A DNA stretch of 64,000 nucleotides from Dongshaea marina (GTDB lineage Bacteria > Pseudomonadota > Gammaproteobacteria > Enterobacterales > Aeromonadaceae): contig NZ_CP028897.1 of the NCBI RefSeq assembly GCF_003072645.1, positions 1,439,658 to 1,503,657 on the forward strand. Reading direction: 5' to 3'. Below, piece after piece: positions 1-64,000 of the stretch (position 1 is the first letter of the stretch; every line of letters begins with the position of its first letter). Under the pieces are notes generated by a model, which was given only the letters and a program-made list of their open reading frames with translations, made no database searches and had not been told where the DNA came from. The position numbers and the translations under genes are program-made.

Positions 1-1
1 T

Positions 2-391
2 GAGCTGGATGAGATGCTGGCTTCCCGGGAGATCCTGAACCGGGATATTCAGAAGATCCTCGATCAGCACACCGACTGCTGGGGGATCAAGGTCTCCAAT
101 GTGGAGATCAAGCATGTCGATCTCGATGAATCGATGATCCGGGCCATTGCACGCCAGGCCGAAGCTGAGCGGGCACGCCGGGCAAAAGTAATTCATGCAG
201 ATGGCGAGATGCAGGCATCACAAAAGCTGTTGGAGGCAGCGCAAACCCTCAGTCAACAACCCGAGGCGATTCAGCTCAGGTACCTACAGACATTGACGGA
301 GATTGCCGGAGATAAGAGTAACACCATAGTCTTTCCGCTTCCGGTTGAGTTAATGACCCAGCTTCTCAAAAATGCTTCCAGGCAGTCCTGA
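2..391 (+). CDS. Slipin (stomatin/prohibitin-like SPFH membrane protein), 5' end outside the window
   Basis: The reading frame is open from base 2 and ends with TGA at 389-391, so only the C-terminal ~129 residues are present. The protein has the end of an SPFH domain ([10 protein letters not shown], then [15 protein letters not shown]) followed by the alanine/arginine-rich helix typical of slipins ([20 protein letters not shown]) and a coiled-coil tail. Family members are inner-membrane scaffold proteins that form oligomers and usually sit next to an NfeD-type partner; that partner would be upstream and is not visible. The family call is firm, the exact orthologue is not. The ATG at 14 is internal, not the start. 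Confidence 0.85.
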
Positions 392-484
392 GTATGGATA
401 GGCTCTGTTATTTCAACAGAGCCTGGGGCTTAGCCAGCTAAGGCGCTAGAATAGAGGGGGTCATTATAGTTCTGAGGGGTGGGA

Positions 485-1657
485 GTGAGTACCAAGAGTG
501 ATACGGCCAAGGTGCGCCAACATAATCTGGGACTTGTTTATCAGGTCATCGATCACCATCAGCCTCTTTCACGAACCGAGCTGTCGCGCCTCAGTGGGTT
601 ATCGACGGCCAGCATTACCAAAATATCCCGGGAGCTACTCGATGCTCGGGTGATCCGAGAGTGTGGCGAACTGCACTCATTGCGTGGCCGGCACCCGATC
701 TTGCTGGAGCTGGATAGCCGGCACTTCCGCTACCTGGCGATGCGCCTTGGGCGGGGGTATGTCGCCATGGCGAGCTTTGATCTCAAGGGACGGTGCCTGC
801 GCAAAGAGCGCTACACTCTTCTCTCCAGGGAGAAAGAGTCATTGACCCGGGAGCTGTTCAGCCATCTTGAGACCTTTACCCAGAAGTATCGTGACCGCCT
901 GCTGGCGATGGCGGTGAGCCTGCCGGGGCGGGTCGATGATGAGCAGGGCTGGGTGCATCACTTTCCTTTTTACGATATTCATGATTGGCCTCTCAAGCAG
1001 TTGCTGGAGCAGACTTTTAGCATACCTTGCTTTGTATCCAGCTCTATTCACCCCTGGATCATGGCTGAACGCGCCTGGGGGGCAGCTCAAAAGAGCCAAA
1101 ATGCGCTGCTGATCCTGATCCAGGAAGATATCGGGGCGGGGGTGATCCTGGACGGACAACTGGTAAATAGTCGCCAAAGCCGGATTGGATCTCTCAATCA
1201 TCTGCCAACAGCCGACGGACAGCTGCCTTGCTACTGTGGCCATCAGGGCTGCGCCCGAACCGAGGTGACAACCTCTGCACTCGAGCGGAGTTATCTGGAG
1301 CTGACGGGCGATCGCCTGTCAGCCCGCGAGATCTGTGAGCTTGCCCTGGCAGAGGAGGGGAAGGCCCGGGAGCTGTTGATCACCCTGGGCCATGAGCTGG
1401 GGGCTTTGCTGGCGACCCTGGTTATCTTTTTTAACCCACAAACTCTGCTGTTCAGCGGCGAGCTGCTTGCGGCGGCATCCATCTTGTTTCCGCTGTTTCG
1501 CCAGGAGATTTCGGCAAGGGTACCGCGAGAATACTTTGAACACCTGTCGATTGAGGCAACCTGCTTCTACGAGGATCCGACCCGCCCCACGGCGATCCTG
1601 GTTCAGGAGGCTCTGTTTGATGGATTTTTGCTCAGCAGGGTCACTCAGCCATGTTAA
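485..1657 (+). CDS. ROK-family transcriptional regulator, Mlc/NagC-like
   Basis: About 390 residues: an N-terminal winged helix (about residues 10-70, LSRTELSRLSGLSTASITKISRELL as the HTH, read in two parts) followed by a ROK sugar-kinase-like domain. The zinc-binding cysteine cluster CYCGHQGC is intact and preceded by the ligand histidine (LNH). Mlc and NagC repress sugar-uptake genes and are released by a PTS protein or an amino sugar phosphate. The block around the ligand histidine reads IGSLNH rather than the usual EIGH, so the conserved glutamate is missing and sugar binding may be altered. GTG at 485 is chosen because GAGG at 474-477 is correctly spaced from it; GTG at 479 lies too close. 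The 3' end overlaps the convergent HD-GYP gene by 17 bp. Confidence 0.85.
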   Translation: MSTKSDTAKVRQHNLGLVYQVIDHHQPLSRTELSRLSGLSTASITKISRELLDARVIRECGELHSLRGRHPILLELDSRHFRYLAMRLGRGYVAMASFDLKGRCLRKERYTLLSREKESLTRELFSHLETFTQKYRDRLLAMAVSLPGRVDDEQGWVHHFPFYDIHDWPLKQLLEQTFSIPCFVSSSIHPWIMAERAWGAAQKSQNALLILIQEDIGAGVILDGQLVNSRQSRIGSLNHLPTADGQLPCYCGHQGCARTEVTTSALERSYLELTGDRLSAREICELALAEEGKARELLITLGHELGALLATLVIFFNPQTLLFSGELLAAASILFPLFRQEISARVPREYFEHLSIEATCFYEDPTRPTAILVQEALFDGFLLSRVTQPC

Positions 1658-2960
1658 TATCGTAGAAGTAGCAAAAACGCTCTTCAAGACGCAGAAAATC
1701 GATGGCGGCTTGGGAAAGATCATCTATCTTTGCCGGACCGGCAATGGTGATGTCACAGAGAGTGAGATCCAGAATGTCGACTCCTTCGGGTCTTTGGCCC
1801 TGCTCGAAGGGGTGCACCTTGGGCTTGAGAGGATCGTTTGGCTGGGTGCTAACCACGATCGCCGGCTTTCCGTTACTCAGGTTGACGACAGTCCCAGGGG
1901 GGTAGGGACCCATCACCTTGATCAGGGCGCTGGTCAGGGTCGGATCATACTTGTTGGAGAGCTTAAACAGCATGGCGATCACCTGATTCGGCTGCTTGCG
2001 CTTCTCGATCATCACCTGGTTTTGCTGGACATCAAAATAATCGATCAGCCCGATGAGCCGTGCCAGATCGCTAATCTCAGCCTCTTTGAGTTTATGGGGG
2101 TAGCCTGAACCATCTATTTTTTCATGGTGGTGAAGTATGGCTTCACGAACCGTGGGGGTCAGCTGTTTGAGTTGCAGGCCATCCAGGGTCTCTTTTCCAT
2201 ATTGAGGGTGCATCTCGAGAAAATTTTTCTCCGATTTGGTCAGCTCAGACTTTTTCTGGGTGATCTGGGTTGGAACCTTGAGTTTTCCTATGTCGTGAAG
2301 CAGGCAGACCAGCCCGGCCTCCTCTATCTTCTCTTTTTCCCAATCTGCCTCTTTGGCAACCAGCATGGCGATGAAGGTGACATTCATGCAGTGGGTCACC
2401 ATGGGATCCGGAGTGCCGGGAAAGCGAATAAGATTCAAAGAGAAGGGCTCTTTATGAAACAGTATCTTTAAGGCGGTGCTACGCACCAGCTGGCTCAGGG
2501 TGGTGATACTCTCTTCGGGCTTAAGCTTGAGGTGACCGATGGCGGTTCGAAAGTCTGCCATCGCATCATTGAACTGTTTCTCAGAAAGGCGCAGCGCGCT
2601 TTTCGATTCTTTTTTCAGGCGCTCTGCTTCATCCAGTTGACGCTGTTGCTCTGCCAGCTCCGCCTGTTGCTGGGCCAGGCGAGCGGCTTCGGCTTCGGCT
2701 TCGGCCTGTGCCTGAAGCTGTTCCGGGGTAAGAATTGGTTTACCTGTGAGGGGATCGATATCCTCATCATCACTACCTGCGCCGCTCTTGTTGGGATCTA
2801 TGGTGACCACATCCAACCCGAGACGATGAATCAGCTCAAGTTGATCGCTGTTTTTGATCTTGAAATTGTTAAAAAGGAAGGGGTGATCCTTCCAGCCTAC
2901 AGGCAGTTTGATGTAGTGTCCGATCTTCAGAGTGTCGATAGGGATCTGCTTGTCGGCCAT
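1641..2960 (-). CDS. HD-GYP domain protein, probable cyclic-di-GMP phosphodiesterase with DUF3391-like N-terminus
   Basis: 439 residues. The first ~65 residues resemble the DUF3391 region found before many HD-GYP domains. A charged, glutamine/alanine-rich coiled coil follows (about 85-125), then the HD-GYP domain (about 165-370). Metal ligands and signature are visible: LLHDIGKLKVP, EMHPQYG, and HHHEKIDGSGYP. The later segment is divergent (LIDYFDVQ instead of the usual DxYDA-type helix), but its aspartate is kept. Enzymes of this family hydrolyse c-di-GMP and favour motility, which suits a genome carrying lateral flagella, though no direct link is visible here. Single gene, convergent with the ROK gene. 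Substrate specificity is inferred from the family. Confidence 0.85.
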   Translation of the reverse strand: MADKQIPIDTLKIGHYIKLPVGWKDHPFLFNNFKIKNSDQLELIHRLGLDVVTIDPNKSGAGSDDEDIDPLTGKPILTPEQLQAQAEAEAEAARLAQQQAELAEQQRQLDEAERLKKESKSALRLSEKQFNDAMADFRTAIGHLKLKPEESITTLSQLVRSTALKILFHKEPFSLNLIRFPGTPDPMVTHCMNVTFIAMLVAKEADWEKEKIEEAGLVCLLHDIGKLKVPTQITQKKSELTKSEKNFLEMHPQYGKETLDGLQLKQLTPTVREAILHHHEKIDGSGYPHKLKEAEISDLARLIGLIDYFDVQQNQVMIEKRKQPNQVIAMLFKLSNKYDPTLTSALIKVMGPYPPGTVVNLSNGKPAIVVSTQPNDPLKPKVHPFEQGQRPEGVDILDLTLCDITIAGPAKIDDLSQAAIDFLRLEERFCYFYDINMAE

Positions 2961-3007
2961 CCATAAGCCCTTTTTATCCTTGGTACATTCAGAGTATAAG
3001 CCAGATC

Positions 3008-3041
3008 AAAAAAAAGCCCACATCCGAAGATGTGGGCTTTT
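3008..3041 (-). terminator. Rho-independent terminator of adhE
   Basis: A 12-bp perfect stem (3013-3024 with 3029-3040, AAAGCCCACATC paired to its complement, loop CGAA). An A-run lies on the left, which is a T-run for minus-strand transcripts leaving adhE. A shorter T stretch on the other side makes it partly bidirectional. Confidence 0.9.
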
Positions 3042-3067
3042 ATTAGGAAATACAGCTAAGTGGCGAG

Positions 3068-5716
3068 TTATTCAGCCTCTTCAGCCTCAACTTCCTCAGT
3101 GCGCTCATAGCTCTCGACATATGGACGGCCGTAGAAGGAGTCCAGAAGAACCTGCTTGAGCTCAGTGATCAGAGGATAGCGTGGGTTTGCACCGGTACAC
3201 TGGTCATCGAAGGCTTCAACAGCCAGTTCATCAACCTTAGCCAGGAAGTCTGACTCGGTCACGCCTGCGTCACGAATCGAAGCAGGGATATCCAGCTCAG
3301 CTTTCAGGCCATCCAGCCAGCTCAGTAGCTTCTCAATCTTCTGAGCAGTACGGTCACCGGCAGCGCTCAGGCCCAAGTGATCTGCAATCTCAGCATAGCG
3401 ACGACGTGCCTGTGGGCGGTCGTACTGAGAGAATGCGGTCTGCTTAGTTGGGTTGTCGTTGGCGTTGTAACGGATAACGTTGCTGATCAGCAGTGCGTTC
3501 GCCAGGCCGTGTGGCAGGTGGAACTCAGCACCAATCTTGTGAGCCATTGAGTGACATACACCCAGGAAAGAGTTAGCGAACGCGATACCAGCGATGGTTG
3601 CACCATTGTGAACCTTCTCACGAGCAACGGCGTCATCCGCACCAAACTTGTAGCTGTTTGGAAGGTACTCTTTGAGGAGCTTCAGCGCTTGCAGCGCCTG
3701 GCCATCGGAGTACTCGTTTGCCAGCACAGAAACATAAGCTTCCAGAGCGTGAGTCACCGCATCAACACCACCGAACGCAGTCAGTGATTTTGGCATGTTC
3801 ATCACCAGGTTGGCATCAACGATAGCCATCTGAGGAGTCAGCTCGTAGTCGGCCAGTGGGTACTTGGCGCCGGTCGCATCGTCGGTTACAACGGCAAATG
3901 GAGTCACTTCAGAGCCGGTACCTGAAGTGGTAGTGATACATACCAGTTCAGCCTTCTGACCCATTTTAGGGAACTTGTAGATACGCTTACGGATATCCAT
4001 GAAGCGCATCGCCAGATCTTCGAAATGAGTCTCTGGGTGCTCATACATGACCCACATGATCTTGGCTGCATCCATTGGAGAACCACCACCCAGAGCAAGG
4101 ATAACGTCTGGCTTGAAGGAGTTCATCACTTCAGCACCCTTCTTCACGATAGACAGGGTTGGATCTGCTTCTACCTCGTAGAATACTTCAACTTCCATGC
4201 CCAGCTCTTTGAGGATCTCAACAATCTCATCGGCATAACCGTTGTTGAACAGGAAGCGGTCAGTAACCAAACAAGCACGCTTCTTGCCTTCCAGATCGCC
4301 CAGTGCGATCGGCAGACAGCCGCGACGGAAGTAGATAGATTTCGGTAGTTTATGCCACAGCATGTTTTCAGCCCGCTTCGCTACAGTTTTCTTGTTGATC
4401 AGGTGCTTAGGACCCACGTTTTCAGAGATGGAGTTACCGCCCCAGGAACCACAGCCCAGAGTCAGTGACGGTGCAACGTTAAAGTTGTAAACATCTCCGA
4501 TACCCCCCTGAGAGGTCGGGGTGTTGATCAGAATACGTGCGGTTTTCATGCGGTTACCGAACTCAAGAACGCGATCTTTGTTGCGATCCTGATCGGTATA
4601 CAGGCCAGAGGTGTGGCCGATACCACCGAGCTCAACCATGAACTCAGCCATCTGAGTGGCTTCTTCAAAATCTTTTGCACGGAACATACCCAGGGTCGGA
4701 GAGAGCTTCTCGTGAGCGAATTCCTCTTCGACACACATCTTTTCAGCTTCACCGATCAGAACCTTGGTCCATGCAGGAACCTTAACACCTGCCATCTCGG
4801 CAATCTTGATCGCAGGCTGACCTACGATATTAGCGTTCAGGGCACCATCGATCAGCAGAACTTTACGAACCTTGTCCGCTTCGGCCTTGGACAGGACATA
4901 ACCACCGTGAGAGGCGAAACGCTCTTTCACTGCGTCATATACTTCATCAACAACAATGACCGCCTGCTCGGACGCACAAACAACGCCGTTATCAAAGGTC
5001 TTAGACATCAGAACCGAGGATACGGCACGCTTGATATCCGCAGTCTCGTCGATCACTACCGGAACGTTACCCGCGCCAACACCGATCGCAGGCTTACCGG
5101 AAGAGTAAGCCGCTTTTACCATGCCAGGGCCACCGGTTGCCAGGATCAAAGCGATCTCTTCATGGTGCATCAGGGCATTCGACAGCTCTACAGAAGGTGC
5201 ATCGATCCAGCCGATGATATCTTTTGGAGCGCCCGCCGCAACAGCTGCATCCAGAACCAGCTTAGCAGCAAAGTTGGTTGAGTTTTTGGCACGAGGGTGT
5301 GGAGAGAAGATAATCCCGTTACGGGTTTTCAGAGAGATAAGGGATTTGAAGATAGCAGTAGAGGTTGGGTTGGTGGTTGGAACAATACCACAGATCACCC
5401 CGGTTGGTTCGGCGATGGTGATAGTACCGTACTCTTCGCTTTCTTCCAGGATGCCGCAGGTCTGCTCATCCTTATATTTGTTGTAGATGAATTCGGAAGC
5501 GAAGTGGTTTTTGATCACCTTATCTTCGATGATACCCATTCCGGACTCTTCTACGGCCATCTGGGCCAGAGAGATACGCGCATTGTTGGCTGCCAGAGCT
5601 GCAGCGCGGAAGATCTTGTCAACCTGCTCCTGAGAATAGGTGGCAAATTCACGCTGAGCCTTTTTCACTCGCTCTACAAGAGCATTCAGTTCAGCAACAT
5701 TAGTTACTGGCGTCAT
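3068..5716 (-). CDS. adhE: Bifunctional acetaldehyde-CoA/alcohol dehydrogenase AdhE
   Basis: 882 residues, close to the E. coli AdhE length (891). The N-terminal half is a CoA-acylating aldehyde dehydrogenase with the catalytic cysteine in NGVVCASEQAV. The C-terminal half is an iron-dependent alcohol dehydrogenase with the NAD-binding motif LALGGGSPMD, the metal site region FGGVDAVTHALEAYV and HGLANALLISNV. It reduces acetyl-CoA to ethanol in fermentation, and AdhE proteins form cytosolic spirosome filaments. The RBS AGGAGA lies 7-8 bases before the ATG. The gene is monocistronic with its own terminator. The 5' leader holds an unusual inverted repeat, listed separately. Confidence 0.98.
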   Translation of the reverse strand: MTPVTNVAELNALVERVKKAQREFATYSQEQVDKIFRAAALAANNARISLAQMAVEESGMGIIEDKVIKNHFASEFIYNKYKDEQTCGILEESEEYGTITIAEPTGVICGIVPTTNPTSTAIFKSLISLKTRNGIIFSPHPRAKNSTNFAAKLVLDAAVAAGAPKDIIGWIDAPSVELSNALMHHEEIALILATGGPGMVKAAYSSGKPAIGVGAGNVPVVIDETADIKRAVSSVLMSKTFDNGVVCASEQAVIVVDEVYDAVKERFASHGGYVLSKAEADKVRKVLLIDGALNANIVGQPAIKIAEMAGVKVPAWTKVLIGEAEKMCVEEEFAHEKLSPTLGMFRAKDFEEATQMAEFMVELGGIGHTSGLYTDQDRNKDRVLEFGNRMKTARILINTPTSQGGIGDVYNFNVAPSLTLGCGSWGGNSISENVGPKHLINKKTVAKRAENMLWHKLPKSIYFRRGCLPIALGDLEGKKRACLVTDRFLFNNGYADEIVEILKELGMEVEVFYEVEADPTLSIVKKGAEVMNSFKPDVILALGGGSPMDAAKIMWVMYEHPETHFEDLAMRFMDIRKRIYKFPKMGQKAELVCITTTSGTGSEVTPFAVVTDDATGAKYPLADYELTPQMAIVDANLVMNMPKSLTAFGGVDAVTHALEAYVSVLANEYSDGQALQALKLLKEYLPNSYKFGADDAVAREKVHNGATIAGIAFANSFLGVCHSMAHKIGAEFHLPHGLANALLISNVIRYNANDNPTKQTAFSQYDRPQARRRYAEIADHLGLSAAGDRTAQKIEKLLSWLDGLKAELDIPASIRDAGVTESDFLAKVDELAVEAFDDQCTGANPRYPLITELKQVLLDSFYGRPYVESYERTEEVEAEEAE

Positions 5717-5744
5717 CGTCTTCTCCTGTTAATTTTGAAAACTG

Positions 5745-5819
5745 TTTAGTAAAGGTCACTACCCGCCAATCTTCCCGTGGCGACCGACAAAACCACTGTC
5801 GGTAAATACCTTTACTAAA
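5745..5819 (-). promoter_or_regulatory. Long inverted repeat in the adhE leader
   Basis: TTTAGTAAAGGT at 5745-5756 is repeated as its exact complement at 5808-5819, with a second nested 7-bp stem ACCGACA/TGTCGGT at 5783-5789 and 5797-5803. In an adhE transcript this would fold about 30 nt upstream of the start codon. E. coli adhE is known to have a structured leader needing RNase III cleavage for translation, so a similar post-transcriptional control is a reasonable inference. A protein operator is the alternative. Confidence 0.55.
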
Positions 5820-6893
5820 TCAGACTCCGGCTCGCATTATAGGAGCTCTCATGATCTGATGTAAAGCCACTAAACTCAGGGGGATGAATTATCATGAAAC
5901 GGTTTTCAATATCATAGTCTCCATAGGCCAATGATTTTAAACGGTTTTTAATTTTATCAAACAATGAGTTTTTTTAATGAAGGGCAGGGGCGAGGGGAGT
6001 TTAAGTCGGTAACAGTTTGTATCAGATCTTTAGTCATTTATTTCTTTGCCCTAAATTAACTTGTCCGGGAACTGAAATTGAGATCTGCGTCACATTATTT
6101 TTTTTTATAATTTGCTTAGGCTATTTCATCCCAAATAAAACAGCTTAATTTCCTACGAAAATACTCAACTATTCAGTTTTGAAGTAATAAATCATCTCTG
6201 TTTTAAAGTATTCGGTGTTTTTTAGGAAAACTTGCTCACCGGCCTGCTGATGGCAGTCGCTTCTGTGGCTGCTCCAGACCTGAACGGGGCCTTTATTGGC
6301 TGAGTGTTCAGACACCCGCTGAGGTGCCGCTAAACGTCAGTCAGCCTCCCTGTTCCAGAAGTAAAGGGAGTGTAAATCCTCAGGGTATATCTGAACTTTT
6401 ATCAGTTAATGCTATCTTTTTCTTCAAAAGGCCAACTTTTAATAGAATTCTCTTTTATGGGGTGTGATGGTTTATTTTTTCACTCCGGGCAACAGCGGGT
6501 AACCATCAGAATATTCAAGAAAATATCCAGGATGTGAATTCAATCCGTCAGATTAGATAAAATAAGGCTTCTGCGCGAAACAGATAAAAACCGCTGCCGT
6601 TAATTATTCTGCTTGTATGCATAAGGTATGAGTATCTATTCATGCTGTGCAGATTGCATACTTGCCATCAAATGTCTTGAGTGTTAAAAGAGATGGTGTG
6701 GTGTTCACCTAAGGTCAAGGTTTTGTTTGGTTTTTTGCGTGAATTCGCTCCTTCTCCGGTGTTCATCTGGCCTTTTTTTAGACGTTTCTATTGATTTTTC
6801 GAGTTTATACATGAATTATGCACAAAGGCGCATTTTTATGATGTTTGCCTTTTCAGTGTGACAAAGTGAAAAAATATTATTCTGGAGCGGTTG
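5820..6893. other. Long AT-rich intergenic region between divergent adhE and oppA
   Basis: About 1.07 kb between two highly expressed-type genes. It is AT-rich except for a GC-richer patch at about 6230-6370. It must hold the promoters of both genes; I could not pick convincing -35/-10 pairs. No long ORF was seen. A 23-codon ORF at 6232-6303 is listed separately. The transcript leader of oppA is probably long. Confidence 0.5.
6232..6303 (+). CDS. Possible small ORF, 23 codons, in the adhE-oppA gap
   Basis: TTG start with AGGAAAA just upstream. The translation is hydrophobic and alanine-rich (LLTGLLMAVASVAAPDLNG, then AFIG). It lies on the only GC-rich patch in this gap. Nothing identifies it; it could be a leader peptide, a gene remnant or chance. 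Confidence 0.15.
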   Translation: MLTGLLMAVASVAAPDLNGAFIG

Positions 6894-8522
6894 ATGATAT
6901 CAAACAAAAAAGCAGTGTTAACCTCACTCCTGGCAGGAACGATGGCGATGGGGCTTAGTTCAGCAACTTTTGCTGCCGATGTTCCCGCCGGGGTCAAACT
7001 TGCTAAGGTTCAGGAGATGGTTCGTAACAACGGGAGTGAGCCACAGACTCTCGATCCCCAAAAGCTCCAGGGTAATCCTGGTTCAAATGTAGCCCTGGAC
7101 CTGTTTGAGGGGCTGGTCACGCCAGGGCCCCAGGGGCAGATCCTTCCCGGAGTGGCGAAAAGCTGGGAGACTAAGGATAACAAGACCTTTATCTTTCACC
7201 TGCGCAAAGATGCCAGGTGGAGTAATGGTGAGACTGTGACCGCCGATGACTTTGTGTTTGCCTGGCGGCGCCTGGTGAACCCTGCGACCGGGGCGAACTA
7301 TGCCTATTATCTTGGGTTAGCTGGGGTCAAGAATGCCGATGCCATCTCGGATGGCAAGAAAAAACCGGACACCCTGGGGGTTTCTGCGCCCGATCCCCAT
7401 ACTCTCAGGGTGGTTCTGGAAAAACCGGTCCCCTATTTTGTGAATATGCTGACCTATCCAGCCCTGTCTCCAACGCCAGCTAAGGTGATCAAAAAGTGGG
7501 GAGATAAGTGGACCCGTCCCGAGCATATCGTCAGTAATGGTGCCTATAAGCTCAAGGGTTGGGTAGTGAACGGACACATAGATCTGGTGCGTAACCCAGA
7601 TTACTGGAATAACAAGAAGACGGTGATCAACAAGGTACGCTTCCTGCCGATCGCCGATCCCAATGCGGCACTGAATCGCTATATGGCCGGTGAGCTGGAT
7701 ATGACCTATACGGTTCCTCTGGAGCAGTTCCACAAGCTTAAGAAAGAGTACCCTAACCAGCTTAAGGTGGTTGGGCAGATTGCCACCTATTATTACGCCT
7801 TCAATACCAAGAAAAAGCCGTTCGATGATGCGAGAGTACGTAAGGCGCTCTCCTATGCGATCGATCGTAACGCCATCACCAAGTACATTCTCGGCCAGGG
7901 ACAGCTGCCGGCTTATACCTTCACCCCGGATATGACTGAAGGCTTTACTCCACCAAAGCTCAAGTGGGCCGACTGGACTCAGGCTGAGCGTAATAAGAAA
8001 GCCCAGCAGCTTCTCAAGGAGGCTGGGTATGACAAGCAGCATCCTCTGACCCTGACCATACTGTACAACACCAGCGATAACCATAAGAAGATAGCGATCG
8101 CCATCGCTTCGATGTGGAAGCAGACCCTGGGAGTCAATGCCAAGCTGGAAAACCAGGAGTGGAAGACCTTCCTGCAGACCCGTCAACAGGGAGGCTATGA
8201 GGTGGCTCGTGAGGGATGGATCGCAGATTACAACGAGCCTTCGGCGATGCTGAGCCAGCTTCAGTGTGGTATCGGCACCAATGACACCGGCTTCTGCGAT
8301 TCCAACTATGACAAGGTGATGCACGAAGCGGCTGCCAGCACCAACGCACAGCAACGTAGCAAGTTCTATGATATGGCCGAGCAGATCATCGCCAAGGAGA
8401 TGCCGATCGCTCCTGTCTACCAGTATGTGGTGCCGCGGATGGTGAAGCCTTATGTGGGAGGGTATCCGCATAATCCGATGGATAACATCCTGGATAAGGA
8501 TCTCTACATCAAGGCTCATTAA
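6894..8522 (+). CDS. oppA: Periplasmic oligopeptide-binding protein OppA
   Basis: 542 residues with a cleavable signal peptide (KK, then a hydrophobic stretch ending SSATFA before ADVP). The SBP family 5 signature follows: EPQTLDPQKLQGNPGSN near the mature N-terminus, LFEGLV, GVAKSWE and FHLRKDARWSNG. It captures peptides for the OppBCDF importer. ATG at 6894 fits the GGAG at 6884-6887; the upstream in-frame codon at 6891 is TTG. First gene of the operon, separated from oppB by a stable hairpin, which usually lets the binding protein be made in excess over the membrane parts. Confidence 0.95.
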   Translation: MISNKKAVLTSLLAGTMAMGLSSATFAADVPAGVKLAKVQEMVRNNGSEPQTLDPQKLQGNPGSNVALDLFEGLVTPGPQGQILPGVAKSWETKDNKTFIFHLRKDARWSNGETVTADDFVFAWRRLVNPATGANYAYYLGLAGVKNADAISDGKKKPDTLGVSAPDPHTLRVVLEKPVPYFVNMLTYPALSPTPAKVIKKWGDKWTRPEHIVSNGAYKLKGWVVNGHIDLVRNPDYWNNKKTVINKVRFLPIADPNAALNRYMAGELDMTYTVPLEQFHKLKKEYPNQLKVVGQIATYYYAFNTKKKPFDDARVRKALSYAIDRNAITKYILGQGQLPAYTFTPDMTEGFTPPKLKWADWTQAERNKKAQQLLKEAGYDKQHPLTLTILYNTSDNHKKIAIAIASMWKQTLGVNAKLENQEWKTFLQTRQQGGYEVAREGWIADYNEPSAMLSQLQCGIGTNDTGFCDSNYDKVMHEAAASTNAQQRSKFYDMAEQIIAKEMPIAPVYQYVVPRMVKPYVGGYPHNPMDNILDKDLYIKAH

Positions 8523-8537
8523 CAGCGAGTCACTGCC

Positions 8538-8564
8538 GATGGCAGGCCCACAAAGCCTGCCATC
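8538..8564 (+). promoter_or_regulatory. Intercistronic hairpin between oppA and oppB
   Basis: 10-bp perfect stem (GATGGCAGGC, complement at 8555-8564) with a 7-nt loop and no following T-run. This is probably an mRNA-stabilising or attenuating element rather than a full terminator, giving differential expression of oppA over oppB-F. Confidence 0.6.
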
Positions 8565-8596
8565 TGTTAGTTTGTTCAGCTTAACAGGGTAGAACT

Positions 8597-9517
8597 ATGC
8601 TGCGTTTTATTTTTAAACGGATCCTTGAAGCGATTCCGACCTTATTGATCCTCATTACCGTGTCGTTTTTCATGATGCGACTTGCCCCGGGCAACCCCTT
8701 TTCTTCTGAGCGTGCTCTGCCGCCGGCGATCATGCACAACATTGAAGCCAAGTATGGGCTGGATAAGCCCATGTACCAGCAGTACTTCAACTATCTTGGA
8801 GGGCTTCTCAAGGGAGATTTTGGTCCCTCGTTTAAATACCAGGATTACAGTGTCAACGATCTGGTGAAAGCCGCTTTGCCGGTTTCGGTGAAGATCGGCC
8901 TGTGTGCCTTTGTGATGGCGATTGTGCTGGGGGTGTTACTCGGGATGTGCGCCGCCCTCAAGCAAAACAGTTGGCTCGACTACCTGCTGATGTCATTTTC
9001 GATGACGGGGGTGGTGATCCCAAGCTTTGTGGTTGCACCGATTCTGGTCTGGATCTTCGCCATCTGGCTAAAGTGGCTTCCCGCCGGAGGCTGGAATGGC
9101 GGAGCCTTACCCTACCTGGTGCTGCCTGTCATAGGCATGGGGCTTGCCTATATCGCCTATATCGCCCGGGTAATGCGCGGCAGCATGATTGAGGTGCTGC
9201 ACTCCAACTATATCCGCACCGCCAAGGCCAAGGGGTTGTCGATGCGCTACATCATAGTGCGCCATGCCCTGCGTCCGGCGCTGCTGCCCGTGGTCTCCTT
9301 CCTGGGGCCTGCCTTTGTCGGAATTATTACCGGCTCCGTGGTGATTGAGACCATCTTTGGCCTTCCCGGGATTGGTCAGCTTTTTGTCAATGGAGCACTC
9401 AATCGTGATTACTCCATGGTGCTGGGTATCACCATATTGATCGGTTTTCTGACCATCACCTTTAATGCCATCGTCGATATTCTGTATGCCCTGATCGACC
9501 CCAAGATCCGTTATTGA
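8597..9517 (+). CDS. oppB: Oligopeptide ABC transporter permease OppB
   Basis: 306 residues, six predicted membrane helices. The N-terminus (RFIFKRILEAIPTLLILITV) and the EAA cytoplasmic loop YIRTAKAKGLSMRYIIVRHAL are typical of the Opp/Dpp permease family. Ends GLPGIGQLFVNGALNRDYSMV and a final helix, family-typical. Forms the membrane channel with OppC. Confidence 0.96.
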   Translation: MLRFIFKRILEAIPTLLILITVSFFMMRLAPGNPFSSERALPPAIMHNIEAKYGLDKPMYQQYFNYLGGLLKGDFGPSFKYQDYSVNDLVKAALPVSVKIGLCAFVMAIVLGVLLGMCAALKQNSWLDYLLMSFSMTGVVIPSFVVAPILVWIFAIWLKWLPAGGWNGGALPYLVLPVIGMGLAYIAYIARVMRGSMIEVLHSNYIRTAKAKGLSMRYIIVRHALRPALLPVVSFLGPAFVGIITGSVVIETIFGLPGIGQLFVNGALNRDYSMVLGITILIGFLTITFNAIVDILYALIDPKIRY

Positions 9518-9530
9518 GGAATGAGTCACC

Positions 9531-10439
9531 ATGATGGTAAGTAAATCAAAAAAAGAGGCGGTGGCTAACTTTTCCGCTGAACTGGAGGTAAAAGGTCGCA
9601 GCCTGTGGCAGGATGCGATGAAGCGCTTCATGCGCAACAAGGCAGCCATGGTGAGCCTGGTGATCCTGGTTGTGGTGTTGCTGCTGGTTATTTTTGGACC
9701 CTACCTGAGTCAGTTCAGCTTTGATGCAACGGATTGGGCGGCGATGAATGCGGCCCCAAGCTGGGCGAGTGGCCACTATTTTGGTACCGACTCCCTAGGA
9801 AGAGATCTGTTTGTTCGAACCCTGATGGGCGGGAGGATCTCCATGATGGTTGGGATCCTGGGTGCCCTGGTCGCGGTGTTGATCGGGATCCTCTATGGTG
9901 CGACCTCGGGTTTTCTTGGGGGACGGACCGATCAGATCATGATGCGACTGGTGGATCTTCTCTATTCAATCCCCTTCATGTTCTTTGTGATCCTGCTGGT
10001 GACCTTTTTCGGGCGTAACATCATCCTGATCTTCGTGGCGATCGGTGCCATCTCCTGGCTGGATGTGGCGCGTATCGTTCGGGGGCAGACCCTGTCCATT
10101 AAGGGGAAGGAGTTCATTGAGGCGGCCCATGTATGTGGGGTCAGCAAGTGGAAGATGATCACCCGTCACATAGTTCCCAATGTGGTGGGGGTGGTCGCCG
10201 TTTATGCAACCCTGCTGGTTCCGAGCCTCATCATGACCGAGGCCTTCCTGAGCTTTCTGGGCTTGGGGGTTCAGGAGCCGATGACCAGTTGGGGCTCTTT
10301 GCTCAATGATGGCTCCAAGACCATGGAGGTTGCGATTTGGCAGCTGATCTTCCCGGCCCTGTTTATGGTGATCACTCTGTTTTGTTTTAATTTTATCGGG
10401 GATGGTCTGCGTGACGCCCTGGACCCGAAAGATCGCTGA
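9531..10439 (+). CDS. oppC: Oligopeptide ABC transporter permease OppC
   Basis: 302 residues. Long cytoplasmic N-terminus (RSLWQDAMKRFMRNKAAM) before helix 1, the GTDSLGRDLFVRTLMGGRIS motif of OppC/DppC proteins, and the EAA loop EFIEAAHVCGVSKWKMITRH. Starts 13 bases after oppB. A second in-frame ATG follows immediately, so the start may be one codon later. Confidence 0.96.
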   Translation: MMVSKSKKEAVANFSAELEVKGRSLWQDAMKRFMRNKAAMVSLVILVVVLLLVIFGPYLSQFSFDATDWAAMNAAPSWASGHYFGTDSLGRDLFVRTLMGGRISMMVGILGALVAVLIGILYGATSGFLGGRTDQIMMRLVDLLYSIPFMFFVILLVTFFGRNIILIFVAIGAISWLDVARIVRGQTLSIKGKEFIEAAHVCGVSKWKMITRHIVPNVVGVVAVYATLLVPSLIMTEAFLSFLGLGVQEPMTSWGSLLNDGSKTMEVAIWQLIFPALFMVITLFCFNFIGDGLRDALDPKDR

Positions 10440-10449
10440 GGAGTAACTG

Positions 10450-11433
10450 ATGAATCAGTCTGTGAATGAACAACTGCTGAGCGTGCGCGATCTTCGGGTA
10501 GCCTTTGATACCGAGGATGGTCAGGTCGTCGCCGTGAATAACCTTAATTTTGAGCTCAAGGCGGGGGAGACCCTGGGAATCGTCGGGGAGTCCGGCTCGG
10601 GTAAGAGTCAGACCGCCTTCTCGCTGATGGGCCTTCTGGCTAAAAACGGAATCGTCACCGGCAGCGCCGAGTTTAATGGCCAACAGATCCTGGGGCTTAG
10701 CCCCAGGGAGCTTAATCATATCCGCGCCGAACAGATCGCGATGATCTTTCAGGATCCCATGACCTCGCTGAACCCCTATATGAAGGTGGGTAAGCAGCTG
10801 ATGGAAGTGCTAATGCTGCATAAGGGCATGACCCGGAAAGAGGCCTATGCCGAATCCGTAAAGATGCTTGATGCGGTGCATATGCCAGAGGCACGCAAAC
10901 GGATGAACATGTACCCCCATGAGTTTTCCGGAGGGATGCGCCAGCGGGTGATGATTGCGATGGCCCTGCTATGTCGGCCCAAGCTGCTGATCGCCGATGA
11001 GCCGACCACGGCCCTGGACGTGACGGTACAGGCGCAGATCATGGAGCTTTTGAATGAGCTCAAGCATGAGTTTAATACCGCGATCATCATGATCACCCAT
11101 GATCTGGGGGTGGTGGCCGGGGTCTGTGACCGGGTGCTGGTGATGTATGCCGGGCGAACCATGGAGTATGGCACGGTGGATGATATCTTCTATCGCCCCT
11201 CTCACCCCTATACCGAGGGGTTGTTGCAGTCGGTGCCACGCATCGATACCGATGGGGACATCCTGTCGACCATACCGGGCAATCCACCAAACCCTCTGGC
11301 TTTGCCTCCGGGCTGTCCCTTCCAGGACCGTTGTCACCGGGTGATGGATGGTTGCCGGGTCGATGCTCCGCAGCTGTTACCCTTTGCGGATAAGAGGTTG
11401 CGTGCCTGCCACTGGGATTGGGAGAGTAAGTGA
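10450..11433 (+). CDS. oppD: Oligopeptide ABC transporter ATPase OppD
   Basis: 327 residues, ABC ATPase with Walker A GESGSGKSQT, signature FSGGMRQRV, Walker B LLIADEPTTALD and H-loop MITHDLGVV. The C-terminal oligopeptide-transporter extension has the clustered cysteines of this subfamily (PPGCPFQDRC and RACHWDW). Pairs with OppF to power peptide import. The stop codon overlaps the oppF start by one base. Confidence 0.96.
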   Translation: MNQSVNEQLLSVRDLRVAFDTEDGQVVAVNNLNFELKAGETLGIVGESGSGKSQTAFSLMGLLAKNGIVTGSAEFNGQQILGLSPRELNHIRAEQIAMIFQDPMTSLNPYMKVGKQLMEVLMLHKGMTRKEAYAESVKMLDAVHMPEARKRMNMYPHEFSGGMRQRVMIAMALLCRPKLLIADEPTTALDVTVQAQIMELLNELKHEFNTAIIMITHDLGVVAGVCDRVLVMYAGRTMEYGTVDDIFYRPSHPYTEGLLQSVPRIDTDGDILSTIPGNPPNPLALPPGCPFQDRCHRVMDGCRVDAPQLLPFADKRLRACHWDWESK

Positions 11434-12427
11434 TGAGTGAAGATAAGAAGTTATTACTCGAGGTTCAGGATCTGAAGGTCCATTTTGATATCCGCAGTGG
11501 TAAGAGCTGGCCCTGGACTCCTCCCAATAAGCTCAAGGCTGTCGATGGCGTCACTTTGCGACTCTATGAGGGTGAGACCCTGGGGGTGGTAGGTGAGTCT
11601 GGTTGTGGTAAGTCCACCTTCGTGCGTGGCATCATTGGCCTGGTGCCAACGACCGCTGGCAAGGTGGTCTGGCTGGGTCAGGATCTCACCGAGCTCAGTG
11701 AGCGAGAGATGCGCGAGAAGCGCCAGGAGATCCAGATGATATTTCAGGATCCACTGGCCTCCTTGAATCCCCGGATGACGATCGGGGATATCATCGCCGA
11801 GCCTCTTCGTACCTTCTATCCAAAGATGCCTAAGCAGCAGGTGAAGGATAAGGTTAAAGCGATGATGATGAAGGTGGGCCTGCTGCCGAACGTCATTAAC
11901 CGTTACCCTCACGAGTTTTCCGGTGGTCAGTGTCAGAGGATCGGCATCGCGCGGGCCCTGATCCTGGAGCCGAAGATGGTGATCTGTGATGAGCCGGTCT
12001 CGGCCCTGGATGTGTCGATTCAGGCCCAGGTGGTGAACCTGCTCAAGGATCTGCAAAAAGAGATGGGGCTGTCTCTTATCTTTATCGCTCATGATCTCTC
12101 GGTGGTTCGTCACATCTCGGATCGGGTGCTGGTGATGTATCTGGGGAATGAGATGGAGCTTGGAGAGGTCAACAGTCTGTTTGAAAACCCGCTCCACCCC
12201 TATACCAGGGCCCTGATGTCAGCGGTGCCGATTCCGGATCCCAAGCTTGAGCGTAACAAGGAGATCCAGCTATTGGAGGGTGATCTGCCATCTCCGATCA
12301 ATCCCCCTCGGGCTGTGTTTTTCGAACCCGCTGCCCCATCGCCGGGCCAGAGTGTGCCAAGACCAACCCCATGCTGGAGGGAAGCTTCAAGCACGCGGTT
12401 TCCTGCCTCAAGGTCGATCCGCTTTAA
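11433..12427 (+). pseudogene. oppF: Oligopeptide ABC transporter ATPase OppF, 3' frame broken by one missing base
   Basis: Walker A GESGCGKSTF, signature FSGGQCQRIGIARAL, Walker B MVICDEPVSALD. The frame is normal up to DLPSPINPP, then an apparent one-base loss in the C-run at 12303-12307 diverts it to a false 3' end at 12569. In the next frame the expected ending is intact ([20 protein letters not shown], then [17 protein letters not shown] and TAA at 12425-12427). Adding one C gives a protein of about 331 residues, the normal length. A sequencing undercall is more likely than a true mutation because the rest is undamaged. Confidence 0.93.
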
Positions 12428-12454
12428 ATCACAGCCTGTTCAGGTCATCAGGAC

Positions 12455-12482
12455 AAGGCGCATCATGGATGCGCCTTTTTTA
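12455..12482. terminator. Bidirectional terminator between the opp operon and the binding-protein array
   Basis: Stem AAGGCGCATC (12455-12464) with its complement at 12468-12477, followed by a T-run on the plus strand. It lies just after the restored oppF stop and touches the stop codon of the convergent gene at 12480. Confidence 0.85.
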
Positions 12483-13271
12483 TTGCTTCTGTTGAAGGTG
12501 CTGCTGGTTGCTTTGATAGCACGGGGCAAGGTATTTGGCTGCGCCGCCATCGGCGAAAACCTCCTTTAAACCCTGGTTAAACATTTTGATCCGCGTTGCG
12601 TTTTGTGGAATTTTTTTGCTCAGCAGCAGGTGGTAGGCATTTTTGAGAAGTGTCTGCCTGGTATGGGTGAACCTGTGACTATCATTGGGGAATAGCAGCT
12701 GTATTTGGTAGTAGCCGACACAGAGTTCTTGGGGAAAGAGATCAATTTTCCCATCATGCAGCCGCTTCATATTGGCTTCGTCGCTGGGCCTCCAGCTTAC
12801 CCTGATGGCTTTTTGCTCGACGGCCGAATCAAACTCAGGCCCGTAATTAAACTCCAGAGTCGCGCCGATTCGGTAGGGGTTAAGCTCGCTGAGCTTACTC
12901 CACTGGATCTCCCCCAGCTCTTTGAGGTAAAAAAAGTTTTTCTGGGTGAAGTAGATGGGATCGCTATAGTAGAAATACTTCTCTCGCTCAGCCTTGCGGC
13001 TCCAGCCGGCGGTGCCGTCCCATACTCCGGCCCTGGCCAGGACATAGGAGCGCTTCCAGGGGAAGAAACCATACTCAACCCGAACCCCCTGGCTGGCAAA
13101 GGCATCTGTGATGATCTTTGAGAGAATTCCGCTATGGGGCAGGGTTTGTGAGGTGAGGGGAGGCCATTCACCATTAGTGATCCGAACCGTTTCTGCTCGA
13201 AGGCTAGTTGATAGTACGAGTCCCACCAAGAGGGGCAACCAGAGCGAGCATGCTTTGAATCGTGAAATCAT
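12480..13271 (-). CDS. Periplasmic solute-binding-like protein, array member A (last gene)
   Basis: 263 residues with a signal peptide ending SLRA before ETVRI. SBP family 3-like: ITNGEWPPLTSQTLP near the mature start, a charged middle and IDLFPQELCVGYYQIQL about 170 residues in. It shares with four neighbours the DLFPxxLCxGYY motif and a C-terminal cysteine (LAPCYQ here, KCFRxW in others), which may form a disulfide. The start overlaps the stop of member B (ATGA), so they are translationally coupled. No transporter genes are adjacent; the ligand is unknown. Confidence 0.75.
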   Translation of the reverse strand: MISRFKACSLWLPLLVGLVLSTSLRAETVRITNGEWPPLTSQTLPHSGILSKIITDAFASQGVRVEYGFFPWKRSYVLARAGVWDGTAGWSRKAEREKYFYYSDPIYFTQKNFFYLKELGEIQWSKLSELNPYRIGATLEFNYGPEFDSAVEQKAIRVSWRPSDEANMKRLHDGKIDLFPQELCVGYYQIQLLFPNDSHRFTHTRQTLLKNAYHLLLSKKIPQNATRIKMFNQGLKEVFADGGAAKYLAPCYQSNQQHLQQKQ

Positions 13272-14065
13272 GGCGCTGCCATCCTTGAGTGTTTTCGGAT
13301 ATTGGCATAACTGTCACCCAGACTCTTTTGGTAAATTTTATCCAGGGTGCCGTCCAGAAGCATGTCCAGCAGGATAGGGCCAAGCCTGTCGACCAGTGCG
13401 CTGTGTTTTTTATTGAAACACAGGTACAGAGGTGTGGAGTCGAGGAAAGAGTTCAATGGGCGGATCTTAACGCCGGTCTTTTTCGAGAGGATGGGGGCGG
13501 CGAAGTAATCGAGAATGATATAGTCCACCCGGTTACGATCTAACAAAAGTAGCAGCTGTTCATCCGACTTACTCAGGGTTATCTCCCAATCCAGGTGCTC
13601 GCTGATTTTAGGGGTGTAGTCATAGCCCCTCACCATGCCGACTCTCTTATCAGAGGTCTCACCCCAGCGAAAATTCGTGAGAGGACTGCCCTGCTTGACA
13701 TAGGCTCCCAGAGGGTAGAAAGCGGTTGGGATCAGGGGATGGATGTAGCCTGGCAGGCTGGCATTATCCAATATTGCATCGTATTTACCGTGAATCACAT
13801 CTCGCTCACAGCGGGGCCATGGAAGTTGAATAAACTCCACCTTAACATCCAGTCGCTTAAAGGCTTCCTGATAGATGGCGATTGATATCCCTCTTTCAAG
13901 CCTCTTTTCTACGGGGTTTGCGTAGGAAAAAGGGGGCCACTCGACACCACAGACTCGGATCTGGTTCTCTGCGGCATGGAGGTAACTTCCCCATAGTAAT
14001 AGGCAGCCACAAACCCATTGGTTTGCAAACCTTAGTGAGGGGTTAAGCCATCCCTTGGTGATCAT
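13268..14065 (-). CDS. Periplasmic solute-binding-like protein, array member B (divergent)
   Basis: About 265 residues with a long signal region (hydrophobic VCGCLLLWGSYLHA). It begins like an SBP family 3 protein (RVCGVEWPPFSYANP, then GISIAIYQEAFKRL) but lacks the DLFPxxLCxGYY and C-terminal KCFRxW motifs of its neighbours. At the equivalent place it has VDYIILDYFAAPIL, so it is the most divergent member. ATG at 14065 overlaps the stop of member C (ATGA); the ATG at 14089 would overlap it more deeply. Confidence 0.72.
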   Translation of the reverse strand: MITKGWLNPSLRFANQWVCGCLLLWGSYLHAAENQIRVCGVEWPPFSYANPVEKRLERGISIAIYQEAFKRLDVKVEFIQLPWPRCERDVIHGKYDAILDNASLPGYIHPLIPTAFYPLGAYVKQGSPLTNFRWGETSDKRVGMVRGYDYTPKISEHLDWEITLSKSDEQLLLLLDRNRVDYIILDYFAAPILSKKTGVKIRPLNSFLDSTPLYLCFNKKHSALVDRLGPILLDMLLDGTLDKIYQKSLGDSYANIRKHSRMAAP

Positions 14066-14823
14066 GCGCTTTTCCACTGACGAAAACATTTTTTCCCCAT
14101 TTTGCGAAACACTCCTTTATTGGTGAGGCTGGTCATCGCCTGGTTAAAGTCCTGTAGTAATTTCGGGGTTTGAGGGTTACGCTTGCTGAAGATCAGGTGA
14201 TGGTCAAAAACGGCACTGGGCGAGGGTGAGTGAGCAAACTGCATCAGTTCCTGGGGAAGTTCAGTTCGGATCAGGAAGTAGCCCACGCAGAGCTGACTGG
14301 GGAAAAGGTCAATTTCCCGGTTGAGCAGCTTTTTAAGATTAGTCACATCATCGCCGGCATAGACAATCTTGATCCCTGATTTTCCCTTGAGTGACTCAAA
14401 CTCATCGCCATAGATATACCCCTTGGTGGCGCCAATGATAAGAGGTCTGTTTCGGGTTAAGTCATCCCAGTTATAGGGTTTTTTAGGGCTGTCGGCATGA
14501 TAGAACCAGTAGATGCTGGTCTTGAAAATTGGCATGCTGAAGTCGAAAAACTCCGCTCGCTGTTGGCTGTACCCCCAGCTGATAGAAGCATCGAATTTAC
14601 CCTGTTTAGCGAGATCAAAGGCCTCAGCCCAGGGGAAAAAGTGATACTCGGTTTGATAGCCAGCCTCGGTAAAAGCGCGGGTCACTATCTGGGAGGCGAG
14701 CCCATATCCCGGGAGCTCTTTTGAGTTCCACGGAGGCCATTCACCACTGCTGATGGTGACTACTTTTGCAGCCAGGCTAGGCAGGGTTAAGAGTCCCAAC
14801 AGAAGTAGTGCGATCCATCGCAT
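14062..14823 (-). CDS. Periplasmic solute-binding-like protein, array member C
   Basis: 253 residues. Signal peptide LLLLGLLTLPSLAA before KVVTISSGEWPPW. Shared array signature: GYGLASQIVTRAF, FFPWAEAFDLAKQGKFDASI, IDLFPSQLCVGYFLIR and a terminal KCFRQW. The family normally binds amino acids or similar small solutes for ABC import or signalling; the ligand cannot be told. Intact, with coding end coupled to member B. Confidence 0.78.
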   Translation of the reverse strand: MRWIALLLLGLLTLPSLAAKVVTISSGEWPPWNSKELPGYGLASQIVTRAFTEAGYQTEYHFFPWAEAFDLAKQGKFDASISWGYSQQRAEFFDFSMPIFKTSIYWFYHADSPKKPYNWDDLTRNRPLIIGATKGYIYGDEFESLKGKSGIKIVYAGDDVTNLKKLLNREIDLFPSQLCVGYFLIRTELPQELMQFAHSPSPSAVFDHHLIFSKRNPQTPKLLQDFNQAMTSLTNKGVFRKMGKKCFRQWKSA

Positions 14824-14934
14824 AGGGAAAGATTCCGGGTTACTGATTCCTTCTTAGAGCATAGCCTAACGCTCTGCCGTTATCTCAGTTGCTGAGCATA
14901 GAGCCAAACCTTCAATGCTCGAGAGCACTGAGAT

Positions 14935-15701
14935 TCAGGTTCCCATCTTCCAGTTTCTGAAGCACTTATTTTGGGTCTTCTTAAAGGACTCCTGCTTGGA
15001 CAGCTTGGTCATCCCGCGATTAAATATTTCTAGGAGCTTCGGACTATCCGCGGAAACCCGGTTAAACAAAAGGTGCAGGTTGTTGACCGAGAAAGCAAAG
15101 GGGGAGTGGGTGATCTCTGTCATAGTCTCGACAAAGGTGTAACGAAGCTGGTAGTAGCCTACGCACAGGTTGTGTGGAAACAGATCGATGCTTCCCGCCA
15201 GGAGTTTTTGGAAGTTCTCCTCATCACTATCGGCTTCAATCAGGGTTAGGCTTCCCTTTTCCTTGAGCTCATCAAACTCTTTTCCATAAAAATAGCCCCG
15301 GGTGATCCCAACTCTTAACCCCTTGTGTTTATCAAGCTCCTCCCAGTTGAAAGGGGCTTTGGGGCTGTCTTTTCGGTAAAACCAGTAGTAGTTGGTGCGA
15401 AACACAGGGACACTGTACAGGAAGTCTTTAGCGCGCTGCTTGTTGTAGATCCATCCCAGGGTTGCCTGAAACTTGCCCTGTTTTGCCTGATTGTAGGCAT
15501 CTTTCCAGGGCATCACCTCAATTTCGGCCTGGCGATTCTCAAGGGCAAAGGCCTGCGTTGCTATCTGCGAGGCGGTACCAAATCCCGGAAGTTGTGCCGA
15601 GGTCCAGGGGGCCACTCGCCGGTCGAGATATGAATGACGGGAGATGCCTGAGCAGCAGCAAGCCACCAATACAATAGCAGTGAGATCAGGATCCTTGGCA
15701 T
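14935..15701 (-). pseudogene. Periplasmic solute-binding-like protein, array member D, frame broken near the N-terminus
   Basis: The body matches members C and E (GFGTASQIATQAF, IYNKQRAKDF, IDLFPHNLCVGYYQLR, terminal KCFRNW). A proper signal peptide starts at 15701 (MPRILISLLLYWWLAAAQA, then SPVIHISTGEWPP) in another frame. The two frames join at the conserved WPPW, where the plus-strand G-run 15607-15611 is one base short. Adding one base gives about 255 residues. Probably an assembly error; member F is broken at the same codon. Confidence 0.8.
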
Positions 15702-15797
15702 CAGGGTTCACCCTTACACAGCACTTTAATTTAAGGGTAGCTCAGTTGCCACAATTGACCGGAGCCAGCATTGAGTCGACTGAGCCCGCGTTTCCAG

Positions 15798-16580
15798 CTA
15801 CTGACGGACCGCCCTCTGTTGACCGAGTCGCCAATTACGAAAGCATTTATTCATCGTTTTTTTGAAAGATTTTTGTTGCCTTAGCTTGTTCATTCCCCGG
15901 TTGAAGGTTTCAAGCAGGGCCAGGTTTCCCGGAGTGACCTTGTTAAAGATAAGGTGGATATCATTCACCGAGAGGGGGGAAGGGGAGTGGGCAATTAGAG
16001 GCATATCTTCGGTAAACTGGTGGCGCAATTGATAGAAGCCGACACACAAATTGTGGGGAAAGAGATCGATCTCTCCTGCCAGCAGTCGCTTGAAGTTCAC
16101 AAGGTTAGTCGAGGCCTCTTTGATCTGGAATCGTCCCTTGCGTTTTAGGGCATCAAACTCCTCTCCGTACCAGTAGCTGCGAGTGATCCCTATGTTGAGA
16201 TCCTGGCGGTTTTGTAGTGTATCCCAGTCAAAAGGTGCCTTGGGGTTATCTTTTAGGTAAAACCAGTAATAGTTGGCCCTGAATACCGGCTGGCTGTAAT
16301 TAAAATCCTGAGCGCGTTGCTTGTTATAGATCCAGCCAAATGTGGCCTGAAACTCTCCCTGCTTGGCGCGTTGGTAGGCCTGGGTCCAGCCAAAGAAGTG
16401 AAAGCGGGTCTTATACCCCTCCAGCGCGAAGGCCTGGGTGACTATTTGTGAGCCATTTCCATAGCCATCCATCTCGGCCGAGATCCATGGAGGCCACTCA
16501 CCTGTGCTGATCTCTACCCTGGGGGTGGCGTAACAGACCGCTGTTCCCAGCCACAAGAGGAATATCAGTCGCGCGTTCAT
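15798..16580 (-). CDS. Periplasmic solute-binding-like protein, array member E
   Basis: 260 residues, signal peptide FLLWLGTAVCYA before TPRVEISTGEWPPW. Very close to member D along its length (IYNKQRAQDFNYSQPVFRANYYWFYL in two pieces; IDLFPHNLCVGFYQLR; terminal NKCFRNW). This member keeps the frame through WPPW because the codons used are CCT CCA rather than a pure C-run. It is a useful reference for repairing D and F. Confidence 0.8.
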   Translation of the reverse strand: MNARLIFLLWLGTAVCYATPRVEISTGEWPPWISAEMDGYGNGSQIVTQAFALEGYKTRFHFFGWTQAYQRAKQGEFQATFGWIYNKQRAQDFNYSQPVFRANYYWFYLKDNPKAPFDWDTLQNRQDLNIGITRSYWYGEEFDALKRKGRFQIKEASTNLVNFKRLLAGEIDLFPHNLCVGFYQLRHQFTEDMPLIAHSPSPLSVNDIHLIFNKVTPGNLALLETFNRGMNKLRQQKSFKKTMNKCFRNWRLGQQRAVRQ

Positions 16581-16642
16581 CTCCGCTCAGTGATATCTGA
16601 GAAAACTTACCTAAAGCATAGCTTAGAGGCTGCGGGCGTGAG

Positions 16643-17427
16643 CTATTGGGCCCTTCGGGACAGAGGGTTCTTGGAAGCCCAGCCACTAAAGCAGCGTTTC
16701 TTGCCTTTACGAAAACTGTCCTGCTTGTGCAGGATCTCCATCCCCAGGTTAAATTGCTTCAAAACCTCGAGTCCGGCAGGGGATTTTTTGCTGGTGAGCA
16801 GGTAAAAGTCTGTGATCATCAGGGGGGTTGGGGAGTAGCTGATGGTTTTTATTCTCTCCCGAAAGTAGCTGCGGAGCAGGTAGTATCCGGTACACAGGTT
16901 ACTTGGGAATAGATCGATCTCTCCTTTGAATAATCGCTCAAAGTTTTCGGTATCTGTGTTGGCGATCACTACGGTGACCAGGGGGCGCTGCTTGAGGGCA
17001 TCAAACTCCTGGCCATAGCGATAACCCTTAGTTGCACCGACCATCAGCCCCTGATGCTTGCCAAGATTTTCCCAGTCAAAGGGAGCACTACTATTGGACG
17101 GCAGGTAAAACCAGTAGGTGTTTGCACTAAAGATGGGAGTGCTGTAGTGGAACTCTCTTGCTCTGTCTTTAGTCCGGATCCAGCTGATAGAGGCATCATA
17201 CTTACCCTGGCTGGTCTGTGGCAGGGCCTGTGACCAGGGGAGAAACTCATAATCGGTTTCGATCCCCTGCTGAGCGAAGGCCGCCGAGACTATTTGGGAG
17301 GCGGTTCCATAATGAGGCAGATGCTCAGAGTTCCAGGGGGCCATTCACCGGTCGCAATTTTTACCCTGTCTTGAGCCAACAGAGTGAAGGCTGGCAGAAG
17401 TAGCAACAGCAATGCATAACGAACCAT
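16643..17427 (-). pseudogene. Periplasmic solute-binding-like protein, array member F (first gene), frame broken near the N-terminus
   Basis: The body has GTASQIVSAAFAQQG, FLPWSQALPQTSQGKYDASI, IDLFPSNLCTGYYLLR and a terminal RCFSGW. The signal peptide (MVRYALLLLLLPAFTLLAQ) starts at 17427 in another frame and reaches KIATGEWPP before the plus-strand G-run at 17336-17340, which is one base short. Restored length is about 261 residues. It should be the first gene of the array. Same break point as member D. Confidence 0.78.
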
Positions 17428-17470
17428 CTGGAATACCCCAAGATCACTACCTCCTTTGAGGATAGCTCAA

Positions 17471-18318
17471 TCAGTCACTCTGGATGAGCCACTCTAGTTG
17501 CCACTTTCCTGCGCCGTCGGGACTCAGGGCCCGATGGAGTTTTGGCAGTAGGGTTTCAATCTGCTGATCGAGCTGCCAGGGGCATTAATGATCGCCATGC
17601 CAGAACCATGCATACCATACTCCTCGGCCTGGGGCTCGACCGAGAGCTCGGCGGTCAGCAGGTTATTCAGGGGGAGCTCGGCCAGGGAGCTGAGCATCCG
17701 TTGGCTGTGATCGCGCTGTTTTGCCAGCAACGGATACCAGATGGCAAAAATGCCGGTCGGCCAGCGACGAATCGCTCCCTTAATGGTTTTTACAACCTGC
17801 AGATAATCCTCTTTCATCTCATAGGAGGGATCGATCAGCACCAATCCCCGTGACGGGGTCGGAGGCAGGATCCCCGGCAGTCCCTCAAAACCATTGCGGT
17901 GATGAATACTGATCCGCTGGTCTCCCCGCATGTTGCGCCTGAGATTCTCGATTTCGTTGTTGTGTAGCTCCATTAGCACCAGCTTGTCCTGCTCTCGCAG
18001 CAATCGACGGGCGATCTGTGGAGAGCCAGGGTAGGTGGCGTTTGCCGTTCCCAGAGAGTCCTCTAACAGATCAAGGTAGTCACTGATCTGCGGCAGCTGC
18101 TGTTTAACGGCCTGGATCCGGACAATTCCCTGCTGGTATTCGGCGGTCTTTTGCGCTTCGTCACTGCCAAGATCATAGAGACCGGCGCCGCTGTGGGTAT
18201 CGATGTAGATGAAAGGCTTGGATTTAGCCTTGAGCTTATCGAGTAACAACTGCTGGATGCTGTGTTTGAGCACATCGGCATGGTTGCCAGCGTGAAAACC
18301 GTGACGGTAACTAAGCAA
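17471..18318 (-). pseudogene. rlmJ: 23S rRNA (adenine2030-N6)-methyltransferase RlmJ, 3' frame broken by one missing base
   Basis: N-terminus LSYRHGFHAGNHADVLKH is diagnostic. The start codon is TTG with GGAG upstream. The methyltransferase motif reads DPSYEMKEDY where E. coli has a DPPY-type motif, a conservative change. After GMHGSGMAIINAP the frame slips at the G-run 17579-17582 (plus strand) and would end at 17524. The other frame gives WQLDQQIETLLPKLHRAL and stops at 17471. Restored length is about 282 residues, matching the E. coli enzyme (280). It modifies A2030 of 23S rRNA. Confidence 0.92.
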
Positions 18319-18586
18319 GAGAAAGTACTCCGAAGAAAAACGGCTAGCTAACTATGAATTGGCCCTAAAGGCAAGTGAATTTTGCTGACCCTGTTGATGC
18401 CTCCAGCCTGAAGCTGTCGGCATTTTAAAATGCTTAGCTCACGAAGCTCACTTAGCCATCACCAAGAGGGTGTGCACAGTGAGCCACGACTTTTGCTATG
18501 TCCGGCTCTCAAAGTGGCTGGGCTAATATTTGCGGGCGCAGCTCCTTGGAGTAGTATGAGGCTTTTCGATTCTCACGAGATTGTTC

Positions 18587-19879
18587 ATGCAAGCATTAGC
18601 CCGTCAGTTTATCGACTTTGTTCATCGTTCCAGCTCGGTGTTTCATGTGGTGGAAAATAGTGCAGAGCTCCTCACCCAGCAGGGTTTTGAAGAGCTCTAT
18701 TATGACAAGCCCTGGTCACTTAAGGCCGATGGTAAATACTTTGTCAAAAAAAACCATTCATCCCTGGTCGCCTTCGCGATGGGAGAGGGTGAACTTACCA
18801 CCCAGGGGTTTAGGATCACCGGTAATCACACCGACACTCCGGGGTTTCGGATTAAGCCAAACCCTGAAGTGAGCGCCGAAGATGCTTACCTGCGGCTCAA
18901 TACCGAGGTGTATGGCGGACCGATCCTCAATACCTGGATGGATCGGCCTTTGAGTGCTGCCGGGAGAGTGATGCTTAAGTCCGAAAACCCACTACGGCCC
19001 GAGACTCGGCTGGTGGATCTGCAGGACCCCATCTTGATTATCCCTAACCTGGCGATTCATCAGAATAAGGATGTGAACAGTGGTTTTGAGCTCAACAAGC
19101 AAAACGATACCCTGCCGGTGCTGACCCTGCTCAATGATGAGCTGGAAAAAGAGGGACTACTACTTGGATTGATTGCCAAGGCCTGTGATGTGCCCCAGGA
19201 ATCGATCCTCGATTTTGATCTGTTTTTGTATGAGCATGCCAAAGGCGAGCTGGTGGGTTTGAACCAGGAGATGCTCTCCTGTCCGAAAATCGATAACCAT
19301 GTTTCACTGTTCTGCGGACTACGGGGATTGTTAGAGTCTCAGGGGGGGCAGGGGATCAGGGTTTTAGCCTGCTTTGATAATGAGGAGATTGGCAGCAGCA
19401 CCAAGCAGGGAGCAGACTCGAATATGCTGCTCAATACATTAAGGCGCATCGCCTTTAACCTGGGACTCGATGAGGAGGGCTTTTACCAGGCCCTGTATAA
19501 CTCCTTTATGATCTCCGTTGATGGTGCTCATGCGGTGCATCCAGCCCAGGGGGCTAAAACCGATCCTGTGATTAAGCCCAGAATGAACCAGGGGCCGGCG
19601 ATTAAGCTCAACGCCAACCAATCCTATACCTCAGATGCCTATTCGGTAGCTGTGGTCAAACAGATCCTGGAACGTCACCAGCTACCCTATCAATTCTTTG
19701 TGAACCGCTCCGATGCCCGCAGTGGCTCCACCATTGGACCCATATCTTCGACACACCTGGATATTAATGCCGTGGATCTTGGATTGCCGATGTTGGCGAT
19801 GCACTCGGTGCGCGAGTTATGTGGCACCGACGATATCTTCTATCTCAAGGAGCTCCTCAGGCACTACTACTGCCTGTAA
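18587..19879 (+). CDS. apeB: M18 family aminopeptidase
   Basis: 430 residues. Metal and active-site motifs of M18 peptidases are visible: NHTDTPGFRIKP, ACFDNEEIGSSTKQGADS and GSTIGPISSTHLDINAVDLG. It removes N-terminal residues, often acidic ones, from peptides in the cytosol and fits downstream of peptide import. ATG at 18587 is chosen; the TTG two codons earlier lacks better spacing. The symbol apeB is used for the gammaproteobacterial family and is assigned by similarity. Confidence 0.88.
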   Translation: MQALARQFIDFVHRSSSVFHVVENSAELLTQQGFEELYYDKPWSLKADGKYFVKKNHSSLVAFAMGEGELTTQGFRITGNHTDTPGFRIKPNPEVSAEDAYLRLNTEVYGGPILNTWMDRPLSAAGRVMLKSENPLRPETRLVDLQDPILIIPNLAIHQNKDVNSGFELNKQNDTLPVLTLLNDELEKEGLLLGLIAKACDVPQESILDFDLFLYEHAKGELVGLNQEMLSCPKIDNHVSLFCGLRGLLESQGGQGIRVLACFDNEEIGSSTKQGADSNMLLNTLRRIAFNLGLDEEGFYQALYNSFMISVDGAHAVHPAQGAKTDPVIKPRMNQGPAIKLNANQSYTSDAYSVAVVKQILERHQLPYQFFVNRSDARSGSTIGPISSTHLDINAVDLGLPMLAMHSVRELCGTDDIFYLKELLRHYYCL

Positions 19880-19893
19880 TTCTCGGCAGAGCG

Positions 19894-19921
19894 AAAAGAG
19901 GAGGCAAGCCTCCTCTTTTTG
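19894..19921. terminator. Bidirectional terminator between the aminopeptidase and DsbA-like genes
   Basis: AAAAGAGGAGGC at 19894-19905 pairs with GCCTCCTCTTTT at 19908-19919, flanked by A- and T-runs. It sits between two convergent genes 57 bp apart. Confidence 0.88.
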
Positions 19922-19936
19922 TTAACCAGGAGTGAG

Positions 19937-20695
19937 CTATGACTTGGAAGATGCTTCCTTGAGGGCTTTGATTAATATTTTCTCTGATTGAATGCCACGA
20001 TAGATGGTGTTGCCTATCACAAAGGTTGGTGTGCCACGGATCCCCAGTTGTCCCGCCAGGCGAATGTTTTCACTGAGCTGCTTTTTCACTGCATCACTGT
20101 CCATGGCTTCCTGAATCTTGCCCCAATCGAGCCCCAGCTCTTTGGCTGATTTTGGCAGGGTTTTTTCGGAAACATTGCCTATCTGGCTCAGCAGTAGATT
20201 ACGAAATTCCATGTATTTTCCAGGATAGAGCTGATGAACGGCCAGGGCTGCACGGGCTGCCTGCATCGAAGACTGACTGAGGATCGGGTACTCTTTGTAG
20301 ACGTAACGGATATTTGGCTTTGATTTGAGAAGTGACTGGGTATCACGGTTCATCCGCTTACAGTAGCCACAGTTGTAATCAAAAAATTCAACGATGACCT
20401 GTTTGCTCTTGGGATTACCCGCGACAGGATCGCCGGGATTAAAAAATAATTTTGCAGCGTGGCGCTTAATCAGATCCTGCTGTTGCAGTTTTTGTTGTTG
20501 GAGCTGTTTCTTTTGCAGTGCCTGAGCGGCTTCAACCAGGATCTCCGGGTTTTGCAGCAGGTAGTCGTGAATAATTTTCTCCACGGCTTGTTTATCCAGA
20601 GGTGTGGCGTTAGCAGCAGGCAAAGAGTTCGCTGCACTGGCACTAGAGGAGATGAGTAGCAAGAGGCTTATCACCAGAGAGTAGAAACGAAACAT
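19937..20695 (-). CDS. DsbA-family thioredoxin-fold protein, ScsC/Com1-like
   Basis: 252 residues. Signal peptide LLLLISSSASA, an N-terminal glutamine-rich helix (residues ~40-85, KIIHDYLLQNPEILVEAAQA), then a thioredoxin fold with active site CGYC in FFDYNCGYCKR, an inserted helical domain and cis-proline loop GTPTFVIG. The N-terminal helix is typical of ScsC/Com1-type disulfide oxidoreductases or isomerases that oligomerise through it. It acts in the periplasm. Single gene with no scs neighbours. Confidence 0.85.
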   Translation of the reverse strand: MFRFYSLVISLLLLISSSASAANSLPAANATPLDKQAVEKIIHDYLLQNPEILVEAAQALQKKQLQQQKLQQQDLIKRHAAKLFFNPGDPVAGNPKSKQVIVEFFDYNCGYCKRMNRDTQSLLKSKPNIRYVYKEYPILSQSSMQAARAALAVHQLYPGKYMEFRNLLLSQIGNVSEKTLPKSAKELGLDWGKIQEAMDSDAVKKQLSENIRLAGQLGIRGTPTFVIGNTIYRGIQSEKILIKALKEASSKS

Positions 20696-20902
20696 AGCAT
20701 CCCTTCTTTGAATCGAGTTTCATGTGTTGAGCATGGGCAAAATTTTGGCATTTGTAAAAGAAAATACGCTGGGAGCTGGTTTGTCAAAGTAGGCTCGACG
20801 ATTCGTTCATAAAACTGCTTAAATAACCGGCAAACAGAGGGTTGAAGCCAAAAAAGGGTTTACAAGGCCTGAGCTTCCCGATAGGATTCAATCCGAAATC
20901 GC

Positions 20903-20993
20903 GGAGAGATGGCTGAGTGGTTGAAAGCACCGGTCTTGAAAACCGGCAAGGGTTAATAGCCCTTCTAGGGTTCAAATCCCTATCTCTCCGCCA
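20903..20993 (+). tRNA. tRNA-Ser, anticodon TGA, CCA encoded
   Basis: Acceptor arm GGAGAGA (20903-20909) pairs with TCTCTCC (20983-20989), discriminator G, CCA at 20991-20993. Anticodon stem CCGGT with loop CTTGAAA gives UGA. A long variable arm (GCAAGGGTTAATAGCCCTTC) marks serine, and the T arm is AGGGTTCAAATCCCT. About 91 nt, usual for tRNA-Ser. Confidence 0.97.
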
Positions 20994-21000
20994 CTTTAGA

Positions 21001-21028
21001 AAAGCCGACCCTTGGGTCGGCTTTTTGC
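21001..21028 (+). terminator. Terminator after tRNA-Ser
   Basis: AAAGCCGACCC at 21001-21011 and its complement at 21014-21024, followed by a T-run, immediately behind the tRNA 3' end. Confidence 0.9.
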
Positions 21029-21166
21029 TATCTGGTGCATTTTCATCCCATCTTTTCTGGCTGCGAGTGTGTTGCCACTCAAGGATTATTTGGTCGCCGC
21101 TTACTGTCTCCCACGGATTATGGTAGCTTCTAGTCGGGGGATGTCTCCTCTTTTCAGGGATGATCT

Positions 21167-21639
21167 ATGAAATCACAATTGACCACCAAGGACTGGGCGG
21201 CTCTGCTATTGGGCCTCATTTGCCTTATTGCCTCATGTTATATGCTAATTAACGCCTATCGCCCTTTGTTGTGGAGCCAAACAACCGCAACCATAGAATC
21301 TGTCGATCTGATCCCGGCGATCCAGGCAGGGGATGAAACACGCCTGACGATCCACTATCGTTTTGAGGCCGATGGTCGGGAGATCATAGGGCAGAGAGTG
21401 AACCCCTGTATGGAAATCGCCTGAGTGCCGAACGATTGCAGCGCCTGCACAACACGCTCAAAGTGGGTGATAAGATTCAGGTCTGGTATCAGGAGTCAGC
21501 TCCCGGCCAGGCAGTGCTTGAGATGGGGCTTGATCCCCGACACTGGGCCATGGTTGTTTTATTGCTGCTGGTTGCTCTGGCGATGTTTTCGACGGCTCTC
21601 GTCAAACAAAACCGCAGGGCGCGGGTGATACCAGGATAG
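21167..21639 (+). pseudogene. DUF3592-like small membrane protein, frame broken mid-gene by one missing base
   Basis: The N-terminal part has a membrane helix (WAALLLGLICLIASCYMLI), then a beta-rich periplasmic or cytosolic part, YRFEADGREIIGQRVNP. The frame slips at the C-run 21403-21406 and would stop at 21424. The next frame continues without gap (LYGNRLSAERLQRLHNTLKV, then VWYQE and a second helix WAMVVLLLLVALAMF) to 21639. Adding one C gives about 157 residues with two helices, the DUF3592 architecture. Function unknown. Confidence 0.75.
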
Positions 21640-21647
21640 GATTAATT

Positions 21648-22520
21648 GTGCTGCGCACGGCTGATTTGCAGCTGCGCTGCAAGGGCCGGTGCTGACCGGC
21701 GGCAGGCAAAGGGGCAAACGCCTTTCCCCTTTGCAATTCCCTTGCGCCCCAGAACTCTGTGAATCCTCGACTTTCCTAAGGATTAAGGTACGGCTTAGAC
21801 GCAATTCCAGCCGCACTTGATAGCATTGCATGCAGCTAATGTTGTGGCTTTGCCACAGATGTGTCGGGGCGCCGACAGAGCCTGACTTTTGTATCGGCAA
21901 AAGTCAGCAAAACCTCCCTTCGCGTGATGGGTTCCTCCATTAAGCTGCGGCGCTCGACATCCCTGTCTCGAAAATCATAAGCCACAAGTCTATAGCTCAA
22001 CACTATGCTCGCTCACGGGGAATTGGGCCCCGTCTATTTGCGCCGAGGGTTTCAAGTAGGAGCAAAGGGTGAGTGCCAAGGATGCCACGAAAAGGCAACC
22101 AGTACAGGGAGGTTCTGTTTGCCTGTACCTCTGCGAATTTGAAACTTGAGGATGAAGCAAATACCGGGGTGTCCTTGGGAGTGAAGAGGGTATTGGACAA
22201 GCAATACCCTCTTCCCGCAGCCGCTCGGCAGCGGCAAATGTGCCGCAGGCACAAAAAAGCTGACTGCAGGTCAAACTATCCCGATTCTCTTTGTACCATA
22301 GCGAATTTATGGTCGCGCTGCGCGCGGCTAATTTGCCGCTTCGCTGCATGGCCCGAATCACCGGGCAGGTGAGTTACTTTTCTATCAAGAAAAGTAACCA
22401 AAAGTTCGCTCCACACTGCGAGTCCCTCCGCAGAGCTGCGCACCTCGACATCCCTGTCTCGAAAGCAAAAACAGCAAGATAATCACTCATCTCGGTGCTC
22501 GCTCACGGGAGGACTTCCCC
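21648..22520. repeat. Noncoding region built of two diverged copies of a dispersed intergenic repeat
   Basis: Two copies run in the same direction, about 21648-22010 and 22305-22515. Shared blocks include GCTGCGC(A/G)CGGCT near the start, a palindromic TTTTGTATCGGCAAAA-type hairpin (21889-21906; TTTTCTATCAAGAAAAG in copy 2), CTCGACATCCCTGTCTCGAAA (20 bases or less shared) and GCTCGCTCACGGG. Related blocks occur near 49.6 and 56.7 kb. Short ORFs here are not conserved in frame between copies, so I call it noncoding. Probably a REP- or MITE-like intergenic element. Confidence 0.65.
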
Positions 22521-22587
22521 TTTGATTCGTCCTTGAAAATCATAATGCGAGTGAAGCCGAATGGGAGGACGCCATGAGTGCATAGCC

Positions 22588-22690
22588 AAGCTTAGGGTGA
22601 AGTCTCTCCCTGAGAGACAGAACGAGAGATAGGGATATCGAACTGGGGAGGCATATCATGGATGGTATGCGGCGTGTCTATACTGAGCTT
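22588..22690 (+). ncRNA. Candidate structured RNA element, copy A
   Basis: Three stems can be drawn: an outer stem AAGCTTAG/CTGAGCTT (22588-22595 with 22683-22690, one G-T pair), hairpin GTCTCT/AGAGAC (22602-22607 with 22613-22618) and hairpin GCATATC/GGTATGC (22651-22657 with 22664-22670, loop ATGGAT). The joining segments GGGTGAA and GAACGAGAG..A.GGAT..CGAACTGGG are nearly identical to copy B at 49895-50019, whereas the stems differ in sequence but remain paired. Strand is inferred from the shared orientation. The family is unknown to me; a mobile HEARO/omega-RNA-like element is one untested possibility. Confidence 0.5.
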
Positions 22691-22788
22691 CAAGGAGTAA
22701 GTGATTTTCAGGATTTCCACGAATCGAGGGGCACCCTCGGGGTTGTTAGGGGAACACTCTGGTGTGGAAGGGGCCGAGGCCCCTGAGT

Positions 22789-25197
22789 TTACTTCTTATA
22801 GCGCAGCAGTCGCAGCGCATTGAGGGTGACCAGGGCCATGGTTCCGGTATCGGCTAATACCGCAACCCACAGTCCGGTGAGTCCTACCAGGCTGGTAATC
22901 AGGACGATCCCCTTGAGCCCCAGTGCCAGGGTGATGTTCTGGCGAATGTTGTGGCGGGTCGCTCGGGACAGGCCAATCATGTTAGCAAGCTCGATGATCC
23001 GGTTGTGGGTCAGGGCGGCATCTGCGGTTTCCAGCGCAACATCCGAGCCTCCGCCCATGGCGATCCCTATGCTGGCCTGTTTGAGGGCCGGGGCATCATT
23101 GATCCCATCGCCAACCATGGCGACATGCCCCTTACGAGCAGCCTCGGCGACCGCCTCTACTTTATCTTCGGGGAGCAGGCTCGCCTGGTAATCTATTCCA
23201 AGTTTGCCAGCGATCACCGCCGCCGTTCCCGGGTTATCGCCGGTGAGCATCAGGCTGTTGATCCCGAGTTTTCTGAGTTCAGCTACCGCCTGGGTGGCAT
23301 CGTCACGAAGCTCATCACGCAGGGCAATGATCCCCTGGGGCTCGGCATCGACCCAGATCACCACCAGAGTCTTTCCTTCGCTAATTAGCTGCTCCTGCTG
23401 TTTTTGGGCTAGCTGACTTAGTGCTGTTGCCTGCTCGGGTGATTTTCCGGGGGCCAGAAGCTGTACCTCCAGCCCATTGATTTCGCCACGAACGCCCCGG
23501 CCGGCCAGGGCGGTACGGTTGCTTGCTTCACGCAGTGCCACTCCCTGTTCGGTTGCATACTGACAGATGGCGGTTGCCAGGGGATGGTGGGAGCCCAGCT
23601 CTACCGCATAGGCGATCGCCAGAAGTTCGGACTCACTCAGGGTGCCCGTTGCAATCAGGTCGGTGACCTGAGGTTTCCCCTGGGTCAGGGTGCCTGTCTT
23701 ATCAAAGGCCACGGTTTCGACCTGCCCCAGTTGCTCCAGGGCGGCGCCTCCCTTGATCAGGGCTCCGCGCCTTGAGGCGGCGGCAAGGGCTGAGGTGACG
23801 GCTGCCGGAGTGGAGATCACCAGAGCGCAGGGGCAACCGATCAGTAGCAGGGCTAAACCGCGATAGATCCAGACATCCCAGCTCTGGGCAAACGCCATGG
23901 GCGGGATCAGGATCACGGCCACGGCAGCCAGGATCATCATCGGGGTGTACCAGCGGCTGAAACGGTCAATAAAGCGCTCTATCGGAGCCTTTCGCTCTTC
24001 GGCCTCTTCAATCAGGTGCAGAATACGGTCGATGGCATTTTGTCCCTGCTTGGAGACAACCCGTAACTGGGCGGTTTGATCCACTACCAGGCAACCGGCC
24101 ATCACTTTTTCACCCTCCAGGCGTTCGATCGGGATAGACTCCCCGGTCAGGGCGCTCTCATCAAAGCTTGCCTGATCCGAAACCAGCTCAACATCGGCAG
24201 GAAGGCGGCCACCGGCACTGACTTCAATCAGGTCGCCAGGCTTAAGCGCACTGACGGCGACGACCTGACGTTGCCCATTGCGCAGCAAGGTAGTGGTATC
24301 CGGCACCAGCGCCATCAGTGATTTAACTCCCTGACGGGCTCGGTTGGCGGCGTAAGCTTCGAGCTGTTCGCCGATAATAAACAGCAGCATCACCATACCG
24401 GCCTCACCGGTTTCACCGAGAAATAGTGCCCCTATGGTGGCGATACTCATCAGGGTTTCAATGGCAAAAGGGGTCCCGGTGCGTGCCAGCTTCAGGGCTT
24501 TTTGTCCGACAGGGAGCAGGCCTCGCATTGCGGCCAGGCCAAACAGAATTTTAGCTGCAAGGGGGTTATAGAAGTGGGTTGCGAATCCGGCCAGCATCAG
24601 GATGCTCAGGGTGATCACCAGGTGATAACGAACGAAGAAGCCCTGGCTCTCAGCCTCATCTTCATCATTGATGAGATTAAAACCCGCCTTTTTGACCGCC
24701 TTGGTGACGATGCCGGCACTGCTCCCCCGATGCAGATCAACCACCAGTTTCTCTGTGGTAAACAGCACCCTGGCTTGCTCCACTCCGGCTAAATTCTTGA
24801 CGGCATTTTCTATCTTACGGGCGCAGCTAGGGCAGTCCATCCCCTGGATTTGCCAGCTAACACGGGTGGTTTGATCCGCTGTCCCAGCGAGTGGCGATGG
24901 CTCATCACAGCTGTTGCCATTGCTGTCTTGAGCTAAGTTGGATTGGCTGGTTTTGGAAGAGGGGGATTTTGAGGTGGAACATGCGCTCTTTGAGGCGCTA
25001 CAGCAACTTTGACGGGGCGATGCCTCTTCATCCTCTGTGCTATCAGCAGAGGTGTGAGTGGCATGTTCGGCACTCGCTGAGGCTCTGGCACTGACGGCTG
25101 CTACAGACTGGCTGGCACAGCAGCTGGCACCGTGAGGCGTATCCTTGGCAGAGCGATCGAGTTGGGTTGAGTGGGTATGATTACAACGTAAGCACAT
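22789..25197 (-). CDS. zntA: Heavy-metal P1B-type ATPase, ZntA-like (Zn/Cd/Pb export)
   Basis: 802 residues. A Cys/His/Ser-rich N-terminal extension of ~110 residues (SCCASQ, QSCCSASKSACS) precedes a heavy-metal-associated domain with GMDCPSC. Then come the transmembrane region with the metal-site CPC in LLIGCPCALVIST, actuator loop TGES, phosphorylation site DKTGTLTQG, the HP motif in SHHPLATAI and GDGINDAPAL. C-terminal helices end LNALRLLRYKK. These motifs and the CPC-type site match the Zn/Cd/Pb subgroup. RBS AGGAG lies 9 bases before the ATG. A MerR-type promoter lies upstream. Confidence 0.92.
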   Translation of the reverse strand: MCLRCNHTHSTQLDRSAKDTPHGASCCASQSVAAVSARASASAEHATHTSADSTEDEEASPRQSCCSASKSACSTSKSPSSKTSQSNLAQDSNGNSCDEPSPLAGTADQTTRVSWQIQGMDCPSCARKIENAVKNLAGVEQARVLFTTEKLVVDLHRGSSAGIVTKAVKKAGFNLINDEDEAESQGFFVRYHLVITLSILMLAGFATHFYNPLAAKILFGLAAMRGLLPVGQKALKLARTGTPFAIETLMSIATIGALFLGETGEAGMVMLLFIIGEQLEAYAANRARQGVKSLMALVPDTTTLLRNGQRQVVAVSALKPGDLIEVSAGGRLPADVELVSDQASFDESALTGESIPIERLEGEKVMAGCLVVDQTAQLRVVSKQGQNAIDRILHLIEEAEERKAPIERFIDRFSRWYTPMMILAAVAVILIPPMAFAQSWDVWIYRGLALLLIGCPCALVISTPAAVTSALAAASRRGALIKGGAALEQLGQVETVAFDKTGTLTQGKPQVTDLIATGTLSESELLAIAYAVELGSHHPLATAICQYATEQGVALREASNRTALAGRGVRGEINGLEVQLLAPGKSPEQATALSQLAQKQQEQLISEGKTLVVIWVDAEPQGIIALRDELRDDATQAVAELRKLGINSLMLTGDNPGTAAVIAGKLGIDYQASLLPEDKVEAVAEAARKGHVAMVGDGINDAPALKQASIGIAMGGGSDVALETADAALTHNRIIELANMIGLSRATRHNIRQNITLALGLKGIVLITSLVGLTGLWVAVLADTGTMALVTLNALRLLRYKK

Positions 25198-25224
25198 AAC
25201 AGGACTCCTGGCTTTTTTTATGAG

Positions 25225-25254
25225 TTTAAACCTTGGACCTTAGTCAAAGGTCAA
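25225..25254 (-). promoter_or_regulatory. MerR-family-type promoter and operator for the metal ATPase
   Basis: On the minus strand TTGACC (25249-25254) and TTTAAA (25225-25230) are separated by 18 bases that form an imperfect dyad (TTGACCTT...AAGGTCCAAG). A dyad inside an overlong spacer is the hallmark of promoters activated by MerR-family metal sensors such as ZntR or CueR. No regulator gene is adjacent, so it must be encoded elsewhere. Confidence 0.7.
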
Positions 25255-25387
25255 GACAGAAAAGAGGTTATGGTTATTGGTTATCAGCAGTGATTGCTAA
25301 CACCATTTAGTTATTTGAATAGCGAAATCGGCATTTATTGGGTATTTGATCTCTATGGCCTGTTGTTATCTTGTCAGGGGTTCGGCC

Positions 25388-27355
25388 GTGGTCACAATCA
25401 ATTCGATGGTCTCTAATGCAACGAGTTTTCTGCAGCTACAACGCGCTCAACAGGTGCTGTTTAACAGTGCCGAGAAGCTCACTTCTGGCAAGCGGATCAA
25501 TAGTGCAGCCGATGATCCGGCGGGACTTGCGATCGTCAACCGGATGAATTCACAGATCCGTGGCGATAATCAGGCTATTCGTAATGCCAACGATGGGATC
25601 TCCATGACTCAGGTTGCCGATGGAGCCCTTGCCAGTGCAGACTCGATTTTGCAGAGAATGCGCGAGCTGGCGGTTCAGGCGGGTAACAGTACTCTGTCCG
25701 AGAGTAATCGTCGGGCGATTCAATCCGAGTTGGGTATGCTCTCTGATGAGCTGGCTTCGATCGGCAGTCAGACCCAGTTTAACGGGATCAATGTGTTCAA
25801 AAACCAGGGAAGCCTCAACTTTCAGGTGGGATTTAACTCCAGCGTGCAGCTCAACATGGGGGGATTGACCGGGAATACCCTGGAGCAGGGGATCTCAGCC
25901 GCCCGGGGCGATCTCAACGGTGGACGGGTGGAAGCTGCAACCTCCGGGATAGCGGCGGGCAGCGTCACCATCAATGGGGTGGATTTGGGAGCATTAACGG
26001 CATCTAGTGGCGGTGATGCGGATCTCAAGGCCGATCTCATCAACCAGCAAACGGGGCTGACTGGAGTGACGGCCAGTGCAAGCAACCTGATCGAGGGGCA
26101 GGCGGTCGCTGCCGATACCTCTGTCGGTCAGGGAATTCAGGTGACGATAGGGGGCACCACCACCACTCTCAATGGGGCCGCCTCGGTGGATGATTTTGTC
26201 GCACAATTTAACCAAGAGGTCGCCGGGGCCCAGGCGAGTATCACGGCCAGTGGTGCGATCCAGATCTTCAATGATACCGGCAAGGATATCACCCTGACCG
26301 ATAATGCCCTGGGCGATCTGGGTCAGCTGGGGTTAGAGGCCGGTACTTTTGGTGGCAGCATCGCTCTGAGTAGTGCTACGGGCGATCCGATTCAAGTCGG
26401 GCTATCTGCATCCGGAAGCTTTGAGGACCTCAGGGCGTTTGGCTTTAACCAGCAAACCGGGGCTTCGCAATTAACCGGTGGCGAGGTCAGTGGACAGGCG
26501 ATTACCAGTGCAGATGGGATTGAGATCAATGGTGTGGCCCTGGGGGCTTTGGGTACCTTAGGGAGTGAGCTTGGCGCCGATGAGCTGGCTCAGGCCATCA
26601 ACTCTATCAGTGACCAGAGCGGGGTAACGGCGAGCGCTTCAAACCAGCTGGATCTCAGTGTCGATCTGAGTGGATTGCAAAATAACAGTGCCTTGGAGCT
26701 CAATGGTGTGTTTGTGTTTTCCGGGTTTAGTGTTACCAGCCTGGGGGATGCCATAAATACCATCAATGCCGCCGGGATCTCAGGGATCACCGCCAGTGCC
26801 ACCACCGAGGGTGAGCTGCGGCTTTCCAGTAGCAGTGGGGCAAGTATCAATATTGAGAATGGTGATACGGCTTTCAGCCAGGAGGGGAGTGCGATTAGCA
26901 GTAGCCTTACCCAGCGTGGCCAGTTGACTCTGGAGGGAGAGGATGGCCGGGAAGTGAACATCAGCTCCTCGGCAGCCATAGGTCAGCAACAGGCCGCTCT
27001 GGATAAATTGGGACTCAGTGACGTGGGAGGTTTCAGTACGGATACGGGGAACAATGTAGCCAGTGTCGAGAATGCCGGATCCCTGATCGCCAACATTGAC
27101 CGTCTGAGTGCCGAACTCACACAGGCGCGCAGCGCCCTTGGCGCAACCCAGAACCGTTTCGTGTCCACGGTCAATGGCTTGTCTGACAGCATTATCCAGA
27201 ACTCGGCCGCCCGCTCACGCATTGAGGATGCCGATATGGCGCGTAGCATCTCCGAGTTTCTGCAGGCTCAGGTAGCTCAGCAGGCGGGGTTGATTATCCA
27301 GGCTCAGTCGCAAAAGGCTGAGCGGGGAGTGATCTTTTCCTTACTCAGAAGCTAG
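25388..27355 (+). CDS. Large flagellin-like protein with extended central region
   Basis: 655 residues, about twice the size of the lateral flagellins in this window. N-terminal flagellin domain (SAEKLTSGKRINSAADDPAG, NANDGISMTQVADGALASAD) and C-terminal domain (SALGATQNRFVSTVNGLSDS, then LLRS at the end) are complete. The centre (~150-560) holds repeated flagellin-hook IN motifs such as INGVDLGAL and INGVALGAL followed by GVTASAS. GTG at 25388 fits AGGGG upstream. It stands alone, 20 kb from the other flagellins. It could be a minor filament or sheath component, or belong to a polar system encoded elsewhere. Confidence 0.85.
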   Translation: MVTINSMVSNATSFLQLQRAQQVLFNSAEKLTSGKRINSAADDPAGLAIVNRMNSQIRGDNQAIRNANDGISMTQVADGALASADSILQRMRELAVQAGNSTLSESNRRAIQSELGMLSDELASIGSQTQFNGINVFKNQGSLNFQVGFNSSVQLNMGGLTGNTLEQGISAARGDLNGGRVEAATSGIAAGSVTINGVDLGALTASSGGDADLKADLINQQTGLTGVTASASNLIEGQAVAADTSVGQGIQVTIGGTTTTLNGAASVDDFVAQFNQEVAGAQASITASGAIQIFNDTGKDITLTDNALGDLGQLGLEAGTFGGSIALSSATGDPIQVGLSASGSFEDLRAFGFNQQTGASQLTGGEVSGQAITSADGIEINGVALGALGTLGSELGADELAQAINSISDQSGVTASASNQLDLSVDLSGLQNNSALELNGVFVFSGFSVTSLGDAINTINAAGISGITASATTEGELRLSSSSGASINIENGDTAFSQEGSAISSSLTQRGQLTLEGEDGREVNISSSAAIGQQQAALDKLGLSDVGGFSTDTGNNVASVENAGSLIANIDRLSAELTQARSALGATQNRFVSTVNGLSDSIIQNSAARSRIEDADMARSISEFLQAQVAQQAGLIIQAQSQKAERGVIFSLLRS

Positions 27356-27484
27356 TACTGATATTTTGTAAAAGAGTCGATTACCCCTGAGCTAATTATG
27401 CTAGCAGTAAGTCTGAGCCTCTTCAGTGAGGTTCTTTTTCTGCTCATCGGTTAGATTCTGTAAATTCAGTGCATAGGGTTACCA

Positions 27485-28381
27485 TTATTTTTCATGATGA
27501 ATACAGTAACTTTTATTTCCTGACACCAGGGATAGCCTATCGCCCTTCCAAAGATAAGAGCATACCTGGGGAGGGGTATTGTTATAGAAATTCATATAGT
27601 AGAGGCCATCTTTTTGGGTTATGAAGGGGGTATCAGTGAAGAGGTACCAACCTGAGCCATCAATGCCAAAGTTGTGGTAAATCACATCCCCAAAGCTGAT
27701 GTTTTTCCAGCTGTCTCCCTGTTTCTCGTATATAGTATCGATTCCTGAGGTTCTCAAAGAGCCTCCTCCGCGGTAGGCAAATAGATAGTCAGGGGAGCCG
27801 TTATTGTTGATATCTACTTTGTAAACCTGCCCATCAGCAGATGAAGCCTGGCTCTCATTTTTCATGTGAGAGGCTAGCAGTTTTTGGATTGCGGAAGGAT
27901 TGGAGATAGGCTTGACGGGGGCACCAAGCTGATGTTTCTGAGCGGGCAGCTGCAGCTGATAGTTAAAGGCGGTAATTTTTATCAGAGTATTGTCAGTTGC
28001 GCTAAACCAGATGTTTCCGGCATCAAACATAGCACCCTGGTAGTTACACCAAAGCTGATGCTCATTGATAGAGGCGATCCGGCTTCGGATCTCGGGGGGC
28101 ATAATCCTGTTGTAGTTGGAGATAAAATAACCACGATTGATGATCTGGTGCTGCCCGTCCCTGAGATAGACTTTGAGCGGGAACCTGAAAAATTCAGCCG
28201 TTTTGCTGGGAGTACCATTTTCAACGGCTTCTTTAAAACCAACGAGGGTTTGATGGATAAGCCTGCTGTTATAGCCATTATCGTGACAGCCCGTTTGCTC
28301 AAAATCCGCTACGGCATAGCTGGGAAGTGAGAATAGAACACTCAGGCCAATCAAAAAACAAGCAGCGCAATTTATCTTCAT
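27485..28381 (-). CDS. Secreted protein of unknown function
   Basis: 298 residues with a signal peptide (CFLIGLSVLFSLPSYAVA). The middle has a segment like a VCBS/FG-GAP calcium loop (KVDINNNGSPDYLFAYRG), often found in surface or secreted proteins. Four cysteines remain in the mature part. I recognise no enzyme motif. Monocistronic, flanked by the flagellin-like gene and a binding protein. Confidence 0.6.
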   Translation of the reverse strand: MKINCAACFLIGLSVLFSLPSYAVADFEQTGCHDNGYNSRLIHQTLVGFKEAVENGTPSKTAEFFRFPLKVYLRDGQHQIINRGYFISNYNRIMPPEIRSRIASINEHQLWCNYQGAMFDAGNIWFSATDNTLIKITAFNYQLQLPAQKHQLGAPVKPISNPSAIQKLLASHMKNESQASSADGQVYKVDINNNGSPDYLFAYRGGGSLRTSGIDTIYEKQGDSWKNISFGDVIYHNFGIDGSGWYLFTDTPFITQKDGLYYMNFYNNTPPQVCSYLWKGDRLSLVSGNKSYCIHHEK

Positions 28382-28607
28382 AACTATTTTGCAGTGAAAA
28401 TTTTAAAGAATGTTAGCGGCAAGGTACGAAAAGTAGCCGTGAAAATTAAGAGCATCAGTGCACTGCTCATAGTTGAAGGGGAGTGGGAAATAAGAGCTTT
28501 TTGATGGCTCAAAATCGTATTTTCCGCATATTTGGCGGGCGGTTCGAAAATAGCTCCCTATGCCAAGGATTATGCCGTGAACTCACAGGCACAGGGTAGC
28601 ATCAGGT

Positions 28608-29369
28608 TCAGTGAAGGTTATTCATGACATGGTTATCAACAATGCGCTGGTAGGTACCGTCTTTCTGCATCTTCTCTAATACCCTGGTGATCTCTTGCTG
28701 GAGCTGTTTTAGATTTGGATATTTAGACTTTTTGGAGAGGATCAGGTAGGCGGCTTGTTTGTTACCGATAGAGGCGATAGGCGCAATTTTATGGCTCAGG
28801 TTCAGGGTACCGAGATAGTACTGCATCACCTCCAGATGGCCGATAACTCCGTCAACGCGCTGAAGGTCCAACATCTTAAGGTTATTGATATTCTTGCCTT
28901 CATTTACCCTGAACTTATGCTGCTCCATGGCTTTTTGAAACGCATCGCTGATAAAGGCGCCGCTCTCTTTGGCGATAACCTTTCCATCTAAGTCACTCAG
29001 AGAGCTGAAAGAGAACGCATTCTCTTTATTCACAAAAAGATGCATCGCTTCGTAATGCAGTGGCGCCGTATAAAGGCTGAACTCCTGGCGCTGCGGTGTC
29101 AGGAATGCCGCAAACCCGCCATCGACCCGGCCCGCTTCGACTTGAAGCATCACCGACTTCCAGGCGGTCGAGACTATCTTGACCTCCAGGTTCAGCCGAT
29201 TGGCCATCTCCTGCACAAGGTCAATATCAATCCCTGATAGCGCGCCATCTTTCATGTAGTTGAAGGGGGGGAAATCGTCCACGGTTGAAAAAACCAGGAC
29301 AGGTTTGGAGAACGCATAGTATCCCCAGGAGCTTAGGAGGATAAGGCAAAATAGAATAATGCGTTTCAT
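28608..29369 (-). CDS. Periplasmic solute-binding protein, SBP family 3
   Basis: 253 residues from ATG 29369 (signal sequence IILFCLILLSSWGYYAFS). Classic family-3 features: DFPPFNYMKDGALSGIDIDLVQEMANRLNLEV near the mature start, read in two pieces, DGGFAAFLTPQR and VIAKESGAFISDA. Such proteins bind amino acids or act as sensory ligand domains. No permease or ATPase is adjacent. It lacks the DLFPxxLCxGYY signature of the six-gene array, so it is a separate lineage. An upstream in-frame ATG at 29483 is rejected for lack of a signal peptide. Confidence 0.8.
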   Translation of the reverse strand: MKRIILFCLILLSSWGYYAFSKPVLVFSTVDDFPPFNYMKDGALSGIDIDLVQEMANRLNLEVKIVSTAWKSVMLQVEAGRVDGGFAAFLTPQRQEFSLYTAPLHYEAMHLFVNKENAFSFSSLSDLDGKVIAKESGAFISDAFQKAMEQHKFRVNEGKNINNLKMLDLQRVDGVIGHLEVMQYYLGTLNLSHKIAPIASIGNKQAAYLILSKKSKYPNLKQLQQEITRVLEKMQKDGTYQRIVDNHVMNNLH

Positions 29370-29500
29370 GGGGTACCCTGGTGTATATGCCTTCAACGAT
29401 TCAAGACTTGGAGTCAGTATCTTCTGTAATTTTAGTCTATCTCCCTCTTTTAAACCTTTGCTTCCTACTTTGTGCATCAACACCGTTCTCGCTTACATCA

Positions 29501-30019
29501 TTAGGCGATCGACTCAGTTGCCTTGGTAGTGATAGCGACTCTCCTGTCAGCACTCTCCCAGCAAGACGCCGAGCTTTTCGGGGGGGACTGTAAATTGGGA
29601 TGCTGATGTGGAGCCTTACTCAGGAGGCGGTTGATGAGCTGTTGCTGCTGAGCCATTAACAGGCCGTTATTCTGGTTGAGCTGGTGACAGGCGTTGATCT
29701 CATCAAGATACGCCTGCCATTGCCGGACGATGGGATTGGCGATCTTGGGTGGAAGTTTCTTTAGTAACTGGGTGATACCGGTCTTATCGGCACTGAACCC
29801 GAGTGCTTGCAGCAAACCGTCTCTTTGTTGTCCCTGATGGTCAATGGATTGCAAAAGTTGCTGTTGGCACTCTATCAGACGGTTTATCTCAGCGCTGTTA
29901 CACCGATGAAGCGCTTCACTGAGCTGCTGCATCACCCGGTTGAGTTGCTGCAGCTTCTGTGTATCCCTTGCTATTAGCTGGTACAGTCGTTGGATCTTTC
30001 GGGCAAGGGGCTGATTCAT
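29501..30019 (-). CDS. flgN: FlgN-like flagellar export chaperone (lateral system)
   Basis: 172 residues, mostly helical and glutamine-rich, with the FlgN-type middle (LLQALGFSADKTGITQLLKK). FlgN binds the hook-filament junction proteins FlgK and FlgL before export. Overlaps flgM by ATGA. The ending after the G7 run at 29580-29586 (KSSASCWESADRRV) is unlike the family and could be a frame artefact; other frames also stay open for some length. Chaperone identity rests on position and helical pattern. Confidence 0.75.
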   Translation of the reverse strand: MNQPLARKIQRLYQLIARDTQKLQQLNRVMQQLSEALHRCNSAEINRLIECQQQLLQSIDHQGQQRDGLLQALGFSADKTGITQLLKKLPPKIANPIVRQWQAYLDEINACHQLNQNNGLLMAQQQQLINRLLSKAPHQHPNLQSPPKSSASCWESADRRVAITTKATESIA

Positions 30020-30297
30020 GAAGACTTACCATTGTGAATACTGGCTCCCATATCCAGCAGATTATCTGCCAGCTGTTCGATGTCAACATTGAGTGAGCCT
30101 TGGCGAAGCTGCTCTTTGATCTGCTGAACCTTGAGGTTATCAACCTCAGGGGCCGCATCCAGACGCTGGCGAGCCACCTGGGTCAGAATATCTGAGCCAG
30201 GCTCAGCTTTGGTCGGTTGAGAGCGGCTCTCTCGACTCGATGGGGGAGCCTCACTTAGGGTGACCGGGCGAATGAATGAGAGTTTGTCGATGCTCAT
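30016..30297 (-). CDS. flgM: Anti-sigma-28 factor FlgM (lateral system)
   Basis: 93 residues. The C-terminal half has the FlgM pattern VDNLKVQQIKEQLRQGSLNV, then DIEQLADNLLDM. It binds and inhibits FliA until the hook is complete, when it is exported. A dedicated FliA (42947-43681) is present, so this pair probably forms a lateral-specific checkpoint. ATG at 30297 is chosen over TTG at 30309. Confidence 0.85.
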   Translation of the reverse strand: MSIDKLSFIRPVTLSEAPPSSRESRSQPTKAEPGSDILTQVARQRLDAAPEVDNLKVQQIKEQLRQGSLNVDIEQLADNLLDMGASIHNGKSS

Positions 30298-30373
30298 GAG
30301 AGTGTCCAATAAATCCTGATTGTTGTTATATTCGACGCAAGTTGCCGATTGTTTATAGCCAGGTTGAAAAAGA

Positions 30374-31081
30374 TCAAAAGTGAGTTTGCACCTGGTGATG
30401 ATTAATGACCTCAGCCCAGATCTGTTTATGAGAGCTTAGATTGCGTACCCTTATCTGTTGGTGGAGCTTGCCACTTTGCAAGGCCATCCCGGGAGCCGTG
30501 ATCTTCAGGTTTCCACTCTGGGCGATAATATTAATATGTTCACCCCGCTCTATCATCGCGCCTCTCATTACGCTCACTGGAGTGATCACCTGCCCGGGAG
30601 GGAGCGGCCGGCGAACAACCATCCCCAAGAGTGGCTTACGGGCACTATAGTAGCCGGCATAAAGGGTACTGAGATCCTGCGTTCGGTAGCCCAAATCCGA
30701 GAGAATAAGTTTATGCTGGCGGTGAAGGGAGGCGTTGCTGACAACGACCCTGGCATAGATATGGGCATTGACCCTGGAAAACAGTTGCCAGTGCGTTTGC
30801 GGACTTTGGCAAATGAGCCGGACGGTGAAGTGGCCCAGAGGCGCCTTGCTGCCCAACATGGGCTCCACCTTGACCGGGTTCGGGCAGGGGGCAACCCCCT
30901 GAAGGAGCAGGGGGGAGATATCCAGTTGATAGCGTCCGGAGCCTTGCTCCTGAACCATCTTTTCCAGGATGGGATCCAGGTGTTGGTGGATCGCCTGGTT
31001 AAGCTGAGATTGGAGCACGCTTCCATAGGCCAGTCCAGTAAACAGCCAAAGCAGTGTGATGTAGCCGATCCTCTGTTTCAT
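30374..31081 (-). CDS. flgA: Flagellar P-ring chaperone FlgA (lateral system)
   Basis: About 235 residues with a signal sequence (ITLLWLFTGLAYG). The C-terminal SAF-type domain reads RKPLLGMVVRRPLPPGQVIT and the end has GEHINIIAQSGNLKITAPGM and ALQSGKLHQQIRVRN, strong FlgA features. It assists FlgI assembly in the periplasm. Divergent from flgB, so a shared control region lies between. Confidence 0.9.
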   Translation of the reverse strand: MKQRIGYITLLWLFTGLAYGSVLQSQLNQAIHQHLDPILEKMVQEQGSGRYQLDISPLLLQGVAPCPNPVKVEPMLGSKAPLGHFTVRLICQSPQTHWQLFSRVNAHIYARVVVSNASLHRQHKLILSDLGYRTQDLSTLYAGYYSARKPLLGMVVRRPLPPGQVITPVSVMRGAMIERGEHINIIAQSGNLKITAPGMALQSGKLHQQIRVRNLSSHKQIWAEVINHHQVQTHF

Positions 31082-31304
31082 CTGTTCTATTATCCCACCC
31101 ATCCGGTGGCTAGTTTAGCCTGAATCCTCCTTTCACAGAAAGACTCATCTCTATCAAAATTAAGACGGGAGTATTTTGATGGGACCTTCTCATCAATCCT
31201 CTCTTGGGCGGAAATAGAGTTTACATTGGCTTCCTCCGCCCTGGTACTTCCGGAAATATCATTTCACATATTGCTCAATGTATTGAAAATAAAGGAATTT
31301 AATA

Positions 31305-31320
31305 TTGGCATTATTTTTGC
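31305..31320 (+). promoter_or_regulatory. Sigma-54 type promoter for flgBCDEFGHIJKL
   Basis: TTGGCA, four or five bases, then TTTGC, with exactly 10 bases between the GG and GC elements (-24/-12). It is placed 30-40 bases before flgB. Lateral flg genes in Vibrio are activated by LafK with sigma-54, which agrees. Confidence 0.8.
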
Positions 31321-31354
31321 TTAAGAGTGGGCTTTTGTTGGTTCAGAGGTGAAA

Positions 31355-31723
31355 GTGAGTATCAAGCTGGAGCAGGCCCTGGGAGCCCATGTCGATATGC
31401 TGCGTTTTCATATCCAGCGGGCAGAGGTATTGGCCGGCAATATTGCCAACGCAGATACCCCGGGTTATCAGGCCAGAGACCTGGATTTTAATGCCTATGT
31501 TACCGATGCTCAGGCCAGGCTTGAGGGGGTCGGTGCTCCCGCCCTGAGTCGGGAGCTTAATTATCGTATCCCGGAGCAATCGAGCGCCGATGGCAATACG
31601 GTTGAGATCGGTCAGGAGCAGGCTCGCTTTTCCCAAAATGCGATGGATTATCAAACCAGTTACAGCTTTCTCAATATGCAGCTTCGAGGTCTGAAGCAGG
31701 CGATTGAGGGGCAGTCCAGCTAA
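31355..31723 (+). CDS. flgB: Flagellar proximal rod protein FlgB (lateral)
   Basis: About 122 residues. NIANADTPGYQARDLDF is the conserved N-terminal rod motif and the C-terminus ends in a coiled helix. GTG at 31355 is preferred because AGAGG is correctly spaced; GTG at 31349 is an alternative. First gene of the rightward operon. Forms the proximal rod with FlgC and FlgF. Confidence 0.93.
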   Translation: MSIKLEQALGAHVDMLRFHIQRAEVLAGNIANADTPGYQARDLDFNAYVTDAQARLEGVGAPALSRELNYRIPEQSSADGNTVEIGQEQARFSQNAMDYQTSYSFLNMQLRGLKQAIEGQSS

Positions 31724-31735
31724 GGCAGGAGCGAG

Positions 31736-32161
31736 ATGTCACTCGATTCAATTTATCAGATCGTCGGCTCGGCGATGAATGCCGAAACGGTCAGGCTCAA
31801 TACGGTTGCCTCCAACCTGGCTAATGCCAATAGTGTGGGCGGGAGTGAGAGCGAAACATATCATGCCAAAAAAACCGTGTTTGCCACGGTTTACCAAAAT
31901 AACCTCGCGGGCTCATCCTCTCCCGACTATGGTGCATCGGTTCGGGTTGCCGGGGTGGTCGATAGTCCCGAGGCTCTGGAGCGGCGTTATCAGCCGGATA
32001 ACCCCAAGGCCGATAGCAAGGGCTATGTCTATGCTCCCAATGTGAATCCTGTGGAAGAGATGGCAGATATGATCTCGGCATCGCGTAACTTTGCAACCAA
32101 TGTTGAGGTACTCAACAGTGCCCGGGGTATGCAGCTCAAACTACTTAAGCTTGGAGGCTAA
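31736..32161 (+). CDS. flgC: Flagellar proximal rod protein FlgC (lateral)
   Basis: 141 residues. N-terminal MNAETVRLNTVASNLANANS, then VFATVYQNN, and the C-terminal rod signature YVYAPNVNPVEEMADMISAS. Twelve bases after flgB. Sequence and length match FlgC. Confidence 0.95.
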   Translation: MSLDSIYQIVGSAMNAETVRLNTVASNLANANSVGGSESETYHAKKTVFATVYQNNLAGSSSPDYGASVRVAGVVDSPEALERRYQPDNPKADSKGYVYAPNVNPVEEMADMISASRNFATNVEVLNSARGMQLKLLKLGG

Positions 32162-32164
32162 GTT

Positions 32165-32890
32165 GTGAATACCTCAGTGAATGCTCAGAACAACACCCTG
32201 CTGTCCGCGGACAACACCCAGCAGCCAGTTCAACAGGGGATGGATGTTGATGAAAACATGTTCATGACCCTGATGCTGGCGCAGCTTAAAAACCAGGATC
32301 CGACCGAGCCACAGGATAGCTCTGAGTTTTTGAGTCAGCTGGCGCAATTCAGTAGCGTCAGTAGTCTGCAATCCTTGCAGAAGCAGGTTCAGGGACTGGC
32401 CTATGGACTGAGTACCGCCGTGGATCTGACGGCAACCAGCATGGTGGGAAGCCAGGTTCTGTTTGCAACGGACAAGGTTGATCTGACCCAGGACGGTAAG
32501 GTTCAGGGGCAACTCAACTTGGGGGATGATGCCAAGCAGGTGACGCTGAATATCTATGATGAGGATCATCAGCTGGTGGACTCCGTAAACCTTGGAGATC
32601 ATAACCAGGGAGCCTGTGCCTTTACCCTGGATCAGAGCGAACTCAAGCTCAAGCCGGGCCACTATCAGATCTCGGCAACCGCAACCATCGGCGGTGAGCC
32701 AACACCGCTGCAAACCAATATAGCGGCCCGGGTGGATAGTGTGGAGCTGGCTCAAAATGGCATCTATCTGCACTTAGAGGGGATGGGGGTGATCCCTATT
32801 GAGCAGGTCACCCAGATCACCGGCGGGGCCGACAAATCGTCCGGCTCATCGGCACTCATGTCTCCCTTTACCCTCAATCACCACCTTTAA
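32165..32890 (+). CDS. flgD: Flagellar hook-capping scaffold FlgD (lateral)
   Basis: 241 residues. Capping-protein motif FMTLMLAQLKNQDPTEPQDS followed by SEFLSQLAQFSSV, and an Ig-like/FlgD domain in the C-terminal half. It guides hook polymerisation and is discarded. GTG start at 32165 with GGAGG upstream inside the flgC stop region. Confidence 0.95.
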   Translation: MNTSVNAQNNTLLSADNTQQPVQQGMDVDENMFMTLMLAQLKNQDPTEPQDSSEFLSQLAQFSSVSSLQSLQKQVQGLAYGLSTAVDLTATSMVGSQVLFATDKVDLTQDGKVQGQLNLGDDAKQVTLNIYDEDHQLVDSVNLGDHNQGACAFTLDQSELKLKPGHYQISATATIGGEPTPLQTNIAARVDSVELAQNGIYLHLEGMGVIPIEQVTQITGGADKSSGSSALMSPFTLNHHL

Positions 32891-32907
32891 TCTCTACAGG
32901 AGTAATC

Positions 32908-34116
32908 ATGTCTTTTTCTATCGGACTTAGCGGATTGAATGCTGCCAGCGATGAGCTGGAGGTGACCAGTAATAACATCGCCAACGTCAATAGCGCAGGC
33001 TATAAATCCTTTCGCAATCAATATGCTTCTGTATATAACCAGTATGCCCCGGGTGGCGTGCAGCTGGCGGCACAGACTCAGCGCTTTACCCAGGGTAGTT
33101 TTCAGGAGACCGGGCGTTCTTTGGATATGGCGATTCAGGGCGGCGGTTTTTTTGTGGGTTCGATGAATGGCCATCAGGTCTACACCCGGCGTGGCTATTT
33201 TCAGCTCGACAGCCAGGGGGTCATTACCAATGATCTGGGGATGAAGTTGCAGGGCCATCCGGTGGATGGCGACGGCAATCTGCAAAACTCTGTGGTGAGT
33301 GATCTGCAAATTCAAAAAGGTGATATCGCGGCCCGCTCCAGTGGCAATGTTACCATTAGCGCGAATTTGAATGCCGGAGATGAGATCCCGAAAACCACTC
33401 CTTTTGATGCCAGTGATTCCGATAGTTACAACAGCTCTACCTCGGTCAATATCTATGACTCCTTGGGCAAGCAACATAGTTTGAAGGAGTACTTTGTCAA
33501 AGGAAAGACTTCAGAGAACCCTAGTATCACTACCTGGACAGTCCATTACACGATGGATGGTCGATCTGTGACTAATAATGGGGGGGAGGATACGTTGAAA
33601 TTTGATAGTTCAGGAAAGCTGGTGGATTACAAGCCTCAATCTTTGACACTGGATCCTAGTGGTGGTGCCAGCTCCATGACCACCAAGGTGGATCTGAGCG
33701 GTATGTCGCAGTTTGCCTCCGATTTTAGTATCAACAAGGCCACCCAGGATGGCTACGCCTCGGGTCAGTTCACCAAGCTATCGGTGGATGATAAGGGGCA
33801 GATCTTCGCGGACTACTCCAATGGCAAAAGAGAGCTACAGGGGCAGGTGGTGATGGCCTCTTTTAGCAATGAAAACGGCCTGCACCCAGTGGGTAACACC
33901 GCCTGGGAGCAAACCTCCAGTTCGGGGGAGGCGATTATTGGCTCTCCGGGAAGCAGTCAGCTGGGGGCGCTCAAATCGGGTGCGGTGGAGCAATCGAACG
34001 TGGATCTCTCCCAGGAGCTGGTCACCCTGATCACGGCCCAGCGGGACTATCAGGCCAATGCCAAGACGATTCAGACCGCTTCTAAACTCAACAGCACCCT
34101 GATGCAGATCATCTAA
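32908..34116 (+). CDS. flgE: Flagellar hook protein FlgE (lateral)
   Basis: 402 residues. N-terminal GLSGLNAASDELEVTSNNIA, central ANLNAGDEIP and SVNIYDSLGKQH, C-terminal NVDLSQELVTLITAQRDYQA. Builds the hook. A G7 run at 33580-33586 is in frame here, so not every long G-run in this sequence is short. Confidence 0.96.
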   Translation: MSFSIGLSGLNAASDELEVTSNNIANVNSAGYKSFRNQYASVYNQYAPGGVQLAAQTQRFTQGSFQETGRSLDMAIQGGGFFVGSMNGHQVYTRRGYFQLDSQGVITNDLGMKLQGHPVDGDGNLQNSVVSDLQIQKGDIAARSSGNVTISANLNAGDEIPKTTPFDASDSDSYNSSTSVNIYDSLGKQHSLKEYFVKGKTSENPSITTWTVHYTMDGRSVTNNGGEDTLKFDSSGKLVDYKPQSLTLDPSGGASSMTTKVDLSGMSQFASDFSINKATQDGYASGQFTKLSVDDKGQIFADYSNGKRELQGQVVMASFSNENGLHPVGNTAWEQTSSSGEAIIGSPGSSQLGALKSGAVEQSNVDLSQELVTLITAQRDYQANAKTIQTASKLNSTLMQII

Positions 34117-34126
34117 GGGGAGAGTC

Positions 34127-34864
34127 ATGGATCGTTCTCTATACACAGCGATGACCGGCGCTTCGGCGGCGATGCAGGTGGAGGCGCTGCACTCCAATAA
34201 CCTTGCCAATGCTAATACCCCGGGGTTTCAGGCGGCGATCGCACTTGCCGATAGCCAGCCTGTCGAAGGGGATGGCTGGCATAGCAGGACAATGGCTGCG
34301 GTGCGTGATGGTGGGTTGTCCGGTCGCAGCGGGGATGTGATCGTGACCGGTCGCGCCCTGGACGTGAAGCCCTCCGAAGGGGGCTATCTGGCGGTAATGG
34401 ATCCCAGTGGTAAAGAGGCCTATACCCGGGATGGGAGCATCCAGGTCAATGCCAGCGGCGAGATGACGATCAAGGGGCTTCCCGTGATCGGCAGCTCGGG
34501 CGGGCCCATCATGGTTCCCTCCTCGGCTCAGCTGCATATCGGCGAGGATGGCACCATTTCAATGGAACAGACCGCAGGCCAGGGGATGGTTGAGCTGGAC
34601 CAGCTCAAGCTGGTGCAGGCCTCTCCCCGAGATCTGGAGCGGAGCAGCAGTTGTCTCATCTATGGGCGTGATGGCAAAACCTTTGGCGCATCTTCAGCTA
34701 TCCGGGTGCGCTCCGAAGCCCTGGAGGGAAGCAATGTCAATCCGGTGGAAGAGATGGTGACCGTAATGTCTTCAAGCCGCCAGTTTGAGATGCAGCTGAA
34801 AATGATGGAAACCGCGAAAACCCTTGAGCAAAGTGGCGATAGCCTGTTGCGCTCCCCCCTATAA
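34127..34864 (+). CDS. flgF: Flagellar proximal rod protein FlgF (lateral)
   Basis: 245 residues. N-terminal YTAMTGASAAMQVEALHSNN and LANANTPGFQ, C-terminal EGSNVNPVEEMVTVMSSSRQFEMQ. A single-gene-family rod protein between FlgE and FlgG, order conserved. Confidence 0.94.
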   Translation: MDRSLYTAMTGASAAMQVEALHSNNLANANTPGFQAAIALADSQPVEGDGWHSRTMAAVRDGGLSGRSGDVIVTGRALDVKPSEGGYLAVMDPSGKEAYTRDGSIQVNASGEMTIKGLPVIGSSGGPIMVPSSAQLHIGEDGTISMEQTAGQGMVELDQLKLVQASPRDLERSSSCLIYGRDGKTFGASSAIRVRSEALEGSNVNPVEEMVTVMSSSRQFEMQLKMMETAKTLEQSGDSLLRSPL

Positions 34865-34886
34865 CCCAAGTATGGAGTTTTAAATA

Positions 34887-35672
34887 ATGAGTTCATCCCT
34901 TTGGGTCAGCATGACCGGCCTTGAAGCGCAGGAAAAGCAGATGTCAGTGATATCGAACAATCTGGCAAATGTGAATACCACGGCCTTTAAGCGGGATCGC
35001 GCCTCCTTTGAGGATCTGTTCTATCAGACGGAGCAGGAGGCTGGTGCCATGGCAAATCAGCAAAATGAACTGCCGGTTGGCCTGCAGCTGGGGACGGGGG
35101 TTAAGGTGACAGGGACCGAAAAGGTTTTTACCCCGGGAGACATCAAAACCACCGGACAGCCTCTGGATCTGGCGATCGCGGGTCAGGGGTTTTTCCAGGT
35201 TCAAAAGCCTGATGGCAGCATCGCTTATACCCGGGATGGCCAGTTCCAAAAAAATGCCGATGGCACCCTGGTGACCATGGAGGGGCTTCCAGTACAACCC
35301 TCGATCACCATTCCGGATGATGCGACCAGTGTCAGCATAGGTACCGATGGGACCGTATCCGTGACCCAGGCCGGCAGCACAGACTCCCAGTCGCTGGGGC
35401 AACTCACCCTGGTCAGCTTCGTGAACCCCTGTGGCCTCAAGGCATTGGGAGGGAATCTTTATCAGCAGACGACCGCCAGTGGCGCGCCAAACGAATCTAT
35501 TGCGGGCCAGGATGGTTTGGGAGAGATCAAGCAACACTCCCTGGAGGGTTCTAATGTGAGCGTGGTTCAGGAGATGGTAGACATGATCTCGACCCAGCGT
35601 GCCTATGACATGAACTCCAAGGTGGTTTCGGCCGCCGATCAGATGCTCAAAGAAGTCAGTCAGGTAGGCTAA
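34887..35672 (+). CDS. flgG: Flagellar distal rod protein FlgG (lateral)
   Basis: 261 residues. N-terminal SLWVSMTGLEAQEKQMSVIS, NNLANVNTTAFKRDRASFED, and C-terminal EGSNVSVVQEMVDMISTQRA. The length equals that of typical FlgG proteins. It forms the rod that crosses the P and L rings. Confidence 0.96.
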   Translation: MSSSLWVSMTGLEAQEKQMSVISNNLANVNTTAFKRDRASFEDLFYQTEQEAGAMANQQNELPVGLQLGTGVKVTGTEKVFTPGDIKTTGQPLDLAIAGQGFFQVQKPDGSIAYTRDGQFQKNADGTLVTMEGLPVQPSITIPDDATSVSIGTDGTVSVTQAGSTDSQSLGQLTLVSFVNPCGLKALGGNLYQQTTASGAPNESIAGQDGLGEIKQHSLEGSNVSVVQEMVDMISTQRAYDMNSKVVSAADQMLKEVSQVG

Positions 35673-35673
35673 A

Positions 35674-36369
35674 TTGACGAACCTAAGTAACCCGAGCCTG
35701 CGTACTTGCCTGCTGTTGGTGTGCCTGCTGCTGGCTGGATGTGAAAACCTCAAGCTGGATCCCAAGCCCGGAGAGGATGGCTACTCGACCCATAATTTTC
35801 CATCCAGCCACATTGAGCATCAGGATGGTAGCCTGTTTGGAGGCGGGGCCTCCATGATGCTGTTTAGCGATCACCGGGCGCACCAAACCGGCGATATCAT
35901 CACCGTGGTGCTCAATGAACATACGGTTTCCGACCATAAGTCCGGCACCAAGATCAACAAGAGTAATAGTGACGATCTGGCCAGTCCCGTGGTGTTTGGG
36001 CATACAGGATCTCAGGTATTTGGCGGCTCGATTGAAACGGGCCTTAAGTCCTCGCACAAGTTTGATGGTAACACCAATTCGATGCAGCAAAACCTGTTGC
36101 AGGGGCAGCTCACCGTGGTGGTGGAGGGGGTGATGCCAAACGGCGTATTGAGCATCAAGGGTGAGAAATGGATCAAGCTCAACCAGGGCACCGAATATGT
36201 GCGGATCACCGGCTATATTCGTCCCGAAGATATTAATGATCTCAACCAGGTCTCTTCCCAGCGGGTCGCCGATGCCAATATCGCTTATTCCGGAACCGGT
36301 GCCCTGGCCGATGCCAATCGGCAGGGGTGGCTGAGCCGGTTCTTTAGCAGCTCCTGGTTCCCTTACTGA
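35674..36369 (+). CDS. flgH: Flagellar L-ring lipoprotein FlgH (lateral)
   Basis: 231 residues. Lipobox LLAGCEN after a short hydrophobic stretch, then [20 protein letters not shown] and [33 protein letters not shown], and a C-terminal GW-W motif region. Begins with TTG, two bases after flgG. Forms the outer-membrane ring. TTG is the only start that keeps the whole signal peptide. Confidence 0.93.
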
Positions 36370-36376
36370 GGTGGTG

Positions 36377-37476
36377 ATGAAATATCGTATCTTGCCGGTT
36401 ATGTTTCTAATTCTGCTCAGCTCCTGGGCCCGGGCCGAGCACCTGCTGGATCTGGTGGATATCCAGGGGGTACGGCCGAATAAACTGGTTGGTTATGGGT
36501 TGGTGGTGGGCCTGGATGGCAGTGGCGACCGTACCACACAGACCAAGTTTACCGCCCAGTCGGTGCGTAACATGCTCGATCAGTTCGGGGTTCAGGTCGA
36601 TGGGAATCTGAACCTGAAAAATGTGGCTGCCGTATCTGTGACCGCCTCCCTGGCGGCAGATATGCGCCCCGGTCAGTCACTGGATGTCACTGTGGCCTCG
36701 ATAGGGGATGCTAAGAGCTTGCGTGGCGGCACTTTGCTGATGACCCCCCTCAAGGGGTTGGATGGCAAAATCTACGCCGTTGCTCAGGGGCACCTGATAG
36801 TCGGAGGGGTGAAAGCCGAGGGGCGTAATGGCAGTGGCGTGACCATTAATATCCCAACCGCCGGACGGATCCCGGGGGTGGAACCGTGGAACGTTCGATC
36901 TCTTCGGCCTTTGATTCCTCTCAAACTCTGACCCTGAGCCTGCATGAGCCAAGCTTTGTCACCGTGCGTAATATTGAGCGGGCGATCAACGGAATTTTCG
37001 GGCCGGGTGAGGCGATCGCCCTCAATGATCGCTCAATTCGGATCAAGGTTCCTCTTGAGAGCAATCAGAGGGTGACCTTCATGGCGATGCTTGAGCAGAC
37101 CAACGTGGCTACCGGTGAGCCTCAGGCACGGGTAGTCATCGATGCCAGAACCGGCACCGTAGTGTTTGGCGGGGACGTCCGGATCAAGCCGGCGGCAGTT
37201 GCCCACGGCAACCTGGTGGTCCAGGTGAGTGAGGATTATAAGGTGAGTCAGCCCAACGCTCTGAGCAAGGGGGGAAGCACAGTGGTGGCGCCTCAGTCCC
37301 AGGTGCAGGTCAAGGGCAATGAACCGGCGCATCTGTTTTTACTCCCTGCGGGCACCACATTGGAGAAAATAGTGGCGGCGCTGAACAGCGTGGGCGCCTC
37401 TCCAACGGATCTGATGGCGATCCTTGAGGCCCTGAAAAAAGCGGGGGCCCTGGAGGCCAAACTGGAGGTGATATAA
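36377..37476 (+). pseudogene. flgI: Flagellar P-ring protein FlgI (lateral), frame broken by one missing G
   Basis: The first frame (from ATG 36377 with GAGG upstream) runs through signal peptide [28 protein letters not shown] and [14 protein letters not shown]. Then the G-run at 36874-36878 is one base short. The next frame carries the rest ([31 protein letters not shown], then RVVIDARTGTVVFGGDVRI) to 37476. Adding one G gives about 366 residues, the normal FlgI length. FlgI forms the peptidoglycan ring, so a true break would abolish lateral flagella. Confidence 0.94.
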
Positions 37477-37479
37477 CAG

Positions 37480-37827
37480 ATGAGCATCAAGATACCCGGC
37501 AGTCAAAGCTACTTTGATACGACGCAGCTCCAGAACTTGCAGGGCGAGGGGAAAACCTCTCAGGCCCTGGGTCAGGCCTCCGATCAGTTTGAGGCGATGT
37601 TCTTACAGATGATGCTAAAAAGCATGCGCGATGCCAATCAAACCCTTGAGCAGCACAGCCCTCTGACCAGCCGGGATCAGCAGCTCTACCAGGGGATGTA
37701 TGACGATCAGTTAGCATTTGAAATAAGCCGCAAGCACGGTCTGGGCCTGTCTGAGATGCTGGTTCGCCAGCTGGGTGGGACGGTTCAGCCCGATGCCGAT
37801 CCCAAGGGTAATAAAGACAAAGGCTAA
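37480..37827 (+). CDS. flgJ: Short FlgJ, rod-capping part only (lateral)
   Basis: 115 residues with the FlgJ N-terminal rod-binding domain (DQFEAMFLQMMLKSMRDANQ, LYQGMYDDQLAFEISRKHGL). The C-terminal muramidase domain of classical FlgJ is absent: the frame ends cleanly in a charged tail (GNKDKG). Rod passage through peptidoglycan must rely on another hydrolase. A short FlgJ is also known in other lateral systems. Confidence 0.9.
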   Translation: MSIKIPGSQSYFDTTQLQNLQGEGKTSQALGQASDQFEAMFLQMMLKSMRDANQTLEQHSPLTSRDQQLYQGMYDDQLAFEISRKHGLGLSEMLVRQLGGTVQPDADPKGNKDKG

Positions 37828-37881
37828 ACATTTATGCCCGGGTGTCGAATTAACAGCAAACCGACGGATGGATGGTAACAG

Positions 37882-39237
37882 ATGAGTTTAATCGATATAG
37901 GTGTGTCTGGGATCAATGCGGCCCAGGCCTGGTTGAATGTCACCGGACAAAACATCGCCAATGCCAGCAATCCCAACTATTGTCGGGAGGGGGTTGAGCT
38001 GGCTTCTTTGGGGGGCATCCCAGGACAGGGGGGCGGGGTTCAGGTGATCCGCTACAGTCGGTATAGCGATCCTTTTCTGAGCCGGGAGGTGTGCAATCAG
38101 TCGGCCCAGCTCAATCAGTTTACCACCCGCCATCAGTACCTCTCTCAGATCGATACCGTCCTGGGAGCCGATAGCAACTCGATCTCAAAGGGGATGGACG
38201 ATCTGTTCGCCTCCTTTACTGCGGCGCAGAAAGACCCGCAGGATCTGGCCTATCGTCAGCAGATCCTCAGCCAGAGCGGTGAGTTGGTCAACCGTTTTCA
38301 CATGATGGATGATCGCCTGGAGAAGCTACGCAGCGAGTCGCACGATCAGCTCACCAGCTCGGTGACCAAGGTCAACTCGGTGCTGGGGAACATCGCCAAG
38401 CTCAACCAGCAGATTGCCGATGGACAAGCGGGGGGCAGCAATGTCAGCGATCTTCTGGATCAGCGTAATGGGGCCCTCAAGTCCCTGTCTCAATATATGG
38501 ATATTCAGAGCAGTACCGCGAGTGATGGCAGCATCAATCTTTATATGAAAAATGGTGAGCCCCTGCTCCTTGGAAACCAGCCGGGGCAGCTCAAGCTCGA
38601 GGAGCATGGAGATGGCAGTTATGATCTGGCGCTGACCTCGGCGGGGACCACGACTCGGATCCATGATGGGATCGGCAGCTCAATCGGTGCCCTGTTTGAT
38701 TACAATGCCCAGGATCTAAATCGACTGCAGCAGCAGCTCGATAGCATGGCTTCTGAGGTGGCGAACAGCTTTAACCAGGTACAGGCGACCGGAGAGGATC
38801 TTGAGGGAAAGGCCGGGCAGCCCCTGTTTAGCTTTGATCCTGACCACCCGGCAAAAAGCCTGAAACTGGCGATCGATGACCCATCTGAACTGGCGTTTTC
38901 GGCACCCGGTAAAGGGCCTGGTGATAATAGCAATCTTAACCAGTTTCTGGACCTTCAGAATCAGAAGATTTCAGGGTTGGGAGGGGTCACCTTCAGTGAT
39001 TACTATTCCCAGATGGTCAGCCAGGTCGCCAATGATACGGCCACGGCCAAAGATAATATGGCCTCGGGTCAATCGCTTCTCAAGGTTGCGGTCTCCAATG
39101 AACAGGCGGTCGCCGGGGTCTCTCAGGATGAGGAAGCCGCCAACCTGATGCGCTACACCCAGGCTTACCAGGCGAATGCCAAAGTGATCAGCACGGCCCG
39201 GGATATGTTTTCGACCCTGCTCAGCACCTTTAGTTAA
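37882..39237 (+). CDS. flgK: Hook-filament junction protein FlgK / HAP1 (lateral)
   Basis: 451 residues. N-terminal SGINAAQAWLNVTGQNIANA, internal DLLDQRNGALKSLSQYMDIQ, C-terminal NEQAVAGVSQDEEAANLMRY. Links hook to filament. RBS region GGATGG 6-13 bases upstream. Confidence 0.95.
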   Translation: MSLIDIGVSGINAAQAWLNVTGQNIANASNPNYCREGVELASLGGIPGQGGGVQVIRYSRYSDPFLSREVCNQSAQLNQFTTRHQYLSQIDTVLGADSNSISKGMDDLFASFTAAQKDPQDLAYRQQILSQSGELVNRFHMMDDRLEKLRSESHDQLTSSVTKVNSVLGNIAKLNQQIADGQAGGSNVSDLLDQRNGALKSLSQYMDIQSSTASDGSINLYMKNGEPLLLGNQPGQLKLEEHGDGSYDLALTSAGTTTRIHDGIGSSIGALFDYNAQDLNRLQQQLDSMASEVANSFNQVQATGEDLEGKAGQPLFSFDPDHPAKSLKLAIDDPSELAFSAPGKGPGDNSNLNQFLDLQNQKISGLGGVTFSDYYSQMVSQVANDTATAKDNMASGQSLLKVAVSNEQAVAGVSQDEEAANLMRYTQAYQANAKVISTARDMFSTLLSTFS

Positions 39238-39246
39238 GGAAACAAT

Positions 39247-40146
39247 ATGCGTATCACCAACTACCAGATGGATCAGCAGATGCTGCTGAACATGCAGCGT
39301 AACTGGTCTGATCTTAATCAGGTCAATATGCAGCTGAGTGCTAATCGGCGGGTACTCAATCCCAGTGATGATCCAGTGGCTTCGATTCAGTCGATGAAGC
39401 TGGATCAGCAGCTGCAGCAGCTGAGTGTCTATCAGCAAAACAGCAAACGTCTCGGGGGGGCGCTGCAGACCGAGGATGGGATCCTCAAGAGTACCGACTC
39501 CCTGATCCAGAGCATCCATGAAAACTTGGTGCAGTTGGGGGATGGGGCCCTGTCACCGGATGATAAAAAAGCCCTCGGCCAATCATTGCAACAAAAGGTC
39601 GACCAGCTGGTGAGCCTGATGAATAGCAAGGACTCCAGCGGCAGTTATATCTTTGCCGGATCTCAGGTCAATACCGCTCCCGTCGTGCACAATGCCGATG
39701 GAAGCTTTAGTTTTCAGGGCGATGGACAAAAACGCCAGGTGACCATTGGCGGGGGGATGACCCTGGATGCCAATGATACCTTAGCGGAATTGATGGGATC
39801 TCCCGACGGGCTCAACGCTATTGCCACCCTTGCAAATGATGCCGCTGCCGGTAAGAGCCTGTCGCAACAGGAGATGGACGAGGCCGGTAAGGCCTGCAGC
39901 GATACATTACAGAGCGTGGATCTGGTGCGCAATAAAATTGGGGGCCGTCTTCGGGCGATTGAGTCGGTAGGTAAGGCCAACGATGCGGCCAAGGTGAGCC
40001 AGACCCAGCTTAAGGAGCAGCTGGTTGGGCTTGATTACGCCGATGCCGTGGTCAGGCTCAATACCTATCAAATCACCCTGCAGGCCAGCGAGCAGGTATT
40101 CACCAAGCTCAACCAGTTGAGCTTGTTTAACTATATGGGGCATTAG
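39247..40146 (+). CDS. flgL: Hook-filament junction protein FlgL / HAP3 (lateral)
   Basis: 299 residues, flagellin-like ends: N-terminal LSANRRVLNPSDDPVASIQS and C-terminal LVGLDYADAVVRLNTYQITL. The SGSYIFAGSQVNTAP segment is FlgL-specific. An intact G7 run lies at 39454-39460. Confidence 0.94.
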   Translation: MRITNYQMDQQMLLNMQRNWSDLNQVNMQLSANRRVLNPSDDPVASIQSMKLDQQLQQLSVYQQNSKRLGGALQTEDGILKSTDSLIQSIHENLVQLGDGALSPDDKKALGQSLQQKVDQLVSLMNSKDSSGSYIFAGSQVNTAPVVHNADGSFSFQGDGQKRQVTIGGGMTLDANDTLAELMGSPDGLNAIATLANDAAAGKSLSQQEMDEAGKACSDTLQSVDLVRNKIGGRLRAIESVGKANDAAKVSQTQLKEQLVGLDYADAVVRLNTYQITLQASEQVFTKLNQLSLFNYMGH

Positions 40147-40151
40147 TCCGG

Positions 40152-41156
40152 ATGAATTCAGCCCTGGTTGCGACGAGCGTGACCTCACTTACGTCTGCCG
40201 GTATTTCCGATGTCAAAGGTCGGGGCCCCTCGGGAGCCACTGTTTCGGGGGCGACTCAGGGGCGCTCCGAGCATACAGGCATAAACTTAAAGCCTAAAAT
40301 CACCACCAGGGTATCCTCTGGTCTGGGACTGGCTCGTCTGAGCGGGGCCATCAGTGATCAGCAGTTAGCCTCGCAATCCCTGAGGGACAGTGCCCGGGTG
40401 ATGCGGTCCATGATGCGGCAAATCGGTGGCGCTTCACCGGATCTCGAAACGCTGAGCGACCTGCAACAACAATTAAAGGTGTCGCGAAACCAGCCTGGCA
40501 GCTCGGGGCAAAGCGTGCTGGATAGTAAGTTCAGCCTGAATCTTCCCGGAGCCGGGATGACACAGGAGTATGATTTTCAAATAGCCGGCCTGAGTGCGAA
40601 ACCCGTGACCCAATCCTGTCGCCATCTTTTTACTGTAAAAGCAGAGCAAACCAGGCAACAGATGATTACTGTGACCGGAGGAAGCGGGGCGGTGGATGTC
40701 GCCCGGCAGCTCAACCAGCAGTTGAGTAGCTTTGGCGTGAAGGCTCGCCTGGAGCGGGGAGACATCACCTTTCGAACCTCGGGCTGCCAGCTCGATGAGA
40801 TGCAGCAAAGCCTCAATATTCTCGGGCAGAGCGAGCTCTACAGTGAGTCCACAGTTCGATTCAAAGAGCCTGGAACTCCCTCCTTGGAGCATTTGAGCAG
40901 GGATCAGCTCGGCGATCAGGCTCTGTGTCTTGCGGCTCTTCATTTGGCGGGAAGAACCCTGGCTCAATCCCAGCTGAAATTGCGCCAACTGGGGGCTTCA
41001 CTGGCTCACGAGCTCCAAGAAGCCCTTCCCGGAAAAAGCCTGCCAAATAGCGTGGTGGAGCAGCTTGGCCAAAGCATTGGTGAGCGCGCCTGTGGTGCCT
41101 TGTTGAGTCAGAGCAACTTTTCCCGTAGCCAATTGATGGCGCTGTTGCGTCGTTAG
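40152..41156 (+). CDS. lafW: LafW-like protein at the end of the lateral flg operon
   Basis: 334 residues, no signal peptide, helical N-terminus and C-terminus with a mixed centre. I do not recognise a domain with certainty. Its place directly after flgL matches lafW in lateral (Flag-2) clusters of Aeromonas and Escherichia, described as a putative hook-associated protein, so the symbol rests on position. The 3' end overlaps the convergent motB gene by 4 bp. Confidence 0.6.
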   Translation: MNSALVATSVTSLTSAGISDVKGRGPSGATVSGATQGRSEHTGINLKPKITTRVSSGLGLARLSGAISDQQLASQSLRDSARVMRSMMRQIGGASPDLETLSDLQQQLKVSRNQPGSSGQSVLDSKFSLNLPGAGMTQEYDFQIAGLSAKPVTQSCRHLFTVKAEQTRQQMITVTGGSGAVDVARQLNQQLSSFGVKARLERGDITFRTSGCQLDEMQQSLNILGQSELYSESTVRFKEPGTPSLEHLSRDQLGDQALCLAALHLAGRTLAQSQLKLRQLGASLAHELQEALPGKSLPNSVVEQLGQSIGERACGALLSQSNFSRSQLMALLRR

Positions 41157-42100
41157 CTTTTGATCCCTGTAGGCAAAAAACCTTTTTCCCTGAGCACTTC
41201 AATCGAGGTGACCGGTTGATTGCGTGCCGCAAACTGCTGGGCCTCTTGGATGCTTTCAGGCTCCGGTGCCGTGTCAGAGCTTTTTCCAAACATGGATTGC
41301 AGCGTTTGGGTGGCGGAATCGGTTAGTACCAGGATCTCGATGCGCCTATTGCTGCCACTGACCGGGTTTTTAGGATCCAGTGGCTCTTTATCCGACATGC
41401 CAGCGATTTGCAGGAACTGATTGTCCGAGATCCCGTAGAACTCCAGGGTGTTCTGGGCGGTGAGCGCCCGCTGGGAGGAGAGTCCCCAGTTGGTCCCCCG
41501 ACCTGAGCGAAAACGAATCGCATCTGTATGGCCTGCGATGACGAGCTTGTTGGGAACCGACTCCAGCAAGGGGGCAATTTTTAGCAGGAGATCCTCAAAA
41601 AATGGCGTCAGCTCGGCGCTGCCACGATGAAACATGTTGTGATGTTGGCTGTCCTGAAGCTGGATCTTAAGTCCCTGGGGGATCAGCTCCAGATTAAGGT
41701 TATCTCTTAGTTTCTTATCCTGTCGCAGCTGATCGAGCTGGGTGGTGAGCATCTGCAGGGAGCCGCCGTGACTCGGCCCATGCAACTGTAGCGATTGTCC
41801 CTGGGTATGGCGGGTACGCCGCTCTCCCTTTCCCCCATCGGCGGGTGAGGGGGGAGGAGAGCCCTTGAGATCGACTGGGTAGGGACTGTTGCGATTATCG
41901 AACACATGGACCTGGCGAAAATAGCTGGCGATACTGATCAACTGCTGTGGAGTGGAGAAGCTGATGATCCAGAGCACCAGGAACAGGCACAGCAGCGACA
42001 TAGCAAAATCTGCAAAGGCGACTTTCCAGGCCCCCCCATGGTGTTGGCTGTGAGAGCGACGGGGTGATTTTTTTACAATGATGACGGCCTTATCTCGCAT
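41153..42100 (-). CDS. motB: Stator protein MotB / LafU
   Basis: 315 residues. Single N-terminal membrane helix preceded by WKVAFADFAMSLLCLFLVLW, in which the proton-carrying aspartate (FADF) is present. OmpA-like peptidoglycan-binding domain has AGHTDAIRF and LSSQRALTAQNTLEFYGI, and NRRIEI. Last gene of the leftward operon. By family the lateral stator is proton-driven. Confidence 0.93.
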   Translation of the reverse strand: MRDKAVIIVKKSPRRSHSQHHGGAWKVAFADFAMSLLCLFLVLWIISFSTPQQLISIASYFRQVHVFDNRNSPYPVDLKGSPPPSPADGGKGERRTRHTQGQSLQLHGPSHGGSLQMLTTQLDQLRQDKKLRDNLNLELIPQGLKIQLQDSQHHNMFHRGSAELTPFFEDLLLKIAPLLESVPNKLVIAGHTDAIRFRSGRGTNWGLSSQRALTAQNTLEFYGISDNQFLQIAGMSDKEPLDPKNPVSGSNRRIEILVLTDSATQTLQSMFGKSSDTAPEPESIQEAQQFAARNQPVTSIEVLREKGFLPTGIKS

Positions 42101-42102
42101 GA

Positions 42103-42954
42103 TTACTGTCCACTGAGTTCACTTTCCATATCGATAAAGCTTGGTTTGATTTCGCTGTAGAGTACCCGGCGTCCGGCATCGACGGCGAGCATGGGGGGCT
42201 TACCGGAATTAAAGGCCACTAGGGCACTCTTGAGCATATCCAGCGCCATGATCTCCCGGTTGATCTCTTCTTCGACGGCGTGGGCCATCGGAGAGGCGAG
42301 GCCATAGCTCATAAAGATCCCGAGAAAGGTGCCGGTCAGGGCGGCCGCGACGTGCATGCCGATCACCGCCAGGTTGCCATCTATATGGCCCATGGTCACA
42401 ATGATTCCCATCACCGCCGCCAGGATGCCGAATCCAGGCAGGGCATCAGCAACCTTGAGCAGAGCTCCGGTCGAACGGCCAAGATCACGCTCCACGCCCT
42501 GGATCTCCTCTTCGAGCATCGATTCCAGCTCATGAGAGGGGAGTTGCTGGATTAGCATCAGCCTTAGAGTATCGCAGAGCAGGTGGATGATCCGCTCCTG
42601 CCTGAGGATCCTGGGGTAGCTTTGAAACAAAGCACTTTGTGAAGGAGATTCAATATCTTCCTCCAGCCCCTTAAGCCCCTGCTTGCGTGCCGATTCAAAC
42701 AGCTGAAACATCAGCTGCAGCAGCTCCTGATAGAAGTGAGGGGTAAAGGTGGTTCCCCGAATCAATCCTGTGATGTAGCTCAGGACTCCCATCAGCACAG
42801 CTCTGGAGTTGGATATCACCAAAAAACCCAGGGCTGCTCCCCCGATGATCACGAATTCGGCAGGCTGATAGAGGGCGGCAAAAGGTCCTCCCTCCATGGC
42901 GTAGCCACCGAGGACGCAGATAAAGATGATCAGGACTCCTATCAATTTAAACAT
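42103..42954 (-). CDS. motA: Stator protein MotA / LafT
   Basis: 283 residues from ATG 42954, which has GGAGAG upstream and overlaps the fliA stop. Four helices and MotA motifs: FKLIGVLIIFICVLGGYAME, ADALPGFGILAAVMGIIVTM, and the cytoplasmic loop with charged residues (RKQGLKGLEEDIESP). Forms the ion channel with MotB. The longer upstream frame (to 43044) is rejected. Confidence 0.93.
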   Translation of the reverse strand: MFKLIGVLIIFICVLGGYAMEGGPFAALYQPAEFVIIGGAALGFLVISNSRAVLMGVLSYITGLIRGTTFTPHFYQELLQLMFQLFESARKQGLKGLEEDIESPSQSALFQSYPRILRQERIIHLLCDTLRLMLIQQLPSHELESMLEEEIQGVERDLGRSTGALLKVADALPGFGILAAVMGIIVTMGHIDGNLAVIGMHVAAALTGTFLGIFMSYGLASPMAHAVEEEINREIMALDMLKSALVAFNSGKPPMLAVDAGRRVLYSEIKPSFIDMESELSGQ

Positions 42955-43681
42955 GGATCTCTCCGCAGGTTTCGGTGAATTGAGCCCTGACCCTGAGCAG
43001 GGCCTGCTTATGCAGCTGGCAGGCCCGGGCACGGCCGACCTCAAAAACCTGAGCGATCTCCGTCAGGTTCATTCCAATGTTGTAGTGAAGGTGTAGCAGA
43101 ACCTGCTCTCTGTGAGGGAGTGTTTTCAGGGCCCGGGTGAGCAACTCTTTTTGCTGCTGACGAGCGAAATGCTCGTGTAGAGGATCCTCCCGGGTCTCAC
43201 CACTGGCACTATCTTCCTCAAAACTCAGCAGTTGGCTGGCCTGAATATCATTGAGGGTCTGGCGATATTCATCCAGGCTCATTGACAGGGCATCGGCTAT
43301 CATCTGCTCCCCTGGTTGCGGGTGCCCGGGCTGGCTTAGTGTGGCTATGATATCGCGGATCTGCTGTGCTTTTTTTTGCAGCGGGCGGGGGCGCCAATCA
43401 TTGCGCCTGAGCTCATCGATGATGGCACCGCGGATCCTTTGGCTGGCAAAGCTTTCAAACTGCCCTCCACGCCCGAGTTCAAAACGGTTGGCCGCCTCCC
43501 ACAATCCCATGAGCCCTGCCTGCTCCATGTCTTCGCGGGAGATGGGCTGCCCCACCAGGTTAATGATGCGCGAAGTGATGCGCTTCACCAGGGGGATATA
43601 TTTATGGAGCAGCTGCTCAGGAGTCGCCGTGAGTTGCTCGCTATAGGCCGCCACGCCCTCTTGTTGGGGGTTGGGATACAT
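42947..43681 (-). CDS. fliA: Flagellar sigma-28 factor FliA / LafS
   Basis: 244 residues. Region 2 (EDMEQAGLMGLWEAANRFEL, QFESFASQRIRGAIIDELRR) and region 4 (HYNIGMNLTEIAQVFEVGRA) are intact. Directs late flagellar genes; a matching promoter precedes the flagellins. Next to fliL and overlapping motA. Confidence 0.94.
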   Translation of the reverse strand: MYPNPQQEGVAAYSEQLTATPEQLLHKYIPLVKRITSRIINLVGQPISREDMEQAGLMGLWEAANRFELGRGGQFESFASQRIRGAIIDELRRNDWRPRPLQKKAQQIRDIIATLSQPGHPQPGEQMIADALSMSLDEYRQTLNDIQASQLLSFEEDSASGETREDPLHEHFARQQQKELLTRALKTLPHREQVLLHLHYNIGMNLTEIAQVFEVGRARACQLHKQALLRVRAQFTETCGEIHV

Positions 43682-43684
43682 CCA

Positions 43685-44134
43685 CTACTCCAGAAGATAT
43701 TTGGTGATCAGCAGATCATTGATCTGCTGTTGGCCGGTATTTTGAATCATCACCCGCCGCAGCTCTGCCAGGACGGCTTGTCGAAAGTTCTTCTCATTGG
43801 CCGGATTTGCCAGGTAGCTAAAGCTGTAATGGCTGAGAAGGCGCAGCAGAGCACTACGGACGACCGGCTGATAGAGCTCTACCTCTTTGATCTGCTGAGC
43901 ACTATGGGTCACCAGGGTGAAATCGACGACAAAGTAGCGAATATCCCCATGATCGGACAGGCTAATCACCATCTCCTTGAGGGGGTGAAACTTGGGTGGT
44001 TTGTGCTGCTGAGCATTAAGCTGTGGCTGCGTTTTGTCGGATTGACGCATTTGATAAAAATAATTTGCTGCAGCGCCACACATTGCGCCGAGCAGGAATA
44101 CCAGTAACAGGCTGATAAGGTTCTTTTTACTCAT
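43685..44134 (-). CDS. fliL: Basal-body associated protein FliL / LafF
   Basis: 149 residues with one N-terminal membrane helix (LISLLLVFLLGAMCGAAANY) and a FliL-type periplasmic domain (YFVVDFTLVTH, then LRRVMIQNTGQQQINDLLIT). It supports the stator. Confidence 0.85.
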   Translation of the reverse strand: MSKKNLISLLLVFLLGAMCGAAANYFYQMRQSDKTQPQLNAQQHKPPKFHPLKEMVISLSDHGDIRYFVVDFTLVTHSAQQIKEVELYQPVVRSALLRLLSHYSFSYLANPANEKNFRQAVLAELRRVMIQNTGQQQINDLLITKYLLE

Positions 44135-44149
44135 ATCGGATCTTAGTGG

Positions 44150-45301
44150 TTAGCCAAGGGTATCGAGGAGCTGCTCATGAAGGCGAGCGGCTATTTGTGT
44201 CTCATGGGGCGCAGCTCGGGTGGGGGTATGCCACTCTCGCTGTGGCTGAGCCGGTGGTAGTTGCTGTCCCGGTTGCTGTTGACCCGATTGTTGCTGGGTT
44301 GAGACATCAACCCGAACACTGCCGTGAGTCTGTTGTGCCAGCTCATAGTGAAGCTGGTGCAACTGCTGCTGCAGAGAGTTTTGCGCCTGATGACTGCTGG
44401 TGACCAGCTGTACCTGGGTATGTTGATTGGTCAGTTGGATCTGGATCTGCAACTCACCAAGCTGTGGAGGGTCCAGGCGCAGGGTGGCCTTATGCTGATT
44501 ATTCTTAAGCTGCCAGTTGAGCTGCTGTTGCAGCATCTGCTCCCAGCCACTGTGCTCAAGGTTGAGCGAGTGGTGAAGAGAGGTTGCCACTGGGGTCTGC
44601 TGCGGCTGGAGTAGTGCTCGAGCTCCCTGAGTTTGCTGGGAGTGATTCAGGGCCAACACGGATTGAAGCGGCTGGGGTTGAGCTCCCGGATTTTCATCCC
44701 GGGAGATCTGCCCAAAGTGAAGATGTTCCGGCAAGAGTGATTGCGGTGGGCCCTTTTGTGTGACGCTGGCTCCTTGATGAGGCTCGTTTGTGAGTATCCC
44801 ATTTCTCTGAGATAGTTTACCCGCCTTGCCAGGGAGATGGCTGGCTTGTTGCTGCAGAGCCTGACTCCAGGTCTTTGGCCTGCTGTTTTTGAGCTGGCCT
44901 GGCGTATCCTTGACCGGTTGTTGCTGGGGGAGATTGCTCAGTCCGAAAGAGTGCTCCTTAACCACCACTGGAAGAGGCTGAGGCTTCGGCTGGCAGGCTG
45001 AGTTGAGTTGCATCCGTTTGCCTTTTTCAGTGGCAGCTGGCGTTGTTGCTTGTTTCGAGTCCTGGCTCTGTTGTGGCTGAGCTGGGGATGACAATTGGAT
45101 GGCTAGCTGTTGTGGCTGAGCCTCAGTCCGCTCTGTTTTTTTTGCCGGGGAGGGCGATTTTTTATCCGGATCCTGGTCTTTTTTCACCTTAGCCCTGTGT
45201 TGCTGATGCAGGCCGGAAAAATCGACGCTTGCGCCATGAGAAGGGTGGAGGGCAGAGGCTGAAGCTCCCGTGACTTTAACCTGGTTTATCTGGGTGAGCA
45301 T
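44150..45301 (-). CDS. fliK: Hook-length control protein FliK / LafE
   Basis: 383 residues, exceptionally rich in Gln and Pro as in other FliK ruler regions. The C-terminal Flg_hook domain carries LRLDPPQLGELQIQIQLTNQ, the specificity-switch signature. ATG at 45301 is preferred because GGGAG ends 6 bases before it; ATG 45307 would abut the SD. Confidence 0.88.
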   Translation of the reverse strand: MLTQINQVKVTGASASALHPSHGASVDFSGLHQQHRAKVKKDQDPDKKSPSPAKKTERTEAQPQQLAIQLSSPAQPQQSQDSKQATTPAATEKGKRMQLNSACQPKPQPLPVVVKEHSFGLSNLPQQQPVKDTPGQLKNSRPKTWSQALQQQASHLPGKAGKLSQRNGILTNEPHQGASVTQKGPPQSLLPEHLHFGQISRDENPGAQPQPLQSVLALNHSQQTQGARALLQPQQTPVATSLHHSLNLEHSGWEQMLQQQLNWQLKNNQHKATLRLDPPQLGELQIQIQLTNQHTQVQLVTSSHQAQNSLQQQLHQLHYELAQQTHGSVRVDVSTQQQSGQQQPGQQLPPAQPQREWHTPTRAAPHETQIAARLHEQLLDTLG

Positions 45302-45303
45302 AC

Positions 45304-45603
45304 TCATCTCCCGGTGACCTCCTGATAGGCATGAATCGCCCGGCGGGTATGTGGAAGCTCTTTCAGCTCTTTTTGGGCAAGCAGGGCCTCGGCCCGGGCC
45401 TGATCTCTGACCTTTAGATAGAGCTCTGCTAAGGCTTTCATCTGGCGATCGGTTTCGGGATCCCGGTCGAGCTGAAAGAGCTCTAATTGATGAAGCTTTT
45501 GGTTAAGCTGGATAAAGCGCTCCAGGTCTCCATCCTGCTGCGCCCGGGTCAGCAGGGGCAGCAGGGTTATCAGTTGTCGCTTGTTGGTTGATGGCAGTTT
45601 CAA
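45304..45603 (-). CDS. lafD: LafD, FliT-like small flagellar chaperone
   Basis: 99 residues, mostly helical (KRQLITLLPLLTRAQQDGDL, RDQARAEALLAQKELKELPH). It sits between fliS and fliK exactly where FliT/LafD lies in lateral clusters. FliT chaperones FliD. Sequence alone is weak evidence; position supports it. Confidence 0.65.
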   Translation of the reverse strand: MKLPSTNKRQLITLLPLLTRAQQDGDLERFIQLNQKLHQLELFQLDRDPETDRQMKALAELYLKVRDQARAEALLAQKELKELPHTRRAIHAYQEVTGR

Positions 45604-45980
45604 GGGCTAAGCTGCTCCCAGGCTTGTTTGACCGGAGCCAGGCTACTCATTACCTCATCGACCAGCTCTGTTTTGTTGCGCAGGTTTGCCTCCATCAGCT
45701 GGCGCATACAAAACAGGTAAAGCTGGTGCAGGCTTTCGGCGACTTCAGGGTTCTCATCGGGATCCAGGGCGCTATCCAGGGTACTGAGGATCTCCATGCA
45801 GCGGTTGGCTTCCCGGGTTTTATCCTGGATCCGCTGATGTTGGATATGTGCCTTCATCCGGATCAGGCTGTGAAACAACCCCTGATACAGGAGTTGAAGC
45901 TGTTTGAGAGGGGAGGCCACATTGATGTTGGCATCAATGATGGACTCCTGGTAGGCATTGAACGGGGTGTTTGATTCCAT
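45600..45980 (-). CDS. fliS: Flagellin export chaperone FliS / LafC
   Basis: 126 residues. NAYQESIIDANINVASPLKQ and LQLLYQGLFHSLIRMKAHIQ match FliS, with a helical fold. It binds flagellin before export. Downstream of fliD by 3 bases, overlapping lafD. Confidence 0.92.
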   Translation of the reverse strand: MESNTPFNAYQESIIDANINVASPLKQLQLLYQGLFHSLIRMKAHIQHQRIQDKTREANRCMEILSTLDSALDPDENPEVAESLHQLYLFCMRQLMEANLRNKTELVDEVMSSLAPVKQAWEQLSP

Positions 45981-45983
45981 AAT

Positions 45984-47411
45984 TTATGTTTGGCTGTTGG
46001 TTTTAAAGTATTGCTGCAACATCGACATGCTGTTATTCATCTGATCGACGATCGCTTGTGATGCCGTGAACTGTGCGATGAGACGACTACGATAATCATC
46101 CATTCGGGTATTCAGATCGTCCGTTTCTTTGGTCAGGCCATCGAGATCTTTATTGAGTGAATTAACCCGGGAGTTGAGTACGGTTGTGTTGCCTGAGCTA
46201 TCGGTGGAATAACTTTTGAAAAGACTATCGAGTTGCTTGATGAGCCCCTTGTCGCCGCCTATCAACTGCTGTGCCGCTGCCGGGTTATTATCAAGGGCTT
46301 TATCGAGCTTATCGTTATCGATCTCAAGCTTTCCGCCACCATCAAGCTCGGTCTCAATCCCTAGCTGAGCAAGGGAGACTGAGCCACTGCCGGTTACGTT
46401 CTGAATGAGCTGCTGCATCTTGGATTGCAACTGGGAAGGGATGGTTTCAGAAACCAGAGCACCCGAGGTGGTGCCTGAACCACTGCTGTTTTTAGTCAGC
46501 TGATTGATAAGATCGATCACCTGGTTATAGGAATCGACAAAACTATTGAGATTATCCTTAAGGGTTTTGTCATCCTTACTAACGCTCAGATGAATCGCTT
46601 GATAGTTATCCGGGTTGCTGGTGTCGACATCTTTACCCGTTTTCAGAGGAGACACCTGTTTCAGGTCAAGAGTCATGCCGGGGATCAGTCCGCTGATCTG
46701 ATTACTGCTCTCTTCAAATATGGGGGCATCTTTTCCCAGGCCATAGGCTATTTTGGCATTTTGAGCCGCTGCGAGTTGCTTTTGATTGGAAGCGTCTAAG
46801 AGGCTATTTAGCTTAGGATCTCCGCTTGCAGAGACTGTGAAGCTGGCATCAATTCCGGTGTTGCTTCCCTGAAGCACTAGGTGTTGCCCCTTGTTGTCGG
46901 TGATGATGGAGGACTTAACGCCACCTTTGCTGGGCAAAGCCTGATTGATCGCCTTAGAGATATCTTGCAGGCTGCTTCCGGCTGGGATATTCACGCTATA
47001 GGAGGTACCAGCATAGTCGATGCTGATGCTTGATGCTTCAGTCGTTTTGCTATCCGCGATCCATGCACTATTGGTATAGGTTTGCTGGGCCTGGGCCAGT
47101 TGCAGCACCTCAAAATTATACTCGCCCTCAGCTGCGCTGCCGGTCACTGTGGCGCTCAGTGTGCCATTATCACTGCTGGCTATCTTCATCGGATTAAACG
47201 CATTGGTAGCGTTAAGATCTTCGAGGCTACTTTGGGCTTTTTCCAGGGCAGCCTTGAGCTGACTGTAGGCAGATATCAGGGTCTGGTCGGTCTGTGTCTG
47301 CATCTTGATCAGCGCATCGGGTCCCGCGCGCTCTGCGGCAACCAGAGCGTCGATCGTCTGCATATCAATGCCGGAACTACTGGCGGGCGAGGTTGCGGAT
47401 ACACTGCTCAT
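45984..47411 (-). CDS. fliD: Filament cap protein FliD / LafB
   Basis: About 475 residues. N-terminal SSSGIDMQTIDALVAAERAG, a DSYNQVIDLINQLTKN and the conserved SLAQLGIETELDGGGKLEID in the D1 region. C-terminal coiled coil (LNTRMDDYRSRLIAQFTASQ). ATG 47411 is chosen because GGAG ends 6 bases before it; two further ATG codons lie directly upstream. Confidence 0.93.
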   Translation of the reverse strand: MSSVSATSPASSSGIDMQTIDALVAAERAGPDALIKMQTQTDQTLISAYSQLKAALEKAQSSLEDLNATNAFNPMKIASSDNGTLSATVTGSAAEGEYNFEVLQLAQAQQTYTNSAWIADSKTTEASSISIDYAGTSYSVNIPAGSSLQDISKAINQALPSKGGVKSSIITDNKGQHLVLQGSNTGIDASFTVSASGDPKLNSLLDASNQKQLAAAQNAKIAYGLGKDAPIFEESSNQISGLIPGMTLDLKQVSPLKTGKDVDTSNPDNYQAIHLSVSKDDKTLKDNLNSFVDSYNQVIDLINQLTKNSSGSGTTSGALVSETIPSQLQSKMQQLIQNVTGSGSVSLAQLGIETELDGGGKLEIDNDKLDKALDNNPAAAQQLIGGDKGLIKQLDSLFKSYSTDSSGNTTVLNSRVNSLNKDLDGLTKETDDLNTRMDDYRSRLIAQFTASQAIVDQMNNSMSMLQQYFKTNSQT

Positions 47412-47439
47412 CATCATCTCCTGTGTGAAGTGCGCTTAA

Positions 47440-47457
47440 TGCAAAAATAAAGCCAAT
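47440..47457 (-). promoter_or_regulatory. Sigma-54 type promoter for the fliD-motB operon
   Basis: Minus-strand TTGGCTTTATTTTTGCAT has GG and GC separated by exactly 10 bases, as at the flgB promoter, and lies about 28 bases before the fliD start. Confidence 0.78.
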
Positions 47458-47573
47458 TATTTTTTTGTTTTATTTCATCGAGTTACATTTTTTGTCCCCC
47501 GAAAGTTTCCTTCCGGAACAGCTCAGGCGGAAATACACTCTGTTATTTTTGGTCTTTGAGTCCTGGCCACTTA

Positions 47574-47611
47574 AAAATGCAGGACAGCAGGAGAACTCCC
47601 TGCAGTCCTGC
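47574..47611 (-). terminator. Terminator after the second flagellin gene
   Basis: GCAGGAC (47579-47585) pairs with GTCCTGC (47605-47611), with an additional inner stem GCAGG/CCTGC. A T5 run follows in the minus direction. Confidence 0.75.
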
Positions 47612-47626
47612 TTGGCTTTTAGTGTG

Positions 47627-48610
47627 TTACCTCAGCAAAGACAGTACATTCTGTGGCAGGTTTTTGGCCTGGGCCAGGACCGAGGTTCCTGCCTGGATCT
47701 GAATGTTCTGCTGAGCCATGTTGGCGGCTTCGGTGGCGTAATCGGTATTCATGATCCGCCCCTGGGCCGTGGTCATATTGGTAGAGATGTTCTGCAGGTT
47801 AGAGACCGTATGCTCGAATCTGTGCTCCATGGAGCCCAGAGTGGACTGGAATCCACCGACCGCGGTGAGCATTTTATCAATCGCCTTGATCGAATTTTCT
47901 TCCGCGAGCTTGGTTTGCGCGGCATCAATTTTTGCTGGGTCAGTTTCTGATTTCCCTGTGGAGTCTACGGTGCCTATCGTTCCGAGTAGCCGGGTATTCA
48001 TGTTTACCCCCATATCGGTACATTTGACCTCAATGGTATTTCCGTCTGAAACATTCGAGCCAACGAGGAAATCGACTCCGCCCGTGGGATGGTTGGTTGC
48101 ATCGTAATCAAGGATTCCCCATGAAGCGTTACCACCGATCCCTCCGGCAACAGGGGCGGCATCCGTTCCACCTGTACCATCGTCGTCATAGAAACTGAAG
48201 AGTTGCTGTGAACCAAAAGTGGTCGTTTTCTCTATACGATTCAATTCTTCTTTGAGCTGGGTAAACTCTTGGTTAAGTGCTTTTTTGTCATCATTACTGG
48301 TGGCACCATCCAGAGATTGAACACCTAGATCGCGCATTCTTTTCAAAATACTAGTGAACTCCTTAAGGGCTCCATCAGCGGTCTGAGCCATTGAAATTCC
48401 ATCCTGAGCATTTTGCACCGCACGGTTAAGACCATTGATTTGCGAATCCATGCGATTAGAGATCTGCAAGCCTGCCGCATCATCATAGGCACTGTTGATT
48501 CTATGCCCGCTGGATAAGCGCGCCATGGTACGGTTGAGCTTATCGGTGGCATAGCTGATGTTGTTTTGGGCAATTTCAGAGCCAGAGGTGCTGAAAATTG
48601 AGATAGCCAT
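47627..48610 (-). CDS. lafA: Lateral flagellin, second copy
   Basis: 327 residues, starting AISIFSTSGSEIAQNNISYA and ending with SVLAQAKNLPQNVLSLLR. It shares these terminal domains almost exactly with the gene upstream but differs in the central segment (GGTDAAPVAGGIGGNAS). Tandem copies probably arose by duplication, 15 bp apart, and are likely co-transcribed. It builds the lateral filament. Confidence 0.96.
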   Translation of the reverse strand: MAISIFSTSGSEIAQNNISYATDKLNRTMARLSSGHRINSAYDDAAGLQISNRMDSQINGLNRAVQNAQDGISMAQTADGALKEFTSILKRMRDLGVQSLDGATSNDDKKALNQEFTQLKEELNRIEKTTTFGSQQLFSFYDDDGTGGTDAAPVAGGIGGNASWGILDYDATNHPTGGVDFLVGSNVSDGNTIEVKCTDMGVNMNTRLLGTIGTVDSTGKSETDPAKIDAAQTKLAEENSIKAIDKMLTAVGGFQSTLGSMEHRFEHTVSNLQNISTNMTTAQGRIMNTDYATEAANMAQQNIQIQAGTSVLAQAKNLPQNVLSLLR

Positions 48611-48625
48611 GATTTAACCCTCTGT

Positions 48626-49522
48626 TTAACGCAGCAGTGACAGCACGTTTTGCGGCAGGTTCTTGGCCTGAGCCAGTACCGAGGTTCCCGCCTGGATCTG
48701 AATATTCTGCTGTGCCATGTTGGCGGCCTCGGTGGCGTAATCTGTATTCATGATCCGCCCCTGAGCGGTTGTCATATTGGTGGAGATGTTCTGCAGGTTA
48801 GAGACCGTATGCTCGAATCTGTGCTCCATCGCCCCCAGGTTCGACTGGAAGCCTCCAACAGCGGTCAACATTTTATCGATAGCCTTGATGGCATTCTCTT
48901 CGTTGGTTTTGGTGGTGGCAGCATCGGTATCAAACTTAAGGCTTCCTAAGCTTGCCGTATCCATTGCGGTGGCTGTATCCGTTAATTTCACGGTCACTGT
49001 ATTTCCATCAGAAACATTTGCCCCAACTAAAAAGCTAACGCCAGCATCTAAAAGACCATTGGTTGTGGGGACAGGTGTGCCTGAAGGATTGGAGCTATCT
49101 TTAGAGCTGAACAGATTCATATCTCCAAAGGTGGTCGTTTTGCCAATCCGATCCAGTTCCTGCTTGAGCTGAGAGTATTCAGTATCGAGAGCAGCTTTAT
49201 CATCCTGACTGGTTGCACCATCCAGAGATTGAACGCCCAGATCGCGCATTCTTTTCAGAATGCTGGTGAACTCCTTAAGGGCTCCATCAGCGGTCTGGGT
49301 CAAAGAGATACCGTCCTGGGCGTTTTGTACCGCGCGGTTCAGGCCCTGTATTTGAGAGTCCATTCGATTTGAGATCTGCAGACCCGCTGCATCATCGTAG
49401 GCACTGTTGATTCGATGCCCACTGGATAAGCGCGCCATGGTGCGATTGAGCTTATCGGTCGCATAACTGATATTGTTCTGGGCGATTTCTGAGCCCGAGG
49501 TGCTGAAGATTGAGATAGCCAT
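48626..49522 (-). CDS. lafA: Lateral flagellin, first copy
   Basis: 298 residues from ATG 49522, which has GGAG upstream. Nearly identical ends to the downstream copy and a shorter centre (SKDSSNPSGTPVPTTNGLLD). Preceded by a sigma-28 type promoter. The upstream in-frame ATG that would give 308 residues is rejected because the conserved flagellin start is AISIFST. Confidence 0.96.
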   Translation of the reverse strand: MAISIFSTSGSEIAQNNISYATDKLNRTMARLSSGHRINSAYDDAAGLQISNRMDSQIQGLNRAVQNAQDGISLTQTADGALKEFTSILKRMRDLGVQSLDGATSQDDKAALDTEYSQLKQELDRIGKTTTFGDMNLFSSKDSSNPSGTPVPTTNGLLDAGVSFLVGANVSDGNTVTVKLTDTATAMDTASLGSLKFDTDAATTKTNEENAIKAIDKMLTAVGGFQSNLGAMEHRFEHTVSNLQNISTNMTTAQGRIMNTDYATEAANMAQQNIQIQAGTSVLAQAKNLPQNVLSLLR

Positions 49523-49557
49523 TAAGATTCTCCAAGAAAAATGAAAAAGCACGGCTA

Positions 49558-49584
49558 CAATCGACGCCCAAATGAGAATGTTTA
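49558..49584 (-). promoter_or_regulatory. Sigma-28 (FliA) promoter of the flagellin genes
   Basis: On the minus strand TAAACATT, 11 bases, then GTCGATTG, matching the flagellar consensus TAAA-N15-GCCGATAA closely (one mismatch in the GCCGAT core). It lies 36 bases upstream of the first flagellin start. Confidence 0.82.
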
Positions 49585-49608
49585 GTCTGGAGGGAATTTT
49601 TCTTTCTC

Positions 49609-49626
49609 GTGCTGCGCACGGCTGAT
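49609..49626 (+). repeat. 18-bp identical copy of a dispersed repeat end
   Basis: GTGCTGCGCACGGCTGAT occurs exactly at 21648-21665 as well. It probably marks the end of a third member of the intergenic repeat family here; the rest of this copy is too diverged to follow. Confidence 0.55.
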
Positions 49627-49894
49627 ATCAGGTTGAGCAGGGATCTCCTGGCATCCTTTGGGAGGCATAGCTTGTGGCAAAGGCCATATCTTCACAGAAC
49701 AGCTAAAACTCAAACGGTCGTTCCTGGCTCAGAGTTCAGAACGAATAGAGCCGATGGAATATGGGTGAGCACTCAAAAAACACGCACCGATTGTGCTTTA
49801 AATGATCAACCCAGGGATTTTTAGTGATGCAGAAGCAAGTTAAATAACTGTTCCAAATAGTAGAACACTTGGAGCAGCTGTTGAATTGTGAATA

Positions 49895-50019
49895 AGCAGA
49901 CCCTCTGCGTCAGGGGTGAAATGGTTTTAAGCCATTGAACGAGAGGTATGGATGCCGAACTGGGAAAGGCTATCAGGGATGATAGCCGATGCGGTGGAGC
50001 GATTCATAGCGTGTCTGCT
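49895..50019 (+). ncRNA. Candidate structured RNA element, copy B
   Basis: Stems: AGCAGAC/GTCTGCT (49895-49901 with 50013-50019), AATGG/CCATT (49920-49924 with 49932-49936) and GGCTATC/GATAGCC (49968-49974 with 49981-49987, loop AGGGAT). There is also a small CCCT/AGGG hairpin absent from copy A. Conserved joining segments are shared with copy A (22588-22690). Stem sequences differ between copies but pairing is kept, which argues for RNA-level function. Confidence 0.5.
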
Positions 50020-50062
50020 AGCACACATCAACAGATGTAGCAGTAATAGGATTAGCTAGTTA

Positions 50063-50374
50063 ATGGGTAACTCCAACCAAAATATAGACGCCAACATAAA
50101 GGAAGAATATCGCCCCGAACGTGTTTTGAGCTCTCTATACCTTTACAGGCTATTTGCAGAAGGTTATGGAGCAGCTCTAAGAGCTGGAGTTGTGAAGAAA
50201 AAGCATGTGAGTATTAACAAAGTATTTACACTATTACCCTGCCCAAGTTCCCTGAAAAACCAATTATCTGTATTTGATTCTCAGGAGTTATTAATTTTCT
50301 GTATAAAATGCGCCCAATACGTAACCCCGCTCACACTTCTTGATTTTAAAGCTTTTCATAGACTCTTGTTTTAA
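50063..50374 (+). CDS. Small hypothetical ORF, doubtful
   Basis: 103 codons, AT-rich. It starts 44 bases after copy B of the structured element and ends just before the CRP site of tdcB. The N-terminal half looks protein-like (EEYRPERVLSSLYLYRLFAE). No domain is recognised and no clear RBS was seen (AATAGGATTAGCTAGTTA precedes the ATG). It could be a remnant. Confidence 0.25.
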   Translation: MGNSNQNIDANIKEEYRPERVLSSLYLYRLFAEGYGAALRAGVVKKKHVSINKVFTLLPCPSSLKNQLSVFDSQELLIFCIKCAQYVTPLTLLDFKAFHRLLF

Positions 50375-50379
50375 CTTTA

Positions 50380-50395
50380 TGTGTTTAAAGTCACA
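50380..50395 (+). promoter_or_regulatory. CRP binding site upstream of tdcBCDE
   Basis: TGTGTTTAAAGTCACA matches the CRP consensus TGTGA-N6-TCACA with one mismatch. A CATAAT -10 element at 50415-50420 places the site about 40 bases upstream of transcription start, as in the E. coli tdc operon. This predicts expression under carbon limitation and low oxygen. Confidence 0.75.
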
Positions 50396-50476
50396 TTAAC
50401 CCAAAGAGAATAAACATAATATGTCGTCCAGAATTGATGTGTCATGGTGTAATTCTTTATAGGATGTAATCTTGCA

Positions 50477-51481
50477 ATGAAAATAGATGAAAACCTCCAA
50501 GTGGATCTTCATGATATTAATGAAGCCAGAGAAAAATTATCCGGTCATATATATAAAACACCTCAGGTTCACTCCAGTTACATTAGTGATAAATGCAATG
50601 GAGAAGTCTATTTAAAACTTGAGAATATGCAGCGCACTGGTTCTTTTAAAATTCGAGGCGCCTTTAATAAACTCTGCTCATTAACACCACAAGAGCTGGA
50701 AAAAGGTGTCGTTGCTTGCTCGGCTGGAAATCATGCACAGGGAGTTGCTCTATCCAGTACAGCGTTTGGAGTTGATGCGAAAATAGTTATGCCATGTAAT
50801 GCTCCGAAAACTAAGATCGATGCAACAAGAAATTACTCGGCAGAAGTTATTCTGCATGGTGATAATTTCAACGAAACTATCGCCAAGGTGAGTGAAATAT
50901 CTGAGATTGAGCATAGGACATTTATCCATCCATTTGATGATGCAAAAGTTATTGCCGGGCAAGGAACGGTTGGCTTGGAAATTATTGAGGATATGAGTGA
51001 TGTCGATAATGTCATAGTTCCTATCGGAGGTGGTGGTTTGATTGCGGGTATTGCTATCGCAATTAAATCAATCAATCCGGCGATCAAGGTGATCGGAGTA
51101 CAATCTGAAAATTCACATGGAATGGCAGCCTCCTTTTATAAAGGAGAAATAACAAATCACAGGGTCTGCGGCACATTAGCAGATGGGTGTGATGTATCAA
51201 GACCAGGCCGTTTAAATTTTGAAATTGTAAAACAACTGGTTGATGATATTGTACTGGTTACTGAAGATGATATTCGAAACAGCCTAATGGGTCTGCTTCA
51301 GCACAATAAGATCGTGACTGAGGGCTCGGGAGCATTGACTTCTGCGGCAGTGCTTAGCGGTAAGCTGAACCACTATGTTGAAGGGAAAAAAACAGTTAAT
51401 CTAGTCTCGGGAGGAAATATAGATCTAACTAAAGTCGCTGAAATTATCGAAAGGCAGAATACATATCAGTTTTCTTTATAA
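50477..51481 (+). CDS. tdcB: Catabolic threonine dehydratase TdcB
   Basis: 334 residues. PLP-binding lysine in [10 protein letters not shown], the glycine-rich loop [13 protein letters not shown] and [12 protein letters not shown]. It converts threonine to 2-oxobutyrate and ammonia. First gene of tdcBCDE. Its base composition is AT-rich compared with the flagellar genes on both sides. Confidence 0.94.
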
Positions 51482-51492
51482 GGAATGCAGTT

Positions 51493-52830
51493 ATGATATT
51501 GGATGGTGTAATCACTAATAGTGAAGATAAAGATAGTTCAAAGAAGTGGCGTAAAACAGATACAACCTGGACTCTTGGGTTGTTCGGTACTGCCATCGGT
51601 GCCGGAGTACTATTTTTCCCAATAAGAGCGGGCTATGGTGGTCTCATCCCAATATTGATAATGCTTGTACTGGCTTATCCGATAGCTTTCTTCTGCCATC
51701 GAGGTCTGGCCAGACTGTGTCTTTCCAGCTCAAGAACCTCTGCCGATATAACTGAAACCGTAGAGGAGCATTTTGGAAAAATGGGAGGAACAGTGCTCAC
51801 TTTCCTCTACTTTTTTGCAATCTGCCCTCTGCTTTGGATATATGGAGTTACGATTACCAACACCTTTATGACATTCTGGGAGCATCAACTGCACTTTGCG
51901 CCACTCAATCGTGGAATTGTTGCTCTATTATTGCTGCTACTCATGTCATTTGTAATCTACTTTGGCAAAGATTTAATGGTCAAGGTGATGAGTTACCTTG
52001 TATTCCCGTTTATTGCCAGTTTGATTATTATATCTCTATCTCTCATTCCATACTGGAATAGTTCTGTCATTGAGCAGACTAACTTTAGTAGTATTCCCGT
52101 ACTGGGTAGTGATGGACTTCTGGTGACAATATGGCTAGGCATATCCATCATGGTTTTCTCCTTTAATTTTTCACCGATAGTCTCCTCTTTTATCGTATCC
52201 AAGCGCGAAGAGTATGAAAATGAGTTCGGACGGACATTTATAGAGAGGCGCTGCTCAAAAATAATATCTAATGCCAGCATGCTGATGGTCGCCGTGGTTA
52301 TGTTTTTTGCCTTTAGCTGTCTGTTTACCTTATCACCACAAGATATGGCCGAAGCAAAGGCTCAAAATATACCTGTGCTCTCTTATCTGGCTAACCACTT
52401 CTCTTCAATGACAAGTCATCAGTCTGTATTTGCCACCACTTTGGAGTATGCAGCTTCTATTATCGCTCTGGTTGCAATTTTTAAGTCATTCTTTGGTCAT
52501 TATCTTGGTACCCTTGAGGGGTTAAATGGCTTGATTGTTCGCTCTCGCTACCAGGGTGATAAAAGCAAGGTATCTTCAAAGAAACTAAATATGGTCAGCA
52601 TGTTGCTTATTATGGGATCGACCTGGCTGGTCTCCTATATTAACCCAAACATCCTTGATCTGATTGAGGCCATGGGAGCGCCAATTATCGCAGCACTGCT
52701 TTGCCTGCTACCTATGTATGCAATCCATAAAACCCCTTCACTAGATAAATATAAGGGAAAAATTAGTAATGTGTTTGTAACCGCTATCGGTGTTTTAACC
52801 ATCCTTAGCATTGCATCGAAAATATTTTGA
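51493..52830 (+). CDS. tdcC: Threonine/serine proton symporter TdcC
   Basis: 445 residues, 11 or so membrane helices, HAAAP family. Conserved start region [20 protein letters not shown] and [16 protein letters not shown]. It imports threonine/serine for TdcB. Starts 11 bases after tdcB with AAGGA upstream. SdaC is a close relative; the tdc context decides the name. Confidence 0.9.
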
Positions 52831-52976
52831 GTGTGAATAGTGTTGGCAACTCAGATCAAGCTATCAAGCCTTGGTCTGAGTTTGCTTGAAAAATAAGATA
52901 AATAGAAAAGGAATACAAGTGATTTGTAATCTATTGCCTTATGAGATTAACGACTCCAACGCTACAGAGGTCTTCA

Positions 52977-54185
52977 ATGAAATATGATTCTTTAGTTCTG
53001 GTTATTAATTGCGGGTCGTCATCTGTTAAATTTTCCGTATTAAACACCGAAAATCATGATGTCATCATCTCCGGTATCGCAGATGGTATAGCGACCGAAC
53101 ATGCCAAGCTGAAAATTGACCATGATCAGTGCATCGCTTTATCTGAAAACGATCACTCCAGCGCCCTGACCGCCATTGCAACCGAGCTTCAACAACGCAA
53201 CTTGTTACAGAAGATCACCATGGTTGGTCACAGAATTGCTCACGGTGGCAGCGAGTTTAGCGAAGCCGTATTGATTGATGATGAAGTACTGGAAAAAATC
53301 AGACGGGTTTCTCCCCTGGCACCTTTGCACAATCATGCAAATCTCAGTGGTGTCGCCGCGGCGCGTCGGCTATTTCCTTCCCGGCCACAAGTCGCTGTAT
53401 TTGACACCGGGTTTCATCAGACCATGAAACCTGAAGCCTATATCTACGCTCTGCCTAAGAAATACCTTTTGGAGCACGGAGTGAGACGCTATGGCTTTCA
53501 CGGGACCTCCCATAGATACGTCACCGAACAAGCGATCGAGTTTCTAGGACTGCCCTCTCAGGACTGTGGCCTTGTGATTGCCCATCTTGGTAATGGTGCT
53601 TCTATCTGTGCGGTCCAGGATGGTAACAGTGTGGATACCTCAATGGGGATGACACCACTGGAAGGGCTGATCATGGGGAGCCGCAGTGGTGATATTGACT
53701 TTGGAGCCCTGGCTTATATCTCGAGCAGAACCGGGCAATCGATTGAGGATATCGAGCAGATATTAAATAAACACTCAGGTTTATTAGGGATCTCAGGTTT
53801 GTCCTCCGATATGCGTGTTTTGGAGGAGGCTTACCAGGAAGGTCACTCCGGAGCAAAACTGGCCATTCATGCCTTTGTGCACCGTGTTGCTCGCCATATC
53901 GGGGGGCATGCAACATCATTAAGAAATCTTGATGCGGTGATCTTTACCGGCGGCATAGGTGAAAACTCATCATTCATCCGAAAGCTGGTGTGTGAGCATC
54001 TGAAGGTCTTCGGCATATCACTTAATGAATCGACCAATAAAGAATCTAACACAGCAACAAATAGAGTCATCTCCTCCACAGATTCTTTGGTCCATACCGT
54101 GGTCATTCCAACCAACGAAGAAAAGATGATTGCCCTCGATACGATTCGTCTGGGGGAAAAGGTTAGTCACCTTGAATATGCCTGA
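52977..54185 (+). CDS. tdcD: Propionate/acetate kinase TdcD
   Basis: 402 residues. [16 protein letters not shown] at the N-terminus, [29 protein letters not shown] and [10 protein letters not shown] are acetokinase motifs. It makes ATP from propionyl- or acetyl-phosphate. ATG 52977 has AGAGG upstream; the ORF start at 52941 is rejected. Confidence 0.94.
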
Positions 54186-54229
54186 GAACATCAAAAAGTA
54201 ACCGAATGAATTATAAGGAGTATTGTTTT

Positions 54230-56523
54230 ATGAGGGTTGATTTAGAGTTAAATCAAGATATGTATCTCCAGGCTTGGCAGGGTTTTAGCGGTGACAGCTG
54301 GAAAGGTGAGATAAATGTCCGAGATTTCATCCAGGAAAACTATAGCCCCTATGAAGGGGATGAACATTTTCTAACCGGAGCAACTGAAGCAACCAGTACT
54401 TTGTGGAATAAGGTGATGGATGGGATCCGCACCGAAAATGCAACTCACGCTCCGGTCGATTTTGATACCAAGGTCGCAACCTCGATTACCGCCCACGCTC
54501 CCGGTTATATTCAGCAGGGGTTAGAAAAGATAGTCGGCTTGCAAACCGATAAGCCGCTGAAACGAGCGCTACACCCATTTGGTGGAATCAACATGATCCG
54601 TAGCTCCTTTGAAGCTTACGGACGTGAAATGGATCCAGAGTTTGAACATACATTCAGCGAGCTGAGAAAAACACATAACCAGGGGGTGTTTGATGTCTAC
54701 TCCCCACAGATGCTGCGCTGTAGAAAATCAGGTGTACTGACCGGTCTGCCAGATGGATATGGGCGTGGGCGGATTATCGGCGACTATCGCCGGGTTGCAC
54801 TTTACGGCATAGACTACCTCATCCGGGAGCGCGAGCTGCACTTTACCGATCTGCAATCATCCCTGCTGCAAAATGAAAATCTGGATCAGGTGATCCGCCT
54901 CCGTGAAGAGCTGGCAGAGCATAAGCGAGCTCTTGGGCAGATAAAGAAGATGGCACATAGCTATGGCTTTGATATCTCCGGCCCGGCCCGTACAGCTCAG
55001 GAGGCGGTACAGTGGCTCTACTTTGCTTATCTGGCGGCAGTGAAATCCCAGAATGGTGGCGCCATGTCTCTGGGTCGAACCGCAACATTCCTCGATATCT
55101 ATATTGAGCGAGATCTGAAAAGTGGAACTATCTCTGAACAGGATGCCCAGGAGCTGGTCGACCACTTCATCATGAAAATTCGCATGGTACGTTTTCTGCG
55201 AACCCCAGAGTTTGACACCCTGTTCTCGGGAGATCCCATCTGGGCGACCGAGGTGATCGGCGGCATGGGGCTGGATGGCCGAACCCTGGTGACCAAGAAT
55301 TCGTTTCGCTATCTCAACACCCTGAAGACTATGGGGCGGCTCCCGAGCCAAACCTGACCATTCTCTGGGCAGATCAATTACCCGAAGCGTTTAAAAGCTA
55401 TGCGGCGAGAGTCTCTATCGAAACCTCATCCCTGCAGTATGAGAACGATGACCTGATGCGAAACGATTTCCACAGCGACGACTATGCCATCGCCTGCTGT
55501 GTAAGTCCCATGGTCATAGGCAAGCAGATGCAGTTTTTCGGAGCTCGAGCCAACCTGGCGAAAACTCTGCTCTATAGCATTAATGGCGGGGTTGATGAGA
55601 AGTTGAAGATCCAGGTCGGTCCACAGGTCGCGCCAGTGATGGACGAGGTCCTCGACTATGATACCGTCATGGAAAATCTGGACAATCTCATGGATTGGCT
55701 GGCCGAGCAGTATATCAGTGCCCTCAACCTGATCCATTACATGCATGATAAGTACAGCTATGAGGCTTCGCTGATGGCGCTGCACGATAGAGATGTGCAC
55801 CGTACCATGGCATGCGGGATCGCCGGACTTTCGGTTGCGGCGGACTCTCTGTCGGCCATCAAGTATGCCAAAGTAAAACCGATACGTGATGAGAGCGGGT
55901 TAGCGGTCGATTTTGAGATCGAGGGTGAATACCCCCAATATGGCAACAACGATGAACGTGTTGACAGTATTGCCTGTGATCTGGTCGAACGCTTTATGAA
56001 AAAGATCAAGGCGCTACCCACTTACCGCGATGCAGTGCCGACTCAATCGATTCTGACGATCACTTCCAACGTCGTATATGGCCAGAAAACAGGAAATACT
56101 CCGGATGGACGCCGTGCGGGAACCCCATTTGCGCCCGGAGCCAACCCCATGCATGGCCGTGATCGCAAAGGGGCCGTCGCATCTTTGACATCTGTGGCCA
56201 AGTTGCCGTTCAAATATGCCCAGGATGGGATCTCATATACCTTCTCGATTGTTCCGGATGCCCTTGGCAAAGATCCCCTGGTCAGAGAAAATAACCTGGT
56301 GGGTCTGATGGATGCCTATTTCCACCATGATTCGCAAGCGGAAGGGGGCCAGCACCTCAATGTGAACGTGATGAATCGTGAGATGCTGCTCGACGCAATT
56401 GAGAGCCCGGAGAAATATCCAAGCTTAACGATCCGGGTGTCTGGGTATGCGGTACGCTTCAACGCCCTGACCCGAGAGCAGCAACAGGATGTCATTTCCA
56501 GAACCTTTACCAACATGATGTAA
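54230..56523 (+). pseudogene. tdcE: 2-ketobutyrate/pyruvate formate-lyase TdcE, frame broken by one missing G
   Basis: The first frame reads through THNQGVFDVYSPQMLRCRKS to [20 protein letters not shown], then the G-run at 55333-55336 is one base short and a false stop follows at 55357. The other frame continues immediately ([18 protein letters not shown]), with the active-site pair ACCVSPM and the glycyl-radical motif RVSGYAVRF. Adding one G gives 764 residues, the same as E. coli TdcE. ATG 54230 has AAGGAG upstream. It cleaves 2-oxobutyrate to propionyl-CoA and formate. Confidence 0.95.
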
Positions 56524-56551
56524 CGCCGATCCCCAAGATGGGTACCTTGTG

Positions 56552-56579
56552 GGCGACTGCTTATCCTGCAGTCGCCTTT
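56552..56579 (+). terminator. Probable terminator of the tdc operon
   Basis: GGCGACTGC (56552-56560) and its complement (56568-56576), 7-nt loop, followed by only three T bases. Weak T-run lowers confidence. Confidence 0.6.
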
Positions 56580-56689
56580 GACGGGCTCATCTCGCCTGTT
56601 TGGCTCGCTCCTTCAGCTCAGCCAGCTTTATAGCTAGTACAGCTAAGCGTTATTAACCTTACCGCTTAGCTATTGTTCTTCCGCACTGC

Positions 56690-56940
56690 AACAACCCCTT
56701 TCGGGGGTGCCCGACGGCACATTACTTTTGTATCGCCAAAAGTAATCAAAAGCTCACTCCGCGCGATGAGTCCCTCCATCGAGCTGCGTTATTCGCCATC
56801 CATGGCTCAAATGCTTCACCATATAAGCTAGTGGTCAAAGTATTTGAGCTATGTGGTACTAGTTCTGATCCTGGCTATCCAGCTATACACAGAACCCTGT
56901 GCATTGGGGAAAATCCTTTTCCCTTTGCTACTATGGGGGA
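56690..56940. repeat. Diverged copy of the dispersed intergenic repeat
   Basis: Blocks shared with 21.6-22.5 kb: TTACTTTTGTATCGCCAAAAGTAA (read as a palindromic hairpin at 56724-56747), GCGATGAGTCCCTCCATCGAG and TTTTCCCTTTGCTACT. No coding frame is conserved. It fills the space between the tdc operon and the flhA 3' end. Confidence 0.6.
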
Positions 56941-56947
56941 CTGGGGA

Positions 56948-59053
56948 TCATCCGATATTACACTGCACATTGATGTGTTTCTCTTCCGGTATTTCGTTAA
57001 AGGCGACGACCTTGAAGGGCTTGGCGACGATGCGGCAGACCCGGTTCATCAGAGGTCGAAGCTGGGGTACGACCAGCAGAATCGGCGGCTGGGAGGATTG
57101 TTGCAGCTGCTCACAAGCCAGCGGCAGATGCTGCTGGAGCTGCTCGGAGACGTTGGGTTCCAGGGTGATATTTTCAGGAGCGATATTTCCGGTTTGCATC
57201 GCCTGGTTGTAGCTCTGCATCAGCAGCTGCTCGAGCCCGGCCGAAAGGGTGGCAACCGTGAGTTCTCGATTGTTACCTATGAGGTTAAACATCAGCAATC
57301 GCGCCAGGGATTTTCGTACCTCACCACACAACAGAGTCGGATCCTTGGTGAACTCTACCGCTTCGTTAAGTGCGGTGGCGATACTAAGCAGATCGGTGAG
57401 GGGCACCTCATCGCGAAGTAGTTGCTGGAGGATTTTCAAAAGCTGGCCGATGCTGATCTTATCGGGTACCAGCTCTTTTTGCAGACTTCCCGAGATTTTA
57501 CCTAGTTGATTGACCAGCTGCTGGACCTCATCATAGGTAAGAAGATCCGGCAGGTGTTCGGTCATCACCTTACGCATATGGGTGGCGATCACGGATGCGG
57601 GATCGATCATGCTATATCCCAGAGCGATCGCCTCCTCCTGTTGCTCGGGCGGGATCCAGTAGGCACTCAGACCATAGGCTGGATCCTGGGTGAGTTGCCC
57701 CTTGAGTTCACCAAACACTTCACCCGGGTTGAGCGCCATCAGCTGATCTGGGTGGATCTGTCCGCCGGCAACTTCTACTCCCCGTAGCTTGATTCGGTAG
57801 TGTTCCGGGTTGAGATTGAGATTATCGCGAACCCGCACACTGGGTAACAGAAACCCAAAGCGCTGGGAGAGTGTCTTGCGGATCCCCTTGATTCGCACCA
57901 GCAGTTCACCTCCCTGTTGTTGATCCACCAGGGGAACCAGCCGGTAGCCAAGTTCCAGGGTCAGGGTATCCATGATAGGAATATCGCTCCAATCCAGCTC
58001 TCGCTGGGATTCAAGCTCCATCTGTTTGACATTGTGTTGCTGCTGCTCACTGATTTCGGCCTGCTCACGGTTTGGCGTACTTTGACGGATGAAGTATCCC
58101 AGGGCAGCAGCCAACAGGCCAAAGCCAATGAATGCCAGGTGGGGCATGCCGGGGATGAGGCCAATGATTAGCAGCAGCGTCGCAACCATCATTAAAATTC
58201 GCGGTGAGCCAAACATCTGCTGAGCGACCTGCTCACTGATGTCCCGGGATTCAGACACCCGGGTGACTATGATCGCTGCCGCCGTTGAGAGCAGCAGTGC
58301 CGGGATCTGAGCCACCAGTCCATCACCGATGGAGAGCAGGGCAAAGGTTTTAAACGCCGCAGTAAAGCTCATCTGATACTGCATCACACCGACACAGGTT
58401 CCGCCGATGAGGTTGATAAAGAGGATCAGCAGGGCCGCGATCGCATCCCCTTTAACGAACTTGGAGGCTCCATCCATCGAGCCGTAGAAATCCGCTTCCC
58501 GGGTCACGTCCTCCCGGCGTTTTCGAGCCTGCTGCTGATCGATCACTCCGGCGTTGAGATCGGCGTCGATCGCCATCTGTTTGCCCGGCATGGCATCCAG
58601 AGTGAAGCGTGCCGAGACCTCGGAGATCCGGCCCCCTCCCTTGGTGATGACCACAAAGTTGATGATCATCAGGATCGCGAAGACCACGATCCCTACCACA
58701 TAGTTGCCGCCGATCACCACTTGACCAAAGGCCTGGATCACCCGTCCCGCAGCTTCCGAGCCATTGTGGCCGTGAAGCAGTACCACCCGGGTTGAGGCGA
58801 CATTCAGACCCAGACGTAACAGGGTGGTGACCAGTAGTATGGTGGGGAATACTCCGAAATCCAGAGGGCGCAATGAGTAAACGGCCACCAGTAACACGAT
58901 CAGCGACAGTGTGATATTGAAGGTGAACAGCATGTCCAGCAGCGCAGGTGGCATCGGCAGTGTCACCATGGCCAGCAGCATCAGGACCAGTAATGGGATC
59001 CCAAGCTTTTGCTGGTGCAGAGAGTGAACAAGGGCAAAGGTTTTGTGTCTCAT
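56948..59053 (-). CDS. flhA: Flagellar export gate protein FlhA (lateral)
   Basis: 701 residues. N-terminal membrane region followed by the signature segment RFTLDAMPGKQMAIDADLNA and QARKRREDVTREADFYGSMD, then the cytosolic ring domain. Export gate for rod, hook and filament proteins. Last gene of fliMNPQR-flhBA. Confidence 0.96.
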   Translation of the reverse strand: MRHKTFALVHSLHQQKLGIPLLVLMLLAMVTLPMPPALLDMLFTFNITLSLIVLLVAVYSLRPLDFGVFPTILLVTTLLRLGLNVASTRVVLLHGHNGSEAAGRVIQAFGQVVIGGNYVVGIVVFAILMIINFVVITKGGGRISEVSARFTLDAMPGKQMAIDADLNAGVIDQQQARKRREDVTREADFYGSMDGASKFVKGDAIAALLILFINLIGGTCVGVMQYQMSFTAAFKTFALLSIGDGLVAQIPALLLSTAAAIIVTRVSESRDISEQVAQQMFGSPRILMMVATLLLIIGLIPGMPHLAFIGFGLLAAALGYFIRQSTPNREQAEISEQQQHNVKQMELESQRELDWSDIPIMDTLTLELGYRLVPLVDQQQGGELLVRIKGIRKTLSQRFGFLLPSVRVRDNLNLNPEHYRIKLRGVEVAGGQIHPDQLMALNPGEVFGELKGQLTQDPAYGLSAYWIPPEQQEEAIALGYSMIDPASVIATHMRKVMTEHLPDLLTYDEVQQLVNQLGKISGSLQKELVPDKISIGQLLKILQQLLRDEVPLTDLLSIATALNEAVEFTKDPTLLCGEVRKSLARLLMFNLIGNNRELTVATLSAGLEQLLMQSYNQAMQTGNIAPENITLEPNVSEQLQQHLPLACEQLQQSSQPPILLVVPQLRPLMNRVCRIVAKPFKVVAFNEIPEEKHINVQCNIG

Positions 59054-59060
59054 AGCTCGA

Positions 59061-60179
59061 TCAATATTGAAGATGGTTTGGAATTGAGTAACTGGGCAAG
59101 GGGGGTCTTGCCTGGTCGCCGGAGAGCCTCTGAATATAGACCAGGATCAGGGCGACGGCCTGGTAGAGCTCGACCGGAATCGCTCGATCCAGCTTGGTGG
59201 TGTAGTAGATAGAGCGGGTCAGATCAGGGATGCTCAGGATCGGGGTCTGGTGGCGTCTGGCTGCTTCACGGATCTGAGCCGCCATATGATCCATCCCCTT
59301 GGCGATCAGGATTGGGGCGGGATCCTGCTCCGGCTGATAACGAAGTGCCACCGCATAATGACTGGGGTTGATCAGTACCGCATTGGCTTCACCGACAGCC
59401 TGGAGCATCCGGCGCTGACTGATCTCCCGCTGCTGGCGGCGGATCCTGGATTTGACCTCCGGCTTGCCCTCATTTTCTTTATGTTCATCTTTCACCTCTT
59501 GCTGTGTCATCCGCAGTTTCTGCTGGTGTTCCCACCACTGGTAGGGGATCTCCAGCACGGCGATGACGACCAGGGTCAATGACATATAGAGCAGCCCGTG
59601 CCATAGCAACTGGTTAAACTGGAGTAACGCCTGAGGCAGCGGGAGCTGACCCAGGCGCAGGATCTGCGGCAGTGATCCCTGCAGCATCAGATAAAGTGCC
59701 AGACCAATAAAGCTGACCTTGAGAGTGGATTTAACCAGCTCAACAGCAGATTTTCTGGAAAACATCCGCTTGAATCCAGAAGCGGGATTCATCTTACTGA
59801 ATTTCGGAGCCAGAGATGAGCTGGAGAAGTTGAGGCCGCCCAGCAGCAGGTTTCCACCGATCCCAAGCAGTAGCAATAGCAACAGGATGGGGCAGCTCAG
59901 CACCAGGCAGTCGATCAGTGCCTGCTGCAGATGATGGAGCAGTAGTCTGGGATCAAACAGGCTGGTGTGATCAAAGCTTAAATTTTCCCTGAAAAGGCGC
60001 AGCAGGTGCTCACTCATCATAGGTGCCAGCAGTTTTAGTCCCAGGGCGGTTCCTGTCATCATCAGGGCGCTGACTAACTCCCGGGAGCGCAGGATGTCGC
60101 CTTGCTCCCGGGCCTTGCGCAGCTTATCCGGGGTGGGGGCCTGATTTTTCTCCTGAGAGCTATCCTGACTCTCTGCCAT
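59061..60179 (-). CDS. flhB: Flagellar export switch protein FlhB (lateral)
   Basis: 372 residues, four helices then the cytosolic autocleaving domain. The cleavage motif is NPSH (in VLINPSHYAVALRY) instead of the usual NPTH. The asparagine-proline scissile pair is kept, so cleavage is probably still possible. It sets the switch from hook to filament export with FliK. Overlaps fliR by 20 bases. Confidence 0.94.
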   Translation of the reverse strand: MAESQDSSQEKNQAPTPDKLRKAREQGDILRSRELVSALMMTGTALGLKLLAPMMSEHLLRLFRENLSFDHTSLFDPRLLLHHLQQALIDCLVLSCPILLLLLLLGIGGNLLLGGLNFSSSSLAPKFSKMNPASGFKRMFSRKSAVELVKSTLKVSFIGLALYLMLQGSLPQILRLGQLPLPQALLQFNQLLWHGLLYMSLTLVVIAVLEIPYQWWEHQQKLRMTQQEVKDEHKENEGKPEVKSRIRRQQREISQRRMLQAVGEANAVLINPSHYAVALRYQPEQDPAPILIAKGMDHMAAQIREAARRHQTPILSIPDLTRSIYYTTKLDRAIPVELYQAVALILVYIQRLSGDQARPPLPSYSIPNHLQY

Positions 60180-60957
60180 CAGGGGGCCCCATCAGCTGGT
60201 TGAGCTGTCGAAGCAGCAGGCTGAGCAGCCTGCCAAAATTATCGGGCAGGTTATCAAAGGTCAGAGCAAGGATCACTACTCCCAGAATGATGGTCATCGG
60301 AAAGCCCAGCGAGTAGATATTAAGCTGGGGAGCAGCCCGATACATCAGGCCGAAGGCGATATTCACCAGTAACATGGCCACTATGGCGGGCAGCACCAGT
60401 AACAGCGCAGCTCCAAACATCCAGCCCGCCATATGGGGCAACTGCATCAGGTGCTGCGGGCTGAGCAGGGGGCCCCCAATCGGCAGGTAATGAAAGCTCT
60501 CGATCAGGATCTTCAGGGCCAGCAGATGACCGTTGAACAGGAAAAACAGCAGTATGATGGCCGCCTGATAGATCTGACCAAGGATCGGAACACTCACACC
60601 GTTGACCGGATCATTCATGGCCGCCATGCTTAACCCCATCTGCATCGATACCATCTGTCCCGCCAGGGTGAAAATAGTGAAGAACAGCAGCAGGCTCAGA
60701 CCAAACAGGGCCCCGATCAGCAGCTGCTGCAGGGTCAGGCCGATGGCTGCGATTGAGAAAGGATCGATGGCCGGGGCCGCAGGCATAAAAGGGTAGATCA
60801 CGACCGCAAGGGAGAGGGCCAGCAGGATCCGCAGACGGCGGGTGACCAGCTTAGAGCCAAACAGGGGCATGGCAAGCAGTGCCGCCAGGATCCGGAAGAA
60901 GGGCCACCAGAGTTGACCTATCATCGCACTGAGCTGAGCAAAACTAAGGGTCAGCAT
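60160..60957 (-). CDS. fliR: Flagellar export gate protein FliR (lateral)
   Basis: 265 residues, six helices, with AMPLFGSKLVTRRLRILLAL near the start and QMGLSMAAMNDPVNGVSVPI in the middle. Part of the FliPQR core channel. It ends MGPPDGRESG inside the flhB start. Confidence 0.94.
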   Translation of the reverse strand: MLTLSFAQLSAMIGQLWWPFFRILAALLAMPLFGSKLVTRRLRILLALSLAVVIYPFMPAAPAIDPFSIAAIGLTLQQLLIGALFGLSLLLFFTIFTLAGQMVSMQMGLSMAAMNDPVNGVSVPILGQIYQAAIILLFFLFNGHLLALKILIESFHYLPIGGPLLSPQHLMQLPHMAGWMFGAALLLVLPAIVAMLLVNIAFGLMYRAAPQLNIYSLGFPMTIILGVVILALTFDNLPDNFGRLLSLLLRQLNQLMGPPDGRESG

Positions 60958-60959
60958 GG

Positions 60960-61229
60960 CTAGCTCACCAGGGATGGGATGCTGGCATAGAGCTGCTGGA
61001 CAAAGTCAACCAACTGGCTGAGCATCCAGTGACCGCCCAGCCCCAGGGCGGCAAAGGTCACCAGTAGTTTGGGCAGAAAGGAGAGGGTCTGCTCGTTGAC
61101 CTGGGTTGCGGCCTGAAACAGGCTGATCACCAGGCCTATCACTAAGCCAGGCAGGACCACAAAGGTGACCAGGGTGCTGGTTAACCAAACCGCGTTTCGA
61201 AAGATCATGGCAATTGACAGGGTATCCAT
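60960..61229 (-). CDS. fliQ: Flagellar export gate protein FliQ (lateral)
   Basis: 89 residues, two helices, with GLVIGLVISLFQAATQVNEQ and TLSFLPKLL. Two bases before fliR. Length matches FliQ exactly. Confidence 0.95.
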   Translation of the reverse strand: MDTLSIAMIFRNAVWLTSTLVTFVVLPGLVIGLVISLFQAATQVNEQTLSFLPKLLVTFAALGLGGHWMLSQLVDFVQQLYASIPSLVS

Positions 61230-61237
61230 GGGGCCTC

Positions 61238-61974
61238 CTAATGGCCAAAACTGTTGGCGAGTGAGGCGATGGTTAGATCCCAGCCATTGACCACCACAAA
61301 TAGCATCAGCTTAAAGGGAAGAGAGATCACCAGTGGCGATAGCATCATCATTCCCATCGCCATCAATACGCTGGAAACGACCAGGTCGATGATCAGAAAT
61401 GGAATATAGATCAGAAAACCAATCTGGAAGGCTGTTTTGAGCTCGCTGAGTACATAAGCAGGAACGACCAGGGTGAAGGGGATCTTGGCAACCGGGGTGT
61501 GCGTCTGCATATGTGCCAGGTTGAGCATCAGCCCCAGATCGGCCTTGCGGGTCTGAGCCAGCATAAATTGACGCAGTGGCTGCTCAGCTCTCTTGGCCGC
61601 TTCGACCAGAGAAATTTGATCGGCCTGATAGGGCTGATAGGCATCGGTCATGATCTTATTCAGAACCGGATGCATCACCACCAGAGTCAGGCTCAGGGCG
61701 ATTCCGATCAGTACCTTGTTCGGCGGACTTTGTTGAAGCCCCAGCGCCTGACGTAAAATCGCCAGTACTATGATGATACGGGTAAAGCTGGTCAGGAGCA
61801 GCAGGGCGGTTGGCAGAAAGCTGAGTGCCGTCATCAGCAGCAGGATCTGCATCTTGACCGAATACTGATCCCCGAGGGGGTATGGGTCACAGTGAGCAGA
61901 GGGATCCCGCTGTCAGCAAAGGCTGGTGAACTGAGCAGCCAGCATCCCAGGATGATGATGATAAGGCGTAACAT
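61238..61974 (-). pseudogene. fliP: Flagellar export gate protein FliP (lateral), N-terminal frame broken by one missing base
   Basis: The main frame (61238-61852) holds [40 protein letters not shown] and the C-terminal helices. The signal peptide lies in another frame starting at ATG 61974 (MLRLIIIILGCWLLSSPAFA). The two join after THTP if one base is added in the C-run 61870-61873 or the G-run 61876-61880. Restored length is about 245 residues, normal for FliP. FliP forms the core export channel. Confidence 0.93.
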
Positions 61975-61980
61975 TTGGGA

Positions 61981-62349
61981 TTAGCGACTCTTGGGGGAGT
62001 CATCTAGCAGCTTGGTGATTTTTAAACCAAACCTGCCATCAACGGCGACGGCCTCAGCATAAGCGATCAACTGACCGTTTACCTTGACCTGTAACGGGGT
62101 GCCGAGCTCCTCATCCAGAGCAATCAGTGAGCCTGTGGTTACCTGCATCAGTTCACCCAGGCTTATCTGGGATGAGGCTACCTCCAGGGTGAGGGTGACA
62201 GGAATATCCCTGAGCCGGTTCATGGCTGAGTTCGCAGAGGGTTGCAGATTAAGCTCTTGATCAAGATCTGCAAAAGGGTTGTTACCTTCTTCAGCCAGCA
62301 GCTGCTCCAGATCATCCACGGGGGAGGTATGTTCCATAAGATTATCCAT
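61981..62349 (-). CDS. fliN: Flagellar switch protein FliN (lateral)
   Basis: About 122 residues. C-terminal SpoA domain: DIPVTLTLEVASSQISLGEL, GSLIALDEELGTPLQVKVNG, and a conserved VDGRFGLKITKLL. Forms the C-ring with FliM and FliG. The start is set at 62349, overlapping the fliM stop by 8 bases; ATG 62337 is the alternative. Confidence 0.9.
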   Translation of the reverse strand: MDNLMEHTSPVDDLEQLLAEEGNNPFADLDQELNLQPSANSAMNRLRDIPVTLTLEVASSQISLGELMQVTTGSLIALDEELGTPLQVKVNGQLIAYAEAVAVDGRFGLKITKLLDDSPKSR

Positions 62350-63190
62350 CATTGAGTGTTTCGGTAACCTGCAGCGCCTGACGACCTGCATCTGTGACGA
62401 CCCTGGCTTTAAACAGGGGGGTTTGGTGGCAGTAAACATCGACCTGTCCGGGAGCATCGGTGACAATCAGATCGCCCTCTTTCAGATTGGAAAGCTCCGA
62501 CAGATTCAGTTTTTTTTGCAGTAGCACAGAGGTTAAGCGAAATGGGATCTGCTGTAGCTGCTCAGAGTGCTGTTGCTGAATTGAATGATCGCTTTGAGGG
62601 AGTGGGGACGGCTCTAGCAGGCTTGCAGGCCAATACAGGATTATTGAGCTGCTGCATCCTTCCATCTCTATCTGTAGCCGACTCTGATAGTAGTAGCCCG
62701 GATGGAGGCTATTCTCATCGGTCAGGAGCAACTTCCGGTCAGACCATGGGGGGCTAAGTGACTCGATGGCATTGAGTAGTTGGCTGAAGATTCGCTGCGC
62801 CAGACGAATTTCGGTTTGGCTCATCTCCCGCTTGGTTTGCTGAGTTAGCCCTGCGCCTCCAAAAAATATTTCAGCCAACTCCTGCAGCGATTGATTGGAG
62901 ATCGCGATACCACCGAATGATTTATGAACGGGATCACAAAATATTCGAAAAAAGTAATCTTTTTCCGATATAAATAAAGAATCACAGGGCAGAGCTTCAT
63001 GAAAGATCTTGATCTCTTTCTTAAAAAGGTTATAAAAGATCGTTTGAGCTTTAAGTGATAGTTTTACGCTAAGTTTTTCAATATCTGCGAAACCCTGAGG
63101 GTACTTCTCCCCGGGGTTACATAGATCCAGAGTCCGAAACTGCTTATCTGCCTGACGGAGGAGCTTTGCGTAAGCTATTCTCGAGGTCAC
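62342..63190 (-). CDS. fliM: Flagellar motor switch protein FliM (lateral)
   Basis: 282 residues. GTG start with AGGAAA upstream. Middle domain has IFCDPVHKSFGGIAISNQSL and a C-terminal SpoA region (LNLSELSNLKEGDLIVTDAP). The conserved N-terminal CheY-binding segment of polar FliM is not evident, as in other lateral FliM proteins, so chemotactic switching may differ. First gene of the leftward operon. Confidence 0.88.
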   Translation of the reverse strand: MTSRIAYAKLLRQADKQFRTLDLCNPGEKYPQGFADIEKLSVKLSLKAQTIFYNLFKKEIKIFHEALPCDSLFISEKDYFFRIFCDPVHKSFGGIAISNQSLQELAEIFFGGAGLTQQTKREMSQTEIRLAQRIFSQLLNAIESLSPPWSDRKLLLTDENSLHPGYYYQSRLQIEMEGCSSSIILYWPASLLEPSPLPQSDHSIQQQHSEQLQQIPFRLTSVLLQKKLNLSELSNLKEGDLIVTDAPGQVDVYCHQTPLFKARVVTDAGRQALQVTETLNDG

Positions 63191-63892
63191 ACTTATTATT
63201 TCCTGTATAGTCGATTAAACAGCCATAAAGTAATGGTTATTTTCATAGCCGAAATAGGCTTTAAGGGCCTATTAAGCGCATGATAGATAAACATTTAGCC
63301 ACATTTTTTGATGCGGCTCGAAGTTTCATCGGCAGCAAACATTTCTCTATTCAGCCATTCATGAGAGCTCTTGCGTGGAGCTGATATTTTAATGGCAAGA
63401 GAGTTTGAACTAAGCGGGTGCCTGTTAAGGCGCATCATAATAAACGAAGAGTTGTCGCAGGTAAAGGGGGGAGTAGATGGAGTCATCATGGATATTCACG
63501 TTTCAACGGGGAGATGATTTTTGTGAGCTGTTGTATAAAATTAACAATAAAATACTCCTGTTGTACTCTCTTTTCTGTGTTCGGCTTGCTCTATGGCACG
63601 AATATCAAGGGAGTATAAGGCCTTTGAAGTTGATTTATCCCTGATGCTATTGATATTTTTTGTCGTGACTGATACCTTTCCCTTTCACCTGAAGGATTCG
63701 AACGAATATTGTACAAGGATGGCTGGTTCTGCGCTGCTAAATAGGGCGTTGGCCCCTGTTGTGTGATATCTGGTTTGTGGCTAAATACCTATCATTAATA
63801 TTGATTATCATTAGCGATCATGATGAGAAGTTTAGTCATGCCTGACTTTGATTTTTGAAAGGTTCATAACCTGGTAGCAGAGGATACTGATT
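63191..63892. other. Intergenic region upstream of fliM, no gene found
   Basis: About 700 bp. Short ORFs on both strands (up to 64 codons) show no family resemblance. A Fur-like site lies near the right end. No promoter for fliM could be assigned with confidence; the expected sigma-54 spacing was not found. Confidence 0.5.
63797..63815 (+). promoter_or_regulatory. Putative Fur box
   Basis: Matches the 19-bp Fur consensus GATAATGATAATCATTATC at 15 of 19 positions by eye (GATTATCATTAGC core). It lies about 80 bases before the secreted-protein gene at the right edge, which suggests iron control of that gene. Confidence 0.5.
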
Positions 63893-64000
63893 GTGAACTC
63901 ATTGAATAGCTATGAGCCAATGATAAAAAAACTCTCTGTCTTGCTACTTTTATTTGCCTCTCAGCTTTGCTATGGCGGCCAGTTCAATATTTCAATGGAT
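63893..64000 (+). CDS. Secreted protein, 3' part outside the window
   Basis: Open frame to the window end. GTG at 63893 has AGAGGA upstream; ATG at 63920 gives a cleaner signal peptide (KKLSVLLLLFASQLCYGGQF). Only about 27-36 residues are visible, so the product cannot be named. Placed behind a Fur-like site. Confidence 0.6.
   Translation, partial: MNSLNSYEPMIKKLSVLLLLFASQLCYGGQFNISMD

Follow-up and report, generated by a model that had tools for sequence, protein, structure and literature searches.

Two segments of the 64,000 nt stretch of Dongshaea marina DNA analyzed here (the window) raise the question of what kind of element keeps short sequence blocks constant while its stems diverge.

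Two copies of a branched module lie within larger repeats

The original prediction placed copies at 22588-22690 and 49895-50019, and both were found there, with GGGTGAA and two further blocks in common. As also predicted, inspection of the sequences showed that the stems differ between copy 1 and copy 2 with pairing retained. The shared blocks had been described as unpaired; they are present, but the middle block is not wholly unpaired, as a small hairpin overlaps it in both copies. The extents of the copies were corrected as well, copy 2 lying within a delimited element of ~49841-50062 and copy 1 within a repeat mosaic at 21638-22756.

The core module of copy 1, delineated by sequence and alignment (22595-22670, plus strand), consists of a P2 stem and two GGA hairpins, P3 and P4. 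On the same strand, GGGTGAA (22595-22601) is followed by the P2 hairpin GTCTCTC/GAGAGAC (22602-22618, arms 22602-22608/22612-22618), whose base, GTGA...GAAC, may fold into a tandem G.A loop. Block GAACGAGAG (22620-22628) then leads into P3, GAT-AGGGAT-ATC (22628-22639), assigned from sequence and class frequencies, and block CGAACTGGG (22639-22647) precedes P4, GCATATC-ATGGAT-GGTATGC (22651-22670), both hairpins ending in an ANGGAN hexaloop. The surrounding mosaic, defined without strand by blastn against up to 13 other loci of the same genome, carries ANGGAN hairpins on the minus strand in its left part. A further mosaic fragment without the core, at 56703-56811, was defined in the same way against up to 12 loci.

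Copy 2 is part of a whole element of the class we call subfamily A (49841-50062, plus strand), with left end TTAAATAACTG and right end AGCTAGTTA. Its core module (49914-49987, plus strand, from sequence and the subfamily A alignment) occupies the site where short copies have just a plain hairpin loop. The same parts recur in the same order and on the same strand: GGGTGAA (49914-49920), the P2 stem AATGG/CCATT (49920-49924/49932-49936), GAACGAGAG (49937-49945), the P3 hairpin GGT-ATGGAT-GCC (49945-49956), CGAACTGGG (49956-49964) and the P4 hairpin GGCTATC-AGGGAT-GATAGCC (49968-49987).

The module thus comprises P2, a stem with a variable loop, and P3 and P4, short stems capped by ANGGAN hexaloops. 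An internal loop of tandem G.A type is possible at the base of both P2 and P3; for P2, this motif is present in the folds of loci L010, L218 and L049 and absent from those of L020 and L043.

An apparently undescribed dispersed family

The genome holds 10 exact matches to the three-block pattern and 33 matches to the core with ≤3 mismatches, compared to 0 for either in reversed controls; the pattern is therefore not due to chance. The pattern counts behind alignment A1 exclude loci L001-L010, which are largely repeated by L011-L040. With a covariance model, the family was detected in 41 of the 394 genomes searched from the order, representing 12 of 115 genera. Among these 394 genomes, no other member of the window's own taxonomic family carried the element. 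No second genome of the window's genus was among the relatives. A distant-mode search of plasmids gave no match to the copy 2 region, and the exact core was absent from viral contigs. Weak class-level matches of R1 and R2 at L221, L222, L268, L272 and L274 resembled coding sequence by eye and were excluded.

The family had not been recognized at the outset, and the Rfam run on both copies gave no match, either at gathering level or at E up to 5. Eight further loci yielded only rRNA and tRNA genes at gathering level. The suggestion of a HEARO/omega-RNA was not upheld, since HEARO is among the families without a match at E ≤5 and eight repeat-adjacent proteins of the window lack HNH, TnpB and IscB. 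No description of such elements was found among the open-access papers searched, and one in a closed journal is possible. Both copies are members of a large dispersed family, apparently undescribed.

Covarying stems and an excess of G-U point to an RNA of the reported strand

Across 86 distinct modules, 96.3% of stem cells are paired versus 79.3% after shuffling, and the covariation score is 0.444 compared to 0.181 for shuffled alignments and ≤0.157 when partners are slid. A second covariation alignment, A3, holds 26 sequences thinned from 126, with at least three pairs flanking the P4 loop as the condition of entry. Together with an excess of G-U over A-C, covariation in the 86 and the 26 sequences supports the predicted selection on RNA structure. 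Stem cells hold 43 G-U against 7 A-C and 31 other mismatches, distinct stems 15 against 3 and 11, and ANGGAN hairpins with one mismatch 13 against 5 and 14. That G-U exceeds A-C in the stems is a sign that the conserved structure is an RNA of the strand originally reported.

The pattern behind A1 demanded GGTGA, [AG]A[AG]CG[AC]GAG and GGA in P3, as well as CGA[AG]CTGG and [CT]A.GGA.[GA] in P4. These letters, which include much of the tandem-GA motif, are therefore conserved in A1 by construction and lend no independent support; the pattern placed no demand on the pairs of P2 and of the P3 stem or on the outer two pairs of P4. Single-sequence folding energy gives weak support, and the claim does not rest on it. 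Element-strand z values were -3.15, -2.37 and -2.03, modules folded alone gave -2.96, -1.31, -1.19, -0.28 and -0.11, and neither P3 nor P4 appears in the best fold of L043. Given these weak module values and a z of -5.04 on the reverse strand of one element, folding energy does not choose a strand.

The hairpin loops resemble CsrA/RsmA sites

What is new here is that ANGGAN, usually closed by C-G, caps two hairpins, the small one overlapping the middle block and the 3´ hairpin. ANGGAN is the most frequent hexaloop class in element loci. Of the distinct perfect hairpins with at least five pairs, it caps 38 of 433 in the genome's own loci, where each single-base variant is found 0-5 times, and 81 of 2414 at 106 loci from other species, where each variant is found 4-15 times. 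C-G closure is found for 33/38 and 61/81 of these loops, respectively. The second loop base is T in 16/38 and 31/81, and the last in 26/38 and 60/81. The loops favor A, GGA and C-G closure, with the remaining two loop bases free.

Motif-free tests, which demanded neither GGA nor ANGGAN for P3 or P4, gave a similar picture. Among the matches listed for the window's genus and genus g10 of family f6, 75 of 79 P3 loops contain GGA (30 of 34 distinct); among those listed for other genera, outside this count, GGA was seen by eye in 6 of 18. For P4, 91 downstream stretches were compared; ANGGAN is present in 75, of which 72 have at least three pairs. By eye, among 14 short subfamily A copies, the central loop lacks GGA in two (L168, L172) and the second hairpin lacks it in four, and copy 2 lacks the second hairpin of subfamily A altogether. 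GGA hairpins of both orientations occur in some mosaics.

The host genome encodes one CsrA gene and has three CsrB matches above the cut-off plus two weaker ones. According to a preprint, RsmE binds the RsmZ hairpin SL2, GGGCCATCAAGGACGATGGUCC, which reads ATC-AAGGAC-GAT, at low nM (PMC12047976); P3 and P4 share the architecture of this tight site, ANGGAN usually closed by C-G. Conservation of GGTGA, GAACGAGAG and CGAACTGG exceeds what CsrA would require, and another factor may therefore recognize the module.

Ends, junctions and mobility

The typical ends of subfamily A, CTAAATAACTG...CAGCTATTTAG, are inverted and lie at the boundary of similarity; 21 loci belong to this subfamily, 19 of which keep the full right end. 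By eye, CT precedes AAAT at 18 of the 21 left ends and G follows 16 of the 19 aligned right ends, compatible with a TA duplication of the form C-TA...TA-G. TA duplication at CTAG is the pattern of IS630. No DDE_3 (IS630-type) match was found in the genome, and no copy with widely spaced arms was evident among 39 own-genome matches. The flanks of the Shewanella locus L200 matched all 60 Shewanella genomes compared, mostly through the right-hand gene alone among the matches listed, and gave no clean empty site in these 60 genomes; no movement was seen. The mobility suggested for the structured RNA is upheld to the extent that the repeat is dispersed with defined ends, is patchily distributed and, in certain other genera, lies between direct repeats.

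Partial copies of tRNA, 5S or CRISPR units adjoin the module in some distant genomes, the junction following a GG. At seven loci beyond Shewanella and the host genome (L214, L218, L219, L239, L269, L271, L279), the module lies between direct repeats, the left of which has GG as its last letters, at the start of the module or adjacent to it; among 17 Shewanella rows with flanking repeats, this is seen in L133 only. At five tRNA loci, the duplicated piece starts ≤2 bases from the end of the mature tRNA, which copying of processed RNA would predict. These junctions may represent an unrecognized way to join structured elements to stable-RNA genes. It is conceivable, though improbable, that the elements form an RNA-templated retro-element scattered through the class, which brings along ready-made CsrA/RsmA hairpins, rewires or feeds on the Csr network, and spreads by attaching itself to copies of stable-RNA units (a tRNA D-arm, a tRNA T-arm in antisense, 5S in antisense, a CRISPR repeat and its own GGA hairpins) after a GG at, or close to, the apex of a hairpin.

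Transcription context

No sigma-70-like promoter was detected at either copy and no terminator-like site at copy 2, while three such sites lie near copy 1 (0.3 expected), none directly at the module end. The GacA/UvrY box TGTAAGN6CTTACA was absent from the window with ≤2 mismatches allowed. We considered whether gene orientation favors sense read-through, which is unsupported: the left gene is on the GGA strand at 56 of 105 modules, and the right gene is oriented against it at 69. These 105 are modules with an ORF to the left and to the right, one module within a long ORF being set aside.

Candidate explanations

Observed are the family and the covariation of its stems, ANGGAN as the loop, more G-U than A-C, the defined ends of subfamily A, and CsrA and CsrB-type genes in the host. 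All would be accommodated if these non-coding, dispersed and probably mobile elements give rise, when transcribed, to an RNA that folds into the conserved module and binds CsrA/RsmA, a reading to which we give about an even chance and in which transcription and binding are what we infer. The element would be transcribed from a neighboring promoter on the reported strand, and the ANGGAN hairpins of the transcript would bind the CsrA/RsmA dimer. The element could then titrate CsrA or put the neighboring transcript under CsrA control, and insertion would scatter CsrA sites across the genome. Against this reading stand the negative promoter scan at the copies and the missing GacA/UvrY box in the window, the gene orientations, the blocks conserved beyond the needs of CsrA, the copies without GGA in a loop, the genome's lack of a DDE_3 match that could represent a transposase for subfamily A, and the mosaics with GGA hairpins in both orientations. 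Distinctly less probable, though to be taken seriously, is that the structure serves mobility and not regulation, the folded RNA or ssDNA being the substrate of a reverse transcriptase, an HUH or other transposase, or an integrase that recognizes the tandem-GA module and GGA loops. The blocks conserved beyond the needs of CsrA and the seven loci with GG-ended direct repeats fit such a substrate, but the element has no linked enzyme, the loops match the CsrA constraint in detail, and the GG end is all but missing from the Shewanella rows.

The remaining readings all rank below CsrA-binding hairpins. We consider it unlikely that the elements are ordinary MITEs, short inverted repeats carried along by a DNA transposon and structured as a side effect of being palindromic; the inverted ends and CTAG-like flanks of subfamily A fit this description, but no IS630-type DDE_3 gene was found in the genome, and internal stems that covary and ANGGAN loops kept across subfamilies with unrelated ends are not expected of such a side effect. 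That the GGA loops are Shine-Dalgarno mimics trapping ribosomes is very doubtful: GGA does occur within the Shine-Dalgarno sequence, but a second base that is often T and a last base that is mostly T misfit AGGAG, and the fixed first A and C-G closure are left unexplained. Still harder to credit is a guide RNA serving an IscB/TnpB system, in the manner of the HEARO/omega-RNA originally suggested; the element is likewise a dispersed structured RNA, but the Rfam and protein results given above speak against this reading.

If the hairpins bind CsrA, which acts as a global post-transcriptional regulator in gammaproteobacteria, this protein would face tens of additional genomic sites that move. The number of element copies could then determine how much CsrA is free or capture neighboring genes, and the family would offer a direct test of regulon rewiring by repeats. 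The module itself would add a new RNA family to Rfam.

Comparison with known systems

RUP, ERIC and Correia elements are bacterial MITEs: short, intergenic, present in many copies and with inverted ends. The element shares these features, subfamily A including a possible TA duplication, but differs in having a module common to subfamilies with different ends, CsrA-type loops, a presence in many genera and, in some distant genomes, fusion of the module to stable-RNA units. REP/BIME palindromes are likewise dispersed extragenic hairpins, whereas the element is longer and branched; in a REP survey, GGATG was not found by term search, and a passage on Shewanella deals with GTAG repeats (PMC3733652). 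HEARO/omega-RNAs are also structured RNAs of mobile elements, but the element has no Rfam match, and Pfam scans of the eight window proteins revealed no nuclease gene. The CsrB/RsmZ-type sRNAs (RF00018) resemble it in carrying several GGA in hairpin loops, including C-G-closed ANGGAN as in RsmZ SL2. In contrast to CsrB, the element has no detected promoter or GacA box and no Rfam match, though the host CsrB genes do match; it is dispersed in many copies, and a subfamily A copy combines two or three GGA hairpins with a conserved module bearing tandem-GA motifs.

A structurally conserved element family in D. marina

The original prediction described two copies of a structured element, and sequence inspection found both as described, with core modules at 22595-22670 (+) and 49914-49987 (+). 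Searching the 5.11 Mb genome for GGGTGAA-N-GAACGAGAG-N-CGAACTGGG, we counted 10 matches, against none in the reversed sequence used as a control; with up to three mismatches allowed in the core, there were 33 and 0 matches, respectively. An Rfam search, suggested with that prediction, returned no family for either copy at E values up to 5, and the only gathering-level match across the whole window was one tRNA. Membership in the CsrB family was rejected, the CsrB model giving no match at the copies. No account of the family was found in the open-access literature searched; closed journals may hold one. The family is real, widespread and structurally conserved.

Pairing was assessed for 13 named pairs in an alignment of 86 distinct modules, with 500 shuffles and slid versions as controls. 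Standard pairs filled 96.3% of cells (shuffled mean 79.3%), 186 cells had changed on both sides (57.1 shuffled), and the covariation score was 0.444 (0.181 shuffled), values reached by none of the 500 shuffles; slid versions scored at most 0.157. Both-sided change was seen in 11 pairs, compared to 8.7 upon shuffling, a number reached by 6/500 shuffles. For a thinned set of 26 sequences from more genera, pairing was 90.2% versus 70.3% and the score 0.605 versus 0.227, with two of five measures within the shuffle range (reached by 131/500 and 182/500). The stems had been predicted to differ between copies yet remain paired, which was read as selection on structure, and the pairs indeed covary beyond both kinds of control. 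Variants of the P3 stem among the copies are GGC/GCC, GCC/GGC, GAC/GTC, ATA/TAT and GGT/ACC.

A simple reading of the conserved blocks would be one motif used twice, once at the P2 base (GTGA-R ... Y-GAAC) and once within P3 (G-N-GA-G ... C-GA-N-C), both in the order G-C pair, second position, tandem G.A/A.G, stem. Most letters of this motif were required by the search patterns, the P3 second position being partly free. Predicted folds have the motif at P2 for loci L010, L049 and L218 and at P3 for L218; those of L020 and L043 do not show it. At the P3 second position, A faces A in 14 and C faces G in 12 of the thinned sequences, and the 79 rows of Dongshaea and genus g10 gave, by eye, A/A 63, C/G 8, T/G 2, A/G 4, G/A 1 and C/A 1, suggesting strong but not strict linkage of the two bases. 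The G.A pairs are probably of the sheared type.

P3 and P4 are capped by GGA hexaloops

Both hairpins carry the hexaloop ANGGAN, mostly closed by C-G. Counting distinct perfect hairpins of at least five pairs, ANGGAN accounts for 38/433 in 45 D. marina loci (single-base variants 0 to 5 each) and 81/2414 in 106 loci of other species (variants 4 to 15 each); it is the top hexaloop class in element loci but not across the whole 64 kb window. When only GAACGNGAG and CGARCTGG were required, the P3 loop contained GGA in 75 of the 79 listed rows of the two genera (30/34 distinct) and, by eye, in 6 of the 18 rows listed for other genera, most of which are single hits. With no downstream requirement, ANGGAN lay within 35 bases in 75/91 distinct stretches, and in 72 of these 75 it sits in a hairpin of at least three pairs. 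The ANGGAN result does not depend on how the copies were found.

One module in subfamilies with unrelated ends

Copy 2 is a subfamily A element (~49841-50062). Another 15 stretches of the genome are subfamily A arms without the core: 13 with both arms, L181 with a cut right arm and L180 with the left only. In the 14 short copies that retain both sides, the center is a simple hairpin resembling GCGTC-ANGGAT-GACGC; GGA is kept in 12, L168 and L172 being the exceptions (by eye). At the same place, GCGTCAGGG is found in five of the six long copies (GCGTCAAGG in the sixth, L005), followed by the ~73-base module and GATGYRG (by eye). These flanking hairpin halves locate the module in the loop of the central hairpin. 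A second hairpin, TTCC-ATGGAT-GGA, is present in 10/14 short and 5/6 long copies, copy 2 being the single long copy without it (by eye). CT precedes AAAT at 18/21 left ends, and G is next at 16/19 aligned right ends (by eye); the ends would fit, but do not prove, a TA duplication at CTAG. Neither a DDE_3 search of the D. marina genome nor examination of its element copies revealed a transposase with such ends.

Copy 1 represents a different subfamily inside a 1.1 kb mosaic, the left part of which carries minus-strand GGA hairpins; a repeat-mosaic fragment at 56703-56811, near an FHIPEP-family gene, also has a minus-strand GGA hairpin. The module is common to subfamilies whose ends are unrelated.

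Distribution and insertion sites

Scanning genome contigs yielded 106 further stretches; going by their titles, most are from Shewanella and several from Pseudoalteromonas, with a single Aliiglaciecola and a single metagenome-assembled genome labelled Boseongicola. The search model R1 matched 41/394 genomes and 12/115 genera of the order, D. marina being the sole match within its family. Across the class, 7/369 genomes were matched by R1 and 12/369 by a second model, R2, D. marina counted in both; some weak class-level matches look like chance coding sequence. At most 11 to 16 candidates were scored per genome, making copy numbers lower bounds.

In some distant genomes, a stable-RNA unit is present in part next to the module and at greater length after it. 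Direct repeats of at least 15 bases surround 29/160 modules versus 6/160 random places. Shewanella contributes 17 of the 29 rows, many resembling tandem or nested element parts; at L133, from this genus, the left repeat ends in GG at the module. Among the 12 other rows, it ends in GG at or adjoining the module start in seven loci, the remainder being L067, L217, L241 (twice) and L270. The repeated units are tRNA-Arg ending in the D-loop (L218, L269, L279), 48 bases of tRNA-Met (L219), antisense tRNA-Pro ending at the T-arm (L271), antisense 5S rRNA (L239) and a CRISPR array unit (L214). Except for L239, the GG loci (six) have inserts of 92 to 157 bases between the repeats. ARAGORN confirmed a complete tRNA adjoining the module at all five tRNA loci (L218, L219, L269, L271, L279), where the repeat starts 0 to 2 bases from the mature tRNA end. 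Rfam confirmed the 5S gene in L229, from the same genome as L239; in L239 the 5S copy after the module is again partial, and, judged by eye, only L241 and L243 have an intact one. L216 (tRNA-Phe), L278 (diverged tRNA-Ser) and L231 (CRISPR) have a similar arrangement by eye.

At L218, L219, L216, L269, L278 and L279, the truncated tRNA copy ends after GG (within the D-loop in all but L219), the module comes immediately after it, and the complete tRNA is reached within ~90 bases of the P4 hairpin; for L216 and L278 this was judged by eye. The elements at L214/L232 and L231 lie within CRISPR arrays, whose repeat we take to be type I-F, flanked by two copies of spacer plus half repeat (L231 by eye). 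In L229, L236, L239, L241 and L243, copies, some tandem, adjoin a 5S rRNA gene and are fused to the 3´ part of 5S rRNA in antisense. Tandem arrays are found on contigs of one genome, G546 (L234, L238, L240, L242, L244); in L234, the GGG of the module's P3 hairpin is followed by a repeat of that module's left half. Among the 106 stretches, a tRNA gene lies within ~250 bases of the module in five (L076, L084, L113, L118, L120).

Possible roles of the element

The family looks like a MITE bearing CsrA docking hairpins; assignment to a named MITE family is unproved. We favor a view in which the element transcript would present sites for CsrA/RsmA, and give this about even chances. Stem cells include 43 G-U compared to 7 A-C and 31 other mismatches (15, 3 and 11 with distinct stems counted once), cells that are not independent, and one-mismatch ANGGAN hairpins show a weaker contrast (13 G-U, 5 A-C, 14 other). 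Since an excess of G-U over A-C is expected for RNA but not for a double-stranded cruciform, it points to RNA of the GGA strand. Counting against CsrA/RsmA sites, a site scan found no promoter-like site at either copy, no GacA box was found in the window, and there is no bias to sense read-through, the left gene being on the GGA strand in 56/105 cases and the right gene facing the element in 69/105. The loss of GGA loops in some copies, and a module richer than CsrA needs, also weigh against these sites. The chief rival is that the structure serves mobility, and both readings may be true.

Across D. marina and other loci, convergent gene pairs are the commonest setting of the modules (38/105), and divergent and same-sense (+,+) pairs are the rarest (18/105 each). 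The orientation counts mainly suggest that the elements avoid the upstream side of genes.

Comparison with known Csr/Rsm systems

D. marina has one CsrA gene, together with three CsrB matches above the cut-off and two weaker ones, placed at G000:C1 (own-genome coordinates) 3016348-3016638, 3364561-3364848, 3545587-3546113 and 328626-328905. For Shewanella, passages of one study document CsrB RNAs with AGGA/ARGGA motifs and the BarA/UvrY/Csr pathway (PMC3171408). As described in excerpts of a preprint, SL2 of the small RNA RsmZ (GGGCCATCAAGGACGATGGUCC) is a tight RsmE site with low nM binding, and it combines an ANGGAN hexaloop with C-G closure, the architecture common to the P3 and P4 loops of the element (PMC12047976).
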